DNA from: Streptomyces noursei ATCC 11455
Lineage (GTDB): Bacteria; Actinomycetota; Actinomycetes; Streptomycetales; Streptomycetaceae
DNA: 64,000 nt
Direction of reading: 5' to 3'
NCBI RefSeq assembly: GCF_001704275.1
Contig: NZ_CP011533.1
Coordinates: 3,410,001-3,474,000, forward strand
This document shows positions 1 to 64,000 of this stretch, in pieces. How positions within the stretch are numbered: position 1 is the stretch's first letter; every line of letters starts with the position of its first letter. Both the position numbers and the translations under genes were made by a program. The notes under the pieces are model-generated. The model was not told where the DNA came from. It saw only the letters and a list, made by a program, of their open reading frames with translations, and ran no database searches.

Positions 1-1493
1 AGCTCGACCAGACGCTTGGCGCGCTCGATGGCGAGCTCGGCGACGGTGGTGTGGTCCTCGGCCGGGCGGTCGAAGGTCGAGGAGATGACCTCGCCCTTGA
101 CCGACCGCTGCATGTCGGTGACCTCTTCCGGACGCTCGTCGACGAGGACGACCATCAGGTGGCACTCGGGGTTGTTGCGGGTGATCGAGTTGGCGATCGC
201 CTGCATGATCATGGTCTTGCCGGTCTTCGGCGGGGCCACGATCAGACCACGCTGGCCCTTGCCGATCGGCGTGACCAGGTCGATGATCCGGGTCGTCAGG
301 CCGCCCGACTCGCCCTCCAGGCGCAGTCGCTCCTGCGGGTAAAGGGGCGTCAGCTTCCCGAACTCCGGCCGCTGGCGGCCCTGTTCGGGTGCCATGCTGT
401 TGACGCTGTCCAGTCGCACCAGGGCGTTGAACTTCTCGCGCCGCTCGCCGTCCTTGGGCTGGCGGACCGCGCCGGTGACGTGGTCGCCCTTGCGCAGGCC
501 GTTCTTGCGGACCTGGGCGAGCGAGACGTACACGTCGTTCGGGCCGGGCAGGTAGCCGGAGGTCCGGATGAACGCGTAGTTGTCGAGGATGTCGAGGATG
601 CCCGCGACCGGGATCAGCACGTCGTCCTCGGCCACCTGCGGCTCACCGGCGAAGTCCTCGCGGCCACGGCGCCCGCGGCGGTCGCGGTAACGGCCGCGCC
701 GACCGCGCCGGCCGCCCTCGAAGTCCTCGTCGTCGCCGTCCCGGCGGTCCCGCTGGCGGTTGCCGCCCTGGCCGCTGTCGCCCGCTTCGGTCTTGCGACG
801 GTCGCGGTCACGATCGCGGTCGCGGTCACGATCGCGCCGACCGCGCTCGCCCTTCTGGCCGCGGTCCTGACGGTCCCCGCGCTCCTGACGCTCGGCGCCC
901 TTGGCGGACCGGCCCTCGCCGGCCTCCTGCGGGGCGACCGCGGTGTCGGTACGGACCTCGGTCTTGACCGCGGTGGCGGCCTCGACCTTGGCCTCGGTGC
1001 GGACGTCGGCGTCCGGGCTGCCCGCGGGGGCGGTGGCCCGGCGACGGCGACGCTCGCCGGCCGGCGCCTCGTCGCTGACCGGCTGGCCCGGGATGTCGAT
1101 CTGCTGCTGCGTCCCGGACTTGTCCGCGGCCTTGGTCGACTTGGCGGCCTTGGCCGCCGGCTCGGCGCCGTCCTCGCCCGTGCGGGCCTTGGAGGTCGTG
1201 CGGCGCTTGGGCTTGGTCTCGGTGTCTGCGGGCGCGTCGGCCTTGGCAGCGGCCCCGGAGCCGGCAGCCTGCTTCTCCTTGATGACCTCGATCAGCTGGC
1301 TCTTGCGCATCCGCGCGGTGCCCTTGATACCGAGGCCGGAGGCAATCTGCTGGAGCTCTGCCAGGACCATGCCCTCAAGGCCGGTGCCGGAACGGCGGCG
1401 TCGCGTGGTGGCAGGCGCGGCGGGAGCGTCCGTGGCGGGCGTGGTGGCACTGCCATCGGTGCGCGCGCCCATCAGATCGGTGGTGTCGCTCAC
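1..1493 (-). CDS. rho: Transcription termination factor Rho (C-terminus cut by window edge)
   Basis: Hexameric RNA-dependent ATPase that ends transcription in the cytoplasm. About 497 N-terminal residues are visible. A SAP-like N-terminal helix region is followed by a long basic Arg/Asp/Gly-rich insert (roughly residues 120-260) typical of actinobacterial Rho. Next come the cold-shock-type RNA-binding domain and the start of the ATPase core, with Walker A (APPKTGKT) and a Walker B-type strand (VVLVDERPEEVTD). The remaining catalytic part lies before base 1. Start is GTG at 1493, preceded by GGAAGGA at 6-nt spacing. It follows thrB in the same direction after a 374-bp leader, so it probably has its own promoter. 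The family call is certain; only the truncation by the window limits it. Confidence 0.97.
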   Translation of the reverse strand, partial: MSDTTDLMGARTDGSATTPATDAPAAPATTRRRRSGTGLEGMVLAELQQIASGLGIKGTARMRKSQLIEVIKEKQAAGSGAAAKADAPADTETKPKRRTTSKARTGEDGAEPAAKAAKSTKAADKSGTQQQIDIPGQPVSDEAPAGERRRRRATAPAGSPDADVRTEAKVEAATAVKTEVRTDTAVAPQEAGEGRSAKGAERQERGDRQDRGQKGERGRRDRDRDRDRDRDRRKTEAGDSGQGGNRQRDRRDGDDEDFEGGRRGRRGRYRDRRGRRGREDFAGEPQVAEDDVLIPVAGILDILDNYAFIRTSGYLPGPNDVYVSLAQVRKNGLRKGDHVTGAVRQPKDGERREKFNALVRLDSVNSMAPEQGRQRPEFGKLTPLYPQERLRLEGESGGLTTRIIDLVTPIGKGQRGLIVAPPKTGKTMIMQAIANSITRNNPECHLMVVLVDERPEEVTDMQRSVKGEVISSTFDRPAEDHTTVAELAIERAKRLVE

Positions 1494-1867
1494 GAAGGGT
1501 CCTTCCCTGGAGCGGGCGTCGGCCTGTCTGGCTCGGCGACCGGTTGTGCTGTCCGGCCGGGTCCTTGGGTCGTGCGGACCGGGCCGGGGCGGTGGTCCCG
1601 CCGGATACGGCGGAAAGATCAATTCATGGCTTCGGCGTGAAGATCTGGGGTGTGTCTTTTGTCGTCACGCCGATTCCGGAGCGTGCTCACTTCTGCTCAG
1701 GCAATTGCTCCAAGCAGTTTGGGAGGCTCCCGGAAGAAAGTGGTCCCAATGGGGGACACGAAGCACCGCGCCACACTGGCGTCGAGTACTGACTTGAGGT
1801 TAACACTACCGGATCCAACAAACATTCCCCCTCTCCAAGACCGGCAATCGACGATCGCTCGGTGCGA
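1494..1867 (-). other. rho leader / thrB-rho intergenic region
   Basis: A 374-bp stretch without a credible gene. It is AT-richer near its thrB-proximal end, where a possible -10-like TAGTGT lies on the minus strand about 310-315 bp before the rho start, without a convincing -35. A long untranslated leader would suit the autoregulation known for rho in other bacteria. No strong terminator hairpin was seen between thrB and rho. Confidence 0.35.
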
Positions 1868-2785
1868 TCACCCGGCGAGCGGCAGCACACACGTACCAGC
1901 CGCGTCGAGGGTCAGCCGGTTGGCCGCCCACCCCTCTCCCGCCAGCGCCGCGACCTTGTCGGCCGCCGCTTCTTCCACCAGTGCGAGCACCGTCGGGCCC
2001 GCACCGGAGATGACTGCGGGGACGCCGTCCGCGCGCAGTCGGTTCACCAGGGCCATGCTCTCCGGCATCGCCGGGGTGCGGTAGTCCTGGTGAAGTCGGT
2101 CCTCGGTCGCGGCGAGCAGCAGCTCGGGGCGCCTGGTCAGCGCCTCGACGAGCAGTGCGGCGCGACCGGCGTTGGCCGCGGCGTCCACGTGCGGGACGGT
2201 GCGCGGCAGCAGTCCGCGAGCGGTCTCGGTCAGCACCGGTTTGCCGGGCACGAAGACCACCGGAACGATGGAATCGGCGGGATCCATCCGGATCGCCCGG
2301 GCGGTGCCGGTGTCCATCCAGGCAAGGGTGAAACCACCGAGCAGACAGGCGGCGACGTTGTCGGGGTGGCCCTCGATCTCGTTGGCGAGTTCCAGCAGCG
2401 CGGTGTCGTCGAGCTTCTGCTCGCCGCCTATGGTCACGGCGCGGGCGGCGACGATCCCGGCGCAGATGGCGGCCGAGGAGGAGCCCAGGCCGCGGCCGTG
2501 CGGAATGCGGTTGGCGCAGACGATTTCCAGGCCGCGCGGCTGCCCGCCGAGCAGGTCGAAGGCGGTGCGCATGGCCCGTACGAGCAGGTGGTTCTCGTCG
2601 CGCGGCAGCGTGTCGGCCCCCTCGCCGGCGATGTCGACGTGCAGGCCGGAGTCGGCGACGCGCACCACGACGTCGTCGTACAGACCCAGGGAAAGTCCCA
2701 GGGCATCGAAGCCGGGGCCGAGATTGGCGCTGGTAGCGGGGGTGCGCACCCGGACGGCGGCGGCGCGGAACGCGGGACCGGCCAT
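1868..2785 (-). CDS. thrB: Homoserine kinase
   Basis: Phosphorylates L-homoserine with ATP, the step before threonine synthase. The 305-residue protein is normal length for this GHMP kinase. The N-terminal strand VRVRTPATSANLGPGFD (residues 11-27) and the GHMP ATP-binding loop GRGLGSSSAA (97-106) are both present. A Gly/Ala-rich C-terminal motif (VISGAGPTVLAL) completes the fold. The start is ATG 2785, preceded by AAGGAGAG; the reading frame stays open upstream but lacks family similarity. It lies downstream of thrC, separated by an unusual 356-bp gap, so separate expression is possible. Confidence 0.96.
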   Translation of the reverse strand: MAGPAFRAAAVRVRTPATSANLGPGFDALGLSLGLYDDVVVRVADSGLHVDIAGEGADTLPRDENHLLVRAMRTAFDLLGGQPRGLEIVCANRIPHGRGLGSSSAAICAGIVAARAVTIGGEQKLDDTALLELANEIEGHPDNVAACLLGGFTLAWMDTGTARAIRMDPADSIVPVVFVPGKPVLTETARGLLPRTVPHVDAAANAGRAALLVEALTRRPELLLAATEDRLHQDYRTPAMPESMALVNRLRADGVPAVISGAGPTVLALVEEAAADKVAALAGEGWAANRLTLDAAGTCVLPLAG

Positions 2786-3141
2786 CGCTCGATGACTCTC
2801 CTTGGTTGATGCTGCGGTACTGACCCGGAGCGCAGCACCGGCGGCACCGAGGTGCCCGGTCGGCTCGTGGGGTCTGTTCTGACCTGCCCTGCACACCACT
2901 GCGTTATGCCGTGGGGAGGGGAGTTGGGTGCCAGCCTATCGAAGGAAGGTTCTGTCGCGACATAGGGCGCACAGGAGGCGCACGATGCGTGTCGCACGCC
3001 ATCGTATGCCCCGACGCCGCCTTTGCAGTGTTTGCAGCGTTTGCCGGGGCTTGGTGCACAGTGCGCCACGAGGGGCGACGGGCGGCCGGCCGGCCCGTCA
3101 CCCCCGCGACATGTCCGCAGGCCCGGGGGCGTCCGGGCCGG
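2786..3141. other. thrC-thrB intergenic region
   Basis: A 356-bp gap inside an otherwise compact pathway cluster. On the plus strand an ATG at 2984 is preceded by a perfect AGGAGG at good spacing, opening a small Arg/Cys-rich frame. The product looks unlike a protein family and opposes the operon, so it is not called as a gene. No clear terminator is seen. Confidence 0.4.
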
Positions 3142-4227
3142 TCAGGCGAGGCCGAGCCGCTCGGCGGCGGCGTCGGCGTCGATCGGGACCGTGACCGGCT
3201 GCGGCGCACCGGCCACCGCCCAGTCGGGGTCCTTGAGGCCGTTGCCGGTGACCGTGCAGACGATCCGCTGGCCGGGGTCGACCTTGCCCTCCTCGGCGGC
3301 CTTGAGCAGACCGGCGACCGAGGCGGCCGAGGCGGGCTCCACGAAGACGCCCTCCTTGGCGGCCAACAGGCGGTAGGCGGCCAGGATTTGACGGTCCGTC
3401 ACCTCGTCGATGAGGCCGCCGGACTCGTCCCGGGCGCGCTCGGCGAACTCCCACGAGGCGGGGTTGCCGATCCGGATCGCGGTGGCGATGGTGTGCGGGT
3501 CCTTGACCACCTCGCCGCGCACGATCGGGGCGCTGCCGGACGCCTGGAAGCCCCACATCCGCGGGGTGCGGGCGGCGATGCCGTCGGCCGCGTACTCCCG
3601 GTAGCCCCGCCAGTAGGCGGTGATGTTGCCGGCGTTGCCGACGGGCAGCACATGGATGTCCGGGGCGTCGCCGAGCATGTCGACGATTTCGAAGGCCGCG
3701 GTCTTCTGGCCCTCGATGCGCACCGGGTTCACGGAGTTCACAAGTGCGACCGGGTACTTCTCAGAAAGACCGCGGGCCAGGGTCAGACAGTCGTCGAAAT
3801 TTCCGTCGACCTGGAGGATCTTGGCACCGTGCACCAGCGCCTGGCCCATCTTGCCGAGCGCGATCTTGCCCTGCGGGACCAGCACCGCGCAGACCATCCC
3901 GGCGCGGACCGCGTAGGCGGCCGCCGAGGCGGAGGTGTTGCCGGTGGAGGCGCAGATGACGGCCTTGGCGCCCTCCTCCTTGGCGCGGGTGATGGCCATC
4001 GTCATCCCGCGGTCCTTGAACGAGCCCGTGGGGTTGGCACCCTCGACCTTGAGGTGCACCTCGCACCCGGTGCGCTCCGACAGCACCTGGGCGGGTACCA
4101 GCGGCGTACCGCCTTCCCGGAGGGTGACGACCTCGGTCGTGTCGCTGACCGGCAGCCGGTCGCGGTACTCCTCGATGATTCCGCGCCACTGGCCGTTCGC
4201 GGTGGTCACGGTGGAATTGGCAGACAT
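3142..4227 (-). CDS. thrC: Threonine synthase
   Basis: PLP enzyme converting O-phosphohomoserine to threonine. The 361-residue length fits the actinobacterial class. The PLP lysine is K71 in the motif [12 protein letters not shown]. The phosphate-binding Gly/Asn loop ([14 protein letters not shown]) and a Ser/Thr-rich STGNTSAS segment are present. The start is ATG 4227 with AAAGGAACCC just upstream. Only 8 bp separate it from hom, so the two are almost certainly cotranscribed. Confidence 0.97.
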
Positions 4228-4235
4228 GGGTTCCT

Positions 4236-5525
4236 TTACTCCCCTTCGACCCGCATGATGCTGACGACACCGCGGACGGTGTCCAGCTCGCGCAGCGCCC
4301 CGACCGTCGACGACAGCGCCGCGTCGGTCGCTCGGTGGGTGACGACGACGAGGTCCGCCTCGCCGTCCTTCCCCTGCTGACGGACCGTATCGATCGATAC
4401 GCCGTGTTCGGCGAAGACCGTCGCGACCTGCGCCAGAACGCCCGGCTTGTCGGCCACGTCGAGACTGATGTGGTAGCGGGTGACGACCTCACCCATGGGG
4501 CCGACGGGCAGCGCGGTGTACGCGGACTCCCCCGGCCCGGTGGCTCGGGCGAGCTTGTTGCGGCAGACCGCGACGAGGTCGCCGAGGACCGCGGAGGCGG
4601 TCGGGGAACCGCCCGCGCCCGGCCCGTAGAACATCAGCCGGCCGGCCGCCTCGGCCTCCACGAAGACCGCGTTGTACGCCTCGCGCACGGAGGCCAGCGG
4701 ATGGGTCAGCGGGATCATCGCCGGGTGCACCCGCGCGGTCACCGACGCGCCGTCCGCGGCCCGCTCGCAGATGGCCAGCAGCTTGACCGTGCAGCCCATC
4801 CGCTTGGCGGAGGCGATGTCGGCGGCGGTGACCTCGGTCAGGCCCTCGCGGTGCACGTCGTCCATGGTGACGCGGGTGTGGAAGGCGATCCCGGCGAGGA
4901 TCGCGGCCTTGGCGGCGGCGTCGAAGCCCTCGACGTCGGCGGTCGGGTCGGCTTCGGCGTACCCCAGTGCGGTGGCCTCGTCCAGCGCCTCGCTGTAGCC
5001 GGCGCCGGTGGTGTCCATCTTGTCGAGGATGAAGTTGGTGGTGCCGTTGACGATGCCGAGGACGCGGTTGACCTTGTCGCCGGCGAGCGACTCGCGCAGC
5101 GGGCGCACCAGCGGGATCGCACCGGCGACCGCCGCCTCGTAGTACAGGTCGGCGTTGTGCTTCTCGGCCGCCGCGTGCAGTGCGGCACCGTCGGCCGCCA
5201 CCAGCGCCTTGTTGGCCGACACCACGCTCGCGCCGTGCTCGAAGGCGGTGGTGATCAGGCCCCGGGCGGGCTCGATCCCACCGATCACCTCGATGACGAC
5301 GTCGATGTCGCCGCGTTTGACGAGCGCGGTCGCATCGGTGGTGATCAGCTCGGCCGGGATCCCGGCCCGCACCTTCTCCGGGCGGCGGACGGCGATCCCG
5401 GCGAGCTCCACGGGCGCACCGATGCGGGCCGCGAGGTCGTCGGCGTGCGTCGTCATGATGCGCGCCACCTCTGAGCCGACCACACCACAGCCCAGCAGCG
5501 CCACCTTCAGCGGACGCGTACGCAT
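4236..5525 (-). CDS. hom: Homoserine dehydrogenase
   Basis: NAD(P)-dependent reduction of aspartate semialdehyde to homoserine, the branch point to threonine and methionine. The order is an N-terminal Rossmann motif [11 protein letters not shown], the catalytic region with [13 protein letters not shown] and [19 protein letters not shown], and a C-terminal ACT domain (from about residue 350, [15 protein letters not shown]). The ACT domain implies feedback by threonine, as known for the Gram-positive enzyme. Two adjacent ATGs exist (5528, 5525); the second has better spacing (7 nt) from GAGG. It is read before thrC and after lysA. Confidence 0.97.
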
Positions 5526-5685
5526 CATTCGACCTCGTCTTTTCTTCGATCCAGCGGTTTCATGCTCGGTCACGCACCAGTTTCCCGGTCATGCACCAGT
5601 CTCACGCACCGGACGGCGGTTTCCGCCGTTCGTCCGGATGCCGAGACATTTATTTCATCCGGGGCCCGGTCCCGGCGATCCGGCC

Positions 5686-7077
5686 CTACCCGACATCCAA
5701 CCGCAGGAGATCTTCCTCCGTCTCCCTGCGGACGATCACCCGGGCCGCACCGTCCTTGACCGCCACCACCGGCGGCCGCAGCGCGTGGTTGTAGTTGCTC
5801 GCCATGGACCGGCAGTACGCGCCGGTGGCCGGCACCGCGAGCAGGTCCCCCGGCGCCACGTCGGAGGGCAGGAAGGCGTCCCGGACGACGATGTCACCGC
5901 TCTCGCAGTGCTTGCCGACGACCCGCGACAGCATCGGCTCCGCGTGCGACGTGCGGGAGGCCAGCGCCACGCTGTACTCCGCGTCGTAGAGCGCGGTGCG
6001 GATGTTGTCGGACATCCCGCCGTCCACGGAGACGTACGTCCGCAGCCCGTCCAGCTCCTTGACGGTTCCGACCTCGTAGAGCGTGAAGGCGGTCGGTCCG
6101 ACGATCGCCCGGCCCGGCTCGACCGAGATCCGCGGCGCCCGCAGCCCGGCCGCCTCGCACTCCCGGCCCACGATCTCGCGCAGCGCCTTGGCGATCTCGT
6201 GCGGTGCGCGCGGGTCGTCGTCGGAGGTGTAGGCGATGCCCAGGCCGCCGCCGAGGTCGATCTCCGGCAGCTCCACGCCGTGCTCGTCCCGCACCTCGGC
6301 GAGCAGTTGCACCACCCGGCGGGCGGAGACCTCGAAGCCGGCCATGTCGAAGATCTGCGACCCGATGTGGCTGTGGATCCCGATGAGTTCGAGCCCGTCC
6401 AGCTTCAGCGCGCGCCGCACCGCCTCGGCGGCCTGCCCGCCGGCCAGCGCGATCCCGAACTTCTGGTCCTCGTGCGCCGTCGCGATGAACTCGTGGGTGT
6501 GCGCCTCGACACCGACCGTCACGCGGATCTGCACCCGCTGCCGCTTGCCGAGCCGCTCGGCGATGTGCGCGACCCGCACGATCTCCTGGAACGAGTCGAG
6601 CACGATCCGCCCCACCCCGGCCTCGACGGCCCGGGTGATCTCCTCGGTGCTCTTGTTGTTGCCGTGCAGCGCGATCCGCTCCGCCGGCATCCCCGCGCCC
6701 AGCGCGGTCGCCAGCTCGCCGCCGGAACAGACGTCGAGGTTGAGGCCCTCCTCGGCCAGCCACCGCACGATGGCCCGGGACAGGAACGCCTTGCCCGCGT
6801 AGAAGACGTCGGCGTCCGGCCCGAACGCGTCCTTCCAGGCCCGGCAGCGCGCCCGGAAGTCCTCCTCGTCCAGGAAGTACGCCGGCGTGCCGAACTCCTC
6901 GGCGAGCGCGGTCACGGACAGCCCGCCGACCGTCACCGCGCCGTCGGCGTCGCGCCGGACGGTACGGGACCAGACCTGCGGGTCAAGGGAGTTGAGGTCG
7001 GCGGGCGGCCCGGCGTAGTGCCCCTCGGGCAGTACGTCGCCATGCCGGGGCCCTGCGGGATGCGCGGAACGGCTCAT
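5686..7077 (-). CDS. lysA: Diaminopimelate decarboxylase
   Basis: Last step of lysine synthesis: PLP-dependent decarboxylation of meso-diaminopimelate. The 463-residue fold type III enzyme shows the PLP lysine K96 in [10 protein letters not shown] and the substrate-barrel motifs [16 protein letters not shown] and EPGRAIVG. The C-terminal [12 protein letters not shown] segment completes the active site across the dimer. Start is ATG 7077. The gap to hom is about 160 bp, and the cluster matches the order conserved in Streptomyces. Confidence 0.97.
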
Positions 7078-7192
7078 AACGGAAACGGTCCCCTCAAGAT
7101 CGTTCAGTGGTGCTGATCGGGGCAGTCCTCGGCGCGCTCCGCGGATCTTCGGACGCGTACATCAGACATTTCCAGACTCAGGCGTGTGCGGA

Positions 7193-8215
7193 TCAGACGT
7201 GTTCAGGAGCAGAGATGCCGAGCAGGCGCAGGCCGTTCCCCAGCACCGTCCCCGTGGCTTCGGCAAGGGCCACCCGGGCGCGGTGCACGGCCAAGGGTTT
7301 CTGCTCGCCGACGGGCAGCGGCCAGAACTCCTCCTGCCAGCGCAGATAGGCGTCCGCGGTGGCCTCCAGATGGCGTACCACCCGATCCGGCGCACACCGC
7401 CGCGCCGCGGTGGCGGTGGCCGTCGGATAGGTGGCGAGAGCGGCTTCCAGCGTCTGGAGCGTCCGCACGTCGCCGTGGTCCGCGGGCCGGTCGCCCACGA
7501 CCTCCCCCGGCTCTGCGGCGAACCCCAGCTCGGCGGCGTTCCGCACCGTCGCGCGGCTGCGCGCATGGGCGTACTGCACCCGGAACCGGGGGTTGTCCTC
7601 GTGCTGCACCGGCCGCTCCGGCACCCGTACCGGGTCCGCCGCGGCGGGCTTGAGCAGCGTCCATCGGGCCTCGTCGACGCCCAGCCGCGCCACGAGCCCG
7701 GCCAGCTCCGCGGCACCGGGGCCGGTCGACGGCTCCGCGCGGCCCTCGGCCCGTCCGAGCCGGACCAGTACGTCCGCCACGACGGCCTCCCGCGCCCGGG
7801 CCCACTCCCCCGTATGGCGCGCCGGCCCCTCGACGGCCCGCCCCGGTCCCGCCGCGGCCGCACCGGACTCTGCGGGCTCGCCGTAGCGCGCCCCCCGGGC
7901 CAGCACCTCCCCCACCAGTCCGGCGGACGCACCGTCCCCCAGATGGAAGTTCAGGAATCCCGGTCCGGCGATCTCGACCCGGGCGATCCCGGCGTGGCCG
8001 GTCAGTCGCCTCCGCAGGATCTCGGCCACCTCACGGGCCGGCAGCCCCGCCTGCCCGGCGAGCTGCAACGCCACGTTGGAGGCGTAGTCCCCGCACCCGG
8101 GCCGCGGCGGTGGCTGCACCACGATCCGCGCCGGCACGGGCACGGAGAGCTCCCGCTCCGCAACGGCACTGCGCACGGAGCACAGGACGGTACGGGAGAG
8201 CTCGGCCGGGGTCAC
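7193..8215 (-). CDS. nrtL: ArgS-related anticodon-binding protein (NrtL-type)
   Basis: A 340-residue relative of arginyl-tRNA synthetase lacking the catalytic core. The N-terminal region (about residues 1-95, with GCGDYASNVALQLAG and GPGFLNFHL) matches the ArgS additional domain. The C-terminal 200 residues match the DALR anticodon-binding domain (VQYAHARSRATVRNA). No HIGH or KMSKS signature occurs, so aminoacylation is not expected. The context upstream of lysA is conserved in Streptomyces, where I recall the name NrtL; a role in tRNA-Arg binding is inference. Start GTG 8215 has no Shine-Dalgarno but sits 6 nt after TACGCT, so a leaderless mRNA is possible; ATG 8248 is an alternative. Confidence 0.8.
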   Translation of the reverse strand: MTPAELSRTVLCSVRSAVAERELSVPVPARIVVQPPPRPGCGDYASNVALQLAGQAGLPAREVAEILRRRLTGHAGIARVEIAGPGFLNFHLGDGASAGLVGEVLARGARYGEPAESGAAAAGPGRAVEGPARHTGEWARAREAVVADVLVRLGRAEGRAEPSTGPGAAELAGLVARLGVDEARWTLLKPAAADPVRVPERPVQHEDNPRFRVQYAHARSRATVRNAAELGFAAEPGEVVGDRPADHGDVRTLQTLEAALATYPTATATAARRCAPDRVVRHLEATADAYLRWQEEFWPLPVGEQKPLAVHRARVALAEATGTVLGNGLRLLGISAPEHV

Positions 8216-8315
8216 ACGACAAGCGTAGGGGAGAAAGGGGGTGGCCATGCGAACGGGTTTCGCCCTGTGGACACCGGACACCGGTCCACGGTCACCCACG
8301 TGCTTCTACCGGCCC

Positions 8316-8885
8316 TTACGTGCCGCTCCGCGCCGAGCCACCGCTCTCCGCGCCACCCCCGGGGGCGGCGTCGCCCGGCACCGCACCGCCCGCCCCCGTC
8401 GCGCCGTCCCGCGGCCGTCCGCCCTCGCCACCTGCGGCCCCGCGCTCCGCGGCCCCGGCGCCCTTGGGGACTCCCCCGCGCCCCTCGCAGTCATGGCGCT
8501 CCCGCTGCCGCCCCTCGCGCACCAGCATCCCCACCGTGCGCACCAGCTCCATCGGCTCGAACGGCTTGGCCAGAAAGGCGTCGATGCCCACCGACTCCCC
8601 GTTGTCCACCTCGCACTGGGTGCAGGCGCTCACGATGGCGATCGGAATGTCCCGGGTACGCGGGTCGGAGCGCAGTCGCGCGGCGGTGTGCAGCCCGCCC
8701 AGCCTCGGCATCATCACGTCGAGGGTCACCACGTCGGGTCTGACCCGGTGCACGACGTCCAGACATTCGGCACCGTCAGCCGCGGTCACGACCTCGAAGC
8801 CCTCCAGCTCAAGGTTGACCCTGATCAACTGCCGGATCACCTTGTTGTCATCGACCACAAGGATCCGACCGGACAAGCCAGGCAC
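8316..8885 (-). CDS. Stand-alone response regulator (receiver domain)
   Basis: Receiver domain of about 122 residues with acidic pocket VVDDN, phospho-acceptor Asp in TLDVMMP, the Ser/Thr switch in AIVSACTQ and conserved Lys in LAKPFEP. No output domain follows. The last 65 residues are a Gly/Ala/Arg-rich tail with no fold, which appears to derive from repetitive intergenic sequence read in frame. No histidine kinase is adjacent. It is probably a CheY/DivK-like partner in phosphosignalling. Start is GTG 8885, with a weak ribosome site. Confidence 0.88.
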   Translation of the reverse strand: MPGLSGRILVVDDNKVIRQLIRVNLELEGFEVVTAADGAECLDVVHRVRPDVVTLDVMMPRLGGLHTAARLRSDPRTRDIPIAIVSACTQCEVDNGESVGIDAFLAKPFEPMELVRTVGMLVREGRQRERHDCEGRGGVPKGAGAAERGAAGGEGGRPRDGATGAGGAVPGDAAPGGGAESGGSARSGT

Positions 8886-9062
8886 ACCATGAGACTAGGT
8901 GCGCACCTGCGGCTGCGTCCCGGTTTTGCCCACTTCCGCCCCCCGTGCGAGGGACCTTTGGACGAGCGTCGTCGACCCACCCGTCGCATGCGGTAAGGGC
9001 GCCCTTCCTTGACCCCCGGACCACCGTCGTACCCGGCTCCGCCGCAGGCCACCAAAACGTTC

Positions 9063-9090
9063 ATGACCACCCCTACGGAGCTGGTAGTGT
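9063..9090 (+). promoter_or_regulatory. Candidate promoter of tRNA-Arg
   Basis: A -10 hexamer TAGTGT (9085-9090) matches the TAGNNT type of Streptomyces housekeeping promoters and lies 33 bp before the tRNA. An ATGACC element 16 bp upstream could serve as -35 but is imperfect. Confidence 0.45.
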
Positions 9091-9122
9091 TCTACTCGTC
9101 GCCGCAACGAGCGGCCGACGAA

Positions 9123-9194
9123 GCCCCCGTAGCTCAGGGGATAGAGCAACGGCCTCCGGAGCCGTGTGCGCAGGTTCGAATCCTGCCGGGGGCA
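9123..9194 (+). tRNA. tRNA-Arg (anticodon CCG)
   Basis: A complete cloverleaf is readable. The acceptor stem 9123-9129 pairs with 9187-9193. The anticodon stem 9149-9153/9161-9165 flanks loop CTCCGGA with anticodon CCG at 9156-9158. The T arm 9170-9174/9182-9186 has loop TTCGAAT. The discriminator is A9194 and CCA is not encoded. It reads CGG codons. It marks the left edge of the accessory island, and tRNA genes are common integration sites, but no matching attachment repeat was found on the right side by eye. Confidence 0.96.
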
Positions 9195-9204
9195 CTTCGG
9201 TGCC

Positions 9205-9243
9205 AGGCCCTGACTAGCAGAAATGCCGGTCAGGGCCTTTCTT
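9205..9243 (+). terminator. Terminator after tRNA-Arg
   Basis: A perfect 10-bp stem AGGCCCTGAC (9205-9214) / GTCAGGGCCT (9229-9238) with a 14-nt loop is followed by TTCTT. It lies 11 bp after the tRNA. Confidence 0.8.
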
Positions 9244-9562
9244 GTGCCTGCCAAAACGCACACGGTCGCTTAGACCATGGGCAATTGACTGCCATATAGG
9301 TTACTGACCAGGCGTTTTACGAGCCGAGGTGAGGGAAAAAGCGCGGTTCCGCCGTCCCACGCCGCGCCCTCCTCGCCGACGCCGCCCTGCACAGCCACAA
9401 GCACGCCATGGACGCCACGCTTGCCGCAACCGCTGGCTGCCCCGGGACCGGTCACGATCCTCACCTCCGCCCCTGCGGACCTCACAGCCCTGTGCAGCAG
9501 ACACGCCATCATCATCAAGGTCCGACCAAGGCTCTCGCCGCTCCGCCCCCACGACGCCAAGG
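9244..9562. other. Island left edge, no confident gene
   Basis: A stretch of 319 bp between the tRNA terminator and the CBS-HEPN gene. Its first 100 bp are unusually AT-rich for this genome. A 102-residue minus-strand frame (9270-9578) crosses it but has no recognisable motif. It may be remnant DNA from an integration event. Confidence 0.35.
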
Positions 9563-10654
9563 TCAGTGTCTCAAGCACTCCCTGCCATCCACTGCAACGG
9601 CAGCCAGGCGATGTCCCCCTTCAGTACTCGCCAAGGTCGCTCCGTAGTCCGGGTCGTACAAGCGCAGCATGGAGACGAAGCTGTCGAGCAGGTCGAGTTG
9701 TTCGGGCCTGAGTGATGGCGCGTTGAAGTGCATGACCGTGTTGCGTACGTCCTTCACCCGGCTGAGCATCCCGACGAAATAGGCCCTGTCGACGAGAGGC
9801 CAGCCGAGCTTGCCCCAGCGTTCCTCGTTGTTCAGGAGGCGGATGTACTCACCGAACATCATCTCGTCGACGGACCGCTTGTTCTTGTGCACCTTCTGGA
9901 TGTCGTCTTCGTCGTAAACACGGCCCAGGCAGCGTCGCAGTCGCCGCTCGATCTCGCCCAGTGTGAAGAAGGGGCGGGCGACCGTGCCGAACTCGCCGGC
10001 AAGGTCAGCGGAGGTGACGATGCCGCTCACCCGCCCGTCGGCGGCCCGGACGAGGACGAATTCGTGTGCGCGGATTACCGGCAGCACCGGCAGCAGGTGG
10101 GCCGAGGCGTTGACGATCTCGTACTCGCTGCTGATGGCGCTGGTCAGGCATGTCTTACGCCCGGTCGCGTGCATGTGGGCGATCGATGCCCACGTGACGA
10201 CACCATGCAAGATCCCTGACGCATCGATCGCGGGAAGCTGCGAGTATCCGTGCTCCACCATTCTGCCCATTGCGACGGGCAGGAGCTCATCAGGTGTAAT
10301 CGATGTGACCCTGTGAGCGCACGGCAGGTCGTGCACCCGCATCGCCGTCTGCGGGAACATGCCGACGGCGTCTTCAGAGTCGTCGGCCAGGTGCGGATCG
10401 GTACCGCTGTCCTCTTCGTAGCTGCCGGCGCCCGCGTCGTGCTCGTGGTCGATCCGGACGACCGTGACATCGTCGTTCAGTGAGCCGACCGCGAAGTCCG
10501 GCACCGTGGCCAGACCGGCGTTCGTCAGGTCGAGCCGGATCTGCGGAACGGACGCGTGGTCACGGACCCGGAAGCCCCAGAGGGACACCAGGCCCCGGAT
10601 CGACAGGGTGGTGCCTTCCAGCCCCTTGACCGTGGCGTCATCCGGCGTGGCCAT
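9563..10654 (-). CDS. CBS-pair protein with C-terminal HEPN-like RNase domain
   Basis: A 363-residue protein of three parts. A poorly recognised N-terminal region (1-110) contains an Asp/Glu-rich linker. A tandem CBS region (about 120-245) carries the repeats HGYSQLPAIDASGILHGVVTW and a second copy ending RVSGIVTSADLAGEF. A C-terminal helical domain (about 255-345) contains R304-N-T-V-M-H309, which fits the R-x4-H motif of HEPN ribonucleases. CBS pairs usually bind adenine nucleotides, so a ligand-gated RNase effector is a reasonable inference; no RNase activity is proven. The start ATG 10654 follows GAGGGAG and overlaps the end of the DUF262 gene by 17 nt, showing translational coupling. Confidence 0.72.
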   Translation of the reverse strand: MATPDDATVKGLEGTTLSIRGLVSLWGFRVRDHASVPQIRLDLTNAGLATVPDFAVGSLNDDVTVVRIDHEHDAGAGSYEEDSGTDPHLADDSEDAVGMFPQTAMRVHDLPCAHRVTSITPDELLPVAMGRMVEHGYSQLPAIDASGILHGVVTWASIAHMHATGRKTCLTSAISSEYEIVNASAHLLPVLPVIRAHEFVLVRAADGRVSGIVTSADLAGEFGTVARPFFTLGEIERRLRRCLGRVYDEDDIQKVHKNKRSVDEMMFGEYIRLLNNEERWGKLGWPLVDRAYFVGMLSRVKDVRNTVMHFNAPSLRPEQLDLLDSFVSMLRLYDPDYGATLASTEGGHRLAAVAVDGRECLRH

Positions 10655-12485
10655 CGGTCGCTCCCTCTCGCACCGCGCTCTTGCCCATTTCCCGTTCCAC
10701 GAGTTCCAGGAGCCTTGCCGTCCGGTCCCGGTAGAACGCCTCAAAGTCGTCCGCGCGCAGTGTCTTGGCGTCGATGAGGTGCGTGCCGACGATGTCGTCG
10801 AACCAGTCGCCCGGACTGCCGGTGTGACGTTCGAAAGAGGGCAGGTAGACGGAAGGAGCACTGGTCCCCATGGTCTGCAGCGCCCGGTAGGACAGCGGGG
10901 TTTTGTTGACGATGCTGTTCATCAAGGAGCTGTCGACGCCGTTGTGTTCGAACCAGGTCTTGGGGAAGACCTGACGGATGTCCACGTACTGTCCGATCAG
11001 TGTCTGCTCGCTGATCGGCTCTCCGTGGAAGAACCAGTCGATCGCCCCCTCCTTGAGGAGGAGAGCGTGGATTCCCTTGTACGCCGCGCTGTTGCGCGTG
11101 GTGAGCCTGTGCAGGCGCTGTTCCTGGAAGGTCGCTTCCGTGATGGTGTCGGGCTCCGGACCGCCGTCCCTGATCCAGCCGACCACCTGCTCGACGTCGC
11201 GTACGAACCGGGTGTCCGTGACTCCTCCGTAGAGCTCGCCGAGCACACCGCACCAGTACCAGCGCGCGAGCTTCTCGTGGACGCCCCGGTCTTCCACCGC
11301 CTCCCCGAGAAGGACACCGATCGCAGCGAGGGGTACCACCTGGGACCCGTACGGCAGGTCGCGTTCGCGGAAGACGTGCTGTGTGGCGAGGAAGCGGCCG
11401 ACCCAGGACAGCGCTTTAGCCGCCTTCGGCGCGATGCGCGTGTAGTCGGCGAGCGGCAGGTGCAGCAGATCGCGGCGCTTGCAGCTCACCGCCGGCGCGT
11501 TGGTCGCCCCGGAATGCTCCGCCAGGAACTCCTGTTTGCGCTGGTACGTACGCACCAGCGCGATGGTCTGGAGGAAGTCCAGGCTCGTGAGTCCGGTCTC
11601 CTGACCGCCTTCCTTGTCCAGTGTCCCGAACACCTGGTGGTCCGAGCACAGCTTGCCCTTGATGGCCTGCCAGTCTTTGATGAGGCTGAAGTCCTCGCCT
11701 CCGTTGCGCTCCGCGTACTGCGTGTCACCGGCGTAGGTCGCCGTGAGCAGCTCGAAGACGTTGAGGACGACGCCGCCGGTGTTTACCCGCTCGAACACCG
11801 AGCACACCGCTTCCTTACGGGTTTCCTTCGGCAGCCGGATCAACGGCACCTTGAACCCTTTGACGGTGTCGATGACCTGGGCCTGGAACGCCGACCACAT
11901 GTCCCAGCGGTCGTCGCCGCCGCTGACGTAGGCCCGTTGCCACTTACCTGTCCGATCCGGCTCGAAGATCAGGTTCAAGGGGAACAGGCCGCTCGCGCAC
12001 TCCTTGTCCCGCGTGCCGAGGTCCCAGGTCGTGCGGCCGTAGACGCCACGCACGACTCGATCTTCCGGAACGGACACGATCGCGTCGTCCCGGTCCGCCG
12101 TGTCGTCCACCGCCTTGGCGATGTCGATGTAGTACCAGCGCTTGAGCGGCTTGTTGCGTGCGCCCGTCGTCTCCACCGGCCGGTCCGACCGGAGCGCCTG
12201 GAACAAGGACGTCAGGCGCTGTTGACCGTCGAGCAGCAGTTGTTCCGGGACGACCTGCGGTCCCACCTCGGTGCCGTGCAGGGGCCGGGCCTTGAACTGA
12301 GCTTCGCCACCGGTGTCCAGCGTCATGGCGACGCCCAGCGGATAGTCGAGGGTCACCGTCGCCAGCAGAGCACGGATCCGGTCATCGTCCCACTTCCACT
12401 GCCGCTGGAAGTCAGGAAGCTGGATCCTTCCGGCCGCAACATCTTCCAGCATCTTGCCCAGGCTGGGCCCGTCTAACGCCACCAC
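10638..12485 (-). CDS. DUF262 (GmrSD-type) protein with degenerate HNH
   Basis: A 615-residue protein of the DUF262/DUF1524 superfamily, whose member GmrSD cuts glucosylated phage DNA. N-terminal motifs are QLPDFQRQW (22-30) and LLLDGQQRLTS (83-93), the ParB-like DGQQR signature; FERVNTGG follows later. The C-terminal region resembles the HNH domain, including VNKTPLSYRALQTMG and SAPSVYL. However, the metal-binding His segment normally written HHIFPK reads DIRQVFPK at 502-509, so the nuclease site looks inactivated. It is the first gene of a two-gene minus-strand unit with the CBS-HEPN protein and diverges from the RAMA operon. Start is GTG 12485. The nuclease-dead reading needs alignment. 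Confidence 0.85.
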   Translation of the reverse strand: MVALDGPSLGKMLEDVAAGRIQLPDFQRQWKWDDDRIRALLATVTLDYPLGVAMTLDTGGEAQFKARPLHGTEVGPQVVPEQLLLDGQQRLTSLFQALRSDRPVETTGARNKPLKRWYYIDIAKAVDDTADRDDAIVSVPEDRVVRGVYGRTTWDLGTRDKECASGLFPLNLIFEPDRTGKWQRAYVSGGDDRWDMWSAFQAQVIDTVKGFKVPLIRLPKETRKEAVCSVFERVNTGGVVLNVFELLTATYAGDTQYAERNGGEDFSLIKDWQAIKGKLCSDHQVFGTLDKEGGQETGLTSLDFLQTIALVRTYQRKQEFLAEHSGATNAPAVSCKRRDLLHLPLADYTRIAPKAAKALSWVGRFLATQHVFRERDLPYGSQVVPLAAIGVLLGEAVEDRGVHEKLARWYWCGVLGELYGGVTDTRFVRDVEQVVGWIRDGGPEPDTITEATFQEQRLHRLTTRNSAAYKGIHALLLKEGAIDWFFHGEPISEQTLIGQYVDIRQVFPKTWFEHNGVDSSLMNSIVNKTPLSYRALQTMGTSAPSVYLPSFERHTGSPGDWFDDIVGTHLIDAKTLRADDFEAFYRDRTARLLELVEREMGKSAVREGATDGHAG

Positions 12486-12574
12486 ACCCCCAATAACTAA
12501 GGACGCACCCCTGCGTCACAGGGCCAACATGCTACTGGCGCCTGACGGCTTCCCGACCGGAGTGCCGACAGCCC

Positions 12575-12603
12575 TTGCACAAAAACTTCAAATCCCCTAG
12601 TCT
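12575..12603 (+). promoter_or_regulatory. Promoter of the RAMA/EVE operon
   Basis: Near-consensus hexamers TTGCAC (12575-12580) and TAGTCT (12598-12603) with an exact 17-bp spacer, ending 36 bp before the reader gene. It sits in the 154-bp gap between divergent units. Confidence 0.65.
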
Positions 12604-12623
12604 TTGAGACTTCAATGTCAAAG
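12602..12623. promoter_or_regulatory. Inverted repeat overlapping the -10 element
   Basis: CTTTGA (12602-12607) and TCAAAG (12618-12623) form a perfect 6-bp dyad with 10-nt centre, placed on the start region of the plus-strand operon. The placement suits a repressor operator. The SeqA/RHH-like reader made by the first gene is a candidate ligand; this is inference. Confidence 0.45.
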
Positions 12624-12639
12624 ATTGGGGGAATCGGCG

Positions 12640-13062
12640 GTGCCCAAGCGTTCCATTGAGATCGACGACGAGGTGTTCGCGTACCTGCAGAGTCGGAGCG
12701 AGCCCCTGGTGGACACACCCAACGACGTGCTGCGGCGCCTGCTCCTCGGAAGCGCCGGCCGACTGCCGGCCGTCACGGCGGAGCGCCGGCCGGGAGATTT
12801 GATGCCCTTCATCAAGGCGGGAGTGCTCAAGGCCGGGGACAAGCTGATCCACGTCCAGCCGCGTCGCGGGCTGACACATGAGGCCACGGTGACGGCGGAC
12901 GGCTGGCTCGAAATCGAGGACGGCCGCGCATTCTCCAAGCCGTCGCCCGCGCTCAAGGCGCAGACCGGAGTCGACATCAACGGCTATGGCAAATACGTCC
13001 TCAAGGAAGACCCCGGGGTTCGTCTCCAGGACCTCCGCGAGCAGCTGCGAGGCGGGGCCTGA
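12640..13062 (+). CDS. SeqA-like N-terminus + RAMA modified-DNA reader
   Basis: A 140-residue protein. Residues 1-37 (KRSIEIDDEVFAYLQ ... DVLRRLLLG) closely follow the dimerising helical N-terminus of SeqA, the enterobacterial hemimethylated-GATC binder. Residues 53-138 match the RAMA domain (restriction-system adenine-methylase-associated), with GVLKAGDKLIH, THEATVTADGWLEIEDG and a final Gly/aromatic VDINGYGKYV segment. RAMA domains are predicted to read modified bases in restriction and anti-phage loci. Start GTG 12640 has GGGGGA about 7 nt upstream; an earlier GTG/ATG start lacks that. It overlaps the EVE-like gene by one base. A multimeric reader of methylated DNA is the likely role. Confidence 0.78.
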   Translation: MPKRSIEIDDEVFAYLQSRSEPLVDTPNDVLRRLLLGSAGRLPAVTAERRPGDLMPFIKAGVLKAGDKLIHVQPRRGLTHEATVTADGWLEIEDGRAFSKPSPALKAQTGVDINGYGKYVLKEDPGVRLQDLREQLRGGA

Positions 13063-13538
13063 TGGCGACGCAACTAATCATCATCGGCAACCGAGAGCCC
13101 CTGGCCTGGGTGCTGGAGAACCAGCGGATGGCCTTCCCCGCTCGGCGCACCACCGGACTCCCGGAGAAGGGCGACGAGATCCTCATCTACACGACCCGGG
13201 GCTGCTACCGGAACCCGGGACGCGACCGGGGACGGATCATGGGCCTGGCGACCGTCACCTCCGAGGTCTCAGTGCTCGCGGATCCCGTCTCGTTCGGCGA
13301 CCGGGACTTCACCTCCGGATGCACCCTCCAGGTGCACGGACTCGCCCCGCGCCACGAGGGGGTGATCCTCGCGGACCTCGTACCGCAGCTTCAGGTCTTC
13401 CCGAAGCCCGACAGCTGGAGTGCCACCTTGCGCCGCGCGTCGCTCAGACTGCCGGAACCGGACGCCGATCTACTGCGCCGGGAACTTCAGCCGATGCTCC
13501 GGCCCCGCGGGTCGATTCTCGGCCAGTACGCGCTCTGA
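13062..13538 (+). CDS. EVE/PUA-like domain protein
   Basis: A 158-residue protein with features of the EVE/ASCH-like PUA fold. It begins with strand QLIIIGNREPLAWVLENQ, then GDEILIYTTRGCYRNPGRDRG (about 38-58), then a barrel strand RIMGLATVTSEV. EVE domains bind modified bases in DNA and often accompany nucleases and NTPases in defence loci. It is translationally coupled to the reader before it (TGATG overlap). The fold call rests on pattern only; no residue for base capture can be named with confidence. Confidence 0.65.
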   Translation: MATQLIIIGNREPLAWVLENQRMAFPARRTTGLPEKGDEILIYTTRGCYRNPGRDRGRIMGLATVTSEVSVLADPVSFGDRDFTSGCTLQVHGLAPRHEGVILADLVPQLQVFPKPDSWSATLRRASLRLPEPDADLLRRELQPMLRPRGSILGQYAL

Positions 13539-13722
13539 TCTAGCCGCTCGGCTCCCTGGCCTGCTCCGATCCCGGCAGAGAAGCGGAACGCTCGCCGTAG
13601 ACTGGCCGACAAGCTGTGTGCGCCGTCGGCCGGACGCGGCCCTCCCACACGTCCAGCTCCGGAGCAGCGGGCACCGCCGACGAGACCAGGTTCAGGGTTC
13701 GACACGGGTGGGGGCACGAGCC

Positions 13723-15066
13723 ATGTACGAGCTGAACGAGGAGAAGGACCCGGCGGTGCTGGGGCCGTTCCAACTGCTCGCCGTGCTCGGACAGGGCGGG
13801 ATGGGCCGTACATACCTCGGGCGCAGGCTCCCGCTGGAGAACCTGGGTCCCGAGCTGGAGACGGGATACCACCTGACGGAGTTCAGGGAGTCGGCTCAGC
13901 CGGCCCTGGCAGCGGTGAAGGTGATCAAGCCGTCGAAGCTGCGGGACAGCTCCGAGCACTCCGAGGAGGAGGCCAGGGCACGGTTCGCGCAGGAGATCGA
14001 GACGATGCGTACGGTGGCCAGCGCTCGGGTTCCGGCGCTGCTCGCCGCCGACGCCGACGCCGAACAGCCCTGGCTGGCCATGGACTATGTCCACGGCTCG
14101 ACTCTCCACAAGCTCGTCCATGCCTGTGGTCCGCTGCCCGTGGGCCCGTACGGGGCGCTCGGCCTCGCCCTGGTGGACGCTCTGCGCGCCATCCACGGCG
14201 CCAAACTGCTGCACCGGGACCTCAAGCCGAGCAACATCGCTCTCGGTCCCGACGGCCCCGTCGTACTCGACTTCGGTCTCGCCGTACTCACCGAGCGGGA
14301 CAGCGACGCGGCTCTCACCAAGACGGGCGACGGCTTCGGCACCCCGTCCTACATGTCTCTGGAGCAGGCGACCGACACCAAGCACGTCACGGAGTCCGCA
14401 GACATCTACTCGCTGGGGGCGGTGCTGTTCTTCGCGGCCGCCAAGCGCCCGCCGTACCCCCTCGCTCCCCTGCTCACCGCACCGAAGTGGGACGGTGTCC
14501 ACGCACCGTACCTGCCGCTGCTGGGCCGGATTCTGGTGCAGGTGGAGGCACAGCGGCCTTCTCTCGACGAGATCGAGAGCGACCTTCGCCAGCTGCTCGC
14601 CGGCCACGGACTGACGGAGGAAGCCGCCGCGGACCAGCTGCGGGCTCTCGTGACCGGGTCCGGGCTGATCCCCGAGCTCCCCACGAAAGCCCTCTCTGAC
14701 CTGGCGGACCCCGAGATCCAGCAGGCGGCCCAGCAGGCCGTCAACCAGGGGGCCGCACCGGACAGTCCGTGGGCGCCCGACCTGTTCGACGAGTTCCTGG
14801 AGGCCGAGGCGCAGGACCTGGAGCCCCTGGATGTGGAGGCCGAGCCCGCGCCCGGCCCCGCCACATATGTGCCGACCGTGGTGGACCCGGCCCCGCGACC
14901 CGCGCTGCCCGCTGTCACGCCGGTCCCCGCGCAGCCGACGGTGACCAGCTACCGCCTCGCACCACCGCAGCCCCCCGCGACGCCCGAGTCGGCCGTGGTG
15001 CCGCCTGTCGCCCTGCGCGCTGCCGAGCGGTTGCGGAAGGCGTACGCCCATAGTGGGCGTCTCTGA
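13723..15066 (+). CDS. Soluble Hanks-type Ser/Thr protein kinase
   Basis: Kinase domain over residues about 13-285. The Gly loop is G23-Q-G-G-M-G28, the catalytic Lys K66 in AAVKVIKP, the catalytic loop H164-R-D-L-K-P-S-N171, and DFG at 183-185. The usual APE is replaced by SLE in the segment GTPSYMSLEQA. An insertion of about 30 residues separates the Gly loop from the lysine. The C-terminal 150 residues are acidic then Pro-rich, with no membrane segment or PASTA repeats, unlike PknB. The start ATG 13723 follows GGGGG at suitable spacing. It is separated from the EVE gene by 184 bp and from the SNF2 gene by 183 bp. The context suggests signalling within the defence island, as with PglW in BREX-2. 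Confidence 0.88.
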   Translation: MYELNEEKDPAVLGPFQLLAVLGQGGMGRTYLGRRLPLENLGPELETGYHLTEFRESAQPALAAVKVIKPSKLRDSSEHSEEEARARFAQEIETMRTVASARVPALLAADADAEQPWLAMDYVHGSTLHKLVHACGPLPVGPYGALGLALVDALRAIHGAKLLHRDLKPSNIALGPDGPVVLDFGLAVLTERDSDAALTKTGDGFGTPSYMSLEQATDTKHVTESADIYSLGAVLFFAAAKRPPYPLAPLLTAPKWDGVHAPYLPLLGRILVQVEAQRPSLDEIESDLRQLLAGHGLTEEAAADQLRALVTGSGLIPELPTKALSDLADPEIQQAAQQAVNQGAAPDSPWAPDLFDEFLEAEAQDLEPLDVEAEPAPGPATYVPTVVDPAPRPALPAVTPVPAQPTVTSYRLAPPQPPATPESAVVPPVALRAAERLRKAYAHSGRL

Positions 15067-15249
15067 TCTGCCACGGCGTGGGCGGTGCCGTGGCCTCGCG
15101 AGAACAGGTTGCAGAACCCGGATCGCTGGGGCCCGTGTCCGTTTAGGCTTCGAATGGGCCCGCGCCGCCCCCTCTCACCGGGAGAAACAGAACCTCGTGC
15201 GCCGAGTCCGGCGCGCGTGCCGCCGGCCTGTCGAAAGGAACCGCCCGCC

Positions 15250-18200
15250 ATGCCCGACGCAGCGTCCGACCTCCCCTCGGGCCCGCCCCCGGCGGGCACG
15301 GTGATCGAGGTACGGGACGAGGAGTGGCTGGTCCACAACAACCCTCGCGAGGTGCGCCCCGGCGAGTTTCTGATCGAGGCGATCGGCGCCTCCGAGCTGG
15401 TCCGCGGGCACCGGGCACGCTTCCTGACCTCACTCGACGGTATGCCCCGCGTTCTGCGCCCCGAGGACACCCGACTCGTCCACGACACATCCGAGGGATA
15501 CCGTCTCAGCCGGCTCTTCCTGGAGGCGGTGCTGCGCAAGACCCCGCTTCCCCAGATCGAGCGCCGTCTCGCGCTCACTGAGGGCTTTCTGCTCGATCGC
15601 ATGGACTACCAGCTGCGGCCGGCCGAGAAGGCCCTGGCGAATCCGCTGCGGCCGCGCCTGCTGATCGGTGACGTCGTCGGCCTCGGCAAGACCCTGGAGA
15701 TCGGGATCCTGCTCGGTGAGCTGATCCGCCGGGGACGCGGCGAGCGCATTCTCGTGGTCACCCCGGCGCCGGTGTTGGAGCAGTTCCAGCACGAGATGTG
15801 GACCCGCTTCTCCCTGCCCCTCGTCCGCCTGGACAGTGTCGGCATCTCCCGGATCGAGCGGAAGATCCCGGTCGGCCGGAACCCGTTCACCTACTACAAG
15901 CGCGTCATCATCTCGATGGACACCCTGAAGAACGCCAAGCGCTACGGTGCCTGGCTCCAGGACATCGAATGGGACGCCGTCGTGATCGACGAGTCCCACA
16001 ACCTGATCAACCGCGGCAGCGACCGCCGCATCCTGGCTGAGCTGCTCGCGAAGCAGACCGATGCCCTGATCCTCGCGAGCGCCACCCCGCACAACGGTGT
16101 GATGCGGGACTTCACCGGCCTGGTCCGGCTCTTGGACCCGATGGCCGTCAAGGACGAGCAGAACCCGAAGGCGTCCGAGTTGCACCACCTCATGCTGCGC
16201 CGTACCAAGGTGAGCAAGGAGGTGGCCAAGGCGCTGGAAGGCGCGTGGGCGCCTCGTGGCGAGTCGAAGCCGATCCCGTGTGCGGCAGGCGAGCTGGAGG
16301 AGCGCGTTTTCGCCGAGCTGACCGAGAACTGGCTGAGGAATCCGGATCCCCGCGGGGCCGATCACCTCTTCCCGTACGTGCTGCTGAAGTCCTTCCTGTC
16401 CTCACACCGCGCGCTGTTCGTGACGGCCCGCAAGAAGCTGGCCAGCCTGGGCCATGCCCTGCCGGAAGGGCACAAGAACGTCACCGATCCGCCGCTGACC
16501 GGTGCGGAGGCGCACTCGGGGGTGCCGGAGGTCGCCTCGCTGCTCCGGCTCACGGAGCTGGCGCGCGAGGTCGAGCAGGCGTCGGTGTCAGGAGCCGCGG
16601 CCACGGCCAAGCTCGCTGCCCTCGTCAGCTATCTCCGCCAGATCAAGGTCGGACCGGGCAGCCTGACCCGCGCGGTCGTGTTCTCCGAGCGCCGCGAGAC
16701 CCTCAACTGGCTCGGCGCGGTACTTCCCGCGCTGTTGGGCTGGAAGAAGCCCAAGGACGGTGAGGCCGCCGTCAAGGTGATGCACAGCGAGGTCTCCGAC
16801 ACCGTCCAGATGGACTACGTGGACGAGTTCGCGCGGGCCGGCAGCGACGTACGGCTGCTGCTCACCGGCGACGGCGCCTCCGAGGGCGTCAACCTGCACC
16901 GGCAGTGCCACCACCTCGTGCACTGGGATCTGCCGTGGAGCCTGATCCGGGTCGAGCAGCGCAACGGCCGCATCGACCGGTACGGACAGCGCGAGAACCC
17001 CGAATTCCGGGCGCTGATCCTGCGGAGCGAGGTCGAGGGCGCCCTGGACGACCGGACCGTCGCGGAAAAGGTCCTCGCCCGCGAGGCGCGGGTCCACGAG
17101 GTGCTGGGTGCGGTGGAGGCCGCCACGAAGGAGGACGACTGGGGCAAGGAGGAGCGCCGGGTGATGGAGGCGCTGCTCCGCGACGCCCCGCCCGAGGAGG
17201 CGGTCGCCGACCTCCAGGCCGTCGATGTGGAGGCGCTGACCGAAGGCAGTGGCCTATCCGCCGAGTTCCCCGTCGCGCGCCGGACAATGAGCGAGTTCGG
17301 CACCGGTCCGGCCCCGGCGGAGGCGGAGGCCGACGCCTCCGGATCCGACGCGGGCTTCAACGCGGACTTCGATTTCGACCTGGACATAGACCTGGATGAC
17401 TACGGATCCAACGCTCCGGAAGAGACACAACCGGCGCAGGACAGCCCCGCCTCGACCACTAAGGATTCCGACATCCCGACGGTCGACGAGCTGCGCCTGT
17501 TCGATCCTGCCCCGGAGCGGAACCGCCTCCTGTACGTACGCACCGGCCTGGACGAGCTGGCCAAACTGGAGTCGTTCCGCCTCAACACCGCCTTCACCGG
17601 CACCGACCTCAGCTTCGACACTCCCGAGGACCTGGCCGACCGGCTCGACGTGCTGCCGCCCGGCTATCTGCGCGATCAGAACATCGCCCGCCGGATGAAA
17701 CTGACCTTCAGCCGCGAGGATGCGTCCGATTCCCTCAAGAGGGCTCGCGAGGACTCGAATTCGTCCTCGCTCTGGCCGGACGCCCACTACGTCGGCGAAC
17801 TCCACCCGGTGGTCGAGTGGATCACCGACAAGGTGCTCGTCCAGCTCGGCCGTCAGCAGGCCCAGGTCCTCCAGGTCGATGCCCGGGTCGCGCCCACGCC
17901 CGTGGTCCTCACCCAGGGCGTGTGGTCCAACGCCGAGGGGCGGCCGACCTTGGTCGCCTGGCTCGCGATCGACCGCCTCGACGAGCCGGAGCCTCGGGTC
18001 CGGAAACTCACCCCGGAACTGCTCGCCGAACTCGGCATCGGCCCTGACATGCCCGACCATTACGCCCCGGGCTCACTGGAGGACCTCCAACCGCTGGTCC
18101 CCAAGGCCGTGGCCGAGACCCGGCGGACGCTCGACGGTCTGCGGGAGATCGCCGACAGGGAGGTCGACGCTCCGCTGCGCGTGTACGAGAAGCAGGTCGG

Positions 18201-18345
18201 CGACTGGCGGCAGGATCTGCTCCCTGGATTCACCCGCTCCACCCGTGACGAAGCGGCGGACCGCCTGGCCGAGGCCGCCGCACGGCTCCGGACCTCGGGC
18301 GACCCGATGGTCCGGGTCCTGGCCGTGCTGGAGCCCGGCGCATGA
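15250..18345 (+). CDS. SNF2/RapA-type DNA-dependent ATPase (DrmD-like)
   Basis: A 1,031-residue superfamily 2 translocase. An N-terminal small beta domain (about 15-60, VIEVRDEEWLV) resembles that of RapA-type proteins. Motif I is GLGKT (144-148), motif II DESH (247-250), motif III SATPHNG (278-284), motif VI EQRNGRIDRYGQ near 568-579. A long C-terminal part with an Asp-rich stretch (about residues 690-730) follows. SNF2 proteins paired with an adenine methyltransferase are the hallmark DrmD-DrmMI pair of class 1 DISARM. The start ATG 15250 follows AAAGGAA. The methyltransferase begins 53 bp after its stop. Confidence 0.88.
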   Translation: MPDAASDLPSGPPPAGTVIEVRDEEWLVHNNPREVRPGEFLIEAIGASELVRGHRARFLTSLDGMPRVLRPEDTRLVHDTSEGYRLSRLFLEAVLRKTPLPQIERRLALTEGFLLDRMDYQLRPAEKALANPLRPRLLIGDVVGLGKTLEIGILLGELIRRGRGERILVVTPAPVLEQFQHEMWTRFSLPLVRLDSVGISRIERKIPVGRNPFTYYKRVIISMDTLKNAKRYGAWLQDIEWDAVVIDESHNLINRGSDRRILAELLAKQTDALILASATPHNGVMRDFTGLVRLLDPMAVKDEQNPKASELHHLMLRRTKVSKEVAKALEGAWAPRGESKPIPCAAGELEERVFAELTENWLRNPDPRGADHLFPYVLLKSFLSSHRALFVTARKKLASLGHALPEGHKNVTDPPLTGAEAHSGVPEVASLLRLTELAREVEQASVSGAAATAKLAALVSYLRQIKVGPGSLTRAVVFSERRETLNWLGAVLPALLGWKKPKDGEAAVKVMHSEVSDTVQMDYVDEFARAGSDVRLLLTGDGASEGVNLHRQCHHLVHWDLPWSLIRVEQRNGRIDRYGQRENPEFRALILRSEVEGALDDRTVAEKVLAREARVHEVLGAVEAATKEDDWGKEERRVMEALLRDAPPEEAVADLQAVDVEALTEGSGLSAEFPVARRTMSEFGTGPAPAEAEADASGSDAGFNADFDFDLDIDLDDYGSNAPEETQPAQDSPASTTKDSDIPTVDELRLFDPAPERNRLLYVRTGLDELAKLESFRLNTAFTGTDLSFDTPEDLADRLDVLPPGYLRDQNIARRMKLTFSREDASDSLKRAREDSNSSSLWPDAHYVGELHPVVEWITDKVLVQLGRQQAQVLQVDARVAPTPVVLTQGVWSNAEGRPTLVAWLAIDRLDEPEPRVRKLTPELLAELGIGPDMPDHYAPGSLEDLQPLVPKAVAETRRTLDGLREIADREVDAPLRVYEKQVGDWRQDLLPGFTRSTRDEAADRLAEAAARLRTSGDPMVRVLAVLEPGA

Positions 18346-18397
18346 GTCCCCGTCCCCTCGACCGCACCCCTATGAACAGCGAGCAGGAGCAGCAGGC

Positions 18398-21300
18398 GTG
18401 ACGTTCGACTCCCTGATCAACGAGCGCGAGTACTTCCCGTCCTTCTACCTGGACGACATCCTGCCGAAGCAGCTCGCGAGCGGCCCCCTCAAGGAGTGGT
18501 CGGCCCTTGAGCGCCAGGGACAGACCACTCCCCGGCAGAACCTGCGTGACCTGACCCGCCCTTACATGGACGTACGGGCCGTGCTCGGCCCGGACGCCGA
18601 GAAGTACAACGCGCTGCCGTACGCGGCGGCCGTCACCGCGCAGGAAGCTGCTGCCGCCGCCCTGATGGCCACGGGCCCGGACATGGAACCGCCCGCCTTC
18701 CAGCCGACGCCCTCGGAGGCCGAAGCCGACACCGCGCCCGAGGGCGAATGGCGGGCCACACTGGCCGGGTGGCACGAACGCCTGCTGAAGGCCCTGGACT
18801 TCACCCCGCGGCCGGGGCACTTCACCGCCCACACCCCGACCGGCCCGGTGGCCGTGCCCGTGGCCCATTCGGAGCCCGGCGTCCTCGTTCTGACCGGTGG
18901 TTTCGCGGAGGATCTGGATGCCACCCGGGGCGACGGTCCGGCGAACCTCCTCCCCGCCCCGGTCCGGCTCTCGGCCTCGAAGACGCTGACGACCGTCCGC
19001 GAGCTGGCCTCATGGGTGCTGAATGCGGAGAACGCCCCGCGTTACGCGCTGCTCCTCTTCGGCGGCGTGGTGATCCTCGCCGACCGGCAGGAGTTCTCCC
19101 GTGGCCGCTATCTGGCGGTGAACCTGGACACAGCGCTGCCCCGCAAGGCGGCGAAGGGGGCGAAGGCCAACGAAATCGACCTGATCGCGGCGATCTTCGC
19201 GGCCTCGTCCCTGCGGCCCGCCGAGGACGGCTCGGACGACAAGATCGCCAAGCTGGTCGCCGAGTCCCGGGACCACTCGGTGGGCGTGACCGCCGAACTC
19301 CGGGTCGGGCTCCAGAAGTCCGTCCAGCTCATCGCCAACGAGGTGCTGCGGCGGGCCCGCGAGGAGTCCGGTGTCCACCCCGAGGACCTGCCGGAATGGC
19401 TGCCCGACGCCCTGAAGGAGCCCGGCGACCTGCCGCGCCTGCTGACCGAGGAGTCGCTGCGCTACCTGTACCGGATCCTGTTCCTGCTGTACGCGGAGGC
19501 CCGGCCGGAGCTCGACATCCTGCCGGTGAAGAGCGAGGCGTACGCGACCGGGTACGGCGTGGCCCGGCTGCGCGAGCTCATCGTCCAGGAGAAACTGGGC
19601 AGCGCATCCCGGGACCGGTTCCACTTCCACGAGTCGCTGGCCCTGCTCTTCGAGAAGGTGTTCACCGGCCACCCGGTGGCGAACACGGTCACCGACCGGA
19701 GCGCGCCGATCGAGGAGGCGCCCGAGCTGGCCGAGGACGACGGCCACGAGAGCGTACGCATCGAGGCTCTGCGCTCGCGGCTCTTCGACCCCGAGTCGAT
19801 AAGGCTCGTCGGGCAGCGGATCGCCTACCCGGGGCCGGTCCGCCCCGACGGTTCTCCGGCCCCGACGAAGTGCCTGGACCTGCGCCTGCGCAACAAGGTG
19901 CTGCACCAGGTCCTTCGCCACCTGACGCTGGTCGAAGGCCGGGGGAAGGGCCGGGGCGGGTTCATCAGCTACGCCAACCTCAGCATCAACCACCTGGGCG
20001 CGGTGTACGAGGGCCTGATGTCGTACACCGGTTTCATCGCCACCGAGCCGATGTACGAGGTCGCCAAGGGCGGCAACCCGGAGGGCGGGTCCTGGCTGAT
20101 CACGGCCGACCAGGTGCGGAGCGGGCTGTACTCGGATGCGCCGGGCGACAGCGTCTTCGTCAAGGAAGACGGCATCAACCCGGAGACCGGCGAGCCGGAC
20201 TCGGTGGTGCACCCGGTCGGCTCGTACGTGTACCGGCTGGCCGGCCGCGACCGCCAGACGAGCGCCTCCTACTACACGCCGGAGTCCCTGACTCAGGCGA
20301 CCGTCGAGCAGACGCTCCGCTTCCGCCTGGACGACGAGGGCCGCGTGGACCCGCGTGAGCCGGAGAAGTCCGACGTCACGGCGGCGGAGGTGCTCCGTTG
20401 GCGGGTGTGCGAACCGGCGCTCGGCTCCGGCGCGTTCCTGAACGAGGCGGTCAACCAGCTGGCCGAGCTGTATCTGAAGCTGGCGCAGCACGAGCGGGGC
20501 GAGCAGATCGACCCGGAGGAGTACCCACGCGAACTGCAGAAGGCCAAGGCATACATCGCCTTGCACAACGCGTACGGCGTCGACCTCAACAAGACGGCGG
20601 TGGAGCTGGCGGAGATCTCACTGTGGCTCAACACCATGTACCCGGGCATGCGGGCGCCCTGGTACGGGCTGCACCTGCACCGGGGCAACTCGCTGATCGG
20701 AGCGGCGCGGAAGGTCTACCCGGGTCAGTCTCTGGACAAGGGCGGCTGGCTGAAGGCCTCCGACCAGCAGGCGCCGAAGGCGGTCCCGCTGACCGAGAAG
20801 CTGACGGGCACCGGCGTCCACCGGCCGGTGCACCAGTTCCTGCTGCCGGCGCTGGGGTGGGGCTCGGTCTTCGACTCGGTGTCGGTACGCAAGAGCACCG
20901 GACAGAGCGTGGTGGCCGGGGCGGTGGCCGACTGGCTCGACCCTCAGCTCATCGAGGCGATGAAGAAGTGGCGTTCGGGCATCCGCCGGGCGCCGAAGGG
21001 CGAGAAGAAGTCGCCGTCTCCGTCGGAGAAGGCTCCGACGACCCAGGCCACCGTCCTGAAAAGGGAGGCACGCACCGGTCAGGGCGCGCTCGACCTGGGC
21101 CTGGAGATCTGGGAGCAGTCGGGCTTCGACTTCTCGGCGGAGCCGCCGGTCGAGGCCCCGGCACCGGCTCCCGCCAAGCGCGCCACCCAGGCGCGACGCG
21201 GCGTGGACGCGAGTACAGACGACGGTACCTACGGGCAGGCGGGGCGCCTGCGGGCCCTCGCCGAGCGGGTGGAGTACCTGTGGGGCCTGGTCAAGCTGCG

Positions 21301-23938
21301 GCTTGAACTGTCGGAGCAGGAGATCTCCCGCGACATTCCGGTGTGGGGTGCGGAGGGTCGTGGGGAGCGATCGGCCCCGGTGATGGACCGGGAGGCCGTC
21401 CGTCAGGCCCTCCAGGTGGAGGGCAGCCCGTACTGGCGGCTGAAGCAGGTCATGGATGCGTGGTGCGCACTGTGGTTCTGGCCGCTGGAGGAGGTCTCGC
21501 TCCTGGACGGCACGGCGCCGGACTACTTCGACGGTGACCTTGATCGCAAAAAGCTCAGCAAGGGCAGCCGCGACCGGAAGGTGGCGCTGCGGAACCTAGA
21601 CGAGTGGATCGAGTTCGCGGAGTCGGTCGTCGGCCGGGTGGATGCGGAGCCGGGGAAGGACACCGGCTCGCTGTTTGAGATCCCGAAGGTCAAGGGGCTT
21701 AAGAAACTTGACGAGTTCGAGGAGTCCCTCGACGAAAAGATGACGGAGATCTCGGGCTGGGTGGACCCCTTGAACCTGGGGGACGTCTTCCCGTGGCACG
21801 GGACGGCCGTGCGGATCGCGAAGGAACGGGGCTTCTTCCACTGGGAGTTGGACTTCGCGCATGTGTTTGCGGGGGGCGGGTTTGACTTGATGGTGGGGAA
21901 TCCGCCGTGGGTCAAGCAGGAGTGGAAAGAGAGCGGCGTTCTCGCGGAGTTCGAGCCGTGGTTCGAACTGGCGGAGAAGCCGAGTAATGAGGCTTGGGCG
22001 GAGCGCAAGGCGGCGGTGCTGGCCCGAGGGGATGCGCGGTCGGCTTTCATGGGCGAGCTGGCGGACTCGGCGGCGATGTCGGGGTACTTGGCGTCGGTGG
22101 ACGCCTATCGCGAGCTAGTGGGGACACAGCCTGACTTGTATCGGGCGTTCATGCTGTTGTCTTGGCGGGCAATTGGTGATCAGGGAGTTGCGGGGCTGAT
22201 TCACCCTGCCACGCACTTCACCGGCGCCAAGGAGGCGGCACTCCGACGAGCGGCCTACCGTCATTTGCGGCTGCACGCGGACTTCGTAAACGCCAAGTTG
22301 CTCTTCGCGCCCCCGGTGAGCGACACAACGCACTTCAGCGTGAATATCTATGCAGCAGCGCAGGAGATCCGTTTCCAACACATCAGCTGGCTTTTCCATC
22401 CCCTGGTACTCACACACTCGGTGTGGCATAACGGTTCAGGGGAAACCCCAGGGATCAAGTACGATGGGACCTGGGACACTCGACCACACGCCAAGCGTGT
22501 TATCACAGTGGATGGGGCCACTCTGGCCGAGTGGCAGAAGTTGGCAGGGGAGGAAAACCCTCCGCCCGCCGAAGAGGCCAAGCTTCTGTTCCCCGTCACC
22601 GAATCCGAGAAGTCTGCCATCACCGCCCTCGCCAGATGGCCGCACCGGCTCGCTGCGCTGGGCCCGCGCATTAGCCCTGGCTTTCACGAGAAGAACGACC
22701 GGACGGCCGGCTACTTCACCTGGGACTCGGGACCTGCACGGAGCTGGAAAGACGTCATCCTTCAGGGGCCCTTCTTCGGCATTGCTACGCCTTTCGCCAA
22801 ACGGCCGATCGAGGGCGCCCGTACGTCGCTTCAAGTGGAGCCCTGGGTTGCAAAGGACCTCGCAGATGACGAGGTTCCGCGGACCAACTACCGCCCAGCG
22901 GGACAGCGTGCGCGATTCATCGCTGCCCACGATCGCTGGTTGGATCACGAGCGCTTCGCGCAACTACAACACTGCCCGGCTGCCGTCCACGCCGCCGAAT
23001 CCGATATCAAAGCGGCAGAGCCTGACCTAATCGAGGCAGCACGGGAGCAGGCCGTGGGTACCCTTCTGAGGGTAGCGAGTGCCCGTCCGTGCTCCGAGTT
23101 CTATCGCGTCGTGTGGCGAGAGATGATCGCATCGAATACTGAGCGCAGCCTCTTTGCCAGCTTGATGCCTCCGGGCGTCACCCATGTTCATGCGGTGCGC
23201 AGTACAGCGCTGGCGACGAACTTGCAGACAGTGCTCCTGGCAGGATTCTTCGCCTCACTTCCGCTCGACTACGCACTCAGGATTTCAGGTCGCGGCCATC
23301 TGGACGTCTCTGACGCAGCGGCAATGCCAGCTCCCACCTTGGGCCACCCGCTGACTCAGCCACTACTGCTACGGACTCTTCGCCTCAACTGCCAGACTGA
23401 GGCATATGACGAGCTGTGGGCGGAGTTGCACCCCCCCGAATGGCAAGAGGACATCTGGGCCGCACGAACTGCGTGGCCTTCGACACTCTCTCCCTTGTCC
23501 GACGGCATCAAGTCCGAATGGGGTCGGAGCACGCCTCTCCGCAGCGAGTTCGAGCGGCGTGCGGCACTCGTAGAGATCGACGCCCTAGTGGCCGTGTGGC
23601 TAGGCATAAGCGCTGATGAGCTCGTCGCCATGTACCGCGCCCGCTTCCCCGTGCTCCAGCAGTACGAGGAGAACATGTGGTTCGACGCGACCGGGCGACG
23701 GATCGCCAAGGCGCACCAGCAGCACGGCTACGGGCAGCCGAAGGACGCTTGGAAGCAGCTCAGTTCGCATGAGAACTTCCCGCTCGAAGCGAATGTGCCC
23801 GAGGGGTACGAGGGGCCGCTGTATCGGGCGGACCGGGTGAAGGAAATGCGTGCCGCGCACGCGGAGTTCACGCGGCGAATGCGTGCTGCCGGCTGGGAGC
23901 CCGGGGACACGGAGCCACCGGGTTCGGCGGACGAGTAG
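18398..23938 (+). CDS. Giant N6-adenine DNA methyltransferase (Eco57I/DrmMI-like)
   Basis: A 1,846-residue protein. A 550-residue N-terminal region of unknown fold precedes the methylase. SAM motif I is CEPALGSGAFLNEAV (671 onward) and catalytic motif IV is NPPW (1168-1171), about 490 residues apart, so a large insertion splits the catalytic domain. The part after 1168 resembles a target-recognition region (THFTGAKEAALRRAAYRHL; KLLFAPPVSDTTHFSVN). It probably methylates adenine to mark self DNA. Start GTG 18398 has AGGAG 8 nt upstream and overlaps a 9-codon frame (ATG 18372). From about 21.9 to 23.6 kb its base use is distinctly less GC-biased than the first half. Confidence 0.88.
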   Translation: MTFDSLINEREYFPSFYLDDILPKQLASGPLKEWSALERQGQTTPRQNLRDLTRPYMDVRAVLGPDAEKYNALPYAAAVTAQEAAAAALMATGPDMEPPAFQPTPSEAEADTAPEGEWRATLAGWHERLLKALDFTPRPGHFTAHTPTGPVAVPVAHSEPGVLVLTGGFAEDLDATRGDGPANLLPAPVRLSASKTLTTVRELASWVLNAENAPRYALLLFGGVVILADRQEFSRGRYLAVNLDTALPRKAAKGAKANEIDLIAAIFAASSLRPAEDGSDDKIAKLVAESRDHSVGVTAELRVGLQKSVQLIANEVLRRAREESGVHPEDLPEWLPDALKEPGDLPRLLTEESLRYLYRILFLLYAEARPELDILPVKSEAYATGYGVARLRELIVQEKLGSASRDRFHFHESLALLFEKVFTGHPVANTVTDRSAPIEEAPELAEDDGHESVRIEALRSRLFDPESIRLVGQRIAYPGPVRPDGSPAPTKCLDLRLRNKVLHQVLRHLTLVEGRGKGRGGFISYANLSINHLGAVYEGLMSYTGFIATEPMYEVAKGGNPEGGSWLITADQVRSGLYSDAPGDSVFVKEDGINPETGEPDSVVHPVGSYVYRLAGRDRQTSASYYTPESLTQATVEQTLRFRLDDEGRVDPREPEKSDVTAAEVLRWRVCEPALGSGAFLNEAVNQLAELYLKLAQHERGEQIDPEEYPRELQKAKAYIALHNAYGVDLNKTAVELAEISLWLNTMYPGMRAPWYGLHLHRGNSLIGAARKVYPGQSLDKGGWLKASDQQAPKAVPLTEKLTGTGVHRPVHQFLLPALGWGSVFDSVSVRKSTGQSVVAGAVADWLDPQLIEAMKKWRSGIRRAPKGEKKSPSPSEKAPTTQATVLKREARTGQGALDLGLEIWEQSGFDFSAEPPVEAPAPAPAKRATQARRGVDASTDDGTYGQAGRLRALAERVEYLWGLVKLRLELSEQEISRDIPVWGAEGRGERSAPVMDREAVRQALQVEGSPYWRLKQVMDAWCALWFWPLEEVSLLDGTAPDYFDGDLDRKKLSKGSRDRKVALRNLDEWIEFAESVVGRVDAEPGKDTGSLFEIPKVKGLKKLDEFEESLDEKMTEISGWVDPLNLGDVFPWHGTAVRIAKERGFFHWELDFAHVFAGGGFDLMVGNPPWVKQEWKESGVLAEFEPWFELAEKPSNEAWAERKAAVLARGDARSAFMGELADSAAMSGYLASVDAYRELVGTQPDLYRAFMLLSWRAIGDQGVAGLIHPATHFTGAKEAALRRAAYRHLRLHADFVNAKLLFAPPVSDTTHFSVNIYAAAQEIRFQHISWLFHPLVLTHSVWHNGSGETPGIKYDGTWDTRPHAKRVITVDGATLAEWQKLAGEENPPPAEEAKLLFPVTESEKSAITALARWPHRLAALGPRISPGFHEKNDRTAGYFTWDSGPARSWKDVILQGPFFGIATPFAKRPIEGARTSLQVEPWVAKDLADDEVPRTNYRPAGQRARFIAAHDRWLDHERFAQLQHCPAAVHAAESDIKAAEPDLIEAAREQAVGTLLRVASARPCSEFYRVVWREMIASNTERSLFASLMPPGVTHVHAVRSTALATNLQTVLLAGFFASLPLDYALRISGRGHLDVSDAAAMPAPTLGHPLTQPLLLRTLRLNCQTEAYDELWAELHPPEWQEDIWAARTAWPSTLSPLSDGIKSEWGRSTPLRSEFERRAALVEIDALVAVWLGISADELVAMYRARFPVLQQYEENMWFDATGRRIAKAHQQHGYGQPKDAWKQLSSHENFPLEANVPEGYEGPLYRADRVKEMRAAHAEFTRRMRAAGWEPGDTEPPGSADE

Positions 23939-23969
23939 ACAGGGCCCGGCACCCACGCGGTCGGGGGCC

Positions 23970-24004
23970 GTCCGCCCCACCTCCCCCAGGGGAACGGGGC
24001 GGAC
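23970..24004. terminator. Bidirectional terminator after the methyltransferase
   Basis: The stem GTCCGCCCC (23970-23978) / GGGGCGGAC (23996-24004) with an inner CCCC/GGGG pairing lies 32 bp after the methyltransferase stop, before convergent minus-strand genes. It lacks a T tract, which is usual in Streptomyces. Confidence 0.55.
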
Positions 24005-24148
24005 TTGCCGTCGGCCTGACTCGCTAGGGCTCCTTGATCGACCCCCGAGACCGCAGGGCGGTGGGACTCGCCCAGCGAGGGCAACCGGCCGTCAAGCCCC
24101 CTTGGGGCCACCCCGCTGGACCGGCGCAAGGTCACGGTGGAGCCGGGC

Positions 24149-24376
24149 TCAGAACTCAGTGGGATAGTCGTCGGCTCTGATCACGCGGGCCAGGTAGAAC
24201 CCGCGCTCGCCTTTGGCCGTGGCGGTCTCGTGGAACTCGATGAGGCCGAGTCCGCGCGGCATGGGCGAGACGAACGCTCCGGGAATGCCCGGGAGCGGCC
24301 GGCCACTCGGAGGCAGCACGCCCAGTTCCAGGGCCTCACGCATCTCGACCATGGCGGAGGAAACGGCCGACATCAC
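24149..24376 (-). CDS. Small hypothetical protein
   Basis: A 75-residue frame downstream of the DUF6247-like gene. The core GIPGAFVSPMPRGLGLIEFH followed by GERGFYLARVIRADDY looks like two antiparallel strands of a small beta-rich protein, perhaps a toxin-sized partner. No ribosome site is convincing at ATG 24376, GTG 24379 or ATG 24349, so the start is uncertain. It may be a real gene coupled to the upstream one or a decayed remnant. Confidence 0.4.
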   Translation of the reverse strand: MMSAVSSAMVEMREALELGVLPPSGRPLPGIPGAFVSPMPRGLGLIEFHETATAKGERGFYLARVIRADDYPTEF

Positions 24377-24430
24377 GTCGGCCGGGGGTGCCGAGGCTGA
24401 AGAGGACCCCTTCGACCTGGGGTGAGAGGG

Positions 24431-24757
24431 TCAGAGGATCTTCCTCTTCGGGCCCCTCGTACCGGTCGGAGCCATCGCTCGCTGTCCGCGCTCCCGCAGC
24501 TCTCGCATGACCGTGGACGCAGGGCGACCAGGCGCGGTGCGCGCCTTCACCGCGGCCGCGGTGCGAGCGGTCTGAGGGTCGCCTGCCACCTGGACCAAGA
24601 GCCACCAGTTCGTCAGGACGTGGCCGATCGTCTCGGGGGTGGCTTCGCCCATCTCGCGGTAGAACTCCATGCGCTGCGCGGGCGGCAACGCGGCGGCGAC
24701 GGCGTTCTGTGTGCACGGGATCGGCTGCGGGTCGGAGTGAATCGGTTGTGTGCTCAC
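24431..24757 (-). CDS. DUF6247-like protein
   Basis: A 108-residue protein resembling the Streptomyces DUF6247 family of small regulators near integrated elements, through the ALPPAQRMEFYREMGEA segment and a following Trp-rich helix (TNWWLLVQVAGD). The C-terminus is basic (RGPKRKIL). Start GTG 24757 is preceded by GGAGGACACC, a strong ribosome site, which fixes the frame. Family members often precede a small toxin-like partner; the 24149-24376 frame could be that partner. Function unknown. Confidence 0.65.
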   Translation of the reverse strand: MSTQPIHSDPQPIPCTQNAVAAALPPAQRMEFYREMGEATPETIGHVLTNWWLLVQVAGDPQTARTAAAVKARTAPGRPASTVMRELRERGQRAMAPTGTRGPKRKIL

Positions 24758-25022
24758 GGTGTCCTCCAGGGTGGGCCTCGGTATCCAGCGGGGCGTGGAC
24801 GCATCAGCTCTTCGCAGAGCTCCGGGGCTCGTGAGCCTGTCGACGGTCAAACAATTCGCCACGATCTGCATGATCAGCGTCACGTAATTCCCCACCCTCG
24901 CGGTCACGATTCCCCACCGGGACGCTGACGCGGCTGGTGCTGCTGACCGGGCTGCAACTTGCGCGATTTCTCCACCGACCGCTTCCAGCCTGCGGGGCTG
25001 AGGCAACGGATTTGCCCCCATG

Positions 25023-25433
25023 TCACCCGACGTCGCGGGCGGTGGTGCCGCGTGCCTCCAGGTTCCAGGTAATGACCCTCTGCGGGTGGACGCGGATGAT
25101 GTCCCGGCTGAAGTGGTCGGGTGAAACGGGTGGCAGGTCGACGGTCGCGACCTCGGCGCGGCCCCTGACCTCGACCCCGCGCCCCCACCCGCCCGCGACC
25201 TCGTCATCGGCTGGTGCTAGGTCGTCGACCAGCACGGAGACATCGGGGCGGGCCTGCGCGTTGCGGTACTTCTGGCTGCGGGCCATAGCGGGCCCGCCGA
25301 TGTCGATGGTGCCGTCGTCGTTGAGCCGGAAGCCGACCGGGCGAACCTGCGGATGGCCGTCGGGGCCGATGGTGGCCAGGCGGGCCAGGGGCTGGGCCGC
25401 GAGGTACTCGCGCTCCCTCTCAGTGAAGATCAT
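25023..25433 (-). CDS. PPOX-class (F420/FMN-binding split-barrel) oxidoreductase
   Basis: A 136-residue member of the pyridoxamine-phosphate-oxidase-like family. The N-terminal FTEREREYLAAQPLARLATIGPDGHPQVRPVGFRL matches the typical opening. It is followed by GGPAMARSQKYRNAQARPDVSVLVDD, the cofactor-binding strand pair, and a final WNLEARGTTARDVG. Actinobacterial relatives of this size often use coenzyme F420. It lies in a block of small genes inside the island and has no evident link to defence. Start is ATG 25433. Confidence 0.88.
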   Translation of the reverse strand: MIFTEREREYLAAQPLARLATIGPDGHPQVRPVGFRLNDDGTIDIGGPAMARSQKYRNAQARPDVSVLVDDLAPADDEVAGGWGRGVEVRGRAEVATVDLPPVSPDHFSRDIIRVHPQRVITWNLEARGTTARDVG

Positions 25434-25467
25434 GCGGCCGACCCTAGAAGCTCAAGCGCAGTTGAGG

Positions 25468-25668
25468 TCAAGGCCACTGCGGCCGGTCGAACACATCGGG
25501 CACCGGCGGGAAGTGCGGCGCACACTCCGGGCACGCGTACACGTTCCACCCGGGCCCGGAGTTCTGGTGCACCTCGGAGACGACCATGGCCGCGTCCGTG
25601 ATGTGGTTGCAGCGCACGCACATGCGGATGGACTTCCGCGGCGGCGCGCTGGGGGTCGGCTCGCTCAC
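25468..25668 (-). CDS. Small zinc-ribbon-like protein
   Basis: A 66-residue protein with two Cys pairs, MCVRCNH near residues 16-22 and YACPECAP near 44-51, suggesting a zinc ribbon. Similar small proteins accompany integrated elements in Streptomyces. Start GTG 25668 overlaps the stop of the preceding frame (TGGTGAG), implying coupling. The ribosome site is weak. Confidence 0.6.
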   Translation of the reverse strand: MSEPTPSAPPRKSIRMCVRCNHITDAAMVVSEVHQNSGPGWNVYACPECAPHFPPVPDVFDRPQWP

Positions 25669-25841
25669 CAGGCCATCCCCGCCGCGTGCACGTTCCGGGT
25701 GTCCAAATCGATGCCGAAGTCCGCCGCCATCACGAGAGTGAGGCGCCGCCGCCGCTGGCGGGCGCGCTCCTGACTCCGCTCGTGCTCGACCAGGTAGGGG
25801 CGGACGAGGGCGGTGTCCTCTCCGTTGAACGTTTCCGTGAG
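25665..25841 (-). CDS. Small hypothetical protein, start unclear
   Basis: About 58 residues (ETFNGEDTALVRPYLVEHE ... ADFGIDLDTRNVHAAGMAW), overlapping the Zn-ribbon gene by four bases. The reading frame is protein-like, with a basic helix RARQRRRRLTLVMAAD. No ATG, GTG or TTG precedes ETFNGED in frame; the codon there is CTC. Either an atypical start is used or the 5' end has been lost. It is probably a residue of an integrative element. Confidence 0.4.
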   Translation of the reverse strand, partial: LTETFNGEDTALVRPYLVEHERSQERARQRRRRLTLVMAADFGIDLDTRNVHAAGMAW

Positions 25842-26194
25842 CCCGTAGGGGGACCTGGGCCGCGTGGCCCGGCCCCCTGCCGGGCCGAACCGCCCACACA
25901 GCCCCCGCCGTGCAGGCGCGCTGGCCGGACCAGCCCCTTCCGTCCGCCGGACGGAAGTCGGGGTGGCAGGCAGAATGCCAGCCCGGTGTCGCCCCGAACA
26001 CGCCCAGCAACAAGTGCAGGAAGGCATGGATAATGCCCACTGTCATCAACCTCCACGGGGTTGGTGGCCACGCCCCCGAGCCGCTGCAACGGTTGCGGGG
26101 GCTCCTTTGCGATGCACCACGGTATACCACGGTAGGGATCGCCGCACCATGGGCCGCCAATGTAGAGCCTGGCGCACCGCGCGAAGCTGAAGGC
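25842..26194. other. Intergenic region before GntR gene
   Basis: A 353-bp gap between divergent small genes. It holds the direct repeats described separately and no credible gene. Long overlapping frames here are shadows without family motifs. Confidence 0.45.
26116..26134. promoter_or_regulatory. Candidate GntR operator (direct repeats)
   Basis: ACCACGGTA occurs at 26116-26124 and 26126-26134, one helical turn apart, with a palindromic GGTATACC across the joint. It lies 60 bp before the GntR start. GntR-type regulators of Streptomyces integrative elements bind such sites near their own genes; binding here is inferred. Confidence 0.5.
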
Positions 26195-26452
26195 ATGGCC
26201 GAGTACGAGTGGCAGCGGATCGCACGCGTCATCGAGGAAGAGATCCGGTCGGGACGCATCCCGCCGGGCGGAGCCCTGTCCAGCATCACGCGGCTCGCCG
26301 AGGCGCATGGCGTTGCCGACCGGACGATCCGGCGTGCGCTGCGGGACCTTCGGGAGCGAGGGTTGATCGAGACGCTCCCGCACAAGGGCTCCTACGTCGT
26401 TGACGTACTACCGCCCTCCGACAAGTCCAATGGTGGCGCCTCCTCCGACTGA
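26195..26452 (+). CDS. Small GntR-family winged-helix regulator
   Basis: An 85-residue, DNA-binding-only member of GntR. The winged helix covers residues 3-70: WQRIARVIEEEIRSGRIPPGGAL, then SITRLAEAHGVADRTIRRAL (recognition helix) and the wing GLIETLPHKGSYVVD. No ligand domain follows. Such short GntR proteins are typical of actinomycete integrative and conjugative elements. It lies 140 bp upstream of the giant helicase gene and could regulate it or the divergent small genes. Confidence 0.85.
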   Translation: MAEYEWQRIARVIEEEIRSGRIPPGGALSSITRLAEAHGVADRTIRRALRDLRERGLIETLPHKGSYVVDVLPPSDKSNGGASSD

Positions 26453-26591
26453 GCAGACCGTCCCTGCCCCCTCCCACCAGCCTCTTTCGGCCGAATCCGG
26501 CACCGCTGTCAGACCCCGCACGTAGAGTGGTCGCGATCGTGAGTGAAGCGATAAGTGAAGTGCAGGACCTACGGGAGGGCCGGCGGGGGCT

Positions 26592-29500
26592 ATGAAACCC
26601 ACACTCGCCGCGCAGGCATTGCGCGATACGACGGTCGAGTATCTGACCACCACGTTCGCGCTGGCCGAGCCCGCTACCCAGGCCGCGCTCACCGACTTCC
26701 TCACCGACCCGGCCGACGGGCTGTTCCGTGGCCCTTACCTCCGCATCCGGCGGCCCTTCCGGGCTGCCGAGGACGGCTGGCAGCAGCATCTCGACTGGTG
26801 GAAGAGCGGTTTCTGGCCGTACGCGCATCAGGCCGAGGCCTTTACGCGGCTGACCACCAAGGGCGGGCACGCCCCCCAGCCGACCCTCGTCACCACCGGT
26901 ACCGGCTCCGGTAAGACCGAGTCCTTCCTCGTCCCGGTCATCGACCACTGCCGACGTGCGAAGGCGGCCGGCAAGCACGGAGTCAAGGCCGTGCTCCTCT
27001 ACCCGATGAACGCGCTCGCCGGGGACCAGGCCGACCGTATCGGCAAGCTGCTCGACGACGAGCGGCTGCAGGACGTGACCGCCGGGCTCTACATTGGTGA
27101 GGCGAGCTCCACCAAGAACGGCTCCCCGTATGGGCGGGTCGCGGTGGACCGGGCCGAGATCCGGCGGAATCCGCCGGACATCCTCATCACCAACTACAAG
27201 ATGCTGGACCTGCTGCTCCAGCGGCAGCAGGACGCCCCACTGTGGGTGGACGCGGATCTCGCGTACATCGTGATTGACGAGTTCCACACCTATGACGGCG
27301 CGCAGGGCACCGATGTCGCCATGCTGCTGCGCCGCCTCGGGGCGGTCGTCGGAGCCGCTGAGGAGGGCCGTCCGCTCGGCTCGATCTGCCCCGTCGCCAC
27401 CTCGGCGACGCTGGGCGAGTCGCCCGTGCGCGACCGGCAGGACCAGGGTGGCGGGACCGGGCCTCGCGCCATGCTGGATGTGGCCTCCCAGGTGTTCGGG
27501 GTGCGGTTCCCCGACGACGCGGTTGTCGGGGAGGACCGGCGAGAGCTGAACTCCTTCCTCCGCCCCGTCGACCTCACGCTGCCGCTGCCCGCGCCCGCCG
27601 ACCTCGTCGCCCTGCCTGATCCGACCGCTGCCGCCGACGGCGGCGGGCTGGACGCCCTGTCCCGGGCCGTGCTCGGCTGCGACACTTCCGACGCCCGAGA
27701 GATGGGCCGTCGGCTCCTCGCGCACACGCTCACCCACGATCTGCTGACCGCCGATGTGGATCAGCCGCTCACCGCCGAGGAGATCCTGGCCGCCTTCCCC
27801 GCGAGCTCCTCCTGGCGGGTGGCCGCGGTACAGGACCCGCAGGACGCTGCCGAGGCCCTGGCCCGGTTCATCGCGCTGATCTCGGTGGCCCGGGACCCGG
27901 GCGCGCCCGCCGGCCAGGAACGGCCGCTCCTGCTCGTCGAGACGCACCTATGGGTGCGCTCGCTCTCCCGCGTCCTGCGGTTCGTCTCACCGCGGCCGGT
28001 GTTCTCCTGGACGGACGCCGATCAGGCCGCCACTGCCGCCGTCGCGTCCGTCGAGCAGGAGGAGCGGCGGCGGGCCGCAGCCCGCACCGGGCGACTGCCC
28101 TCGGCGTACTGCCGGCACTGCGGGCGCTCGGGCTGGAGCGCCATCAGCCCCGAGCGGAACCCGAGCTCCCTGGTGACCGCGCCGGATGACATCTACCGGC
28201 TCAGCGCGAGCGGCGGCGCCGGCAAGGCGCGGGTACGAGCCATGATCGCGGCCACTCCCGCGGAGGCGGCCAAGCAGGCGCGGCAGGCGCTGGACCACGG
28301 CATGCGGCGCGGGCGGCGGGCTGCGACCCGCGAGGCGACCGTGCTGGTGCTGGAGGACAGTGGCGAGGCGCTGCGCCGGATCGACCCGGACGAGGTGTTC
28401 CACGCCGACGGGTCGATCGCCGAGGCCCCGGAGAACGGGGTGTTCGTCAAGACGTGGTTCGACAACGCCGACCGGGACGAGTACGCGAAGCAGGACCGCT
28501 GCCCGGCTTGCGGGCAGGCGCAGGGCATCCGCTTCCTGGGTGCCGGTGTCGCGCCGCTTGCGTCGGTGGCCGTCACGCAGCTGTTCACCGGTGGGGAGTT
28601 GCCGAAGGAGGACGCCGACGGGAACGACCGGCGCAAGACCCTGATCTTCAACGACTCCGTGCAGGACGCGGCGCACCGGGCCGGGTTCGTTGCCTCGCGG
28701 GCCTGGAAGTTCTCGCTGCGGGCGCTTGTGCACCAGCAGTTGGCGGAGCGCTCGGCGGAGGAGCCCGACTACGGCGCGGACGGCGTGCCGCTCAATGAGC
28801 TGATCGCCTCGCTGGTGAAGCGGGCGTCGGTGGACAAGGAGAAACTGCTCTCCTCCGTCGTGCCACCGGACCTCCACGATGTGGAGGGGGTGAAGCGACT
28901 GCTGGCCGGCAAGAAGCGCCTGCCCAAGGGGACTTGGGACCTGGTCGGGGAGCGGCTGGCGTTCAACACCCTGCTGGAATTCGGGCTGAACTCGCGCTTG
29001 GGCCGGACCCTGGAGCTCACCCGCACGGTGGCGGCGGAGGTGTTCCTGCCGGACCCCGAGCGCGCGGCCCGGGTCGCAGAGGCGCTGTACGAGGAGCACC
29101 TGCGGCGGCAGTTGCCGGTGGATCCGGAGGACGCACAGGAGGATGAGGAAAGCCAGGAAGGCAAGGGCGGCGCGGAGGGCGCCGAAGGCGTGGCGCGGCG
29201 CGCCCTGCCCGCGTCCGGACCCGAACGGCTGCGCCGCTTCGAAGGGTTCGTACGGGGTTTGCTGGAGCACGTACGAACCAGCGGCGGCATCCGGCACACC
29301 TGGCTGGACGGGTTCATAGAGGCCGAGGGGCGCAACCGCTACACGATCTGGACCGGGCGGCCCGAGGGTATGCAGGCCTTCGGGCGGAACTCCGACGCGC
29401 CGGCCTTCGTCCTGGTCGGGGCGCGCTCGGGGCGGACAGACTTCGAGCGGGTCGATACCAAGGAGAGCTGGTACACCGACTTCGCCGCGCGCTGCCTGGA

Positions 29501-32500
29501 CATGGACCGGTCCCTGGCGGCCGGTTACCTCGCGGAGCTGCTGCCGCGGCTGGCGGACGGCGAGGTGGGCGCGCTCGCCTATCGCCGTACGGGCGAGAAC
29601 AACGCCGGCGGCAACAACAGGGGGCACGGCGTGTACGGGCTCACTCCCGGGCACATCCGGGTGCGGCCGCTGAGCGACGAGCAGACGGCAGGGGCGGCGC
29701 TGGCCTGCCCGGAGTGCGGCTGGACGCAGACCGTGCCGCCAGAGCGGGTGGCGGTGTGGCAGGGGCTGGCCTGTCCGCTCAAGGGGTGCACGGGGCAGCT
29801 GGCGGTGCCTTCCGCGCAGGCTCCCGGACGGGCCGGGCGGGACTTCCGGGCCGACTACTACCGGCGGTTGTACCGGGAGGCCGACCCGTACAGCGTGGTC
29901 GCCGCCGAGCACACCGGTGTGCTGAGCCGCAAGGCCCGCGAGGAGATCGAGAAGGGCTTCCGGCAGGGCGTCCGGCACACCGACCCGAATGTGCTCTCCT
30001 GTACGCCCACCCTGGAACTAGGTATCGACATCGGCCAGTTGGAAGCGGTGATCCTCGCGTCGCTGCCGCCGAGCACCGCCGGGTACGTGCAGCGGGTCGG
30101 CCGGGCCGGCCGGTCGACGGGCAACGCGCTGATGGTGTCGCTGGCCGACACCAGTCCGCGTGCCCTGTACCACCTGTCCGAGCCGCGCCACCTGATCGCC
30201 GGCCGGATCCTGCCTCCGGGCTGTTTCCTGTCCGCGGGCGAGCTGCTGCGCCGGCAGTACGTGGCGCATCTGATCGACCTGGCTGCCCGGGGCCGGCTGG
30301 AGGGCGTGACGCCGCTGCCCGACCGGGTGACGGCGCTGTTCGGCCGGGTCGGCTGGCTGCGGCGGTTCGAGCAGGCGGTGACCGGCCGGATGGAGCTGGT
30401 CGAGGAGTTCCTGAGGCTCTTCCCCGAGATCGAAGGCGTGCCGGACTCGGGGGCCTCCCGGGATGCCCGTACGGCGCTGCGCCGCTTCGCCGCCGGCAAG
30501 CTGGCCAAGGACCTGAGGGATGCAGAGGACGCCTGGGAGGCTGAGCGGGCCGAGCTCGTGGACCGCCGGGCCGCGATCAACATCGCGGCGGAGGCGCTCC
30601 ACGAGAACGTGGACGACGAGGCCCGGGAGAAGCGGAACCTCGACCGTGAGGCGGCCGCGGTCGCCAAGCGGCTACAGGAGTTCGCGCAGGCAGGGGCACA
30701 GGCGTTCCTGGTCGAGCGGGGTCTGCTGCCGAACTACAGCCTGGTGGAGGACGGTGTCCGGCTGGAGGCCGCGCTGACCCGCAAGGAGCCGGCCCGGCGC
30801 GACCGCGGCGGATCCGGACCGGTGGCGGGGTCAGGGTCGGATGAGGCGCCGAAGTCGCAGTGGCGTACCGAGATCCGCCCGTATGACCGGCCATGGGAGT
30901 CGGCTCTCACCGAGCTGGCGCCCGGGAACTCGTACTACGTGCTCGGCTATCGCCACAAGATCGACGGATTCGATCTGGGGCCGCGCCCCAAGAAGGGCGA
31001 GGAGGGCGCGCGTTCGGCCGTGGTCGCCTGGCGGGTCTGCCGGGAGTGCGGGTACGTCCGTACCGAGAACGCCGAAGCAGACACGTCGGCATGCCCGCGC
31101 TGTGCGGGGCCCGGGATCGGCGGGCGGGCCGCGCTGCACCATGTGATCGTGCCGCGCAAGGTCACGTCCCGGGACAAGCGGGATGACGCGCGGATCATCG
31201 ACGACCACGACTCGCGCACCCAGCGCCACTACTCCACGGCCACGGCGGTGGACATCGACCCCGCGGCGATCAAGGAGAGTTGGCGGCACTCGGGCACCAC
31301 CTTCGGTGTCGACCACGTGCGTGAGGCGGTCATCCGGCGGTTCAACCTCGGCCCCGCAAAGCTCAGTCGGCGGCCGGACACGTACTTCGCCGGCACCGAG
31401 GTCACCATCACGCCCTTCGTGCTGTGCCCGTTGTGCGGCGGCGCCACGGACCGGGAGCCGGGGCACGTTCCCGTACAGGAAGAGCTGTCCGAATCGCTGG
31501 CCGCCCGGCCGGAGTTGGCCCATCACCGGCCCTGGTGCCCGACCCGGCGCCGGGACCGGTCCACGCAGGCCCAGGACCGCCGGGTGATCACCGCCACCGA
31601 GCACCGCACAGAGGCGTTGCGCATCCTGCTGCCCGCCGCGACCCTGCACGTACCGGAGCGGCTGGCGTCCTTCTCGGCGGCCCTGCACTTGGGGCTGGCG
31701 CTGCGCTACGGCGGGGACCCGGCGCACATCCGGTCGACGCCGAGCACGGAGCCGGACCGCGAGAGCGGGCTGAGCCGCAACTACCTGGTGCTGTACGACT
31801 CGTTGCCCGGCGGGACGGGATACCTCCAGCGGCTCGTGGAGGGCGACGGCGAGGAGTTCCGGACCGTACTGGCGGCGGCGCAGGCGTATCTGCGGGACTG
31901 CCCGTGCGAGGACGGTTCGCGCCGCGCCTGCCACCTGTGCCTCCTCGGGTACGCACCGGAGCGCGACTACCGGCTGCTGGACCGCCGGGAGGCGCTGTGG
32001 ATGCTCGACGACACGCTCGGCGAGGACGGCCGCAGCCGGTGGGCGGTCAAGCCCGTACGCAAGGACCGGGCGGGCCGGGAGGAGGACGAGGCGGAGGACC
32101 GGCGGCGGTTCGCCGAGCAGGCGCAGAGCGACCTGGAACGGCGGTTCATCGACTGCCTCGACCGCTGGCTCGCCGATCCCGCCAACCAGTCCGACGTAGG
32201 GCACGAGGAGACACCGACCGGCCGCCAGGGCAAGCAGATCACGCTGCGCCGACGGGACGGCTCGCCGATCCGCTGGGAGGTCGTGGCACAGAAGCCGCTG
32301 CACGCGCAGGGCACCGTGCCGGATCTGCTGCTGCGGCCGGTCGCGGGCGAGACCACCTCGGACGGCGCGCCGCCGATGCCGGTGGCGGTCTATCTGGACG
32401 GCTACCGCTGGCACGCCTCGGCGCAGACGAACCGCATCGCCGGAGACGCTGCCAAGCGGGCCCGGCTACGTGCCGACGGCACCCTAGTCTGGCAGATCAC

Positions 32501-33782
32501 CTGGGACGACGTCATGGCCTGGGAGAAGGAGTTGCGGGCCCGGGCCGGGCGGGGCGCCGCGGCGGACGGGGACGAGGCCGCGCGGGTGCTCGCGCCGGCG
32601 CTCGCCGGGCCGTCGGCGCAGGCCGCCTGGCCGCCGTACCCGGTGGAGGGCGAGAAGACGCCGGGTGGCCGGGCCCGGGAGCGATGGGCCCAGCAGCGGC
32701 AGGATCCCGCCGAGATGGACCGGCTGTTCGCGGGCGCCATCCCGGCACTGCTCGGCTTCCTGGCCGACCCGGACCTGCGGCGCTGGCACGCTCTGGCCCG
32801 GCTGTGTGTGATGGGTCTGCTGCCTCTGGCGAGGCGGGAGGAGGTGGTCAACGCTGCCCCGAAGGCGGCCGTGCCGTGGATCGAGGCGGCGCTGCGCGGC
32901 GACGAGCGTCCCCCGGTCAGCGGTGAGGGGCTGAAGCTCTACCCGGTGGCCGATGCCTCGGGGCTGCCCCTGGTACTGATCGGCGATCCGCGGGTGAAGC
33001 CGCAGGGGCTGAGTGCACTGGCCGTGCTGGACGACCGCGCCGAGGCCGTCGCCGGTGACAGCGCCGCGCACCGGCGGCGCTGGAAGGCGTGGCTGTGCTG
33101 GGGGAACGTACTCCAGTTCCTGGATCCGACCGGGGCGGGCCGCGCGGACGGACTCCAGCTCGCCCGCAGCGAACTGGACTCCTTCGATGCGGGGCTGCTG
33201 GCGGCCACGGCCGTCCGGGCAGACGGGCTGTTGACGGCGCTGCGCGCGGAGCTGGCCGGCACCGGACTGGTGGTGGCGGAACCGGAACCGGAGCCGCCGT
33301 ACGCGGAGCGCGAAGCCGCGCCGACGCCTGCTGCCCGGACCGAGCCCGGGGCAGGCAGGGCCCCCGAGCATGTCGCGGCTCTGGAGCGGGCCGCTTGGAA
33401 TCTCGTCCGGCGTCAGCTCTCGTACGTGGGCGACCCGGCCGTCGACGCCCTCGCCCGGGCACTCGCGGAGCGCGGCGATGTGCGGGCCGCCGAGGCGGGC
33501 TGGGACGCCGATGGCATCTCCCGGCCGCTCGAACTGGCCTGGCCCGACCGGAGGATCGCGGTCGTTCTGGCCGAGGACGCGGCGGACGATGCCTATGTGG
33601 CGGAGTGCGCGGCGGCGGGGTGGCACGTCCGGGCGCCGGGTGCATGGGACGAGGAAGAGCTCGCCGCCCTGCTCCGCGACTGGCAGCAGAGCGCTTCCGA
33701 AGGCGTTTCCGGGGGCACCTCCGGGAGAGTTTCCGAGAGGGTTTCCGGAAACGCCCCCGGAGAGGGAGGGGACCGGCGATGA
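26592..33782 (+). CDS. Giant DEAD-box/DUF1998 helicase with nuclease-like C-terminus
   Basis: A 2,396-residue protein. Motif I is GTGSGKT (103-109), motif II DEFH (229-232), SATLG follows, and motif VI QRVGRAGRS begins at 1167. Two Cys clusters (CRHCG near 506, CPACG near 636) interrupt the core, and another pair CHLC near 1779 ends a DUF1998-like zinc region. Beyond that, residues about 1860-1980 look like a Vsr/PD-(D/E)xK nuclease domain: PDLLL (D1911), VYLDGYRWH (D1936, H1941), AKRARLRADG and VWQITWDDV. Large DEAD/DUF1998 proteins are hallmarks of Druantia (DruE) and, split, of DISARM (DrmA/DrmB). Start ATG 26592 follows GGAGGG. It overlaps the next gene by ATGA. Confidence 0.85.
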   Translation: MKPTLAAQALRDTTVEYLTTTFALAEPATQAALTDFLTDPADGLFRGPYLRIRRPFRAAEDGWQQHLDWWKSGFWPYAHQAEAFTRLTTKGGHAPQPTLVTTGTGSGKTESFLVPVIDHCRRAKAAGKHGVKAVLLYPMNALAGDQADRIGKLLDDERLQDVTAGLYIGEASSTKNGSPYGRVAVDRAEIRRNPPDILITNYKMLDLLLQRQQDAPLWVDADLAYIVIDEFHTYDGAQGTDVAMLLRRLGAVVGAAEEGRPLGSICPVATSATLGESPVRDRQDQGGGTGPRAMLDVASQVFGVRFPDDAVVGEDRRELNSFLRPVDLTLPLPAPADLVALPDPTAAADGGGLDALSRAVLGCDTSDAREMGRRLLAHTLTHDLLTADVDQPLTAEEILAAFPASSSWRVAAVQDPQDAAEALARFIALISVARDPGAPAGQERPLLLVETHLWVRSLSRVLRFVSPRPVFSWTDADQAATAAVASVEQEERRRAAARTGRLPSAYCRHCGRSGWSAISPERNPSSLVTAPDDIYRLSASGGAGKARVRAMIAATPAEAAKQARQALDHGMRRGRRAATREATVLVLEDSGEALRRIDPDEVFHADGSIAEAPENGVFVKTWFDNADRDEYAKQDRCPACGQAQGIRFLGAGVAPLASVAVTQLFTGGELPKEDADGNDRRKTLIFNDSVQDAAHRAGFVASRAWKFSLRALVHQQLAERSAEEPDYGADGVPLNELIASLVKRASVDKEKLLSSVVPPDLHDVEGVKRLLAGKKRLPKGTWDLVGERLAFNTLLEFGLNSRLGRTLELTRTVAAEVFLPDPERAARVAEALYEEHLRRQLPVDPEDAQEDEESQEGKGGAEGAEGVARRALPASGPERLRRFEGFVRGLLEHVRTSGGIRHTWLDGFIEAEGRNRYTIWTGRPEGMQAFGRNSDAPAFVLVGARSGRTDFERVDTKESWYTDFAARCLDMDRSLAAGYLAELLPRLADGEVGALAYRRTGENNAGGNNRGHGVYGLTPGHIRVRPLSDEQTAGAALACPECGWTQTVPPERVAVWQGLACPLKGCTGQLAVPSAQAPGRAGRDFRADYYRRLYREADPYSVVAAEHTGVLSRKAREEIEKGFRQGVRHTDPNVLSCTPTLELGIDIGQLEAVILASLPPSTAGYVQRVGRAGRSTGNALMVSLADTSPRALYHLSEPRHLIAGRILPPGCFLSAGELLRRQYVAHLIDLAARGRLEGVTPLPDRVTALFGRVGWLRRFEQAVTGRMELVEEFLRLFPEIEGVPDSGASRDARTALRRFAAGKLAKDLRDAEDAWEAERAELVDRRAAINIAAEALHENVDDEAREKRNLDREAAAVAKRLQEFAQAGAQAFLVERGLLPNYSLVEDGVRLEAALTRKEPARRDRGGSGPVAGSGSDEAPKSQWRTEIRPYDRPWESALTELAPGNSYYVLGYRHKIDGFDLGPRPKKGEEGARSAVVAWRVCRECGYVRTENAEADTSACPRCAGPGIGGRAALHHVIVPRKVTSRDKRDDARIIDDHDSRTQRHYSTATAVDIDPAAIKESWRHSGTTFGVDHVREAVIRRFNLGPAKLSRRPDTYFAGTEVTITPFVLCPLCGGATDREPGHVPVQEELSESLAARPELAHHRPWCPTRRRDRSTQAQDRRVITATEHRTEALRILLPAATLHVPERLASFSAALHLGLALRYGGDPAHIRSTPSTEPDRESGLSRNYLVLYDSLPGGTGYLQRLVEGDGEEFRTVLAAAQAYLRDCPCEDGSRRACHLCLLGYAPERDYRLLDRREALWMLDDTLGEDGRSRWAVKPVRKDRAGREEDEAEDRRRFAEQAQSDLERRFIDCLDRWLADPANQSDVGHEETPTGRQGKQITLRRRDGSPIRWEVVAQKPLHAQGTVPDLLLRPVAGETTSDGAPPMPVAVYLDGYRWHASAQTNRIAGDAAKRARLRADGTLVWQITWDDVMAWEKELRARAGRGAAADGDEAARVLAPALAGPSAQAAWPPYPVEGEKTPGGRARERWAQQRQDPAEMDRLFAGAIPALLGFLADPDLRRWHALARLCVMGLLPLARREEVVNAAPKAAVPWIEAALRGDERPPVSGEGLKLYPVADASGLPLVLIGDPRVKPQGLSALAVLDDRAEAVAGDSAAHRRRWKAWLCWGNVLQFLDPTGAGRADGLQLARSELDSFDAGLLAATAVRADGLLTALRAELAGTGLVVAEPEPEPPYAEREAAPTPAARTEPGAGRAPEHVAALERAAWNLVRRQLSYVGDPAVDALARALAERGDVRAAEAGWDADGISRPLELAWPDRRIAVVLAEDAADDAYVAECAAAGWHVRAPGAWDEEELAALLRDWQQSASEGVSGGTSGRVSERVSGNAPGEGGDRR

Positions 33783-36196
33783 GCCACGCGGTCAGGACAC
33801 AGGTCGCCGTCACACCGCAGGCGAACGAGGACATCCGACGGCTGGACGCGGGCACGAAGAACGCCGTGGGCGACTTCGTCCGCCGGCTTCGGGCGGACCG
33901 GTCCAACCGCGCCCTGCGCCTGGCCCCGCTGCGCAAGGCGGGGGGCAACGGACGGCTGTTCCTCGCCACGCTCGACGGCACCCGGATGGGGCTGCTGCTG
34001 GAGACCGAGGAGAACCGCTTCAGTCTGCTGGCCGTACGCGTCGGCCCCACCGCACGGGACGAACTCGCCCGGCTGACCGTGGAGATCAACACGGTCTCGG
34101 GTGGCGTCGAGCTCGTGGACCAGAGCGAGGTCAGCGCCAACGTCGTCGCGATGCCCGCCCGCCCCCAGCCGGGCCACTGCGCCGGGGCAGGGGAATCCCC
34201 GGCGGGCGAGGGGGCGACCACTGCTGTCGAGGCGACCGGTCGGCCGCCTGCGGCGGAGACCGCCCCGGAATCGGGCGGCTCACCCTCCCCTCTGCCCGTT
34301 CCTCTCTTCGCCCGCTTCGAGGACGAGGACCTTATTGGGCTGGGCGTCATCGCGTCCCTGCTGCCGGCCCTGCGGCGGATCACCGACAGCCGACAGTTGG
34401 CGGCCGTGCTCGGCCACAACCTCCCGGGGCTCACCCGTGATGTGCTGCTGGCGCTGCACGACGGCATGAAGCCGGACGACGTGCGCCGGCACATCACCAG
34501 CCAGTGGGAGGCCGAGGACGAGGTCGACCCGCATGACTGGGCCCGGGCGGCACGTCGGCCGGTCTCCCAGGTCAGCACGGAGGACGCGGCCGTCCTGGAC
34601 GCGCTTGGCGACAGTTTCGACGCCTGGCGGCTCTTCCTCCACCCCGAGCAACAGCGGCTTGCCACCATGTCGTTCAAGGGGTCGGCGAAGGTCACCGGAG
34701 GACCCGGCACGGGCAAGACCGTGGTGGCCCTCCACCGTGTGCGGCATCTCGTCGCACAGCTGCCCCCGGGCCAGAACCGTCCCGTGTTGCTGACCACGTA
34801 CAACACCAACCTCGCCGCCGACCTGAAACAGCGCCTGCGCCAGCTCGGTGGCGACGCGCTCCTGCGCCGGGTCGACGTCAGGTCCGTGGACCAGCTAGCC
34901 CGCGAGGTGGTCGAGCAGCACCCGTCCGCTGTGCTGGGCACTCCCCTGCGCGATGAGGAGGCTATGGGCCTTTGGCATACGGTATGTGCCGCGGCGGGCG
35001 TCTTCGACTACGACGCCGACTTCCTCGACTCGGAGTTCAAGCACGTCATCCTCGCCCAGGACTGCGGCACCGCCCGCGCGTACTTCCGCGCCGAGCGCCG
35101 CGGCCGGGGTGTGCTGCAGCGTACCGACCGGAGTCAGGTGTGGGAGCTGGTGGAGGCGTACCGCGCCCATCTGGCTGGGCCACCCCGGCGCACCACGTAC
35201 GCGCTGATCGCCGACGAGGCCGCCCGAATCGAGGAGCGCCGCATGGCCAGGGCGGCCGAACAGGCGCGGTACAAAGAAGAGCACGGCGGAATCGATCTGA
35301 TCCACCGCGAGGCCGGCAGCGGTATGTGGCTGAAGCCCCGCTACCGTCATATCGTGGTGGACGAGGCCCAGGACCTGTCCGCCTCGCACTGGCGGATGCT
35401 ACGCGCGATGGTCGCCCCCGGCCCCGACGACATCTTCTTGGTGGGCGACGCCCATCAGCGCATCTACTCCCATCAGGTGGTGCTGGGCAGGCTCGGCATC
35501 AACGCCCGGGGGCGAGCGTCCCGCCGCCTGACGCTGAACTATCGCACCACACGGGAGATCCTGGGCAGTGCACAGGGCCTGGTGCGCGGCGAGAACTTCG
35601 ACGACCTCGACGACCGGCCGGACACACTGGACGGCTACCGCTCCGTCCTGAGCGGGCTGGCCCCCCAGTACTGGCGGGCACCCGACTGGGAGACGGAGAT
35701 GCGGGCCATCGCCACCCTGCTCAAGGAGCGTCACGAGCGTTACGGCACTCCCTACGCGGCCATGGCCGTCAGCGTGCCGGACAAGGCCGCCGCCAGCCAA
35801 CTCGCTTACGCTCTGGCAGACAAGCCGTTCCAGATCCCGGTGAGTGAGATCGGCCGTGACGGCCCACCCGACATCGACACCGTACGCATTGGCACCCTGC
35901 ACAGGTTCAAGGGACTGGAGTTCCAGCGCGTGTTCCTGGCAGGCGTCAGTGAAGGACTGGTGCCACACCAGCGCATCGAGGGTTTTCGGCTCAGCCAGCC
36001 CGCCCGGTACCGCCAAGAGGAGCAACGGGCGCGTTCCCTGCTGTTCGTCGCAGCCACCAGGGCCCGGGACGAGCTGGTGGTGACGTGGCACGGCAAGGCC
36101 AGCCGCTACCTGCCCGAGCATGCAGACAGAGACGCCGGCCGGGCGACGTCCCTGCTGACGGACGACGGCCCGCCGTCCGGCTCGGCCGCTGCCTGA
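33779..36196 (+). CDS. RelE/ParE-like domain fused to UvrD-type helicase
   Basis: An 805-residue protein. Residues about 8-100 (VAVTPQANEDIRRL ... LRLAPLRKAGGNGRLFLATLDG ... FSLLAVRVGPTARDELARL) read like a RelE/ParE toxin fold. A variable linker (120-190) follows. Then comes a superfamily 1 helicase with GGPGTGKT (307-314), DEAQD (528-532), VGDAHQRIYSH, LTLNYRTTREI, TLHRFKGLEFQRVF and a final VAATRARDELVV. The missing free-standing antitoxin suggests control in cis or binding to the ribosome/RNA. The ATGA overlap with the giant helicase shows tight coupling, so both likely act in one complex. No typical RelE catalytic set can be assigned by eye. Confidence 0.82.
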   Translation: MSHAVRTQVAVTPQANEDIRRLDAGTKNAVGDFVRRLRADRSNRALRLAPLRKAGGNGRLFLATLDGTRMGLLLETEENRFSLLAVRVGPTARDELARLTVEINTVSGGVELVDQSEVSANVVAMPARPQPGHCAGAGESPAGEGATTAVEATGRPPAAETAPESGGSPSPLPVPLFARFEDEDLIGLGVIASLLPALRRITDSRQLAAVLGHNLPGLTRDVLLALHDGMKPDDVRRHITSQWEAEDEVDPHDWARAARRPVSQVSTEDAAVLDALGDSFDAWRLFLHPEQQRLATMSFKGSAKVTGGPGTGKTVVALHRVRHLVAQLPPGQNRPVLLTTYNTNLAADLKQRLRQLGGDALLRRVDVRSVDQLAREVVEQHPSAVLGTPLRDEEAMGLWHTVCAAAGVFDYDADFLDSEFKHVILAQDCGTARAYFRAERRGRGVLQRTDRSQVWELVEAYRAHLAGPPRRTTYALIADEAARIEERRMARAAEQARYKEEHGGIDLIHREAGSGMWLKPRYRHIVVDEAQDLSASHWRMLRAMVAPGPDDIFLVGDAHQRIYSHQVVLGRLGINARGRASRRLTLNYRTTREILGSAQGLVRGENFDDLDDRPDTLDGYRSVLSGLAPQYWRAPDWETEMRAIATLLKERHERYGTPYAAMAVSVPDKAAASQLAYALADKPFQIPVSEIGRDGPPDIDTVRIGTLHRFKGLEFQRVFLAGVSEGLVPHQRIEGFRLSQPARYRQEEQRARSLLFVAATRARDELVVTWHGKASRYLPEHADRDAGRATSLLTDDGPPSGSAAA

Positions 36197-36336
36197 CACA
36201 CGGACGCACGGTGTACTAGGTGCCATCGTCGCCAGCGCCACTGCTCTCCCCCGACGTCCCTGGCGGCATTCTTGTCCGCGACAGCGAAGGGCTGGCCAAG
36301 GCCGTCCGTCCTACGACGTGAGTCGGGCGGCTTGGG

Positions 36337-36972
36337 CTAGGGCGCTTCTGATGGCTCTTGGACGGTGTCGCGGAGCCAGATGACGATCGCTGCAACGGTC
36401 AGGGTGCCGTTGAAGATGTAGTCACGTTTGTCGTACCTGCTGGCCACTGCGCGGTGCTGCTTCCACTTGCTGACGCATCGCTCGACAGCGCTGCGGTGGC
36501 GGTACTGGGTCTTGTCGAATGCCGGAGGTCGTCCGCCGGCCTGGCCTTTGCGCCGGCGGTTGGCCCGTTGGTCATCGGGCTGGGCGATGGTCGCCTTGAT
36601 GCCCCGTCGTCGTAGGTAAGCACGGTTGTCGTAGCTGGAGTACGCCTTGTCACCGCGGACGCGATCCGGCCGGCTACGAGGCCGACCCGACCCGCGCCGT
36701 CGGATGCGTAGGCCCTCCAGCACGGGGATGAACATGGGGCTGTCGCCCCGTTGGCCTGGAGAGATCTGCCAGGTCAACGGGCGGGCCCGGTCAACGGCCA
36801 GCAGATGGACTTTGCTGGTCAGTCCGCCTCTTGAACGCCCCAGCGCCTCACGCCCATCGTCTTCCACACGCGCACCGCCCCCTTTTGCGGAAAGTCCCGC
36901 GGCGGCCGGCGGCGGGCACCGGCCGCGTGCTGGTGTGCGCGGCAGGACGTGGAGTCGATGTTCACCGCCCAC
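36337..36972 (-). CDS. IS5-family transposase, OrfB (read by -1 frameshift)
   Basis: The DDE catalytic half. It shows SRGGLTSKVHLLAVD, the second Asp in VRGDKAYSS and the Glu in HRSAVERCVSKWKQHRAVASRYDK. It is in frame -1 relative to OrfA and has no own start, so the 211-residue open frame is only partly translated, downstream of the slip site near 36880. Its stop codon TAG is supplied by the CTAG target sequence outside the inverted repeat, so insertion itself creates the stop. Confidence 0.88.
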   Translation of the reverse strand: MGGEHRLHVLPRTPARGRCPPPAAAGLSAKGGGARVEDDGREALGRSRGGLTSKVHLLAVDRARPLTWQISPGQRGDSPMFIPVLEGLRIRRRGSGRPRSRPDRVRGDKAYSSYDNRAYLRRRGIKATIAQPDDQRANRRRKGQAGGRPPAFDKTQYRHRSAVERCVSKWKQHRAVASRYDKRDYIFNGTLTVAAIVIWLRDTVQEPSEAP

Positions 36973-37360
36973 TCCCGCCGGCGCTGCACGCTTTCCTTCT
37001 CGACGTCTTTGGCCAGGGTCCCGTCGGGGTCGGTGGCGTCAGCCTCGATCTGTAACTCGGTCAGGATCTGCTGCCAGGTACCGTCAGCTGACCAGCGGCG
37101 GTGCCGTTCATAAACGGTCTGCCAGGGGCCATATCGTTCGGGAAGGTCCGGCCAGGGAACGCCGGTACGGGCCCGGAACAGCACCCCGTTGATCACCGTG
37201 CGGTGATCGGCCCATTGCCCGCCGGGCCTGCCGTTGGCGGGCAGTAAAGCCTCGATCTTCTGCCACTGCGCGTCCGTGAGCTCATGTCGCCGCACCATAA
37301 GACGCAACTGCCCAGCCGGAGCACTGATCCACCACCCCGGCAAGAGCCATCAGAAGCGCC
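36341..37360 (-). mobile_element. IS5-family insertion sequence (about 1,020 bp)
   Basis: Perfect 20-bp terminal inverted repeats lie at 36341-36360 (GGCGCTTCTGATGGCTCTTG) and 37341-37360. CTAG flanks both ends (36337-36340, 37361-37364), fitting duplication of a CTAG target as seen in part of the IS5 family. The element carries a two-frame transposase. Its intact ends and frames suggest a recent, possibly active insertion. It sits 140 bp after the RelE-UvrD gene, so it does not interrupt it. Confidence 0.92.
36819..37298 (-). CDS. IS5-family transposase, OrfA
   Basis: A 159-residue N-terminal half starting at ATG 37298 (MVRRHELTDAQWQKIEALLP), the typical helical DUF4096-type start of IS5 transposases. 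It includes NIDSTSCRAHQ with the first catalytic Asp. The frame meets OrfB through a slippery A-AAG-GGG at 36885-36879 (minus strand), a canonical -1 frameshift heptamer, so an OrfAB fusion of about 320 residues is expected. Confidence 0.9.
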   Translation of the reverse strand: MVRRHELTDAQWQKIEALLPANGRPGGQWADHRTVINGVLFRARTGVPWPDLPERYGPWQTVYERHRRWSADGTWQQILTELQIEADATDPDGTLAKDVEKESVQRRREWAVNIDSTSCRAHQHAAGARRRPPRDFPQKGAVRVWKTMGVRRWGVQEAD

Positions 37361-37372
37361 CTAGTTGACGAA

Positions 37373-37830
37373 CTACGCCGCCCCGTACCGCACCCGCACC
37401 GTGGACCAGTCGATGCCGAGCCCGGCGACGAACTTCCGTGCCAGGGCTAGGTCGACGCACGGGACGAGCAGGATGAGCCGGCCGCCGGTGGTGACGGAGC
37501 CGCCGCCCAGCCGGTCGCGGGCAACCGGGTCCGCCACCAGTGCGTGGTGGAGGCACCGGGCGTCGACACCCAGCGCCTCGATGTCGACCGCATTGGCGTC
37601 CAGTGCCGTCCGCGGCAGGTACCGGAAGGTGAGCACCGACTCCTGGTGGTACTGCTTGGCCAGCACACCGGCGATGTGGTGCAGCCCGGCGGCGGAGACA
37701 TTACGCCGGAGGCGCGGGCGGCCTCGACCAGGTCCTCGGGGCCCGGATCGCGGTGGGGAGGGGACACCCTGGCTGCCTCCCTTGCAGGCCGGTCTCGGTC
37801 CGGCCTGCAAGGCCATCGCCTCCAGACCAT
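37373..37830 (-). pseudogene. Frameshifted hypothetical gene remnant
   Basis: The segment AAGLHHIAGVLAKQYHQESVLTFRYLP...DIEALGVDARCLHHALVADPVARDRLGGGSVTTGGRLILLVP...ALARKFVAGLG is strongly protein-like over about 100 residues to the stop at 37373. The upstream portion (PEDLVEAARASGV) continues only in another frame, changing near 37700. No intact start exists. It looks like an integrative-element protein of unknown function inactivated by a small indel, next to the IS insertion. Confidence 0.6.
37781..37811. repeat. Perfect 12-bp inverted repeat
   Basis: CTTGCAGGCCGG (37781-37792) and CCGGCCTGCAAG (37800-37811) flank a 7-nt loop. The stem is perfect and strong. It lies within or just beyond the 5' end of the remnant gene and could be a terminator, a recombination site or an element end. 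Confidence 0.6.
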
Positions 37831-38024
37831 CGGAGGTCATCGGGCTGCCGACCACTACTCGGCGCTCATGAACCGTGCCGGAGCATCTCCTGGCCGTCGG
37901 CGATCAGGAAGCGAATGGTCAGGAGGCGAATCGTCGCGGGCAGATTGCGCCGGATGGGGGGAGCCGGCCCGGGCCGCGCCGCTCAGACTGGCCGGCCCAG
38001 CGGCCCCCCCCGCTCGCCCCTCCC

Positions 38025-39323
38025 TCAGTCGTCCAGTCGCACGGGCAGTGAATCGATGCCGTAGACGATCGACAGCTTGCGGAATTCGAGTTCCTCCGGG
38101 GGGACGGCGAGGCGCATGGCGGGGAAGCGGCGGACCAGGGCGGGGTAGGCGGCGCGGAGTTCCATGCGGGCGAGTTCGGCGCCCACGCAACGGTGGATGC
38201 CGTAGCCGAAGGCGAGGTGCGAGGGGACCTTGGCGCGGTGCGGGTCGAACTGTTCCATGTCGGGGCCGAGTTTGCCGTCGCGGTCGGCGCCGCTGAGGGA
38301 GCACAGGACGACGTCGCCGGCGGCGATCCGGACGCCGGCGATCTCCATGTCCTCGCGGGCGAAGCGGGGGAAGGCGACCTGGACGACGGTGAGGTAGCGC
38401 AGCAGCTCTTCGACGTAGCGGTCGACGGCCTCGTCGCCGTCCTTGAGGGCGGCGAAGTGCTCCGGGTCCTGGAGGAGGACCAGGGCGCCGAGCGCGAGCA
38501 TGCTGGCGGTGGTCTCGAAGCCGCCGGTGAGGACGCCGTCGGCGAGGCCGGCCAGTTCCTCGTCGGTGACCGAGTCGCCGTGTTCCCGCACGATCATGCC
38601 GAGCAGGCCGTCACCCGGGTTGGCACGCTGCTTCTTGACGACCTCGCGGAAGTAGGTCAGCGATTCGGATATGGCGCCGAAGGAGGCGTTGGCGCCGCTG
38701 AAGAGGTCGAAGCGGGCGGCACTGAGGCGCTCGAAGTCGTCCCGGTCCTCGTAGGGGACGCCGAGGAGCTCGCAGATGACGAGGGAGGGGATGGGCAGGG
38801 CGAAGGCGGCGACGAGGTCCACCGGGTCGCCGTTGCTGCCGGCCTTCTCCATGGCCGCCAGGCGCTCCTCGACGATGTCGTGGATGCGGGGCGTGAGCCT
38901 GTTCAGGCGGCGCATGGTGAATTCGGGGGTGAGCAGCCGGCGGAGGCGGGTGTGCACGGGCGGGTCGGAGAAGCCCAGGCCGCCGGGGTTCTGCTCGGCG
39001 CCGGCGCCGGCCTTGCCGATGAGGTTGGTGAAGTCGGAGCTGAAGGCGTCGGCCTTGCCGAGCACCGCCTTGGCCTCGTCGTAGCCGGTGACCAGCCAGA
39101 CGTTGGCGGCTATGGGCACCGGGAGCTTGCTGATGGGCTCCCGTTCGCGGACGGCGGCCAGGTCGGGGACCGGGTCGAGACCGTCCCGCCGCAGGGGCAT
39201 CAGGACGGATTCCGGCAGGAAGGACATGCGGGAAAGGTCGAAGCCCTTCTTCCGCGTTCTCGCCAGGTAGAGGCGGCCGGCCCAGGCGAAGATCCGGGAA
39301 CGGAGGGTCGTCATGGCGGTCAT
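38025..39323 (-). CDS. Cytochrome P450
   Basis: A 432-residue soluble P450. The heme loop FGYGIHRCVG carries the thiolate Cys at 379. The I-helix reads GGFETTASM in place of the common AG-x-(D/E)-T, and YVEELLRYLT supplies the ExxR motif. Substrate unknown; class I bacterial P450s use ferredoxin and reductase, but none is adjacent. Start ATG 39323 follows AAAGG. It stands alone between the island remnant and a divergent cell-wall gene pair, with a roughly 400-bp upstream gap. A role in specialised metabolism is possible. Confidence 0.95.
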   Translation of the reverse strand: MTAMTTLRSRIFAWAGRLYLARTRKKGFDLSRMSFLPESVLMPLRRDGLDPVPDLAAVREREPISKLPVPIAANVWLVTGYDEAKAVLGKADAFSSDFTNLIGKAGAGAEQNPGGLGFSDPPVHTRLRRLLTPEFTMRRLNRLTPRIHDIVEERLAAMEKAGSNGDPVDLVAAFALPIPSLVICELLGVPYEDRDDFERLSAARFDLFSGANASFGAISESLTYFREVVKKQRANPGDGLLGMIVREHGDSVTDEELAGLADGVLTGGFETTASMLALGALVLLQDPEHFAALKDGDEAVDRYVEELLRYLTVVQVAFPRFAREDMEIAGVRIAAGDVVLCSLSGADRDGKLGPDMEQFDPHRAKVPSHLAFGYGIHRCVGAELARMELRAAYPALVRRFPAMRLAVPPEELEFRKLSIVYGIDSLPVRLDD

Positions 39324-39721
39324 ACTGCCTTTCGTCGCGGGGGACGGTCACCCGCGCTCGGCCGCCCCCGTGGACCGAAACGGCGCGGGACCTTTACTCG
39401 GCGTGCTTGGTGTCGTACGCCACAGCCCCTCGCGTGCGGCGCCATGGCGCGTGTCCATGGCGTCGACCGGTGCGATCGGTGCGATCGGTCGTCCGTATCA
39501 GCGTGACGAGCTCGGCCTTCTGCTTTTCGTTCTGACCGAGTTTACAAACTGCCATTGACCTCGTTCACGGAACGGCCCGTACCCACCCCCGTGAGGACCC
39601 CGATTCTTCCCCTAGGGGACTCCATCGGCCGGGCGCGGGGTCCCCCGGGGGAGCGGGGGCAAGAGCGGCAACCATGGCCGATATTGGCGAAATGCGGCGA
39701 TTTGCTTGCTACGTTGCGGGG
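39324..39721. other. Divergent promoter region, P450 / rodA-like
   Basis: A 398-bp gap. On the plus strand TTGGCG (39684-39689) is followed 17-20 bp later by TGCTACGTT just before the rodA-like start, a possible promoter giving a nearly leaderless mRNA. A short GGTGCGATC doublet near 39469-39487 and GC-rich palindromic stretches near 39640 are present. No gene is supported. Confidence 0.4.
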
Positions 39722-41155
39722 ATGGATGTGGCGGACCGGGCGGATGCGGCCGAGGCGCGGGCGCAGGCGGCGGGCGACGGGCGGGCGGCGGGCGCGCCTC
39801 CGGCGCCGCCCCGGCCCAAGAGGCGGGGGGTCGAACTGGCCCTCCTCGTGGGTGCCGTGCTCATCAGCTTCTGCGGCTATCTGGCAGTGGGGCTGGCCCG
39901 GACGCACGCGGTGCCGGCCGGGGCGCTCCGGTACGCGGCGGGGCTGGGCGGGCTGGCGCTGCTGGCGCACCTGGCGGTGCGGTTCGGGGCGCCGTACGCC
40001 GATCCGCTGCTGCTGCCGACCGGGGTGCTGCTCAACGGGCTCGGGCTGGTGCTGATTTTCCGGCTCGACCTGGAGACGCCGGCCGATCATGCGGCGCCCG
40101 CGCAGCTGGTGTGGTCCACGGTGGGCGTGGCGCTGTTCATCGCGGTGGTGGCGGTACTGCGGGACCACCGGGTGTTGCAGCGGTACGCCTACGGGTGCGC
40201 GGGGCTGGCGCTGGCCCTGATGGTGGCGCCGATCCTGTTCCCGGCCGTCAACGGGGCGCGGATCTGGATCCGGGCGGCCGGATTCTCGCTCCAGCCGGGC
40301 GAGTTCGCCAAGGTGCTGATCACGGTGTTCTTCGCGGCGTACCTGGCGGCCAACCGGGAGGCGCTGGCGGACACCGGGAAGGCGGTGTGGCGACTGCGGC
40401 TGCCGGCGGCGCAGGTGCTCGGGCCGGTCGTCGCCATCTGGCTGGTGAGCGTCGGGGTGCTGGTCCTCGAACGGGACCTGGGGACCTCGCTGCTGTTCTT
40501 CGGGGTGTTCGTGGTCCTGCTGTACGTGGCCACCGGGCGGACCGGGTGGATCGCGGTGGGGGTGCTGCTGGCGGCGGCCGGGGCGGCGGCGGTGGGCACG
40601 CTGGAGCCGCATGTGCACGGCCGGGTGCAGGACTGGCTGCATCCGTTCGCCGGGATCGCGGCGGGGCGGGGGCCGGGGCAGTTGGCGCAGTCGCTGTTCG
40701 CGTTCGCCGCGGGCGGGACGTTCGGGACCGGGCTGGGGCAGGGGCACTCGTCGCTGATCGGGTTCGCGCGCAAGTCGGACTTCATCCTGGCGACGCTGGG
40801 CGAGGAACTGGGACTGGCCGGGCTGAGCGCGCTGTTCCTGCTCTACGCGCTGCTGGCGGCGTGCGGCTACCGGGCGGCGCTCGGGCTGCGCGACCCGTTC
40901 GGCAGTCTGCTGGCGGTCGGGCTGGCGGTGCTGCCCGCCCTCCAGGTGTTCGTGATCGCGGGCGGGGTGATGGGGCTGATCCCGCTGACCGGGATGGCGA
41001 TGCCGTTCCTGGCGCAGGGCGGCTCGTCGGTGGTGACCAACTGGATCATCGTCGCGCTGCTGGCGCGGATCACCGACCGGGCGCGGGGGCCGTGGCCCGA
41101 CGCGCCCGCCCGGCAGGCCCGCGCCGCCCCCGACGCCCTCGGGGCGGCGCGGTGA
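39722..41155 (+). CDS. RodA/FtsW-type SEDS peptidoglycan glycosyltransferase
   Basis: A 477-residue polytopic membrane protein with about 10-12 hydrophobic segments from residue 45 on. The family motifs GARIWIRAAGFSLQPGEFAKVLI, VLERDLGTSLLFFGVF and the C-terminal GMAMPFLAQGGSSVVTNWI are clear. SEDS proteins polymerise lipid II with a class B penicillin-binding protein. The next gene is such a protein, overlapping by GTGA, so the two form a functional pair. Start ATG 39722 was chosen over 39674 because the upstream part lacks similarity. It is likely an accessory sporulation or growth pair. Confidence 0.95.
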   Translation: MDVADRADAAEARAQAAGDGRAAGAPPAPPRPKRRGVELALLVGAVLISFCGYLAVGLARTHAVPAGALRYAAGLGGLALLAHLAVRFGAPYADPLLLPTGVLLNGLGLVLIFRLDLETPADHAAPAQLVWSTVGVALFIAVVAVLRDHRVLQRYAYGCAGLALALMVAPILFPAVNGARIWIRAAGFSLQPGEFAKVLITVFFAAYLAANREALADTGKAVWRLRLPAAQVLGPVVAIWLVSVGVLVLERDLGTSLLFFGVFVVLLYVATGRTGWIAVGVLLAAAGAAAVGTLEPHVHGRVQDWLHPFAGIAAGRGPGQLAQSLFAFAAGGTFGTGLGQGHSSLIGFARKSDFILATLGEELGLAGLSALFLLYALLAACGYRAALGLRDPFGSLLAVGLAVLPALQVFVIAGGVMGLIPLTGMAMPFLAQGGSSVVTNWIIVALLARITDRARGPWPDAPARQARAAPDALGAAR

Positions 41156-42606
41156 TCCGCGGCATCCGGCACACCGCCGCGTTCTCCTTCCTGCTGCTGA
41201 CGGCGCTGCTGGTCAACGCCGTGCGGGTGCAGGTCTTCGAGGCGGAGGGCTACACCGGCAACCCGGCCAACCGGCGGACCGCGATCGCCCGGTACGCCCA
41301 GCCGCGGGGCGCCGTCGTGGTCGGCGGCCACCCGGTCACCGGCTCCCGGGACAGCGGCGGGCGGCTGCGCTACGAGCGCACCTACACCGACGGACCGCTG
41401 TACGCGCCGCTCACCGGCTTCGCCTCGCAGCAGTACGGCACGTCGCTGCTGGAGAGTTCCGAGGACGGCATCCTGGCCGGGACCGACGATCGGCTGGTCG
41501 TGTTCCCCTGGTGGGACGGGTTGGTCCACCGCCGGCCGCCGGGCGGCCGGGTCGAGACCACCGTCAACCCGGCGATGCAGCGCGCCGCGTACCACGGGCT
41601 GGCCGGCCGGAAGGGCGCGGTGGTGGCGGTCGAGCCGCGCACCGGGCGGGTGTTGGCGCTGGTCAGCTCGCCGTCGTACGACCCCGGGGAGCTGTCCGGG
41701 AACGGCCGTTCGGTGACCGGTGCCTGGCGGCGGCTGAACGAGGCGCCGGACCGGCCGATGCTCAACCGGGCGCTGCAGCAGACCTATCCGCCCGGTTCGG
41801 TCTTCAAGGTCGTCACCGCGGCGGCGGCGCTGGACAGCGGCCTGGTCAAGGACCTCGACGCGCCGCTGGACGTGCCCGACCCCTACACCCTGCCGGGCAC
41901 CCGCACCCAGCTGGGCAATCCGACGGAGGGCTGCGAGCACGCGGGCCTGCGGGAAGCCTTCCGGCTCTCCTGCAACACCGTCTTCGCGCGGCTGGGCGTC
42001 GGCGTCGGGGAGCGCGGGATGGCCGAGGCGGCGCAGCGGTTCGGCTTCAACGACCGGGGGCTGCGGATCCCCTCCCCCGTCGCGCCGAGCACCTTCGACA
42101 CCAGGATGCACCCGGCGCAGCTGGCGCTCTCCGCGATCGGGCAGTACGACACCGCCGCCACCCCGATGCAGATGGCGATGGTCGCGGCGGCGGTGGCCAA
42201 CGACGGCCAGCTGACGCCGCCGTACCTCGTCGAGCGGGTGACCGACGCCCACGGGGTGATGGTCGCCACCGGAGCGCGGCGGCCCACCCGGCAGGTGATG
42301 AACCCGGCCACCGCCGAGCAGCTCCAGGAAATGATGGCCGAGGTCGTCGAGCACGGGAGCGGGCGGACCGCGGCGATCGACGGGTTCATCGTGGGCGGCA
42401 AGACGGGGACGGCCCAGCACGGCGTGCGCAACGAGGGCACGCCGTACGCCTGGTTCATCGCGTGGGTGCGGGACCAACAGAGCCATGAGCCGCTGTCGGC
42501 GGTGGCGGTGGTCGTGGAGGATGCGGAGGCCGAGCGCGAGGACATCAGCGGCGGCGGCAGCGCCGGGCCGATCGCGCGGGCGGTGATGGCGGCGGGGTTG
42601 CGGTGA
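41152..42606 (+). CDS. Class B penicillin-binding protein (PbpA-like transpeptidase)
   Basis: A 484-residue DD-transpeptidase that crosslinks peptidoglycan outside the membrane. One N-terminal anchor (residues about 8-25, FSFLLLTALLVNAVRV) is followed by a short N-terminal domain. The catalytic domain has S216-V-F-K219, S273-C-N275 and K417-T-G-T420. It is shorter than PbpB/FtsI and lacks PASTA repeats. Start GTG 41152 overlaps the rodA-like stop. Confidence 0.95.
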   Translation: MIRGIRHTAAFSFLLLTALLVNAVRVQVFEAEGYTGNPANRRTAIARYAQPRGAVVVGGHPVTGSRDSGGRLRYERTYTDGPLYAPLTGFASQQYGTSLLESSEDGILAGTDDRLVVFPWWDGLVHRRPPGGRVETTVNPAMQRAAYHGLAGRKGAVVAVEPRTGRVLALVSSPSYDPGELSGNGRSVTGAWRRLNEAPDRPMLNRALQQTYPPGSVFKVVTAAAALDSGLVKDLDAPLDVPDPYTLPGTRTQLGNPTEGCEHAGLREAFRLSCNTVFARLGVGVGERGMAEAAQRFGFNDRGLRIPSPVAPSTFDTRMHPAQLALSAIGQYDTAATPMQMAMVAAAVANDGQLTPPYLVERVTDAHGVMVATGARRPTRQVMNPATAEQLQEMMAEVVEHGSGRTAAIDGFIVGGKTGTAQHGVRNEGTPYAWFIAWVRDQQSHEPLSAVAVVVEDAEAEREDISGGGSAGPIARAVMAAGLR

Positions 42607-42682
42607 GGCGGGGCGGGGGCGGTGTCCGGGGGCGTGAGGTGGTCGGTGCGTGGGGTGATGGGTGTCCGGTCACAATGGCGCC

Positions 42683-43165
42683 ATGGCTTCTGACGCGGAT
42701 CCCCGCACGGCTCCTGCTGCGCCCTCGCGGCTCCCGCTCGCCGAGGTGGAGGCGCTGGCCCGGCGCGCGCACGAGGGGCAGACCGACAAGGCGGGCCGCC
42801 CGTATGCCGAGCACCTGGCGGCGGTCGCGGCGGGGGTGCGGGCGCGCGGCGGCAGCGAGGCGCAGATCGCCGCGGCCTGGCTGCACGACGCGGTCGAGGA
42901 CGGCGCGGTGAGCGCCGACTGGCTGGCCGGGGCGCCGCTGGACGAGGCGACCAGGGCGATGGTCCTGGCGGTCACCAAACGGCCCGGGGAACCGGTCGAG
43001 GAGTACACCGCCCGGATTCTGGCGACGCCGGGCGCGCTGCTGGTCAAGGAGGCGGACCTGGCGCACAACGCCGATCCGGCGCGGCTGGCGGTCCTGGACG
43101 CACCCACCCGGGAGCGGCTGACCGCCAAGTACGCCCGGGTGCGGGCCCTGTTGGGACTGGGGTGA
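42683..43165 (+). CDS. HD-domain (RelA/SpoT-type) phosphohydrolase-like protein
   Basis: A 160-residue protein with the metal-binding HD signature: HEGQTDKAGRPYAEHL, AAWLHDAVED and KEADLAHNAD, the order of the ppGpp hydrolase domain of SpoT. No synthetase, TGS or ACT domain is present, so it may hydrolyse ppGpp-like nucleotides (a small alarmone hydrolase) or another phosphate ester. Start ATG 42683. It follows the penicillin-binding protein by 76 bp in the same direction. Confidence 0.88.
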   Translation: MASDADPRTAPAAPSRLPLAEVEALARRAHEGQTDKAGRPYAEHLAAVAAGVRARGGSEAQIAAAWLHDAVEDGAVSADWLAGAPLDEATRAMVLAVTKRPGEPVEEYTARILATPGALLVKEADLAHNADPARLAVLDAPTRERLTAKYARVRALLGLG

Positions 43166-43270
43166 GCCGACGACGTGTGGTGTGTCCGGGGGATGGGGCT
43201 CCAGGTTGCGGTTCTCGGGCTTCGGGTTTGCGGGTGGGGTGGGGGCGGTGGTGGTCGGGGGCAACGCCCG

Positions 43271-43312
43271 GTGGCCCGTGGCCGGTGGCCGGTGGCTGGT
43301 GGCCGGTGGCCG
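43271..43312. repeat. Six tandem copies of GTGGCCG
   Basis: Heptamers at 43271-43312 (one ends C, one reads GTGGCTG) run head to tail in the gap between the HD gene and the ABC ATPase gene. Confidence 0.85.
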
Positions 43313-43383
43313 GAATCTTCTCCTGCGGTTCCACGCATCGGACGGCCGCACCGAAAGATGCCCTACGCAGCTAATCTGCCGCG

Positions 43384-44244
43384 ATGACTCCCTCGCAGCC
43401 TTCGGAACCGACGCACCCGACCGCCCGGCCCGCGGACCCGCAACGCCCTGAAGGGGGACGGGTGATCGCCGCGCTGGCGGGCGTCGGCGTCCGCCGCTAC
43501 ACCACCGACCAGGTCATCCTCGACGACATCGACTGGACCGTGCGGGCGGGCGAGCACTGGGCACTGCTCGGCGCGAACGGCGCGGGCAAGACCACCGTCC
43601 TGCGGCTGATCGGCGCGCTGATGTTCCCCACCGTCGGCACCGTGGAGGTGCTCGGCCACCGGCTCGGCCGGGTGGACGTGCGGGAACTGCGCGCCGCCAT
43701 CGGCCTGGTGTCCAGTGCGCAGAAGGTGCCGCAGGACGCCACCGCGCACACGGTGGTCCTGACCGGCGCGACCGGCACCGTGCAGCCGCTGTGGCGGAAG
43801 TACGACCAGGCCACCCGGGAACGGGCCGACGAGTTGCTGGCCGAGCTGGACTGCAAGGAGCTGGCGGACCGGCCGTACGGCGTCTGCTCGGGCGGCCAGC
43901 GGGCCCGGATCCTGATCGCCCGGGCGCTGATGGCCGATCCGTCGCTGCTGCTGCTCGACGAGCCGTTCAACGCGCTGGACCTGCCCTCCCGGGAGGACCT
44001 GATCGACGCGCTGCACCGGCTGGCCGCGGGGCGACCAGAGCTGGCGACGGTGACGGTGACCCACCATCTGGAGGAGCTGTCCCCGGCCGTCGGGCAGGCC
44101 GTGCTGTTGCGCGACGGGCGGGTGCAGGCGCTCGGTCCGGTGGCGGAGGTGCTGACGGGCGAGCGGATGACGGCGTGTTTCGGCCGGCCGATCGAGGTGT
44201 CCCGGCACGAGGGGCGGTGGCTGGCCCAGTCCGGTCGGCGGTAG
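43384..44244 (+). CDS. ABC transporter ATP-binding protein
   Basis: A 286-residue ATPase with Walker A GANGAGKT (63-70), Q loop SSAQ, signature C168-S-G-G-Q172, Walker B LLLLDEP (D192, E193) and switch His in TVTHHLEE. No membrane component lies beside it. The sequence resembles the ModF/YheS-like group of single ATPases and molybdate-type ATPases, so the partner is unknown. Start ATG 43384 lacks a good ribosome site. The 40 N-terminal residues are Pro-rich and may be variable. Confidence 0.93.
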   Translation: MTPSQPSEPTHPTARPADPQRPEGGRVIAALAGVGVRRYTTDQVILDDIDWTVRAGEHWALLGANGAGKTTVLRLIGALMFPTVGTVEVLGHRLGRVDVRELRAAIGLVSSAQKVPQDATAHTVVLTGATGTVQPLWRKYDQATRERADELLAELDCKELADRPYGVCSGGQRARILIARALMADPSLLLLDEPFNALDLPSREDLIDALHRLAAGRPELATVTVTHHLEELSPAVGQAVLLRDGRVQALGPVAEVLTGERMTACFGRPIEVSRHEGRWLAQSGRR

Positions 44245-44251
44245 TGCGCCC

Positions 44252-44335
44252 TGTGTGACGTCTTCTGCGTGACTTCTTGCGCGTGCCGTCTTGTGCGTGC
44301 CGTCTTGCGCGTGACGTCTTCCGTGTGACGTTGTC
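44252..44335. repeat. Six degenerate 14-bp tandem repeats
   Basis: Units at 44252, 44266, 44280, 44294, 44308 and 44322 follow the pattern YGCGTGMCGTCTTG with a few changes. They fill the gap between the convergent ABC ATPase and MarR genes. No stable terminator hairpin is seen there. Confidence 0.85.
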
Positions 44336-44385
44336 GTTCCGCGTGCCGTCGACCTGCTACGTGTCGTGACGTTTTCTCGGCACCG

Positions 44386-44853
44386 TCAGGTTTCCTGCGT
44401 ACCGGCCGCCGCGTCCCGCACGCCGGTCAGGAAGCGGCGGATGGCGGCCCGTTCGCCGGGGTCGAAGCTGTCGAGCAGGGCGAGGGTGCGCGCGATCAGC
44501 GGGCCGAAGAACGACTGCCCCAGGGTGACCGCGCGCGGGTCGATGACCAGCAGGACGCGGCGTCGGTCGCGGGTGTCGCGGACCCGGCGGAGGTGTCCCA
44601 GCCGTTCCAGGCGGTCGACCAGCGCCGTGGTGCCGGCGGAGTTCAGGCCGAGCCGGGCGCCGAGCCGTCCGGCGGTCAGTTCCTCGCCGGCACGGGCCGC
44701 GTCCAGCAGGGCGATCAGGGCCCGCAGGTCGGTGCGGTGCAGACCGTTGCGAGCGGCGAACTCACCACCCGCCAGGTCGAGTTGAAGCGTCACCTCGCGC
44801 AGCAGATGGACCAGGTCCATACCCTCCGGTTCCCGCTCCCGCGCCACCACCAC
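44386..44853 (-). CDS. MarR-family regulator
   Basis: A 155-residue winged-helix regulator. It has helix RNGLHRTDLRALIALLDAA, then the DNA-binding part LTAGRLGARLGLNSAGTTALVDRLERLGHLRRVRDTRDRRRVLLVI with the usual DxRRR wing. Start is either GTG 44853 (AGGAG 12 nt upstream) or ATG 44820 (GGAGGG too close). It diverges from an alpha/beta hydrolase across a region with a palindrome and three direct repeats, a plausible operator. Confidence 0.92.
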   Translation of the reverse strand: MVVAREREPEGMDLVHLLREVTLQLDLAGGEFAARNGLHRTDLRALIALLDAARAGEELTAGRLGARLGLNSAGTTALVDRLERLGHLRRVRDTRDRRRVLLVIDPRAVTLGQSFFGPLIARTLALLDSFDPGERAAIRRFLTGVRDAAAGTQET

Positions 44854-44935
44854 GGATCCCCACCTCTCCTACGTCCGGCCCGTATATCCCGAACCAGCAA
44901 CCTAACCCGGCCGGGGCGCGTATGATCCCGCATTG

Positions 44936-44992
44936 TCTCGCCGAGCGAGATACTTGGCGGGCGAGGTACCTGGCGGGCGAGGTACCTGGCGG
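44936..44992. promoter_or_regulatory. Palindrome plus three 16-bp direct repeats
   Basis: The dyad TCTCGC-CGA-GCGAGA (44936-44950) runs into three tandem units GCGAGGTACCTGGCGG (44945-44960 with two changes, 44961-44976, 44977-44992). They lie between divergent MarR and hydrolase genes, ending 39 bp before the hydrolase start. This is a good candidate for the MarR operator. The 16-bp spacing, rather than 10-11, is unusual. Confidence 0.65.
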
Positions 44993-45031
44993 CCCGCCCG
45001 TCTGCTGTCGTCCTCACCACGGAGGCGCACC

Positions 45032-45886
45032 GTGAACGCGAAACGCACGTCGTCGGAGTTCCGGGCCGCGTACGGGCAGGGCATGGCGCTCTGGCCGGTG
45101 CCGGTCGAACGGCTCGATCTGGAGACGGAGTTCGGCAGCACGCGGGTCAATGCCTGCGGGCCGTCCGGTGGGCCGCCGCTGGTGTTGCTGAGCGGCGGTG
45201 GGACCACCTCCGCCGTCTGGTACGCACGGGTCGCGAGCCTCGCGCGGACGCACCGGGTGTACGCGGTGGACCTGATGGGCGGGCCCGGGTTGAGCGTGCC
45301 CGGCGGTCGGCCGCTGCGCCGACCGGCCGATCTGATGGCGTGGCTGGACGGGGTGGTGGACGCGCTCGGGGCCGAACGGGTCGCGCTGCTGGGGCACTCG
45401 TACGGAGGGTGGATCGCGCTGAGTTACGCGGTGCACGCCCCGGATCGGGTGGAACGGCTGGCCCTGCTCGACCCCACGCAGTGCTTCGCGGGCTTCCGGG
45501 CGTCGTATCTGGTGCGGGCGGTACCGCTGTTGGTGCGGCCCGGTGAGGTCACGGCACGGCGGTTCCTGGCGTGGGAGGCCCGCGGTGGACCGGCGGTGGC
45601 GCCGGAGTCGGTCCGGCTGACGGGGGTGGGCGGCCGGGAGTTCCGGGGACGGCCGGTCACCGGGCCGCGGCCGGACGTGGCGCGGTTGGGGACCGCCGCG
45701 CCGCCCGCGCTGGTGCTGCTGGCCGGGCGCAGCAGGGCGCATGACGTGCGACGGGTCGCGGCGGTGGCCGGGCGGTCGCTGCCGGGGGCGCGGGTGGTGA
45801 CGGTGCCGGGGGTCGGGCACCATGCGCTGCCGGAGCTGCGGTCGGCGGAGTTGGACGGGTGGGTGGCCGGGTTCCTGACGGGCTGA
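45032..45886 (+). CDS. Alpha/beta hydrolase
   Basis: A 284-residue hydrolase with nucleophile S123 in GHSYGG, oxyanion region LSGGGTTSAVWY and the catalytic His at 263 or 264 in GVGHHALPE. The substrate is unknown. Start GTG 45032 has GGAGG 6 nt upstream. Divergent MarR control suggests a detoxification or aromatic-ester role, but this is inference. Confidence 0.93.
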   Translation: MNAKRTSSEFRAAYGQGMALWPVPVERLDLETEFGSTRVNACGPSGGPPLVLLSGGGTTSAVWYARVASLARTHRVYAVDLMGGPGLSVPGGRPLRRPADLMAWLDGVVDALGAERVALLGHSYGGWIALSYAVHAPDRVERLALLDPTQCFAGFRASYLVRAVPLLVRPGEVTARRFLAWEARGGPAVAPESVRLTGVGGREFRGRPVTGPRPDVARLGTAAPPALVLLAGRSRAHDVRRVAAVAGRSLPGARVVTVPGVGHHALPELRSAELDGWVAGFLTG

Positions 45887-45892
45887 TGGGCG

Positions 45893-46161
45893 GCGGCTCG
45901 GGGCCTGGCGGCGATCTCGGGCAGGGCGAGCGGCCCGCCGCGGGCGGCGAGCGCGGCGACGACGGCCACCGCCACGGCGCCGGCGACGCCCTGGGGTGGG
46001 CGTGGGTGACCTCCGCGGACCGGGCGGCCTGTGCGGCGGCGCGGTCGGGCCTCCGCCTCGGGGCGGAAGGGCGCGAAGAAGCGTTCGCCGAAGGCATCGC
46101 CGTGCGCCAGGCCCTCGATGCTGCCGCGCACCGCGGCGCGCCGTCGGTCGCCGGTGTCCAT
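45893..46161 (-). pseudogene. Truncated ADP-ribosylglycohydrolase remnant
   Basis: The 5' end is intact: RRAAVRGSIEGLAHGDAFGERFF matches the opening of the family. It then jumps to HPRPPQGVAGAVAVAVVAALAARGG, which matches a much later family segment (HPEG-AGAVAVA). The metal-binding TDDT region between them is missing and the frame then runs into the opposing hydrolase gene. An internal deletion plus loss of the 3' end explains this. Confidence 0.6.
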
Positions 46162-46217
46162 GGGCGGATCCTGTCATCCGTGCCCCGGTCCGTACGGCCG
46201 GTGGGGCGCGGGCGGAG

Positions 46218-47327
46218 TCAGTCGTGGGCGGCACCCCGCGCGATGGTGTCGGCGACCTCGGCGGTGCGGGCCGCCTCCTCGGCGGCGAACCGCTCGGCGT
46301 CCAGTTGCTCGGCGAGCTCCTCGTCCTGGGACATCAGCAGATCCAGGTTGGCGTCGCCCAGTTCGAGGACGCCGAGGTCCACGTAGGCGCGCTGGAGGCG
46401 TTCGCCCCACAGACCGATGTCCTTGACGCAGGGGACGATCCGGCTGAACAGCAGCTTCCGGAAAAGCTGGAGGAACTCCGAGCGCTCGGTGAACTCGGCG
46501 GCCTCCTCGACCGGGATGCCGTAGTTCTCCAGGACCTCCGTGCCGCGCAGCCGGTCGCGCATCAGGTAGCAGCCCTCGATGACGAACTCCTCGCGCTCGC
46601 GGAGTTCGGCGTCGGTGAGCTGCCGGTAGTAGTCGCGCAGCGCCATCCGGCCGAAGGCGACGTGGCGGGCCTCGTCCTGCATGACGTAGGCGAGTATCTG
46701 CTTGGGCAGCGGCTTGGTGGTGGTGTCGCGGATCATGCCGAACGCGGCCAGCGCCAGGCCCTCGATGAGCACCTGCATGCCGAGGTAGGGCATGTCCCAG
46801 CGGGAGTCGGCGAGGGTGTCGTCGAGCAGCGCCTTGAGGTTGTCGTTGACCGGGTAGAGCATCCCGATCTTGTCCTTGAGGAAGCGGCCGTAGATCTCCG
46901 CGTGCCGGGCCTCGTCCATGGTCTGGGTGGCCGAGTAGAACTTGGCGTCGAGGTCGGGGACGGATTCCACGATCCGCGCGGCGCACACCATCGCGCCCTG
47001 CTCGCCGTGCAGGAACTGGCTGAACTGCCAGGCGGAGTAGTGCTGCCGGAGGTCGCCGCGGTCCTTCTCCGTCATCCGGCCCCAGTACTTCGTCCCGTAC
47101 AGCGCCAGGGACTCGTCGGGGGTGCCGAGCGGGTCCCTGGGGTCCACCTCCAGGTCCCAGTCGATCCGCGTGGTGGCGTCCCACTGCTTGTCCTTGCCCT
47201 TTTGGTAGAGGGCCAGCAGACGGTCCCGCCCGTCGTCGTACTCCCAGGTGAAGCGAGCCGCGCCGGAGGCCGGCACGGTCCACAGGGAATCCCCGGGGTC
47301 CTGGACGTAGAGCTCTCGGATCGACAC
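46218..47327 (-). CDS. Ferritin-like diiron protein (RNR R2-like fold)
   Basis: A 369-residue helical protein with two carboxylate-His metal motifs, DEARHAEIYG and DEARHVAFG, plus an upstream Glu-rich helix (QFLHGEQGAMV). These define a diiron centre of the R2/oxidase type. It may oxidise or hydroxylate a substrate; none can be named. It diverges from the AurF-like gene 186 bp away, so shared regulation is likely. Start ATG 47327. Confidence 0.85.
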   Translation of the reverse strand: MSIRELYVQDPGDSLWTVPASGAARFTWEYDDGRDRLLALYQKGKDKQWDATTRIDWDLEVDPRDPLGTPDESLALYGTKYWGRMTEKDRGDLRQHYSAWQFSQFLHGEQGAMVCAARIVESVPDLDAKFYSATQTMDEARHAEIYGRFLKDKIGMLYPVNDNLKALLDDTLADSRWDMPYLGMQVLIEGLALAAFGMIRDTTTKPLPKQILAYVMQDEARHVAFGRMALRDYYRQLTDAELREREEFVIEGCYLMRDRLRGTEVLENYGIPVEEAAEFTERSEFLQLFRKLLFSRIVPCVKDIGLWGERLQRAYVDLGVLELGDANLDLLMSQDEELAEQLDAERFAAEEAARTAEVADTIARGAAHD

Positions 47328-47513
47328 GGCGCCTCGCCTCCTCCGCCCGCCGAACGCCTCGTCGCGAACGGGCCGTTGGCAGAGTCACACGCTTCTTACC
47401 GGCGGGTCAATAAGTCGTGCGCGAGGGATTGACGCGCTTGCTGACAGGCAGTCTCATAAGAGGCAGCCGCATGTGACCGCGGGTAACTCCGACTGTGAGG
47501 TGTAGCCAGAGCC

Positions 47514-48461
47514 ATGACGAGCGCGCCCACCGCAATGACCGAGGCGGATATCGACGTCCTGCGAGACGCCCTCGGGTTGCTCAAGGACCGGGAGCAGATC
47601 GCCGAGCGGCTGCTCGCCTCCTCCGCCAAGCACTCCTTCGACCCCGACAGCGAACTCGACTGGGACGCGCCCTTCGAGGAGGGCAAGTGGTTCTGGCCGC
47701 CGGAGCTGGTCTCGCTGTACGACACCCCGATGTGGCGGCGGATGAGCGAGGAGCAGCGGATCCTGCTCTCCCGGCACGAGGCGGCGGCGCTGGCCTCGCT
47801 CGGCATCTGGTTCGAGATCATCCTCATGCAGCTGCTCGTCCGGCACATCTACGACAAGCCGGCGACCAGCGCACACGTCCGGTACGCGCTCACCGAGATC
47901 GAGGACGAGTGCCGGCACTCGAAGATGTTCGCGCGGCTGATCTCCCGCGGGGACACGCCCTGGTACCCGGTCGCCCGGGTACACCAGAACCTCGGCCGCC
48001 TCTTCAAGACGATCTCCACCACCCCCGGTTCGTTCACCGCGACCCTGCTCGGCGAGGAGGTCCTGGACTGGATGCAGCGGCTGACCTTCCCTGACGAGCG
48101 GGTGCAGCCGCTGGTCCGGGGCGTCACCCGGATCCACGTGGTGGAGGAGGCCCGGCACGTGCGGTACGCGCGCGAGGAGCTGCGGCGGCAGATGGTGACC
48201 GCGCCGAAGTGGTCGCAGGAGTTCACCCGGGTCACTTCGGGCGAATTCGCCCGGGTCTTCGCCATCGCCTTCATCAACCCCGAGGTCTACGCCAACGTCG
48301 GTCTGGACAAGCGGGCGGCCATGGCGCAGGTGAAGGCCAGCCCCCACCGGCGCGAGGTCATGCAGAACGGCGCCAAGCGGCTGACCGACTTCCTCGACGA
48401 CATCGGGGTGCTGCGCGGCGTGGGCCGCCGCCTGTGGCGGTCCTCGGGGTTGCTGGCCTGA
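47514..48461 (+). CDS. AurF-like diiron oxygenase
   Basis: A 315-residue protein resembling the AurF p-aminobenzoate N-oxygenase family. Metal ligands are seen in LSRHEAAALASLG, EIEDECRHSKM and VVEEARHVRYAREEL. The known family oxidises arylamines to nitro compounds; the substrate here is unknown. Start ATG 47514. A TetR gene follows by 73 bp in the same direction. Confidence 0.88.
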   Translation: MTSAPTAMTEADIDVLRDALGLLKDREQIAERLLASSAKHSFDPDSELDWDAPFEEGKWFWPPELVSLYDTPMWRRMSEEQRILLSRHEAAALASLGIWFEIILMQLLVRHIYDKPATSAHVRYALTEIEDECRHSKMFARLISRGDTPWYPVARVHQNLGRLFKTISTTPGSFTATLLGEEVLDWMQRLTFPDERVQPLVRGVTRIHVVEEARHVRYAREELRRQMVTAPKWSQEFTRVTSGEFARVFAIAFINPEVYANVGLDKRAAMAQVKASPHRREVMQNGAKRLTDFLDDIGVLRGVGRRLWRSSGLLA

Positions 48462-48534
48462 ACGCCCCGTCCACGGGCACCGCCACCCCGAGCACCTGTA
48501 CGACGGGGAAACCCCGGCGGTTACGCTGCTGTTC

Positions 48535-49275
48535 ATGAACGGCAGCGGCACCGCCCCAGCAGTACCCAGGCCCGCCTACCGCAGGCTGAGCGTCGAGCAG
48601 CGCCGCAGCCAGTTGCTGGCCGCGGCGCTGGGCCTGTTCGCCCAGCGCGCTCCGGAGGACGTCTCGTTGGACGACGTCGCGACCGCCGCCGAGGTCTCGC
48701 GGCCGCTCGTCTACCGCTACTTCCCCGGCGGCAAGCAGCAGTTGTACGAGGCGGCGCTGCGCAGCGCCGCCGACGAGCTGGAGCAGTGCTTCGCCGAGCC
48801 GGAGAGCGGCCCGCTCACCCAGCGGCTGGGCCACGCCCTGGACCGCTACCTGACCTTCGTCGACCAGCACGACGCCGGGTTCAGCGCGCTGCTCCAGGGC
48901 GGCAGCGTGGTGGAGACGTCCCGGACGACCGCGATCGTGGACGAGGTCCGGCGCGCCGCCGCCGAGCAGATCCTGCGCCACCTGGGCGAGCCGGAACCGA
49001 GCCCGCGACTGCGGACCACCGTCCGGATGTGGATCACCGCGGTCGAGGCCGCCTCGCTGATCTGGCTCGACGAGGAGAAGCGGCCCACCCTCGACGAGCT
49101 GCGGGACTGGCTGGTGGACCACTTCGTCGCGCTGCTGACCGCCACCGCGGCCCGGGACCCGCAGACCGCCCGGGTGATGCGGGCGGCGCTGAAGGGCGAG
49201 GCGCCCGACGGCCCGGCCGGCGAGCTGGCGCGCCGGATCCTACCCGTGGTGAGCGAGGCCGCCCACCTGCTGTGA
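48535..49275 (+). CDS. TetR-family regulator
   Basis: A 246-residue regulator. The helix-turn-helix is at residues about 20-65: RRSQLLAAALGLFAQRAPEDVSLDDVATAAEVSRPLVYRYFPGGKQQLYEAAL. A helical ligand-binding domain follows. It is downstream of the AurF-like gene and may control the diiron pair. Start ATG 48535. Confidence 0.93.
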   Translation: MNGSGTAPAVPRPAYRRLSVEQRRSQLLAAALGLFAQRAPEDVSLDDVATAAEVSRPLVYRYFPGGKQQLYEAALRSAADELEQCFAEPESGPLTQRLGHALDRYLTFVDQHDAGFSALLQGGSVVETSRTTAIVDEVRRAAAEQILRHLGEPEPSPRLRTTVRMWITAVEAASLIWLDEEKRPTLDELRDWLVDHFVALLTATAARDPQTARVMRAALKGEAPDGPAGELARRILPVVSEAAHLL

Positions 49276-49285
49276 GACTGGGTCG

Positions 49286-49549
49286 GTGCGCAGCGAGAAC
49301 ATCCCCTTCGTCGGCGGTCCCCTGGACGGCCGGGTCCTTCCCGTCCTGGTCGGCCCCACCGGACTGCCCCCGAAGACCTACGAGATCCCGGTGCCCCGCG
49401 ACGACGGCCGGCCGCCGGAGGTGCACCTGTACCGCCGGGTCCCCGGGCCGCCGGGCCGACTGGGGCTGCCGCGCGGCTGGCGGTACGCCTACGACCCCGA
49501 GGGCCGCCCCGCCGCCGGGCCCAAGTGGCCCTGGCGGAAGCGGCGTTGA
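49286..49549 (+). CDS. Small conserved-type hypothetical protein
   Basis: 87 residues with FVGGPLDGRVLPVLVGPTGLPP and EVHLYRRVPGPPG...WRYAYDPEG. These read as a small beta-rich protein, and the GGPLDGR opening recurs in short Streptomyces hypotheticals. Start GTG 49286 lies 11 bp after the TetR stop. Function unknown. Confidence 0.65.
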   Translation: MRSENIPFVGGPLDGRVLPVLVGPTGLPPKTYEIPVPRDDGRPPEVHLYRRVPGPPGRLGLPRGWRYAYDPEGRPAAGPKWPWRKRR

Positions 49550-49583
49550 CGGAAGGGACGCCGGCGGCAGTGACGCCGGAAGC

Positions 49584-49616
49584 GGGCCGGTGGACCGCCG
49601 CACGGTCCGCCGGCCC
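49584..49616. terminator. Bidirectional terminator
   Basis: A 14-bp stem with one mismatch, 49584-49597 / 49603-49616, and a 5-nt loop lies between the convergent 87-residue gene and the flavin monooxygenase gene. Confidence 0.75.
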
Positions 49617-49633
49617 GCCGGGCCGTACCGGGA

Positions 49634-50887
49634 TCAGCCGGTGAGCGACGCCACGTAGGCGTCGGCCTTCTCCGGCTCGAAGAAGAAGTGCTCGAAGTCG
49701 GACGGGTCGTCGAAGCCGTTGGCGAACCGGTCGGCGATCGGCTGGAGCTGGCCGGCGGCGCCGAACAGGTTGAGGACGTGCTCCGGCGGCGGGGCCAGCA
49801 TCGCGTTGGTCCACTTGGTGACGTGCCGGGCGGTCTGCCAGTAGCGGTCGAAGGTGGCCTGCATCCACGCCGCGTCGAACGGCCGCTCGCCCCGCTCGAC
49901 GATGGACGCGAGGTAGGACGCGGCGCACTTGGCGGCCGAGTTGGCGCCCTGGCCGGTGATCGGGTCGTTGGCCACCACCACGTCCGCGACGCCCAGGACC
50001 AGGCCGCCGGAGGGCAGCCGGCCGATCGGCTTGCGGACGGTGGGGGCGTAGCGGCCGGCCAGCGTGCCGTTGGCGTCGGTCAGTTCGACGTCGGCGCTGC
50101 GCTCGTACTCCCACGGCAGGAACGTCTTCATCAGGTCCAGCGTGAGGGCCAGGTGCTCCTGGGGGTCCCGCACGCCCTGGAAGACGTCCACCGGGCCGCC
50201 GGGCAGGCCCTCCCAGAAGAGGATGTCGGCGCGGCCGGTGACGGTCAGGGTCGGCATCACGAACAGCTCGCCGACGCCGGGGACGACATTGCAGCGCACC
50301 GCGTCGAACTCCGGGTGCTCCGGGCGCGGGCCCATGCCGTGGACGTAGGCGACGGCCAGCGCGCGCTGCGGGGCGTCGTACGGCGAACGGGCGGCGTCCC
50401 GGCCGAACATCGACACCAGCTCGCCCTTGCCGGCCGAGACCAGCGTCAGGTCGTAGCGCTGAGCGAAGAAGTCCAGGTCGGAGACGGCCGCGCCGTGGAT
50501 GACGACCTGGCCGCCGCGCTGGGCGAAGGTCTCCATCCAGCCGGCCATCTTCAGGCGCTGGTCGACGGACTGGGCGTGGCCGTCGAGCTTGCCGACCCAG
50601 TCGATGGCGCGCTGGGTGCCGCCGGGCGCGGCGTGGCTGCCGGGCGCGGCGACCGAGACGCCCAGACCCTCGATGCGCGGGGCCTGGCTCTCCCAGAAGT
50701 TGAGCGCCAGGTCGCGCTCGTGCTGGAGGGCGGTGTGGAACATGCACTGCGTCGACATGACCCGGCCGGAGCGGATCTCGTCGGCGGTGCGGTTGGACAT
50801 CAGGGTGACCTCGTAGCCCTGGGACTGGAGGCCGAGGGCGAGCTGGAGACCGGACTGGCCGGCTCCGACGATGAGTATCTTCCGCAT
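49634..50887 (-). CDS. StyA-type FAD monooxygenase (styrene/indole monooxygenase family)
   Basis: A 417-residue flavoprotein with the N-terminal Rossmann dinucleotide motif ILIVGAGQSGLQLALGL. The middle segment LGVADVVVANDPITGQGANSAAKCA is typical of the styrene/indole monooxygenase group, which receives reduced FAD from a separate reductase (StyB). No reductase gene is adjacent. It starts 54 bp after cvnD in the same direction, so it is likely cotranscribed with the conservon and may be its output enzyme. Substrate unknown. Confidence 0.9.
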   Translation of the reverse strand: MRKILIVGAGQSGLQLALGLQSQGYEVTLMSNRTADEIRSGRVMSTQCMFHTALQHERDLALNFWESQAPRIEGLGVSVAAPGSHAAPGGTQRAIDWVGKLDGHAQSVDQRLKMAGWMETFAQRGGQVVIHGAAVSDLDFFAQRYDLTLVSAGKGELVSMFGRDAARSPYDAPQRALAVAYVHGMGPRPEHPEFDAVRCNVVPGVGELFVMPTLTVTGRADILFWEGLPGGPVDVFQGVRDPQEHLALTLDLMKTFLPWEYERSADVELTDANGTLAGRYAPTVRKPIGRLPSGGLVLGVADVVVANDPITGQGANSAAKCAASYLASIVERGERPFDAAWMQATFDRYWQTARHVTKWTNAMLAPPPEHVLNLFGAAGQLQPIADRFANGFDDPSDFEHFFFEPEKADAYVASLTG

Positions 50888-50941
50888 GGCGGGGCTCTTC
50901 TCTGTTCCTGCTGTTCGGGGGGAAGGCTGGGGGGTGGCGGG

Positions 50942-51583
50942 CTATTCGGGCGTGACGTCCAGCGCGTGGCCGACCAGCGCGAGCAGGGCCTGGATGACGG
51001 TGGGCCGGCGCCGCGCGTCCATCACCACGACCGGCACCTCCGGCGGCACGGTCAGCGCGTCCCGGACGTCGTCCACCTCGTACCGCTCGGTCCCCTCGAA
51101 GTGGTTGACCGCGACGACGTACGGCAGCCCGCAGCTCTCGAAGTAGTCCAGCGCCGGGAAGCAGTCCTCCAGCCGCCGGGTGTCGGCCATCACGATCGCG
51201 CCGATCGCGCCGCGCACCAGGTCGTCCCACATGAACCAGAAGCGCTGCTGGCCCGGTGTGCCGAAGAGGTACAGCACCAGTTCCTGGTCGAGGGTGATCC
51301 GGCCGAAGTCCATGGCGACCGTGGTCGTGGTCTTGTCCGGCGTCGCCGACAGGTCGTCGGTCGCCTCGCTGGCCTCGGTCATCACCGCTTCGGTCTGCAG
51401 CGGAGTGATCTCCGAGACCGATCCGACGAAGGTGGTCTTGCCGACGCCGAAGCCGCCCGCCACCACGATCTTGGTGGCGACCGGTGCCTGCGTCCGATCC
51501 ATCTGCCAGCTCTGCAGCCCCGCATCGTCGGCGGCGGCCGGCCCTGTCCCGGCCGTTATCGTGTCAGAGCCTGTGAAGTCCAC
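50942..51583 (-). CDS. cvnD: Conservon GTPase CvnD
   Basis: A 213-residue small Ras/Arf-like GTPase. The P loop is GGFGVGKT (43-50) and the switch region is FGTPGQQRFWFMWDDLVRGA. VNHF replaces the usual NKxD guanine motif, as in other CvnD proteins. In a conservon it switches with CvnB and CvnC beneath the sensor kinase CvnA. Start GTG 51583 overlaps cvnC by 20 nt. Confidence 0.95.
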   Translation of the reverse strand: MDFTGSDTITAGTGPAAADDAGLQSWQMDRTQAPVATKIVVAGGFGVGKTTFVGSVSEITPLQTEAVMTEASEATDDLSATPDKTTTTVAMDFGRITLDQELVLYLFGTPGQQRFWFMWDDLVRGAIGAIVMADTRRLEDCFPALDYFESCGLPYVVAVNHFEGTERYEVDDVRDALTVPPEVPVVVMDARRRPTVIQALLALVGHALDVTPE

Positions 51584-52013
51584 TCAGCACCCTTTCGAGC
51601 AGCGCGCGTTCGGGCCGGCCGGTGCCGTGCCCGGTGCCGTAGACGCGAATCTTTCCCTGGTCGGCGAGATCGCTGAGGAGGACGCGGACGACTCCCAGCG
51701 GCATCTTGAGCAGTGCGGAGATCTCCGCGACCGAGCGCATCCGGCGGCACAGCTCGACGATCGCGCGCATCTCCGGCATCACGCGGTCCAGCCAGCCGGG
51801 CCCGGACGAGGCGGTGAGCTCCCGCCGCTCCTCGGGGGCCTCCAGCGCGGCCACGAACGTCTCGACGAGCAGCACGTGGCCGAAGCGCGTCCGCCCGCCG
51901 GTGAGCGAGTACGGCCGGACCCGCGCGGGCTTGGGGGTCCCCCCTGGTCGAGCGGAGCCGAGAGCTCGGGGGAGGTCTGCGCCGCGTACGGGGAGTTTGG
52001 GAGTACTACTCAC
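51564..52013 (-). CDS. cvnC: Conservon protein CvnC (DUF742)
   Basis: A 149-residue DUF742 protein with RVRPYSLTGGRTR, IVELCRRMRSVAEISALLKMPLGVVRVLLSDL and GKIRVYGTG, a winged-helix-like fold. It is about 17 residues longer than usual near its N-terminus. That extra part (ADLPRALGSARPGGTPK) is the translation of a Streptomyces palindromic repeat inserted in frame. Start GTG 52013 overlaps cvnB by GTGA. Confidence 0.94.
   Translation of the reverse strand: MSSTPKLPVRGADLPRALGSARPGGTPKPARVRPYSLTGGRTRFGHVLLVETFVAALEAPEERRELTASSGPGWLDRVMPEMRAIVELCRRMRSVAEISALLKMPLGVVRVLLSDLADQGKIRVYGTGHGTGRPERALLERVLSGLHRL
51933..51975. repeat. Palindromic repeat (REP-like) inside cvnC
   Basis: GGGGGTCCCCCC followed by the GTCGAGCGGAGCCGAGAGCTC core and GGGGGAGG. 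This core with GGGGG ends is the form of a repeat I recall as scattered between genes in Streptomyces genomes. Here it sits in coding sequence and keeps the frame. Confidence 0.6.
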
Positions 52014-52504
52014 TGGGCGTTCTCCATCGACTTGCGGAGTTCGGTGCGCAGTTCCGGGGTCAGGACGTGGCCGGCCCGGCCGACGAAGAGCGCCATGTGG
52101 TAGGCGATGACGCTCATGTCGCAGTCCGGGGTGGCGTGCACGCCGAGCAGTGAGCCGTCGCTGATCGACATGACGAACAGGCTGCCCTCGTCCATCGCGA
52201 CCATCGTCTGCTTGACCGCGCCGCCGTCCATCAGCTTCGCGGCGCCGTTGGTGAGGCTGCCGAGGCCGGACACGATGGTGGCGAGGTCGGCGCTGGAGCC
52301 CCGTGGGCCGCCGTCGGCGGTGTGCGCCGCGGCGTTCTCCACCCGCTCGGGGTCGGAGGACAGCAGCAGCAGACCGTCGGAGGAGACCACCGCGACCGAG
52401 TGGATGCCGGGCACCTCGTCGACCAGATCGCTCAGCAGCCAGTGCAGGTTACGTGCCTGGGGGCTCGGTCCTTTTCCCTGAGCCGTGGGCGCTTGCGCCT
52501 TCAA
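52010..52504 (-). CDS. cvnB: Conservon protein CvnB (roadblock/LC7)
   Basis: A 164-residue roadblock/LC7 protein. NLHWLLSDLVDEVPGIHSVAVVSSDGLLL starts the fold and GSLFVMSISDGSLLGVHA ends the sheet. It usually acts as a GTPase-activating or adaptor subunit for CvnD. Start TTG 52504 has GAGGAGG 7 nt upstream and overlaps the cvnA stop by TTGA, a strong case for a rare TTG start. Confidence 0.95.
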   Translation of the reverse strand: MKAQAPTAQGKGPSPQARNLHWLLSDLVDEVPGIHSVAVVSSDGLLLLSSDPERVENAAAHTADGGPRGSSADLATIVSGLGSLTNGAAKLMDGGAVKQTMVAMDEGSLFVMSISDGSLLGVHATPDCDMSVIAYHMALFVGRAGHVLTPELRTELRKSMENAQ

Positions 52505-55500
52505 TCGCGTGCCTCCTCGCCGGTATGGCTTTGTCCCGGGGCCCCCGCTCCGTCGGTGTCGGTCTGTGGGATGGTCTGCTCCGCGGTGCTGTCCGCGATC
52601 TCGGCCGCGACATCGCGGCGGCCGTCCCGCGCACCCTGCTGGAATCCGCCGAGCCGACGGCGCAGTGCCTCGGCGTGGGCGGTCCCGGTCTTGCGGGGTG
52701 CGGCGGGCGCCTTCTTCTGCGCCACGTTCTTCGGGACGCGCTTGGGCAGCCCGGTGCTCGTCCGGCGCCGCGGCGCGGGCCCGGCGGGTGACTCCGCCGG
52801 GGGCACTTCCCCCTGGGGCGCCGGGTCCGGGTCCGCGCCCGGTTCCGGTGCCCCGTCGGTCTCCCCGGCCGGCGCCGGGCGACTGTGCTCGTCCGGCCCT
52901 ATGGCGTACGGGTCGGCGCTGGCGGGCGCCGCGGCGGGGTGCCGTCCCTTCCCGGGCGCCGGGACGGCCGGGGCGCCGTCGGCCGACGGCGTGGTCTCCC
53001 CGGGACGGGTGTGTTCGCCGGTGGTGCCGGCGGCGGCGCCCGCCGTGGCGTACGGGCCGGGCGACTGCGGGCCGTACGGGCTCGGTTCGGGCGCGGCGGC
53101 GGGGCGCTCGGCGTCCGCCGCTCCGGTGAACGGGGGCTCCTGCGCCGCGGGCGGCTCCGCCGGGCCCTGGGACTGGGCCGGTACCGCCGGCCGCCCGGCC
53201 GGTGCCGGTGCTTCCGCCGGCGGCTGGGCGCCGAGCCCCGCCGCGTCGATGGCGCGTTCGGCCGCGGCGACGAACGGGTCGTCGGCGAGCCCGCGCCGGC
53301 CGGCCGGCGGCTGCTGCGGGGCGGGCTCCGGCGCCTCCTGGGCGACCGGGGCGTCCGCGACCGGTGCGTCCGCGACCGTTGCCTCCGCGGCCGTTGCCTC
53401 CGCCGACGGGGCGGGCTCCGCCGGGGCGGGTTCCTCGACCGCCGGCGGTGCCGTCGGCTCGGGCCGGCTCATCCGCGTCTGGAGGGTGTTGGAGTTGGCC
53501 TCCGCGATCGAGCCCGGGAGGGTCGGCGCGGACGGCCCGCCGATGCCCGCCGCGGGGGCGGACGGCGCCGGCCCCGGGCGGTTGGGCAGGATCGAGCCGG
53601 GGAGCACGACGACGGCGGTGACACCGCCCTGCTTCCGGTCGCGCAACTGGACCCGCACGCCGTGCCGGGCGGCCAGCCGCACCACCACGTACAGGCCCAG
53701 GCCCAGCGCCTCGTCCACGCTCTCGGAGGTCGAGGCGGCCTCCGCGTCCGAGAGCCGCTCGTTGACCTCGGTCAGCCGGTCCGCGGTCATTCCGATGCCC
53801 TCGTCCTCGACCGAGAGCATCAGCTCGCCGCTCTCCAGCAGCCAGCCGGACAGCTCGACATGGGCTTCCGGCGGGGAGAACGCGGTGGCGTTCTCCAGGA
53901 GTTCGGCGACCAGGTGGCTGATGTCGTCGGCGGCGAACCCGGCGACCTGGGCGTGCGGCGGCAGCGAGGTGATGCGCACCCGCTCGTACCGCTCGATCTC
54001 GCTGACCGCGGCGCGCAGCATGTCCAGCAGCGGCACCGGCCCGGAGTGGCTGCTGCCGTGCTGTTCGGCGCCGGCCAGGACGAGCAGGTTCTCGCTGTTG
54101 CGGCGCATCCGCGCGGCGAAGTGGTCCAGCTTGAAGAGGGTGTCCAGCCGCTCCGGGTCGGACTCGCTCTCCTCCAGGGACTCGATGACCGCGAGCTGGC
54201 GCTCGACCAGTCCGAGGGTGCGCAGCGAGAGGTTGACGAACCGGCCGTGGACGCCGGTGCGCAGCACCGCCAGCCGCTCGTGGAGTTCGGCGACCTCCTC
54301 CTTGAGCGCCTCGGCCTGTTCCTGGAGGACCTCCCGCTCGGCGACCAGCCGCTGCCGGCCGCCGACCAACCGCTTGCGCTCGCCCTCCAGCTCGGCGCCG
54401 CGCCGGGCGGCCTCGGCGACCTGGGCGTGCAGCGCGTTGACGGAGCGGACGGCGGCGGCGTACTCGTCGTTGCGGCCCTTGTAGCCGATGGGCTCCTCGT
54501 GGCCGGGGTCGGCCGCCAGCCGCTTGGCGCCGATCCGCAGCGCGGCCAGCGGCTGGGTCATCGTGCGGGCGGCCCAGATGCCGGTGCCGACGGCCACCAG
54601 GAGGCAGAGCCCCTCCAGGCCGACGGCGATCTCCAGGTCCGTCACGTCGTCGTCGCGCAGTTGGCCCAGGCGCTGGATCTCGGCGGTGGCGATGGCCGAT
54701 TCGACGCCCCGCATCAGGCCGACCCGGGCGGTCAGGGCGGCCTGTACCCGGCGCCGGCTGAGGGCCAGGTCCGTGGCGTCCAGGAACGGCTGGTCGGTCA
54801 GCTTGGTCAGGTAGCGCTCGGCGGTGTCGACGTCGGTGCCGTTGACGGTGCGCTGGAAGCGGTCCCTGGCGTCCTGGCTCGCGGCCTGGTTGAAGTCGCC
54901 GAGGGCGCCCTGCTCGCGGATGTGGGCGACCTGTGCGGCGGCGGTCAGCCGGGGCTGGGCGCCGCCCGCCTTGAGCCCGGCGAGCAGCAGCGCGCGGGTG
55001 CCGGCGGCCTGGTCGGCGGCCCGGCCGAGGGCGGGCAGCGCCAGGGTGTCGGCGGCCCCGCCGTCGGCCCGGGCGGGCAGGCCGCGGGCGATGTCGTCAC
55101 TGATCGTGCCGAGTGCCGCGACGGCCGCGCTGTATTCGTCGTAGACCTGCTCGGCGGTGGCGGGCCCGGCCAGCGCCTTCTGGCGGGTCTCGGGGAGCTG
55201 CTTGAGGAGCTTGTCGGCGGCGGCGAACGCGGCGGTGTCCCCGGCCACGCCCTGGGCCTGGCCGCGCAGTTCGTCGATCTGCCGGTCCACCTGGGCGCGC
55301 TGGGAGTCGGTGGGGGCCTGGGTGACGTTGCGGCCGGTGCGGCCGGCGGCGACGTACGCGGTCATCGCGTCGCGCTCGTCGGCGAGGGTGTGCGCGAGGG
55401 TGACGGCGTGCGCGTTCAGCCCGGCCAGGTCGACGAGGTGCTGACTGCCACCGGCGTTGTCGGCGGCGGTCAGCACGGCGGGGGCGCCGGCTCCCAGGAC

Positions 55501-55698
55501 GGCCACGGCGACCACGGCCACGGCCCCCATGAGCCGGTTGCGGACCCGCGCGGGACGCCGTCCCGAGCCGGTCGCGTCGTCGCCCGTCGTGCCCGATCCC
55601 GCACCGGGTGCCGTGCCCGGTACCGAGACCGATCCGGCCGGTGACCCCGGCTTCCCTGCGCCGCCCCGAAGCCGCTTCTTCCGCACCGCTGCTCGCAT
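52501..55698 (-). CDS. cvnA: Conservon sensor kinase CvnA (nitrate/nitrite-sensing type)
   Basis: A 1,065-residue membrane histidine kinase-like protein. A first membrane segment (about residues 55-78, LMGAVAVVAVAVLGAGAPAVL) is followed by a 280-residue extracellular domain of the nitrate/nitrite-sensing (NIT) type. A second segment (LCLLVAVGTGIWAARTM) leads into a HAMP-like part, a coiled coil and a HATPase domain (LVAELLENATAF, VEDEGIGM, LGLGLYVV). The last 400 residues are Pro/Ala-rich and disordered. It probably controls the CvnB-C-D switch. Start ATG 55698 was preferred over upstream starts that lack a fold. Confidence 0.93.
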   Translation of the reverse strand: MRAAVRKKRLRGGAGKPGSPAGSVSVPGTAPGAGSGTTGDDATGSGRRPARVRNRLMGAVAVVAVAVLGAGAPAVLTAADNAGGSQHLVDLAGLNAHAVTLAHTLADERDAMTAYVAAGRTGRNVTQAPTDSQRAQVDRQIDELRGQAQGVAGDTAAFAAADKLLKQLPETRQKALAGPATAEQVYDEYSAAVAALGTISDDIARGLPARADGGAADTLALPALGRAADQAAGTRALLLAGLKAGGAQPRLTAAAQVAHIREQGALGDFNQAASQDARDRFQRTVNGTDVDTAERYLTKLTDQPFLDATDLALSRRRVQAALTARVGLMRGVESAIATAEIQRLGQLRDDDVTDLEIAVGLEGLCLLVAVGTGIWAARTMTQPLAALRIGAKRLAADPGHEEPIGYKGRNDEYAAAVRSVNALHAQVAEAARRGAELEGERKRLVGGRQRLVAEREVLQEQAEALKEEVAELHERLAVLRTGVHGRFVNLSLRTLGLVERQLAVIESLEESESDPERLDTLFKLDHFAARMRRNSENLLVLAGAEQHGSSHSGPVPLLDMLRAAVSEIERYERVRITSLPPHAQVAGFAADDISHLVAELLENATAFSPPEAHVELSGWLLESGELMLSVEDEGIGMTADRLTEVNERLSDAEAASTSESVDEALGLGLYVVVRLAARHGVRVQLRDRKQGGVTAVVVLPGSILPNRPGPAPSAPAAGIGGPSAPTLPGSIAEANSNTLQTRMSRPEPTAPPAVEEPAPAEPAPSAEATAAEATVADAPVADAPVAQEAPEPAPQQPPAGRRGLADDPFVAAAERAIDAAGLGAQPPAEAPAPAGRPAVPAQSQGPAEPPAAQEPPFTGAADAERPAAAPEPSPYGPQSPGPYATAGAAAGTTGEHTRPGETTPSADGAPAVPAPGKGRHPAAAPASADPYAIGPDEHSRPAPAGETDGAPEPGADPDPAPQGEVPPAESPAGPAPRRRTSTGLPKRVPKNVAQKKAPAAPRKTGTAHAEALRRRLGGFQQGARDGRRDVAAEIADSTAEQTIPQTDTDGAGAPGQSHTGEEARD

Positions 55699-56152
55699 TC
55701 CTAATCTCGCCTGCCCACGCCGTGTCGGCGTCGCGGATCCGGCTCGCTCACCGCTCGCGGGGCGGATCTGCGCGAAGACCGCGGCAGCGCACAATTCCGC
55801 GAAAGGGGAACAGCCCGGCTCTGCGCGTCGCGACGAACGTCCTGACCACCCCGGTTACTCCGGGAATCGACCATTCCACCGGCGCCGCGCAGTGGCTCGG
55901 CAACACATGCCCGGCCACCTGAACGAGTGAACAGCAATCGGAGTTTGGGCATCAACTTCCATGCGGCATCAGTTTCGGCCGCAACCTTGCGCAACCCCCC
56001 GACGGGTTTGGAGATGCGTGCCGGTCCTGGAAGGATGCCCGCCCGCAGCCGGCACCGGGCGCCTCGCGCACATGGGGGCCACTATCTCCCCACCTTCCGA
56101 TGCGACGGCCGGTCACCGGGCCTTTTCGGCCACCTCCGGCAGACTTTCCGGT
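55699..56152. other. Divergent region cvnA / PP2C-like gene
   Basis: A 454-bp gap, less GC-rich near 55850-55980. No gene is supported; several overlapping frames lack motifs. It must hold promoters for both directions, but no convincing hexamer pair was seen. Confidence 0.4.
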
Positions 56153-56998
56153 ATGCGCATCGCACTCGCCACCGACCCGGGCGATCCCCAACGCCCCAAC
56201 GAGGACTACGCGTCGGTCGCCCTGCCGGCCTCCGGCGACGGCGGCGCCCTGGTGCTGCTGGACGGGGTGACCCCTCCGGAGGGGGACTGCGGCTGTGTCC
56301 ATTCCGTGCCGTGGTTCACCGCGCGACTCGGGGGCGCAATGCTCGAACTGTCGGTTTCACGCCGCGATATGACGTTGACTGAGGCGCTCGCCGCGGCCGT
56401 GACCAGAACGGCCGCGGCACACCGCGACACCTGTGACCTTTCTCACCCTCGTACGCCGCAGGCGACGGTGGTCGCCGCGCGCTGGTCCCGGGAGACCGTG
56501 GAGCACCTGGTGTTGTCCGATTCCGTACTGCTCCTGGAGAAGGCGGACGGCTCGGTGCATCCCGTGCGGGACACCCGGCTCGACGGCCTCCCGCCCGCGG
56601 TCCGCGCGCGGCGCGCGGCGGTCCGGGCGCTGCCCCGCGGATCCGCCGAACGCGCCGCCGCGGCCCGGGAGTACGTCCGTGCGGTGGAGGCGCTGCGCAA
56701 CGCCGAGGGCGGTTTCTTCACCGCCGCCGCCGATCCGTCGGTGGCCGCCCGCGCGCTGACCGGCGCCACCCCGCGCGCCGGGCTCCGCTCGCTGACGGCG
56801 CTCAGCGACGGCGCGGGCCGCTGGGTGGAGGTCTTCCGCGCGGGCTCCTGGGCCCAGTGCGCGGCGCTGGTCGCCGAGGCCGGGCCGCAGGCGCTGATCG
56901 ACCGGGTGCGGGAACTGGAGGCGGCGGACCCGGAGGGCACCGCGCACCCACGGGGGAAGACCCGGGACGACGCGGCGGTGATCCACGTCGCGCCGTGA
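56153..56998 (+). CDS. PP2C-like phosphatase-fold protein
   Basis: A 281-residue protein with PP2C metal and fold motifs: NEDYAS (first Asp), LVLLDGVTPP in place of the usual DGMGG, TALSDGAGR and a final KTRDDAAVIHV. It likely dephosphorylates Ser/Thr proteins with Mn or Mg, though the loop changes leave activity uncertain. Start ATG 56153 lacks a strong ribosome site. It converges on the MarR gene. Confidence 0.78.
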   Translation: MRIALATDPGDPQRPNEDYASVALPASGDGGALVLLDGVTPPEGDCGCVHSVPWFTARLGGAMLELSVSRRDMTLTEALAAAVTRTAAAHRDTCDLSHPRTPQATVVAARWSRETVEHLVLSDSVLLLEKADGSVHPVRDTRLDGLPPAVRARRAAVRALPRGSAERAAAAREYVRAVEALRNAEGGFFTAAADPSVAARALTGATPRAGLRSLTALSDGAGRWVEVFRAGSWAQCAALVAEAGPQALIDRVRELEAADPEGTAHPRGKTRDDAAVIHVAP

Positions 56999-57018
56999 CA
57001 ACAGGGCCGGGGAATGCC

Positions 57019-57546
57019 CTAGCCTTCCTGCCCCTCGCGCTCACCCGCCGGTTCGCCCTCGTGCTCGCCCTCCTGCTCCGCGTTCAGTCGGTGCAGGAGA
57101 CGGGCGAGTTCGGCGACCTCGGCACGGTCCCAGGAGGCGAGGCGGCGGGCGTAGCGGGCGCGGCGGGCGGTGCGGACGCGGTTGAAGCGGTCCCGGCCCT
57201 CGTCGGTGATCCGCACCAGGACCGCGCGGCCGTCGGCCGGGTCGGGTGCGCGGGCGACCAGCCCGAGCCGTTCCAGGGCGTGCAGTTGGCGGCTTATGGT
57301 CGCCTTGCCGACGCCGAAGAAGGCGGCGAGGTCGGTGGCGCGCTGGGCGCCGGCGTCGGCGAGCCGCACCAGCAGGCCGTAGGCGGCCGGTTCGAGGTCG
57401 GGGTGGACCTCGCGGGAGAGCTCGCCGGAGGAGGCGCGGGCGCGGCGCAGAAACACCGCCAATTCCCGTTCCAGGGACAGGAATGCGGGGTCCACACCCA
57501 TCGGCTCGCCGTCCGCCGTGGTACCGCCGGCTCCGGTCTCGTGCAC
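57019..57546 (-). CDS. MarR-family regulator
   Basis: A 175-residue winged-helix regulator. The DNA-binding part is RATDLAAFFGVGKATISRQLHALERLGLVARAPDPADGRAVLVRIT, and the C-terminus is Glu-rich. GTG 57546 has AAAGGG 7 nt upstream; TTG 57585 is an alternative. It diverges from the GH25 gene, 298 bp away. Confidence 0.92.
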   Translation of the reverse strand: MHETGAGGTTADGEPMGVDPAFLSLERELAVFLRRARASSGELSREVHPDLEPAAYGLLVRLADAGAQRATDLAAFFGVGKATISRQLHALERLGLVARAPDPADGRAVLVRITDEGRDRFNRVRTARRARYARRLASWDRAEVAELARLLHRLNAEQEGEHEGEPAGEREGQEG

Positions 57547-57746
57547 GTCAGCACCCTTTCCCGCGTTGTCCCGCTCGTCCAACAAATCCCCCGTCGTGTT
57601 CGCCCCGCGTTTCCGTCCGGCTGAAATTTTCTGTCCCGGGTGGGTGGAACCGCAGTTGGGCCAGTATTTCGCAGGAGTAGACCAACGGCAGCCCGCGGCC
57701 CCCTTTTGCCACGGGGTTCTACGCGCGTATCGTCATTTCTGGCATG

Positions 57747-57763
57747 ACCACACCAAATGTGGT
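57747..57763. promoter_or_regulatory. Inverted repeat before the muramidase gene
   Basis: ACCACA (57747-57752) and TGTGGT (57758-57763) form a perfect dyad around CCAAA, 81 bp before the GH25 start. The position suits an operator or mRNA hairpin. Confidence 0.4.
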
Positions 57764-57844
57764 GCCGGTACCTCCCCCCTCAGAGGTCACTTCCTTCTCG
57801 GAGTCACCGCATCGAGATCCACCGAGATCTACGGAGGCACGTAA

Positions 57845-58702
57845 ATGCCCGTGCTCAGATCCGGCTCCCCCCACCGCTCCGTGCGCTCCCGCGCGACCGT
57901 GGCCGGGACCCTCCTCGCGACCGTCTCCCTCCTCGTCGGCCTGCCCGGCACGGCCGGTGCCGCCGCCACCGCGCGCGCACCCGAACCCCGCCACCCCGAA
58001 TTGGACTGGGCCGGCTCCCAGATCGCCAGGCACGAGGGCACCAAGGGCGGTGCCCTCCCGTCGCCCTCGCTGGCCGCGACCGTCGAGGGCGTGGACGTCA
58101 GCAGCCACAACGGCAACGTCGCCTGGTCGACGCTGTGGAACAGCGGCGTGAAGTTCGCCTACGTCAAGGCCACCGAGTCCACCAGCTACACCAATCCCTA
58201 CTTCGCGCAGCAGTACAACGGCTCCTACAACAGCGGCATGATCCGCGGCGCGTACCACTTCGCCACGCCCGACACCTCCAGCGGCGCCGCCCAGGCCAAC
58301 TACTTCGTCGACCACGGCGGCGGCTGGTCCAAGGACGGCAGGACACTGCCCGGCGCGCTGGACATGGAGTACAACCCCTACGGCGCCACCTGTTACGGGC
58401 TGAGCGCGGCCGGGCTGGTGAACTGGATGAAGGACTGGTTCGCCACCTACAAGGCGCGCACCGGCCGGGACGCGGTCGTCTACACCTCCACCGGCTGGTG
58501 GAAGCAGTGCACCGGCAACTCCGACGCCTTCGGCAGCATCAACCCGCTGTGGATCCCCCGCTACGGCTCCTCGGCCGGCGAACTCCCGGCCGGCTGGGGC
58601 TTCCACACCATCTGGCAGTACACCTCGACCGGCCCGACGGTCGGTGACCACAACAAGTTCAACGGGGCCTACGACCGGCTCCAGGCGCTGGCCGACGGCT
58701 GA
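57845..58702 (+). CDS. Secreted GH25 muramidase (lysozyme)
   Basis: A 285-residue exported enzyme that cuts the glycan strands of peptidoglycan. A Sec signal with basic start (RSVRSRATVAG) and hydrophobic core (LLATVSLLVGLPGTAG) ends near A-x-A around residue 40. The GH25 domain starts with GVDVSSHNG (D84) and includes ALDMEYN (D173, E175), the catalytic acids. The end has FHTIWQYTS. There is no separate binding domain. Start ATG 57845 follows GGAGG. Confidence 0.95.
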   Translation: MPVLRSGSPHRSVRSRATVAGTLLATVSLLVGLPGTAGAAATARAPEPRHPELDWAGSQIARHEGTKGGALPSPSLAATVEGVDVSSHNGNVAWSTLWNSGVKFAYVKATESTSYTNPYFAQQYNGSYNSGMIRGAYHFATPDTSSGAAQANYFVDHGGGWSKDGRTLPGALDMEYNPYGATCYGLSAAGLVNWMKDWFATYKARTGRDAVVYTSTGWWKQCTGNSDAFGSINPLWIPRYGSSAGELPAGWGFHTIWQYTSTGPTVGDHNKFNGAYDRLQALADG

Positions 58703-58710
58703 CGCGCGGC

Positions 58711-58748
58711 GGGCCGGCCCGTCCCCCTGGCGAGGGGCGGGCCGGCCC
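58711..58748. terminator. Bidirectional terminator, GH25 / lon
   Basis: GGGCCGGCCCG (58711-58721) and CGGGCCGGCCC (58738-58748) pair perfectly with an inner CCCC/GGGG. It lies between convergent genes. Confidence 0.85.
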
Positions 58749-58772
58749 GTGCCGGACGTCACCGACCGTGCG

Positions 58773-61262
58773 CTACGCCGCGACCGGGACCTCCGGCCGC
58801 CGGCCGTTCGCGGCCGGCGTCAGGGCCAGTTCCAGCACCTGCCGGACGTCCGCGACCGGGTGCACCTCTAGCGCTTCGAGGACCTCGGCCGGGACGTCGT
58901 CCAGGTCCGGTTCGTTGCGCTTGGGGATGATCACGGTGGTGATGCCGGCCCGGTGCGCCGCCAACAGCTTCTGCTTGACGCCGCCGATCGGCAGCACCCG
59001 CCCGGTGAGCGAGACCTCACCGGTCATCGCCACGTCCGGACGGACCTGCCGGCCCGACAGCAGCGAGGCCAGCGCGGTGGTCATCGTGATGCCCGCGCTG
59101 GGGCCGTCCTTGGGGACGGCGCCGGCCGGGACGTGCAGATGGACCCCGCGCTCCTTCAGGTCGCCCACCGGGAGCTCCAGTTCGGCGCCGTGCGAGCGCA
59201 GGAAGGACAGCGCGATGTGCGCCGACTCCTTCATCACGTCGCCCAGCTGACCGGTCAGCGTCAGGCCGGAGGCACCGGTCTCCGGATCGGCCAGCGACGC
59301 CTCGACGTAGAGCACGTCGCCGCCGGCGCCGGTGACCGCCAGACCGGTGACCACACCGGGCACCGCGGTCCGCCGCTCGGCCGGGTCCTGGGCCGACTCC
59401 GGGGTGTGGTGCGGGCGCCCGAGCAGCGGGCGCAGCTCGTCCACCCCGACGGCGAACGGCAGCTCCTGCTCACCCAGTTCGTGCCGGGCGGCCACCTTGC
59501 GCAGCAACCGGGCGAGCGAGCGCTCCAGGTTCCGCACGCCCGCCTCGCGGGTGTACTCGCCGGCCAGCCTGCGCAGCGCGGCGTCGGCCACGCTCACCTC
59601 GCCGGGCTCCAGTCCGGCCCGCTCCAACTGGCGCGGCACCAGGTGGTCCCGGGCGATGACGACCTTCTCGTCCTCGGTGTAGCCGTCCAGCCGGACCAGT
59701 TCCATCCGGTCCAGCAGCGGCTCGGGGATCGCCTCCAGGACGTTGGCGGTGGCCAGGAACACCACGTCGGAGAGGTCCAGTTCGACCTCCAGGTAGTGGT
59801 CCCGGAAGGTGTGGTTCTGCGCGGGGTCCAGCACTTCCAGGAGGGCGGCGGCCGGGTCGCCCCGGTAGTCGGAGCCCACCTTGTCGATCTCGTCGAGGAG
59901 GACGACCGGGTTCATCGAGCCGGCCTCCTTGACGGCCCGCACGATCCGGCCGGGGAGCGCCCCGACGTACGTCCGCCGGTGGCCGCGGATCTCCGCCTCG
60001 TCCCGGACGCCGCCGAGGGCGACCCGGACGAACTTCCGCCCCATGGCCCGCGCCACGGATTCCCCGAGCGAGGTCTTTCCGACGCCCGGCGGCCCGACCA
60101 GCGCCAGCACCGCGCCGCCCGCCCGTCGCCCGCCGCCGCCCTCGCCGGAACCGCCGCGCGACGCCCCCTTCGACGGCCCGCCGACGAGCCCGAGCCCCCG
60201 CTCGGCGCGCCGCTTGCGCACGGCCAGGTACTCGGTGATCCGCTCCTTGACGTCCTCCAGGCCCGCGTGGTCGGCGTCCAGGACCTCCCGGGCGCCCGCG
60301 ATGTCGTAGGCGTCCTCGGTCCGCTCGCTCCAGGGGAGTTCCAGGACGGTGTCGAGCCAGGTCCTGATCCAGCTGCCCTCCGGGCTCTGGTCGCTGGCCC
60401 GCTCCAGCTTGTCGACCTCCTTCAGGGCCGCCTCGCGGACCTTCTCCGGCAGGTCGGCGGCCTCCACGCGGGCGCGGTAGTCGTCGGACTCCTCGCCCGG
60501 GTCCTTGGAGTTCTCGCCGTTCAGCTCGCGCAGTTCCTTGCGGACCGCGTCCAGCTGCCGGCGCAGCAGGAACTCCCGCTGCTGCGCCTCTACGCCCTCC
60601 TGGACGTCCTTGGCGATGGACTCGGCGATGTCCTGCTCGGCCAGGTGGGAGCGGAGCGCCTCGGCGGCGTACTTCAGCCGGGCGACCGGGTCGGTGGTCT
60701 CCAGCAGCTGGAGCTTCTGCTCGCCCGTCAGGAACGGCAGGTAGCCGGCGTTGTCGGCGAGCGTGGGGACGTCGTCGATGCCGGCAACCCGGTCCACGAC
60801 CTGCCAGGCGCCGCGCTTGCGCAGCCAGCTGGTGGCCAGTGCCTTGTATTCCGTGACGAGTTCGGCGATCGCTCCGGGGAGGGGGTCCGGGACCTTCTCC
60901 TCGACGGTGGTCCCCTCCACCCAGAGCGCGGCGCCCGGCCCGGTGGTGCCGGAGCCGATCCGCACCCGGCCCAGCCCCCGGATCAGGGCCCCGGGATCGC
61001 CGTCGGACAGCCGTCCGACCTGCTCGATCCGCCCGAGCGTGCCGATCGCCGCGTACGTCCCGTCGATCCGCGGCACCAGCAGCACACGGGGCTTGCTGCC
61101 CGATGACGCGGCGGCCTGGGCGGCCTCCACGGCGGCGCGCACCTCGGCGTCGGACAGGTCCAGGGGCACCACCATGCCGGGCAGGACGACCTCGTCGTCG
61201 AGGGGCAGCACGGGCAGGGTGAGCGGTGTGGACTCCGTCGACCGAGCGGACTCAGCAGTCAT
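58773..61262 (-). CDS. lon: ATP-dependent Lon protease
   Basis: An 829-residue cytoplasmic AAA+ serine protease for misfolded and regulatory proteins. The N-terminal LAN domain ([19 protein letters not shown]) is followed by the helical linker, then Walker A GPPGVGKT with K396 and Walker [11 protein letters not shown]. The proteolytic Ser is S722 in KDGPSAGIT with a later Lys in [11 protein letters not shown] Gly-rich insert ([18 protein letters not shown]) before Walker A is a local oddity. Start ATG 61262 follows AAGGGGAG. A HAIR-like site lies 22 bp upstream, pointing to HspR heat-shock control. Confidence 0.97.
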
Positions 61263-61283
61263 GATCTCCCCTTCGGCAAGCAA

Positions 61284-61304
61284 GTTGAGCTTTACCCACT
61301 CAAT
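61284..61304. promoter_or_regulatory. HAIR-like HspR operator of lon
   Basis: GTTGAGC-N7-ACTCAAT (61284-61290, 61298-61304) is close to the HAIR consensus CTTGAGT-N7-ACTCAAG bound by HspR. lon belongs to the HspR regulon in Streptomyces. Confidence 0.75.
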
Positions 61305-61416
61305 GCTGGAAGCCCTGCCGTTGTTCCCCCGCACGTGTTCGCTGTGAGCGATCAGGCGGCGGCAACTCCGTTACGGGCCAGGGGCGGTGGGCCAGGCCGA
61401 GGGCGAGCGGGCGCCG

Positions 61417-62325
61417 CTACCAGTGGGCGGGGCGGCGCAGCCCGCGCGGCAGCCTGGTGGTCGCGTCGCCCCGGGCGGCGTTCACCTGGGCCTGCGTCAG
61501 GAAGATGCTGCCGGTGAGGTCGGCGCCGCGCAGATCGGCGTCCCGGAGGTCGGCGCCGATCATGTCCGCGGAGCGCAGGTCGGCGCCCCGCAGGTCGGCG
61601 GCGATGAGATAGGCGCCGCGCAGGTTGGCGCCCTTGAGGTCCGCGCCCTTGAGCCTCGCCCCCATCAGGTCCGCGCCGCGCCGGTCCTTCTTCCGGCCCG
61701 GGACCTTCGCCCGGACCAGCTCGCTGACCCGCAGCAGCAGGGTGTTGGCCTCGGCCCGGTGGGCGGGCACGTCCAGCCCGGCCAGCTCCTCCGCGGTGCC
61801 CAGGGTCAGCCGCTCGGTCTTCTCCAGGGCCGCCCGCAGCTCGTCCCGCAGCGCGGCAGGCAGCGCGGCGCTGGCCGCTCCGGTGGAGCCGGTGCTCGCA
61901 CCGGACGGGGGCAGTGCCACCGCCTGGGTCAGGTACCAGAGCAGTTCGTGCAGCTGGCGCATCACGGCGAACGCGTCGAACATCGGCCGGGCGGTCTCCG
62001 GCGCGGTCCGCCAGTCCTGCCCCTGGAAGGTGACCTGGGAGATCTTCTGGCCGGCGCCGAAGCACTCGAAGACCGTGCAGCCGGAGAAGCCGCGCTGCCG
62101 CAGATCCTGGTGGACGCCGCAGCGGAAGTCGGCCTGGAGGTTCGGACAGGGCCGCCCGGCCTCCTTGTCGAGGGCGAAGTCCGCCGAGCGCGCGAACGGC
62201 AGCGCCACACAGCACAGGCCGAAGCAGTTCCCGCAGTCGGAGAGCAGCGGCAACCGGGCGGCGTCCGGGGCGTGCGCCGGGTCGGACGTGCGGTCCTGGG
62301 CGGGGCGGCGGGACTCGTGCGACAC
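61417..62325 (-). CDS. Pentapeptide-repeat protein with Cys-rich N-terminus
   Basis: A 302-residue protein. The N-terminal half has clustered cysteines (CGNCFGLCC, CPN, CGVHQDL, CTVFECF), possibly metal-binding. The C-terminal half has about 13 pentapeptide units A(D/N)LxG from residue about 215 (GADLMGARLKGADLKGANL), forming a right-handed beta helix. Such proteins may mimic DNA or scaffold proteins; the role here is unknown. Start GTG 62325. Confidence 0.9.
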   Translation of the reverse strand: MSHESRRPAQDRTSDPAHAPDAARLPLLSDCGNCFGLCCVALPFARSADFALDKEAGRPCPNLQADFRCGVHQDLRQRGFSGCTVFECFGAGQKISQVTFQGQDWRTAPETARPMFDAFAVMRQLHELLWYLTQAVALPPSGASTGSTGAASAALPAALRDELRAALEKTERLTLGTAEELAGLDVPAHRAEANTLLLRVSELVRAKVPGRKKDRRGADLMGARLKGADLKGANLRGAYLIAADLRGADLRSADMIGADLRDADLRGADLTGSIFLTQAQVNAARGDATTRLPRGLRRPAHW

Positions 62326-62461
62326 GGTTCTTCTCTGCTCCTACGGCCGGCGGGCGCCCTCCCTCCGAGCGCCCGCGAGGAGTCCCATTGTCCGTGACCC
62401 GCGGCGGGCGTCCGTGACCCGCGGCGGGCCGGGCGGCCCGAGCGCCGGGCGGCGCCGGGGA

Positions 62462-63316
62462 TCAGGACGTCCGCGGCAGGCCGGGCGTCCGGAACGCCGG
62501 ATGGCCCAGGTCCCCCGGCAGCGGCGCGGGCCCGGCCCGCCGCGCCTGCCAGCTGCGCAGCAGCGGCCAGGCGGCGACACCCAGGGCGAGCGAGAGCAGA
62601 TGACCCCAGTCGGTCATCGGGTCGATGTAGGTGAGCAGGCCGCTCACCGCCTGATAGCCGCCGGCGGCCAGCAGCGGCCAGCGCGCCCAGGCGGGCAGCA
62701 GCCCGGTGAGCGCCCCGAGGCAGGCCATCACGCCGAAGCTGATCCCGTAGTCGAGGCGGTGCAGGGAGCTGTCCGGCAGCCCGCCGGCGGCGACCGAGAA
62801 GCCGATCGGCACCTCGGTGGCGAGGGTGGCCAGCGCATGCCCGCCGAAGAACACCACCGCGCTGCGCACCCCGCCGATCCGCCGCTCCAGAGCGGTCAGC
62901 ACGAAGAGGAAGGCGATGGCGTACCCCGAGGTCAGCCCGCCGGCGATCCACAGCGCGCTGGCGACCAGCACCAGCAGCGGCGCCTGGGCGAGGTGGACCA
63001 CGTCGGTTCTGGAGCCCTGGAGCAGTGCGGAGACCACGGAGGGGTTGCCGTGCTCGGCGAAGAGCGAGGTGGCCACGAGCAGCAGCGCGTAACCGAACGT
63101 GAAGGGGGTGCCGGTCGGGGTGGGGAGCAGCCGCCAGGGGCGCAGGCCCGTCCAGGGGCGGCGGGCGGCGGGGACCGGGGCGGCGGTGTGCGCGGCCGGC
63201 GCGCCCGCGCCGCCGCGCTGCCGGGGCAGCCCGGCGAGGAGGACCGGCGCACCGTCGTCCGGCGCCGCACCGTCCCCGGCCGGCGCGCCGCCGGCCGTCT
63301 CCACCGCACTCGCCAT
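62462..63316 (-). CDS. Rhomboid-like membrane protein
   Basis: A 284-residue protein with about six membrane segments from residue 70 on. DYGISFGVMACLGAL has the G-x-S-x-G of a rhomboid Ser helix, and GHLLSLALGVAAW could give the catalytic His. The match fits the actinobacterial rhomboid-like family; intramembrane protease activity is likely but not shown. Start ATG 63316 follows AAGGGG. The first 60 residues are Pro/Ala-rich. Confidence 0.82.
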   Translation of the reverse strand: MASAVETAGGAPAGDGAAPDDGAPVLLAGLPRQRGGAGAPAAHTAAPVPAARRPWTGLRPWRLLPTPTGTPFTFGYALLLVATSLFAEHGNPSVVSALLQGSRTDVVHLAQAPLLVLVASALWIAGGLTSGYAIAFLFVLTALERRIGGVRSAVVFFGGHALATLATEVPIGFSVAAGGLPDSSLHRLDYGISFGVMACLGALTGLLPAWARWPLLAAGGYQAVSGLLTYIDPMTDWGHLLSLALGVAAWPLLRSWQARRAGPAPLPGDLGHPAFRTPGLPRTS

Positions 63317-63530
63317 TCCAGGCCCCTTCCGCCGCCCCGCGCACCGTCCGCGTTCCACTGTGCCCGGCCAACCCATGAGTCAGCTGTGTGAGTGATATCC
63401 CTCACAGCCCTCAACCTTCGTACGAGGCACGGCGTTGCGCGTGTCGGCCTCCGGAACCGCCCGGGAACCGTCCCGGAACCGGGTCCGAAACCGTTGGACC
63501 GCCGCGCCGGACTGTGGTCAAGATGGCCGC

Positions 63531-64000
63531 ATGGCTCCCGTTCACCCCTGGCATCCGACCGCCGGCGACGAGCCGGCCGTACGCACCCTCGACCGCCGCG
63601 AGGGCCCCTACGGAGAGGTGGTGCTGCGGCAGCGGGATCCGGCCGCCGCGGACCCCAACACCCTTGCGGCGCCCGAGAGGTGCGGCCCGGTATACGAGAT
63701 CATCGCCAACGGCTGCTTCCTGATGGACACCTCCGACGGCCGCTCCGAACGGCTGCTGGTGGACGCCGCGCTGGCCGCCCTGCCGCCCGACCGCGGGAGC
63801 CCCTCGGTACTGATCGGCGGACTGGGCGTGGGCTTCTCGCTGGCCCGGGCGGCGGACGAGCCACGGTGGGGCCGGATCACGGTCGTGGAGCGGGAGACGG
63901 CGGTGATCGACTGGCACCGCACGGGCCCGCTGGCGGCGGTCTCCGGACCGGCGCTGGCCGATCCCCGTACCGAGATCCTGCACACCGACCTGGTGGCGCA
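63531..64000 (+). CDS. Spermidine synthase-like methyltransferase-fold protein (3' end beyond window)
   Basis: About 156 residues are visible. The N-terminal strand GPYGEVVLRQRDP, CGPVYEIIANGCFLMDTSDGRSERLLVDAAL and the nucleotide-binding VLIGGLGVGFSLARAAD followed by ITVVERETAVIDWHR match the spermine/spermidine synthase family. Many actinobacterial members are not true polyamine synthases. Start ATG 63531; the end lies past the window. Confidence 0.85.
   Translation, partial: MAPVHPWHPTAGDEPAVRTLDRREGPYGEVVLRQRDPAAADPNTLAAPERCGPVYEIIANGCFLMDTSDGRSERLLVDAALAALPPDRGSPSVLIGGLGVGFSLARAADEPRWGRITVVERETAVIDWHRTGPLAAVSGPALADPRTEILHTDLVA

Follow-up and report, generated by a model that had tools for sequence, protein, structure and literature searches.

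Probable two-module composition of a defence island at a tRNA-Arg hot spot in Streptomyces noursei: a kinase-bearing ARMADA Type II beside a DUF262/CBS-HEPN pair

Anti-phage defence by ARMADA Type II was published in 2025 (Bell et al. 2025, PMC12458937), and the text sections of that paper give the system a strict gene order, ArmA-ArmB-ArmC-ArmD, a PglX/YeeA-like ArmB, an ArmD with a RelE-like N-terminus, and an anti-phage activity that requires all four arm genes and has so far been published only for E. coli. Its main text never uses the word "kinase", and no ARMADA regulator was found in the text sections. DS-11 is, in the portion of the DefensePredictor paper available (PMC13092281), a one-protein system in which CBS and HEPN residues are required for defence and for which the adenine-type ligand is undiscovered.

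The island considered here lies within 64,000 nucleotides of Streptomyces noursei ATCC 11455 (the window) and contains nine genes in two divergent units, bordered on the left by tRNA-Arg(CCG) (9123..9195, plus strand) and framed on the right by IS4/5-family transposase pieces (36337-37343). These genes and flanks had been named in a sequence-only reading, and all are present; the domains that it listed (DUF262, CBS-HEPN, SeqA/RAMA, EVE, Ser/Thr kinase, SNF2, methyltransferase, DEAD/DUF1998 and UvrD) were matched by profile, motif or structure. Its impression of a defence island is upheld, and the modified-base reader families RAMA and EVE were found. Its proposal that the nine genes form one new system was not borne out, as the four large genes correspond to the named ARMADA Type II and at least two separable modules are present overall. 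The island probably combines two defence modules that lie side by side at a tRNA-Arg hot spot, namely an ARMADA Type II to which a kinase belongs as a dedicated fifth gene in Streptomyces and, separate from it, the divergent DUF262/CBS-HEPN pair at 9563-12485. A greedy GC3 gene pick chose seven of the nine genes and left out the RAMA and UvrD genes, both of which have domain matches.

The four large genes and the named systems they resemble

The region 15250-36196 is identified from its sequence as ARMADA Type II. It has the published gene order and the matching helicase and methyltransferase families, as far as these are given in the text of PMC12458937: SNF2, PglX-like methyltransferase, YprA-like helicase and UvrD/GajB helicase follow one another in the window and likewise in a second locus (L048), and ArmD lies downstream in 15 of the 18 genus stretches fetched. 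ArmA (15250..18345, plus strand) is a BrxHII/RapA-like SNF2 helicase with an SNF2 domain and PADLOC and NCBIfam matches, and no relatives of it were found among viral contigs. ArmB (18398..23938, plus strand) is a large adenine methyltransferase with an NPPW motif and an Eco57I/MmeI-type methyltransferase domain, and among PADLOC models it scores highest with that of a type IIG restriction-methyltransferase (831 bits), which suggests that its role may go beyond marking. ArmC (26592..33782, plus strand) is a YprA-like giant helicase with DEAD, Helicase_C and MZB(DUF1998) domains, the helicase core and DUF1998 being in one protein as in ARMADA Type II, and ArmD (33779..36196, plus strand) is a GajB-like helicase with a UvrD domain and an N-terminal part of about 99 residues. 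The UvrD gene overlaps the helicase ORF.

Two of the domain assignments held only in part. The third large protein had been called DEAD/DUF1998/nuclease-like, and the helicase and DUF1998 parts stand while the nuclease was unmatched in the Pfam, NCBIfam and PDB profile searches; the fourth had been called RelE-UvrD, and UvrD stands while the RelE part was unmatched in PADLOC, NCBIfam, PHROGs and the PDB profile search. The putative nuclease, of Vsr type, is the C-terminal region of ArmC (32112..32552, plus strand), which is also conserved in plasmid-borne ARMADA of E. coli and cyanobacteria and, compared with E. coli plasmid ARMADA (32%, 2e-11), has invariant E, D and H residues. The putative RelE and nuclease parts rest on the text of the ARMADA paper (PMC12458937) and on conservation.

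Between ArmB and ArmC lies a 2.65-kb cassette (23939..26591) of small minus-strand ORFs and a plus-strand GntR-type HTH (26195-26452). One of the small minus-strand ORFs is weakly DUF6247-like. This cassette had gone unmentioned in the sequence-only reading. A chance insertion in the window is a weakened explanation for it because many loci resembling that of the window have an ArmB-ArmC spacer of similar length (about 1.8-2.9 kb), partly alike in sequence; the spacer is about 0.5 kb in L002 and about -9 bases in another genus locus set.

Kinship with DISARM class 1, Druantia or BREX-2 might be read from PADLOC matches of the SNF2 protein to DrmD (245 bits), of the methyltransferase to DrmMI (187 bits, behind the type IIG model) and of the helicase to DruE3 (305 bits), but it is extremely improbable. 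DISARM class 1 has separate DrmB (DUF1998) and DrmC (PLD nuclease) proteins, whereas DUF1998 lies inside ArmC in the window, the NCBIfam DrmD score is 266 against a cut-off of 610, and no DrmB, DrmC or PLD-nuclease gene was found among the PADLOC matches listed for the window genes scanned. Druantia type III has DruH next to DruE, whereas no DruH was among the PADLOC matches listed for eight window proteins. BREX type 2/Pgl has PglW, PglZ and PglY, whereas the window kinase reaches 50.6 bits of the 990 required for PglW, and PglZ and PglY were likewise absent among the matches listed. The gene order and the UvrD partner fit ARMADA II as given in the text of PMC12458937, and the three identities were rejected on account of the missing partner genes together with this order. 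The earlier statement that no named system fits holds for DISARM, Druantia and BREX-2 but not for the four large genes.

A kinase gene directly upstream of ArmA

Compared with ARMADA Type II in the text sections of PMC12458937, the window has several additions: a kinase gene just ahead of ArmA, genes for SeqA_N-RAMA and EVE proteins, a DUF262/CBS-HEPN neighbour and the ArmB-ArmC cassette. The kinase (13723..15066, plus strand; kinase domain 90 bits), for which the name ArmK is proposed, belongs to an ARMADA-linked clade of Ser/Thr kinases. Its gene immediately precedes ArmA in 67 of the 69 same-genus loci fetched (69 of 72 ArmA rows, since the window's own row and the second half of each of two split hits were omitted), the two misses being contig ends, and the HRD[LIVM][KR]..N and DFG-type motifs are present in 64 of these 67 kinases. 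Divergence of the kinase and of ArmA is correlated across 62 loci (Mantel r=0.955, with L070 left out; largest value of 999 permutations 0.128). In a tree of 98 ARMADA-linked kinases, which omits four in which the HRD pattern failed (L030, L108, L109, L112) and two without an ORF call (L097, L124), 92 form one clade (local support 0.972) that contains none of the 29 other kinases of the window's genome, and six fall outside it.

The kinase ends in a conserved C-terminal tail of the A..LR..YA type (15022..15048, plus strand), a possible docking peptide. This motif was found in 58 of 67 genus loci and 34 of 36 other loci versus 0 of 29 other kinases of the window's genome; the named and unnamed locus sets overlap, such that some genomes are counted twice in the tree and in the count for other loci. 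Of the nine genus kinases without a match, two (L070, L081) stop short of the tail, one (L074) differs by a single residue and six (L122, L124-L128) have another conserved tail.

Not every ARMADA locus has the kinase, which is absent from all four non-genus loci of the phylum sample, from five of the six plasmid loci read (of 41 records found), from eight of 43 named loci, including L013 (contig end) and L040 (short contig), and from the non-actinobacterial and several other actinobacterial ARMADA loci read. ARMADA can therefore function without the kinase.

The kinase has PADLOC matches to PD-T4-6 (145 bits) and mad6 (133 bits), and these raise the view that the locus is a mere defence island, in which a tRNA hot spot gathers defence genes and the kinase, an independent anti-phage kinase of PD-T4-6 type, is just a hitch-hiker. 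Consistent with this, the same tRNA-Arg lies upstream of L004, L016 and L061 (three of 24 loci scanned), and the region ahead of the kinase is hypervariable in its other contents (20 proteins scanned), with GmrSD, N6-methyltransferase, AAA_5+DUF4357, SbcC/DUF2399 and also unrelated genes. However, its fixed position and orientation (67/69), its co-divergence with ArmA and its clade-specific tail make hitch-hiking less likely, and for the locus as a whole this view appears unlikely, although it is plausible for the DUF262/CBS-HEPN module. MADS has a kinase, MAD6, and the window kinase is far below that NCBIfam equivalog cut-off (75.5 versus 460 bits), as it is for PglW. An integrated element with att repeats was also considered and rejected: no second copy of the last 22 bases of the tRNA was found in the window, where its 3' end is uncopied downstream except for a 14-base match at 52796.

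The DUF262/CBS-HEPN module and the reader genes

The CBS-HEPN protein (9563..10654, minus strand) is of the DS-11 family, a predicted RNase effector with a CBS regulatory part. It matches the NCBIfam model DS11_antiphage (NF053863) at 279.9 bits against an equivalog cut-off of 260, has a CBS match of 35.3 bits and keeps the sequence RNTVMH (9728..9745, minus strand), which we take to be a HEPN-type motif. The gene of its partner, a DUF262/GmrSD_N protein (10638..12485, minus strand; 87 bits), overlaps that of the CBS-HEPN protein. In GmrSD/DUF262-HNH proteins, the intact HNH histidine pair is HH. The window protein is like these type IV restriction enzymes in its GmrSD_N domain with the DGQQR motif kept, and differs in a degenerate HNH motif (VDIRQVFP), in belonging to a partner family with the HNH pair replaced (RQ in 30 of 42, HH in 0 of 36 matched by pattern) and in having a HEPN partner instead.

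A search of 392 genomes gave 68 CBS-HEPN places of the genus. A DUF262 gene lies next door at 42 of them, the protein begins with a domain also present in Mrr-type proteins at 16 and with a RAMA domain at nine, one is partner-less (a relic) and none has two kinds of partner at once. The tally is descriptive, because some of the counted loci had also gone into the HMMs. RAMA was found in six of six fused proteins tested (64-81 bits), and the Mrr-associated domain, which matches PADLOC PDC-S02 (173 bits), occurs with Mrr_cat in two of 32 matches. The model of a fused protein was poor (pTM 0.34), and the YTH structures among its Foldseek matches, which are given without alignment ranges, carry no weight here. 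That EVE and the Mrr-associated reader are the same domain was considered, and a profile comparison gave no link. The window protein resembles DS-11 in its core and motif, but the text of PMC13092281 describes DS-11 as one protein, whereas the family here comes with a DUF262 gene and at other places carries a RAMA or Mrr-associated domain instead.

Between the two modules, on the plus strand, lie the genes for a SeqA_N-RAMA protein (12640..13062), a predicted oligomerising reader of methylated DNA (SeqA_N 24.9 and RAMA 44.4 bits, both above cut-off; SeqA also through PDB 1xrx, 1.5e-5), and for an EVE protein of PUA/YTH-like fold (13062..13538), a predicted modified-base reader with a profile match to PDB 1wmm (8e-6), which is also the best Foldseek match of its AlphaFold model (pLDDT 90.8; TM 0.74).

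The RAMA, EVE, kinase and ArmA genes are co-oriented. L002 and L016/L070 likewise have RAMA and EVE ahead of the kinase, and L004/L062 have EVE without RAMA there. In 15 of the 19 genomes carrying both modules, CBS-HEPN and ArmA are no more than 30 kb apart. These arrangements would be expected of one integrated modification-sensing system, in which RAMA, EVE and DUF262 would read DNA modification, the kinase would pass the signal on, and ARMADA as well as the HEPN RNase would serve as effectors. Such a system is nonetheless quite unlikely, since RAMA and EVE are both absent from most kinase-ARMADA loci (tblastn), 37 of the 42 DUF262-CBS-HEPN places are apart from ArmA, and the window's whole array was found in just one other genome of the same-genus sample (L070, on the same contig as L016); a single nine-gene system is weakened by this last result. 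Of all 68 CBS-HEPN places, 53 have no ArmA within 30 kb, and these genome and place counts are lower bounds because few candidates were scored per genome (two for ArmA, at most five for CBS-HEPN). Regarding the co-occurrence in other Streptomyces that the sequence-only reading proposed to survey, the full set is rare, whereas the kinase-ARMADA link and the coupling of readers to CBS-HEPN recur strongly.

A possible two-layer immunity

The observed gene identities, kinase-ArmA linkage, alternation of CBS-HEPN partners and frequent vicinity of the modules are best read as a kinase-gated ARMADA with a DNA-reading, RNA-cleaving back-up, for which we infer the following mechanism. ArmB would methylate adenines as a mark of self, and ArmA, ArmC and ArmD, judging from their families and published E. 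coli work, would translocate on and destroy unmarked DNA. The kinase would use its conserved C-terminal tail to stay bound to the complex and would phosphorylate an Arm protein, so arming or disarming it. The DUF262 protein, with its decayed HNH, may sense DNA in an NTP-dependent manner and set free the CBS-regulated HEPN RNase, which would then cut RNA and stop the infection, and the RAMA and EVE proteins beside the kinase may be further modified-base readers. More tentatively, this could amount to two-layer immunity, in which phages with modified DNA that evade the ArmK-switched ARMADA would meet a CBS-HEPN arm with interchangeable readers (DUF262, RAMA or Mrr-associated), its CBS part sensing a nucleotide that the reader makes or consumes and its RNA cutting causing shutdown of the cell.

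A kinase fixed upstream of ArmA across the genus is a candidate ARMADA regulator that is testable at once. Phage-defence loci of the Pgl/BREX-2 and MADS types likewise join a Ser/Thr kinase to an adenine methyltransferase, and the parallel hints that self-marking defence may be under a general phospho-switch. In the text available on these systems, no description of either the kinase-ARMADA link or the reader/CBS-HEPN link was found. The question of what triggers DS-11 becomes a concrete experiment, as nearly every Streptomyces relative found here is paired or fused with one of three alternative DNA-reader domains, and a modular class of immunity that combines DNA reading with RNA cutting is predicted.

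The ARMADA II core and its gene complement

The core of the island is a known system, ARMADA II, in a kinase-linked form that adjoins a DUF262/CBS-HEPN module. The sequence-only reading could match the island to no named system, which does not hold for its large genes, as 15250–36196 has the ARMADA gene order of Bell et al. (2025; PMC12458937): ArmA (SNF2, 15250–18345), ArmB (methyltransferase, 18398–23938), ArmC (helicase, 26592–33782) and ArmD (UvrD, 33779–36196), all on the plus strand. According to that paper, an ARMADA of E. coli protects against phages and all four genes are required; the words kinase, HEPN, DUF262, RAMA and Streptomyces are absent from its main text.

Nine genes in two divergent units had been proposed here, and ORF lists and domain scans bore them out at that position. 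Picking genes greedily by GC3 recovered seven, leaving out the RAMA gene (12640–13062, +) and the UvrD gene, whose ORF overlaps that of the helicase. The scans found GmrSD_N/DUF262, CBS, Ser/Thr kinase and SNF2 domains, a methyltransferase of Eco57I/MmeI type, a giant DEAD/Helicase_C/MZB protein and a UvrD helicase, together with SeqA_N and RAMA in the RAMA-gene protein, the SeqA part of which also matches PDB 1xrx. The EVE protein (13062–13538, +) has a profile match to PDB 1wmm (8e-6), which is also the top Foldseek match (TM 0.74) of its AlphaFold model (pLDDT 90.8), with the restriction endonuclease VcaM4I and YTH m6A readers among the lower matches. Among PADLOC models ArmB scores highest, at 831 bits, with a type IIG restriction-methyltransferase, followed by DrmMI at 187, and the putative nuclease region of ArmC is conserved in ARMADA of an E. 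coli plasmid. Identities of the island genes and systems are firm; in sequence searches, neither the RelE part nor the Vsr part could be confirmed.

Between ArmB and ArmC (23939–26591) lies a cassette that combines a GntR-type HTH with small ORFs on the minus strand, one of them weakly DUF6247-like. Many window-like loci have comparable spacers of about 1.8–2.9 kb; in other loci of the genus the two genes overlap by ~9 bases.

A kinase upstream of ArmA

ArmA was found in at least 66 of 392 Streptomyces genomes (E<=1e-60, at most two candidates scored per genome), and 69 places were fetched, not counting the window or the second half of either of two split hits. In 67 of these a same-strand kinase, represented in the window by 13723–15066 (+), lies directly upstream of ArmA; the other two, L098 and L129 (L-numbers denote loci fetched around ArmA or CBS-HEPN genes), are contig ends. 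As PF00069 occurs at 45 places in the window's genome, a kinase would fall at that position by chance in roughly less than one percent of loci. Another 43 loci, a named set obtained with ArmA patterns that shares some genomes with the genus set, have the kinase in 35 cases, among them Streptosporangiales, Nocardia, Murinocardiopsis and Kutzneria, and lack it in L013 (contig end), L037, L038, L040, L041, L042, L043 and L044. Plasmid searches gave 41 records; of the six loci inspected, the one from Streptomyces alone has the kinase, and none of the four non-genus ArmA loci from a phylum sample of 396 genomes has it. In kinase-free loci other genes take its place, for example a DUF4839 protein in Pseudoclavibacter L042 (9138–9899) and a WYL-domain protein in Haematobacter L052 (14079–14939, 22909–23757), which also has an additional gene between ArmB and ArmC.

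In a FastTree phylogeny of 98 ARMADA kinases and 29 other kinases of the window's genome, 92 of the former and none of the latter form a single clade (local support 0.972), while L031, L122 and L125–L128 fall outside, beside two other kinases of that genome. Pairwise identities of ArmA and kinase correlate across 62 loci (r=0.955; best of 999 permutations 0.128). The catalytic motifs fit the pattern in 64 of 67 kinases, the exceptions being L108 and L109 (HRDLT) and L127 (DFGV). A variable C-terminal linker is followed in most by a conserved A..LR..YA-type tail (58/67 genus loci, 34/36 others, 0/29 control kinases), which we infer to be a docking tail. A second group of ArmA loci, L122 and L124–L128, has a different conserved tail, RW..I..RR.D[YF]GG, and five of its kinases lie outside the main clade, which suggests either two recruitments of a kinase by ARMADA or strong divergence.

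The genes beside the kinase are otherwise varied; several belong to known defence families, others do not. In L106, L108, L121 and L127, kinase-ARMADA is preceded by a presumably Wadjet-like pair, a DUF3323/DUF2399 gene and an SbcC-like one of ~1440 aa (domains scanned in L106). A clustered ORF family of roughly 530–785 aa lies upstream of the kinase in L094, L099, L100, L122 and L124–L126; the one member scanned, from L094, is an N6-methyltransferase. The tRNA-Arg(CCG) gene (9123–9195) is also found upstream of ARMADA in L004, L016 and L061 with different intervening genes, and this site is likely a hot spot for integration. The window shows no clear att repeat.

The CBS-HEPN module and its partners

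The divergent pair, a CBS-HEPN gene (9563–10654, −) and a DUF262/GmrSD_N gene (10638–12485, −), is a separate module. The CBS protein exceeds the NCBIfam DS11_antiphage cut-off (260 bits), which was passed by five of seven relatives tested, with L217 (258) and L114 (216) below. The DefensePredictor study (PMC13092281) states that DS-11 CBS-HEPN needs a CBS-pocket tyrosine and HEPN residues and that its ligand is still to be discovered.

A search of the 392 genomes, scoring up to five candidates in each, gave at least 68 CBS-HEPN places in at least 65 genomes at E<=1e-15. Of these places 57 were newly fetched, and all 68 were classed, using HMMs partly trained on the same loci: 42 have an adjacent same-strand DUF262 gene, 16 an N-terminal domain some 170 residues long and 9 an N-terminal RAMA domain, one (L179, a 113-residue relic) is partnerless, and none of the 68 combines two partner kinds. 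RAMA fusions scored 64–81 bits in Pfam (six tested). The 170-residue domain had no match in local Pfam and matches the N-terminal half of the PADLOC candidate PDC-S02 (173 bits); one example has 32 homologues, of which 31 carry PF28530, 29 with CBS and two with Mrr_cat. The CBS-HEPN family is therefore coupled to three alternative domains found elsewhere in restriction enzymes or modified-DNA readers, each of which is predicted to read modified DNA here. DGxQR is kept in 40 of 42 DUF262 partners. The canonical HNH histidine pair is HH, and at that position the partners have RQ (30), RL (2), RH (2), HQ (1), CQ (1) and HH (0); six were unmatched by the pattern, three of them RQ by eye. Loss of the pair fits a sensor better than a nuclease.

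Relation of the two modules

Both modules occur in 19 genomes and lie within 30 kb in 15 (uniform-position chance 2e-29). CBS-HEPN is on the kinase's upstream side in 11 of these, with DUF262, RAMA or EVE genes between in some, and some 18–23 kb away in four, beyond ArmD in the two checked. Such proximity shows vicinity, not function, since defence genes cluster anyway. Co-occurrence is modest (19 genomes vs 10.9 expected, p=0.004 in a test treating genomes as unrelated), and 53 of 68 CBS-HEPN places are not within 30 kb of ArmA, which speaks against tight coupling. The gene-order survey found the whole array in only one other genome, itself 55% complete (L070 and L016, the same contig); L061 has DUF262 and CBS-HEPN without RAMA/EVE, L002 has RAMA and EVE, and L004 and L062 have EVE only.

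In a layered scheme, the kinase would control ARMADA by phospho-gating, the reader domains would read DNA and RNA cleavage would be a back-up layer. A 2013 HEPN survey treats CBS-HEPN fusions as nucleotide sensors. According to a 2026 BREX survey, BREX and related systems contain readers of the RAMA and ASCH/PUA kinds as well as HEPN proteins as back-up effectors, which supports the layered scheme, if at other loci. Among the papers listed in literature searches on ARMADA, DS-11, CBS-HEPN and DUF1998/SNF2/kinase loci of Streptomyces, there was no description of the kinase-ARMADA or reader/CBS-HEPN links. Relative to the known ARMADA II core, what is new is the kinase link and the neighbouring DUF262/CBS-HEPN module.
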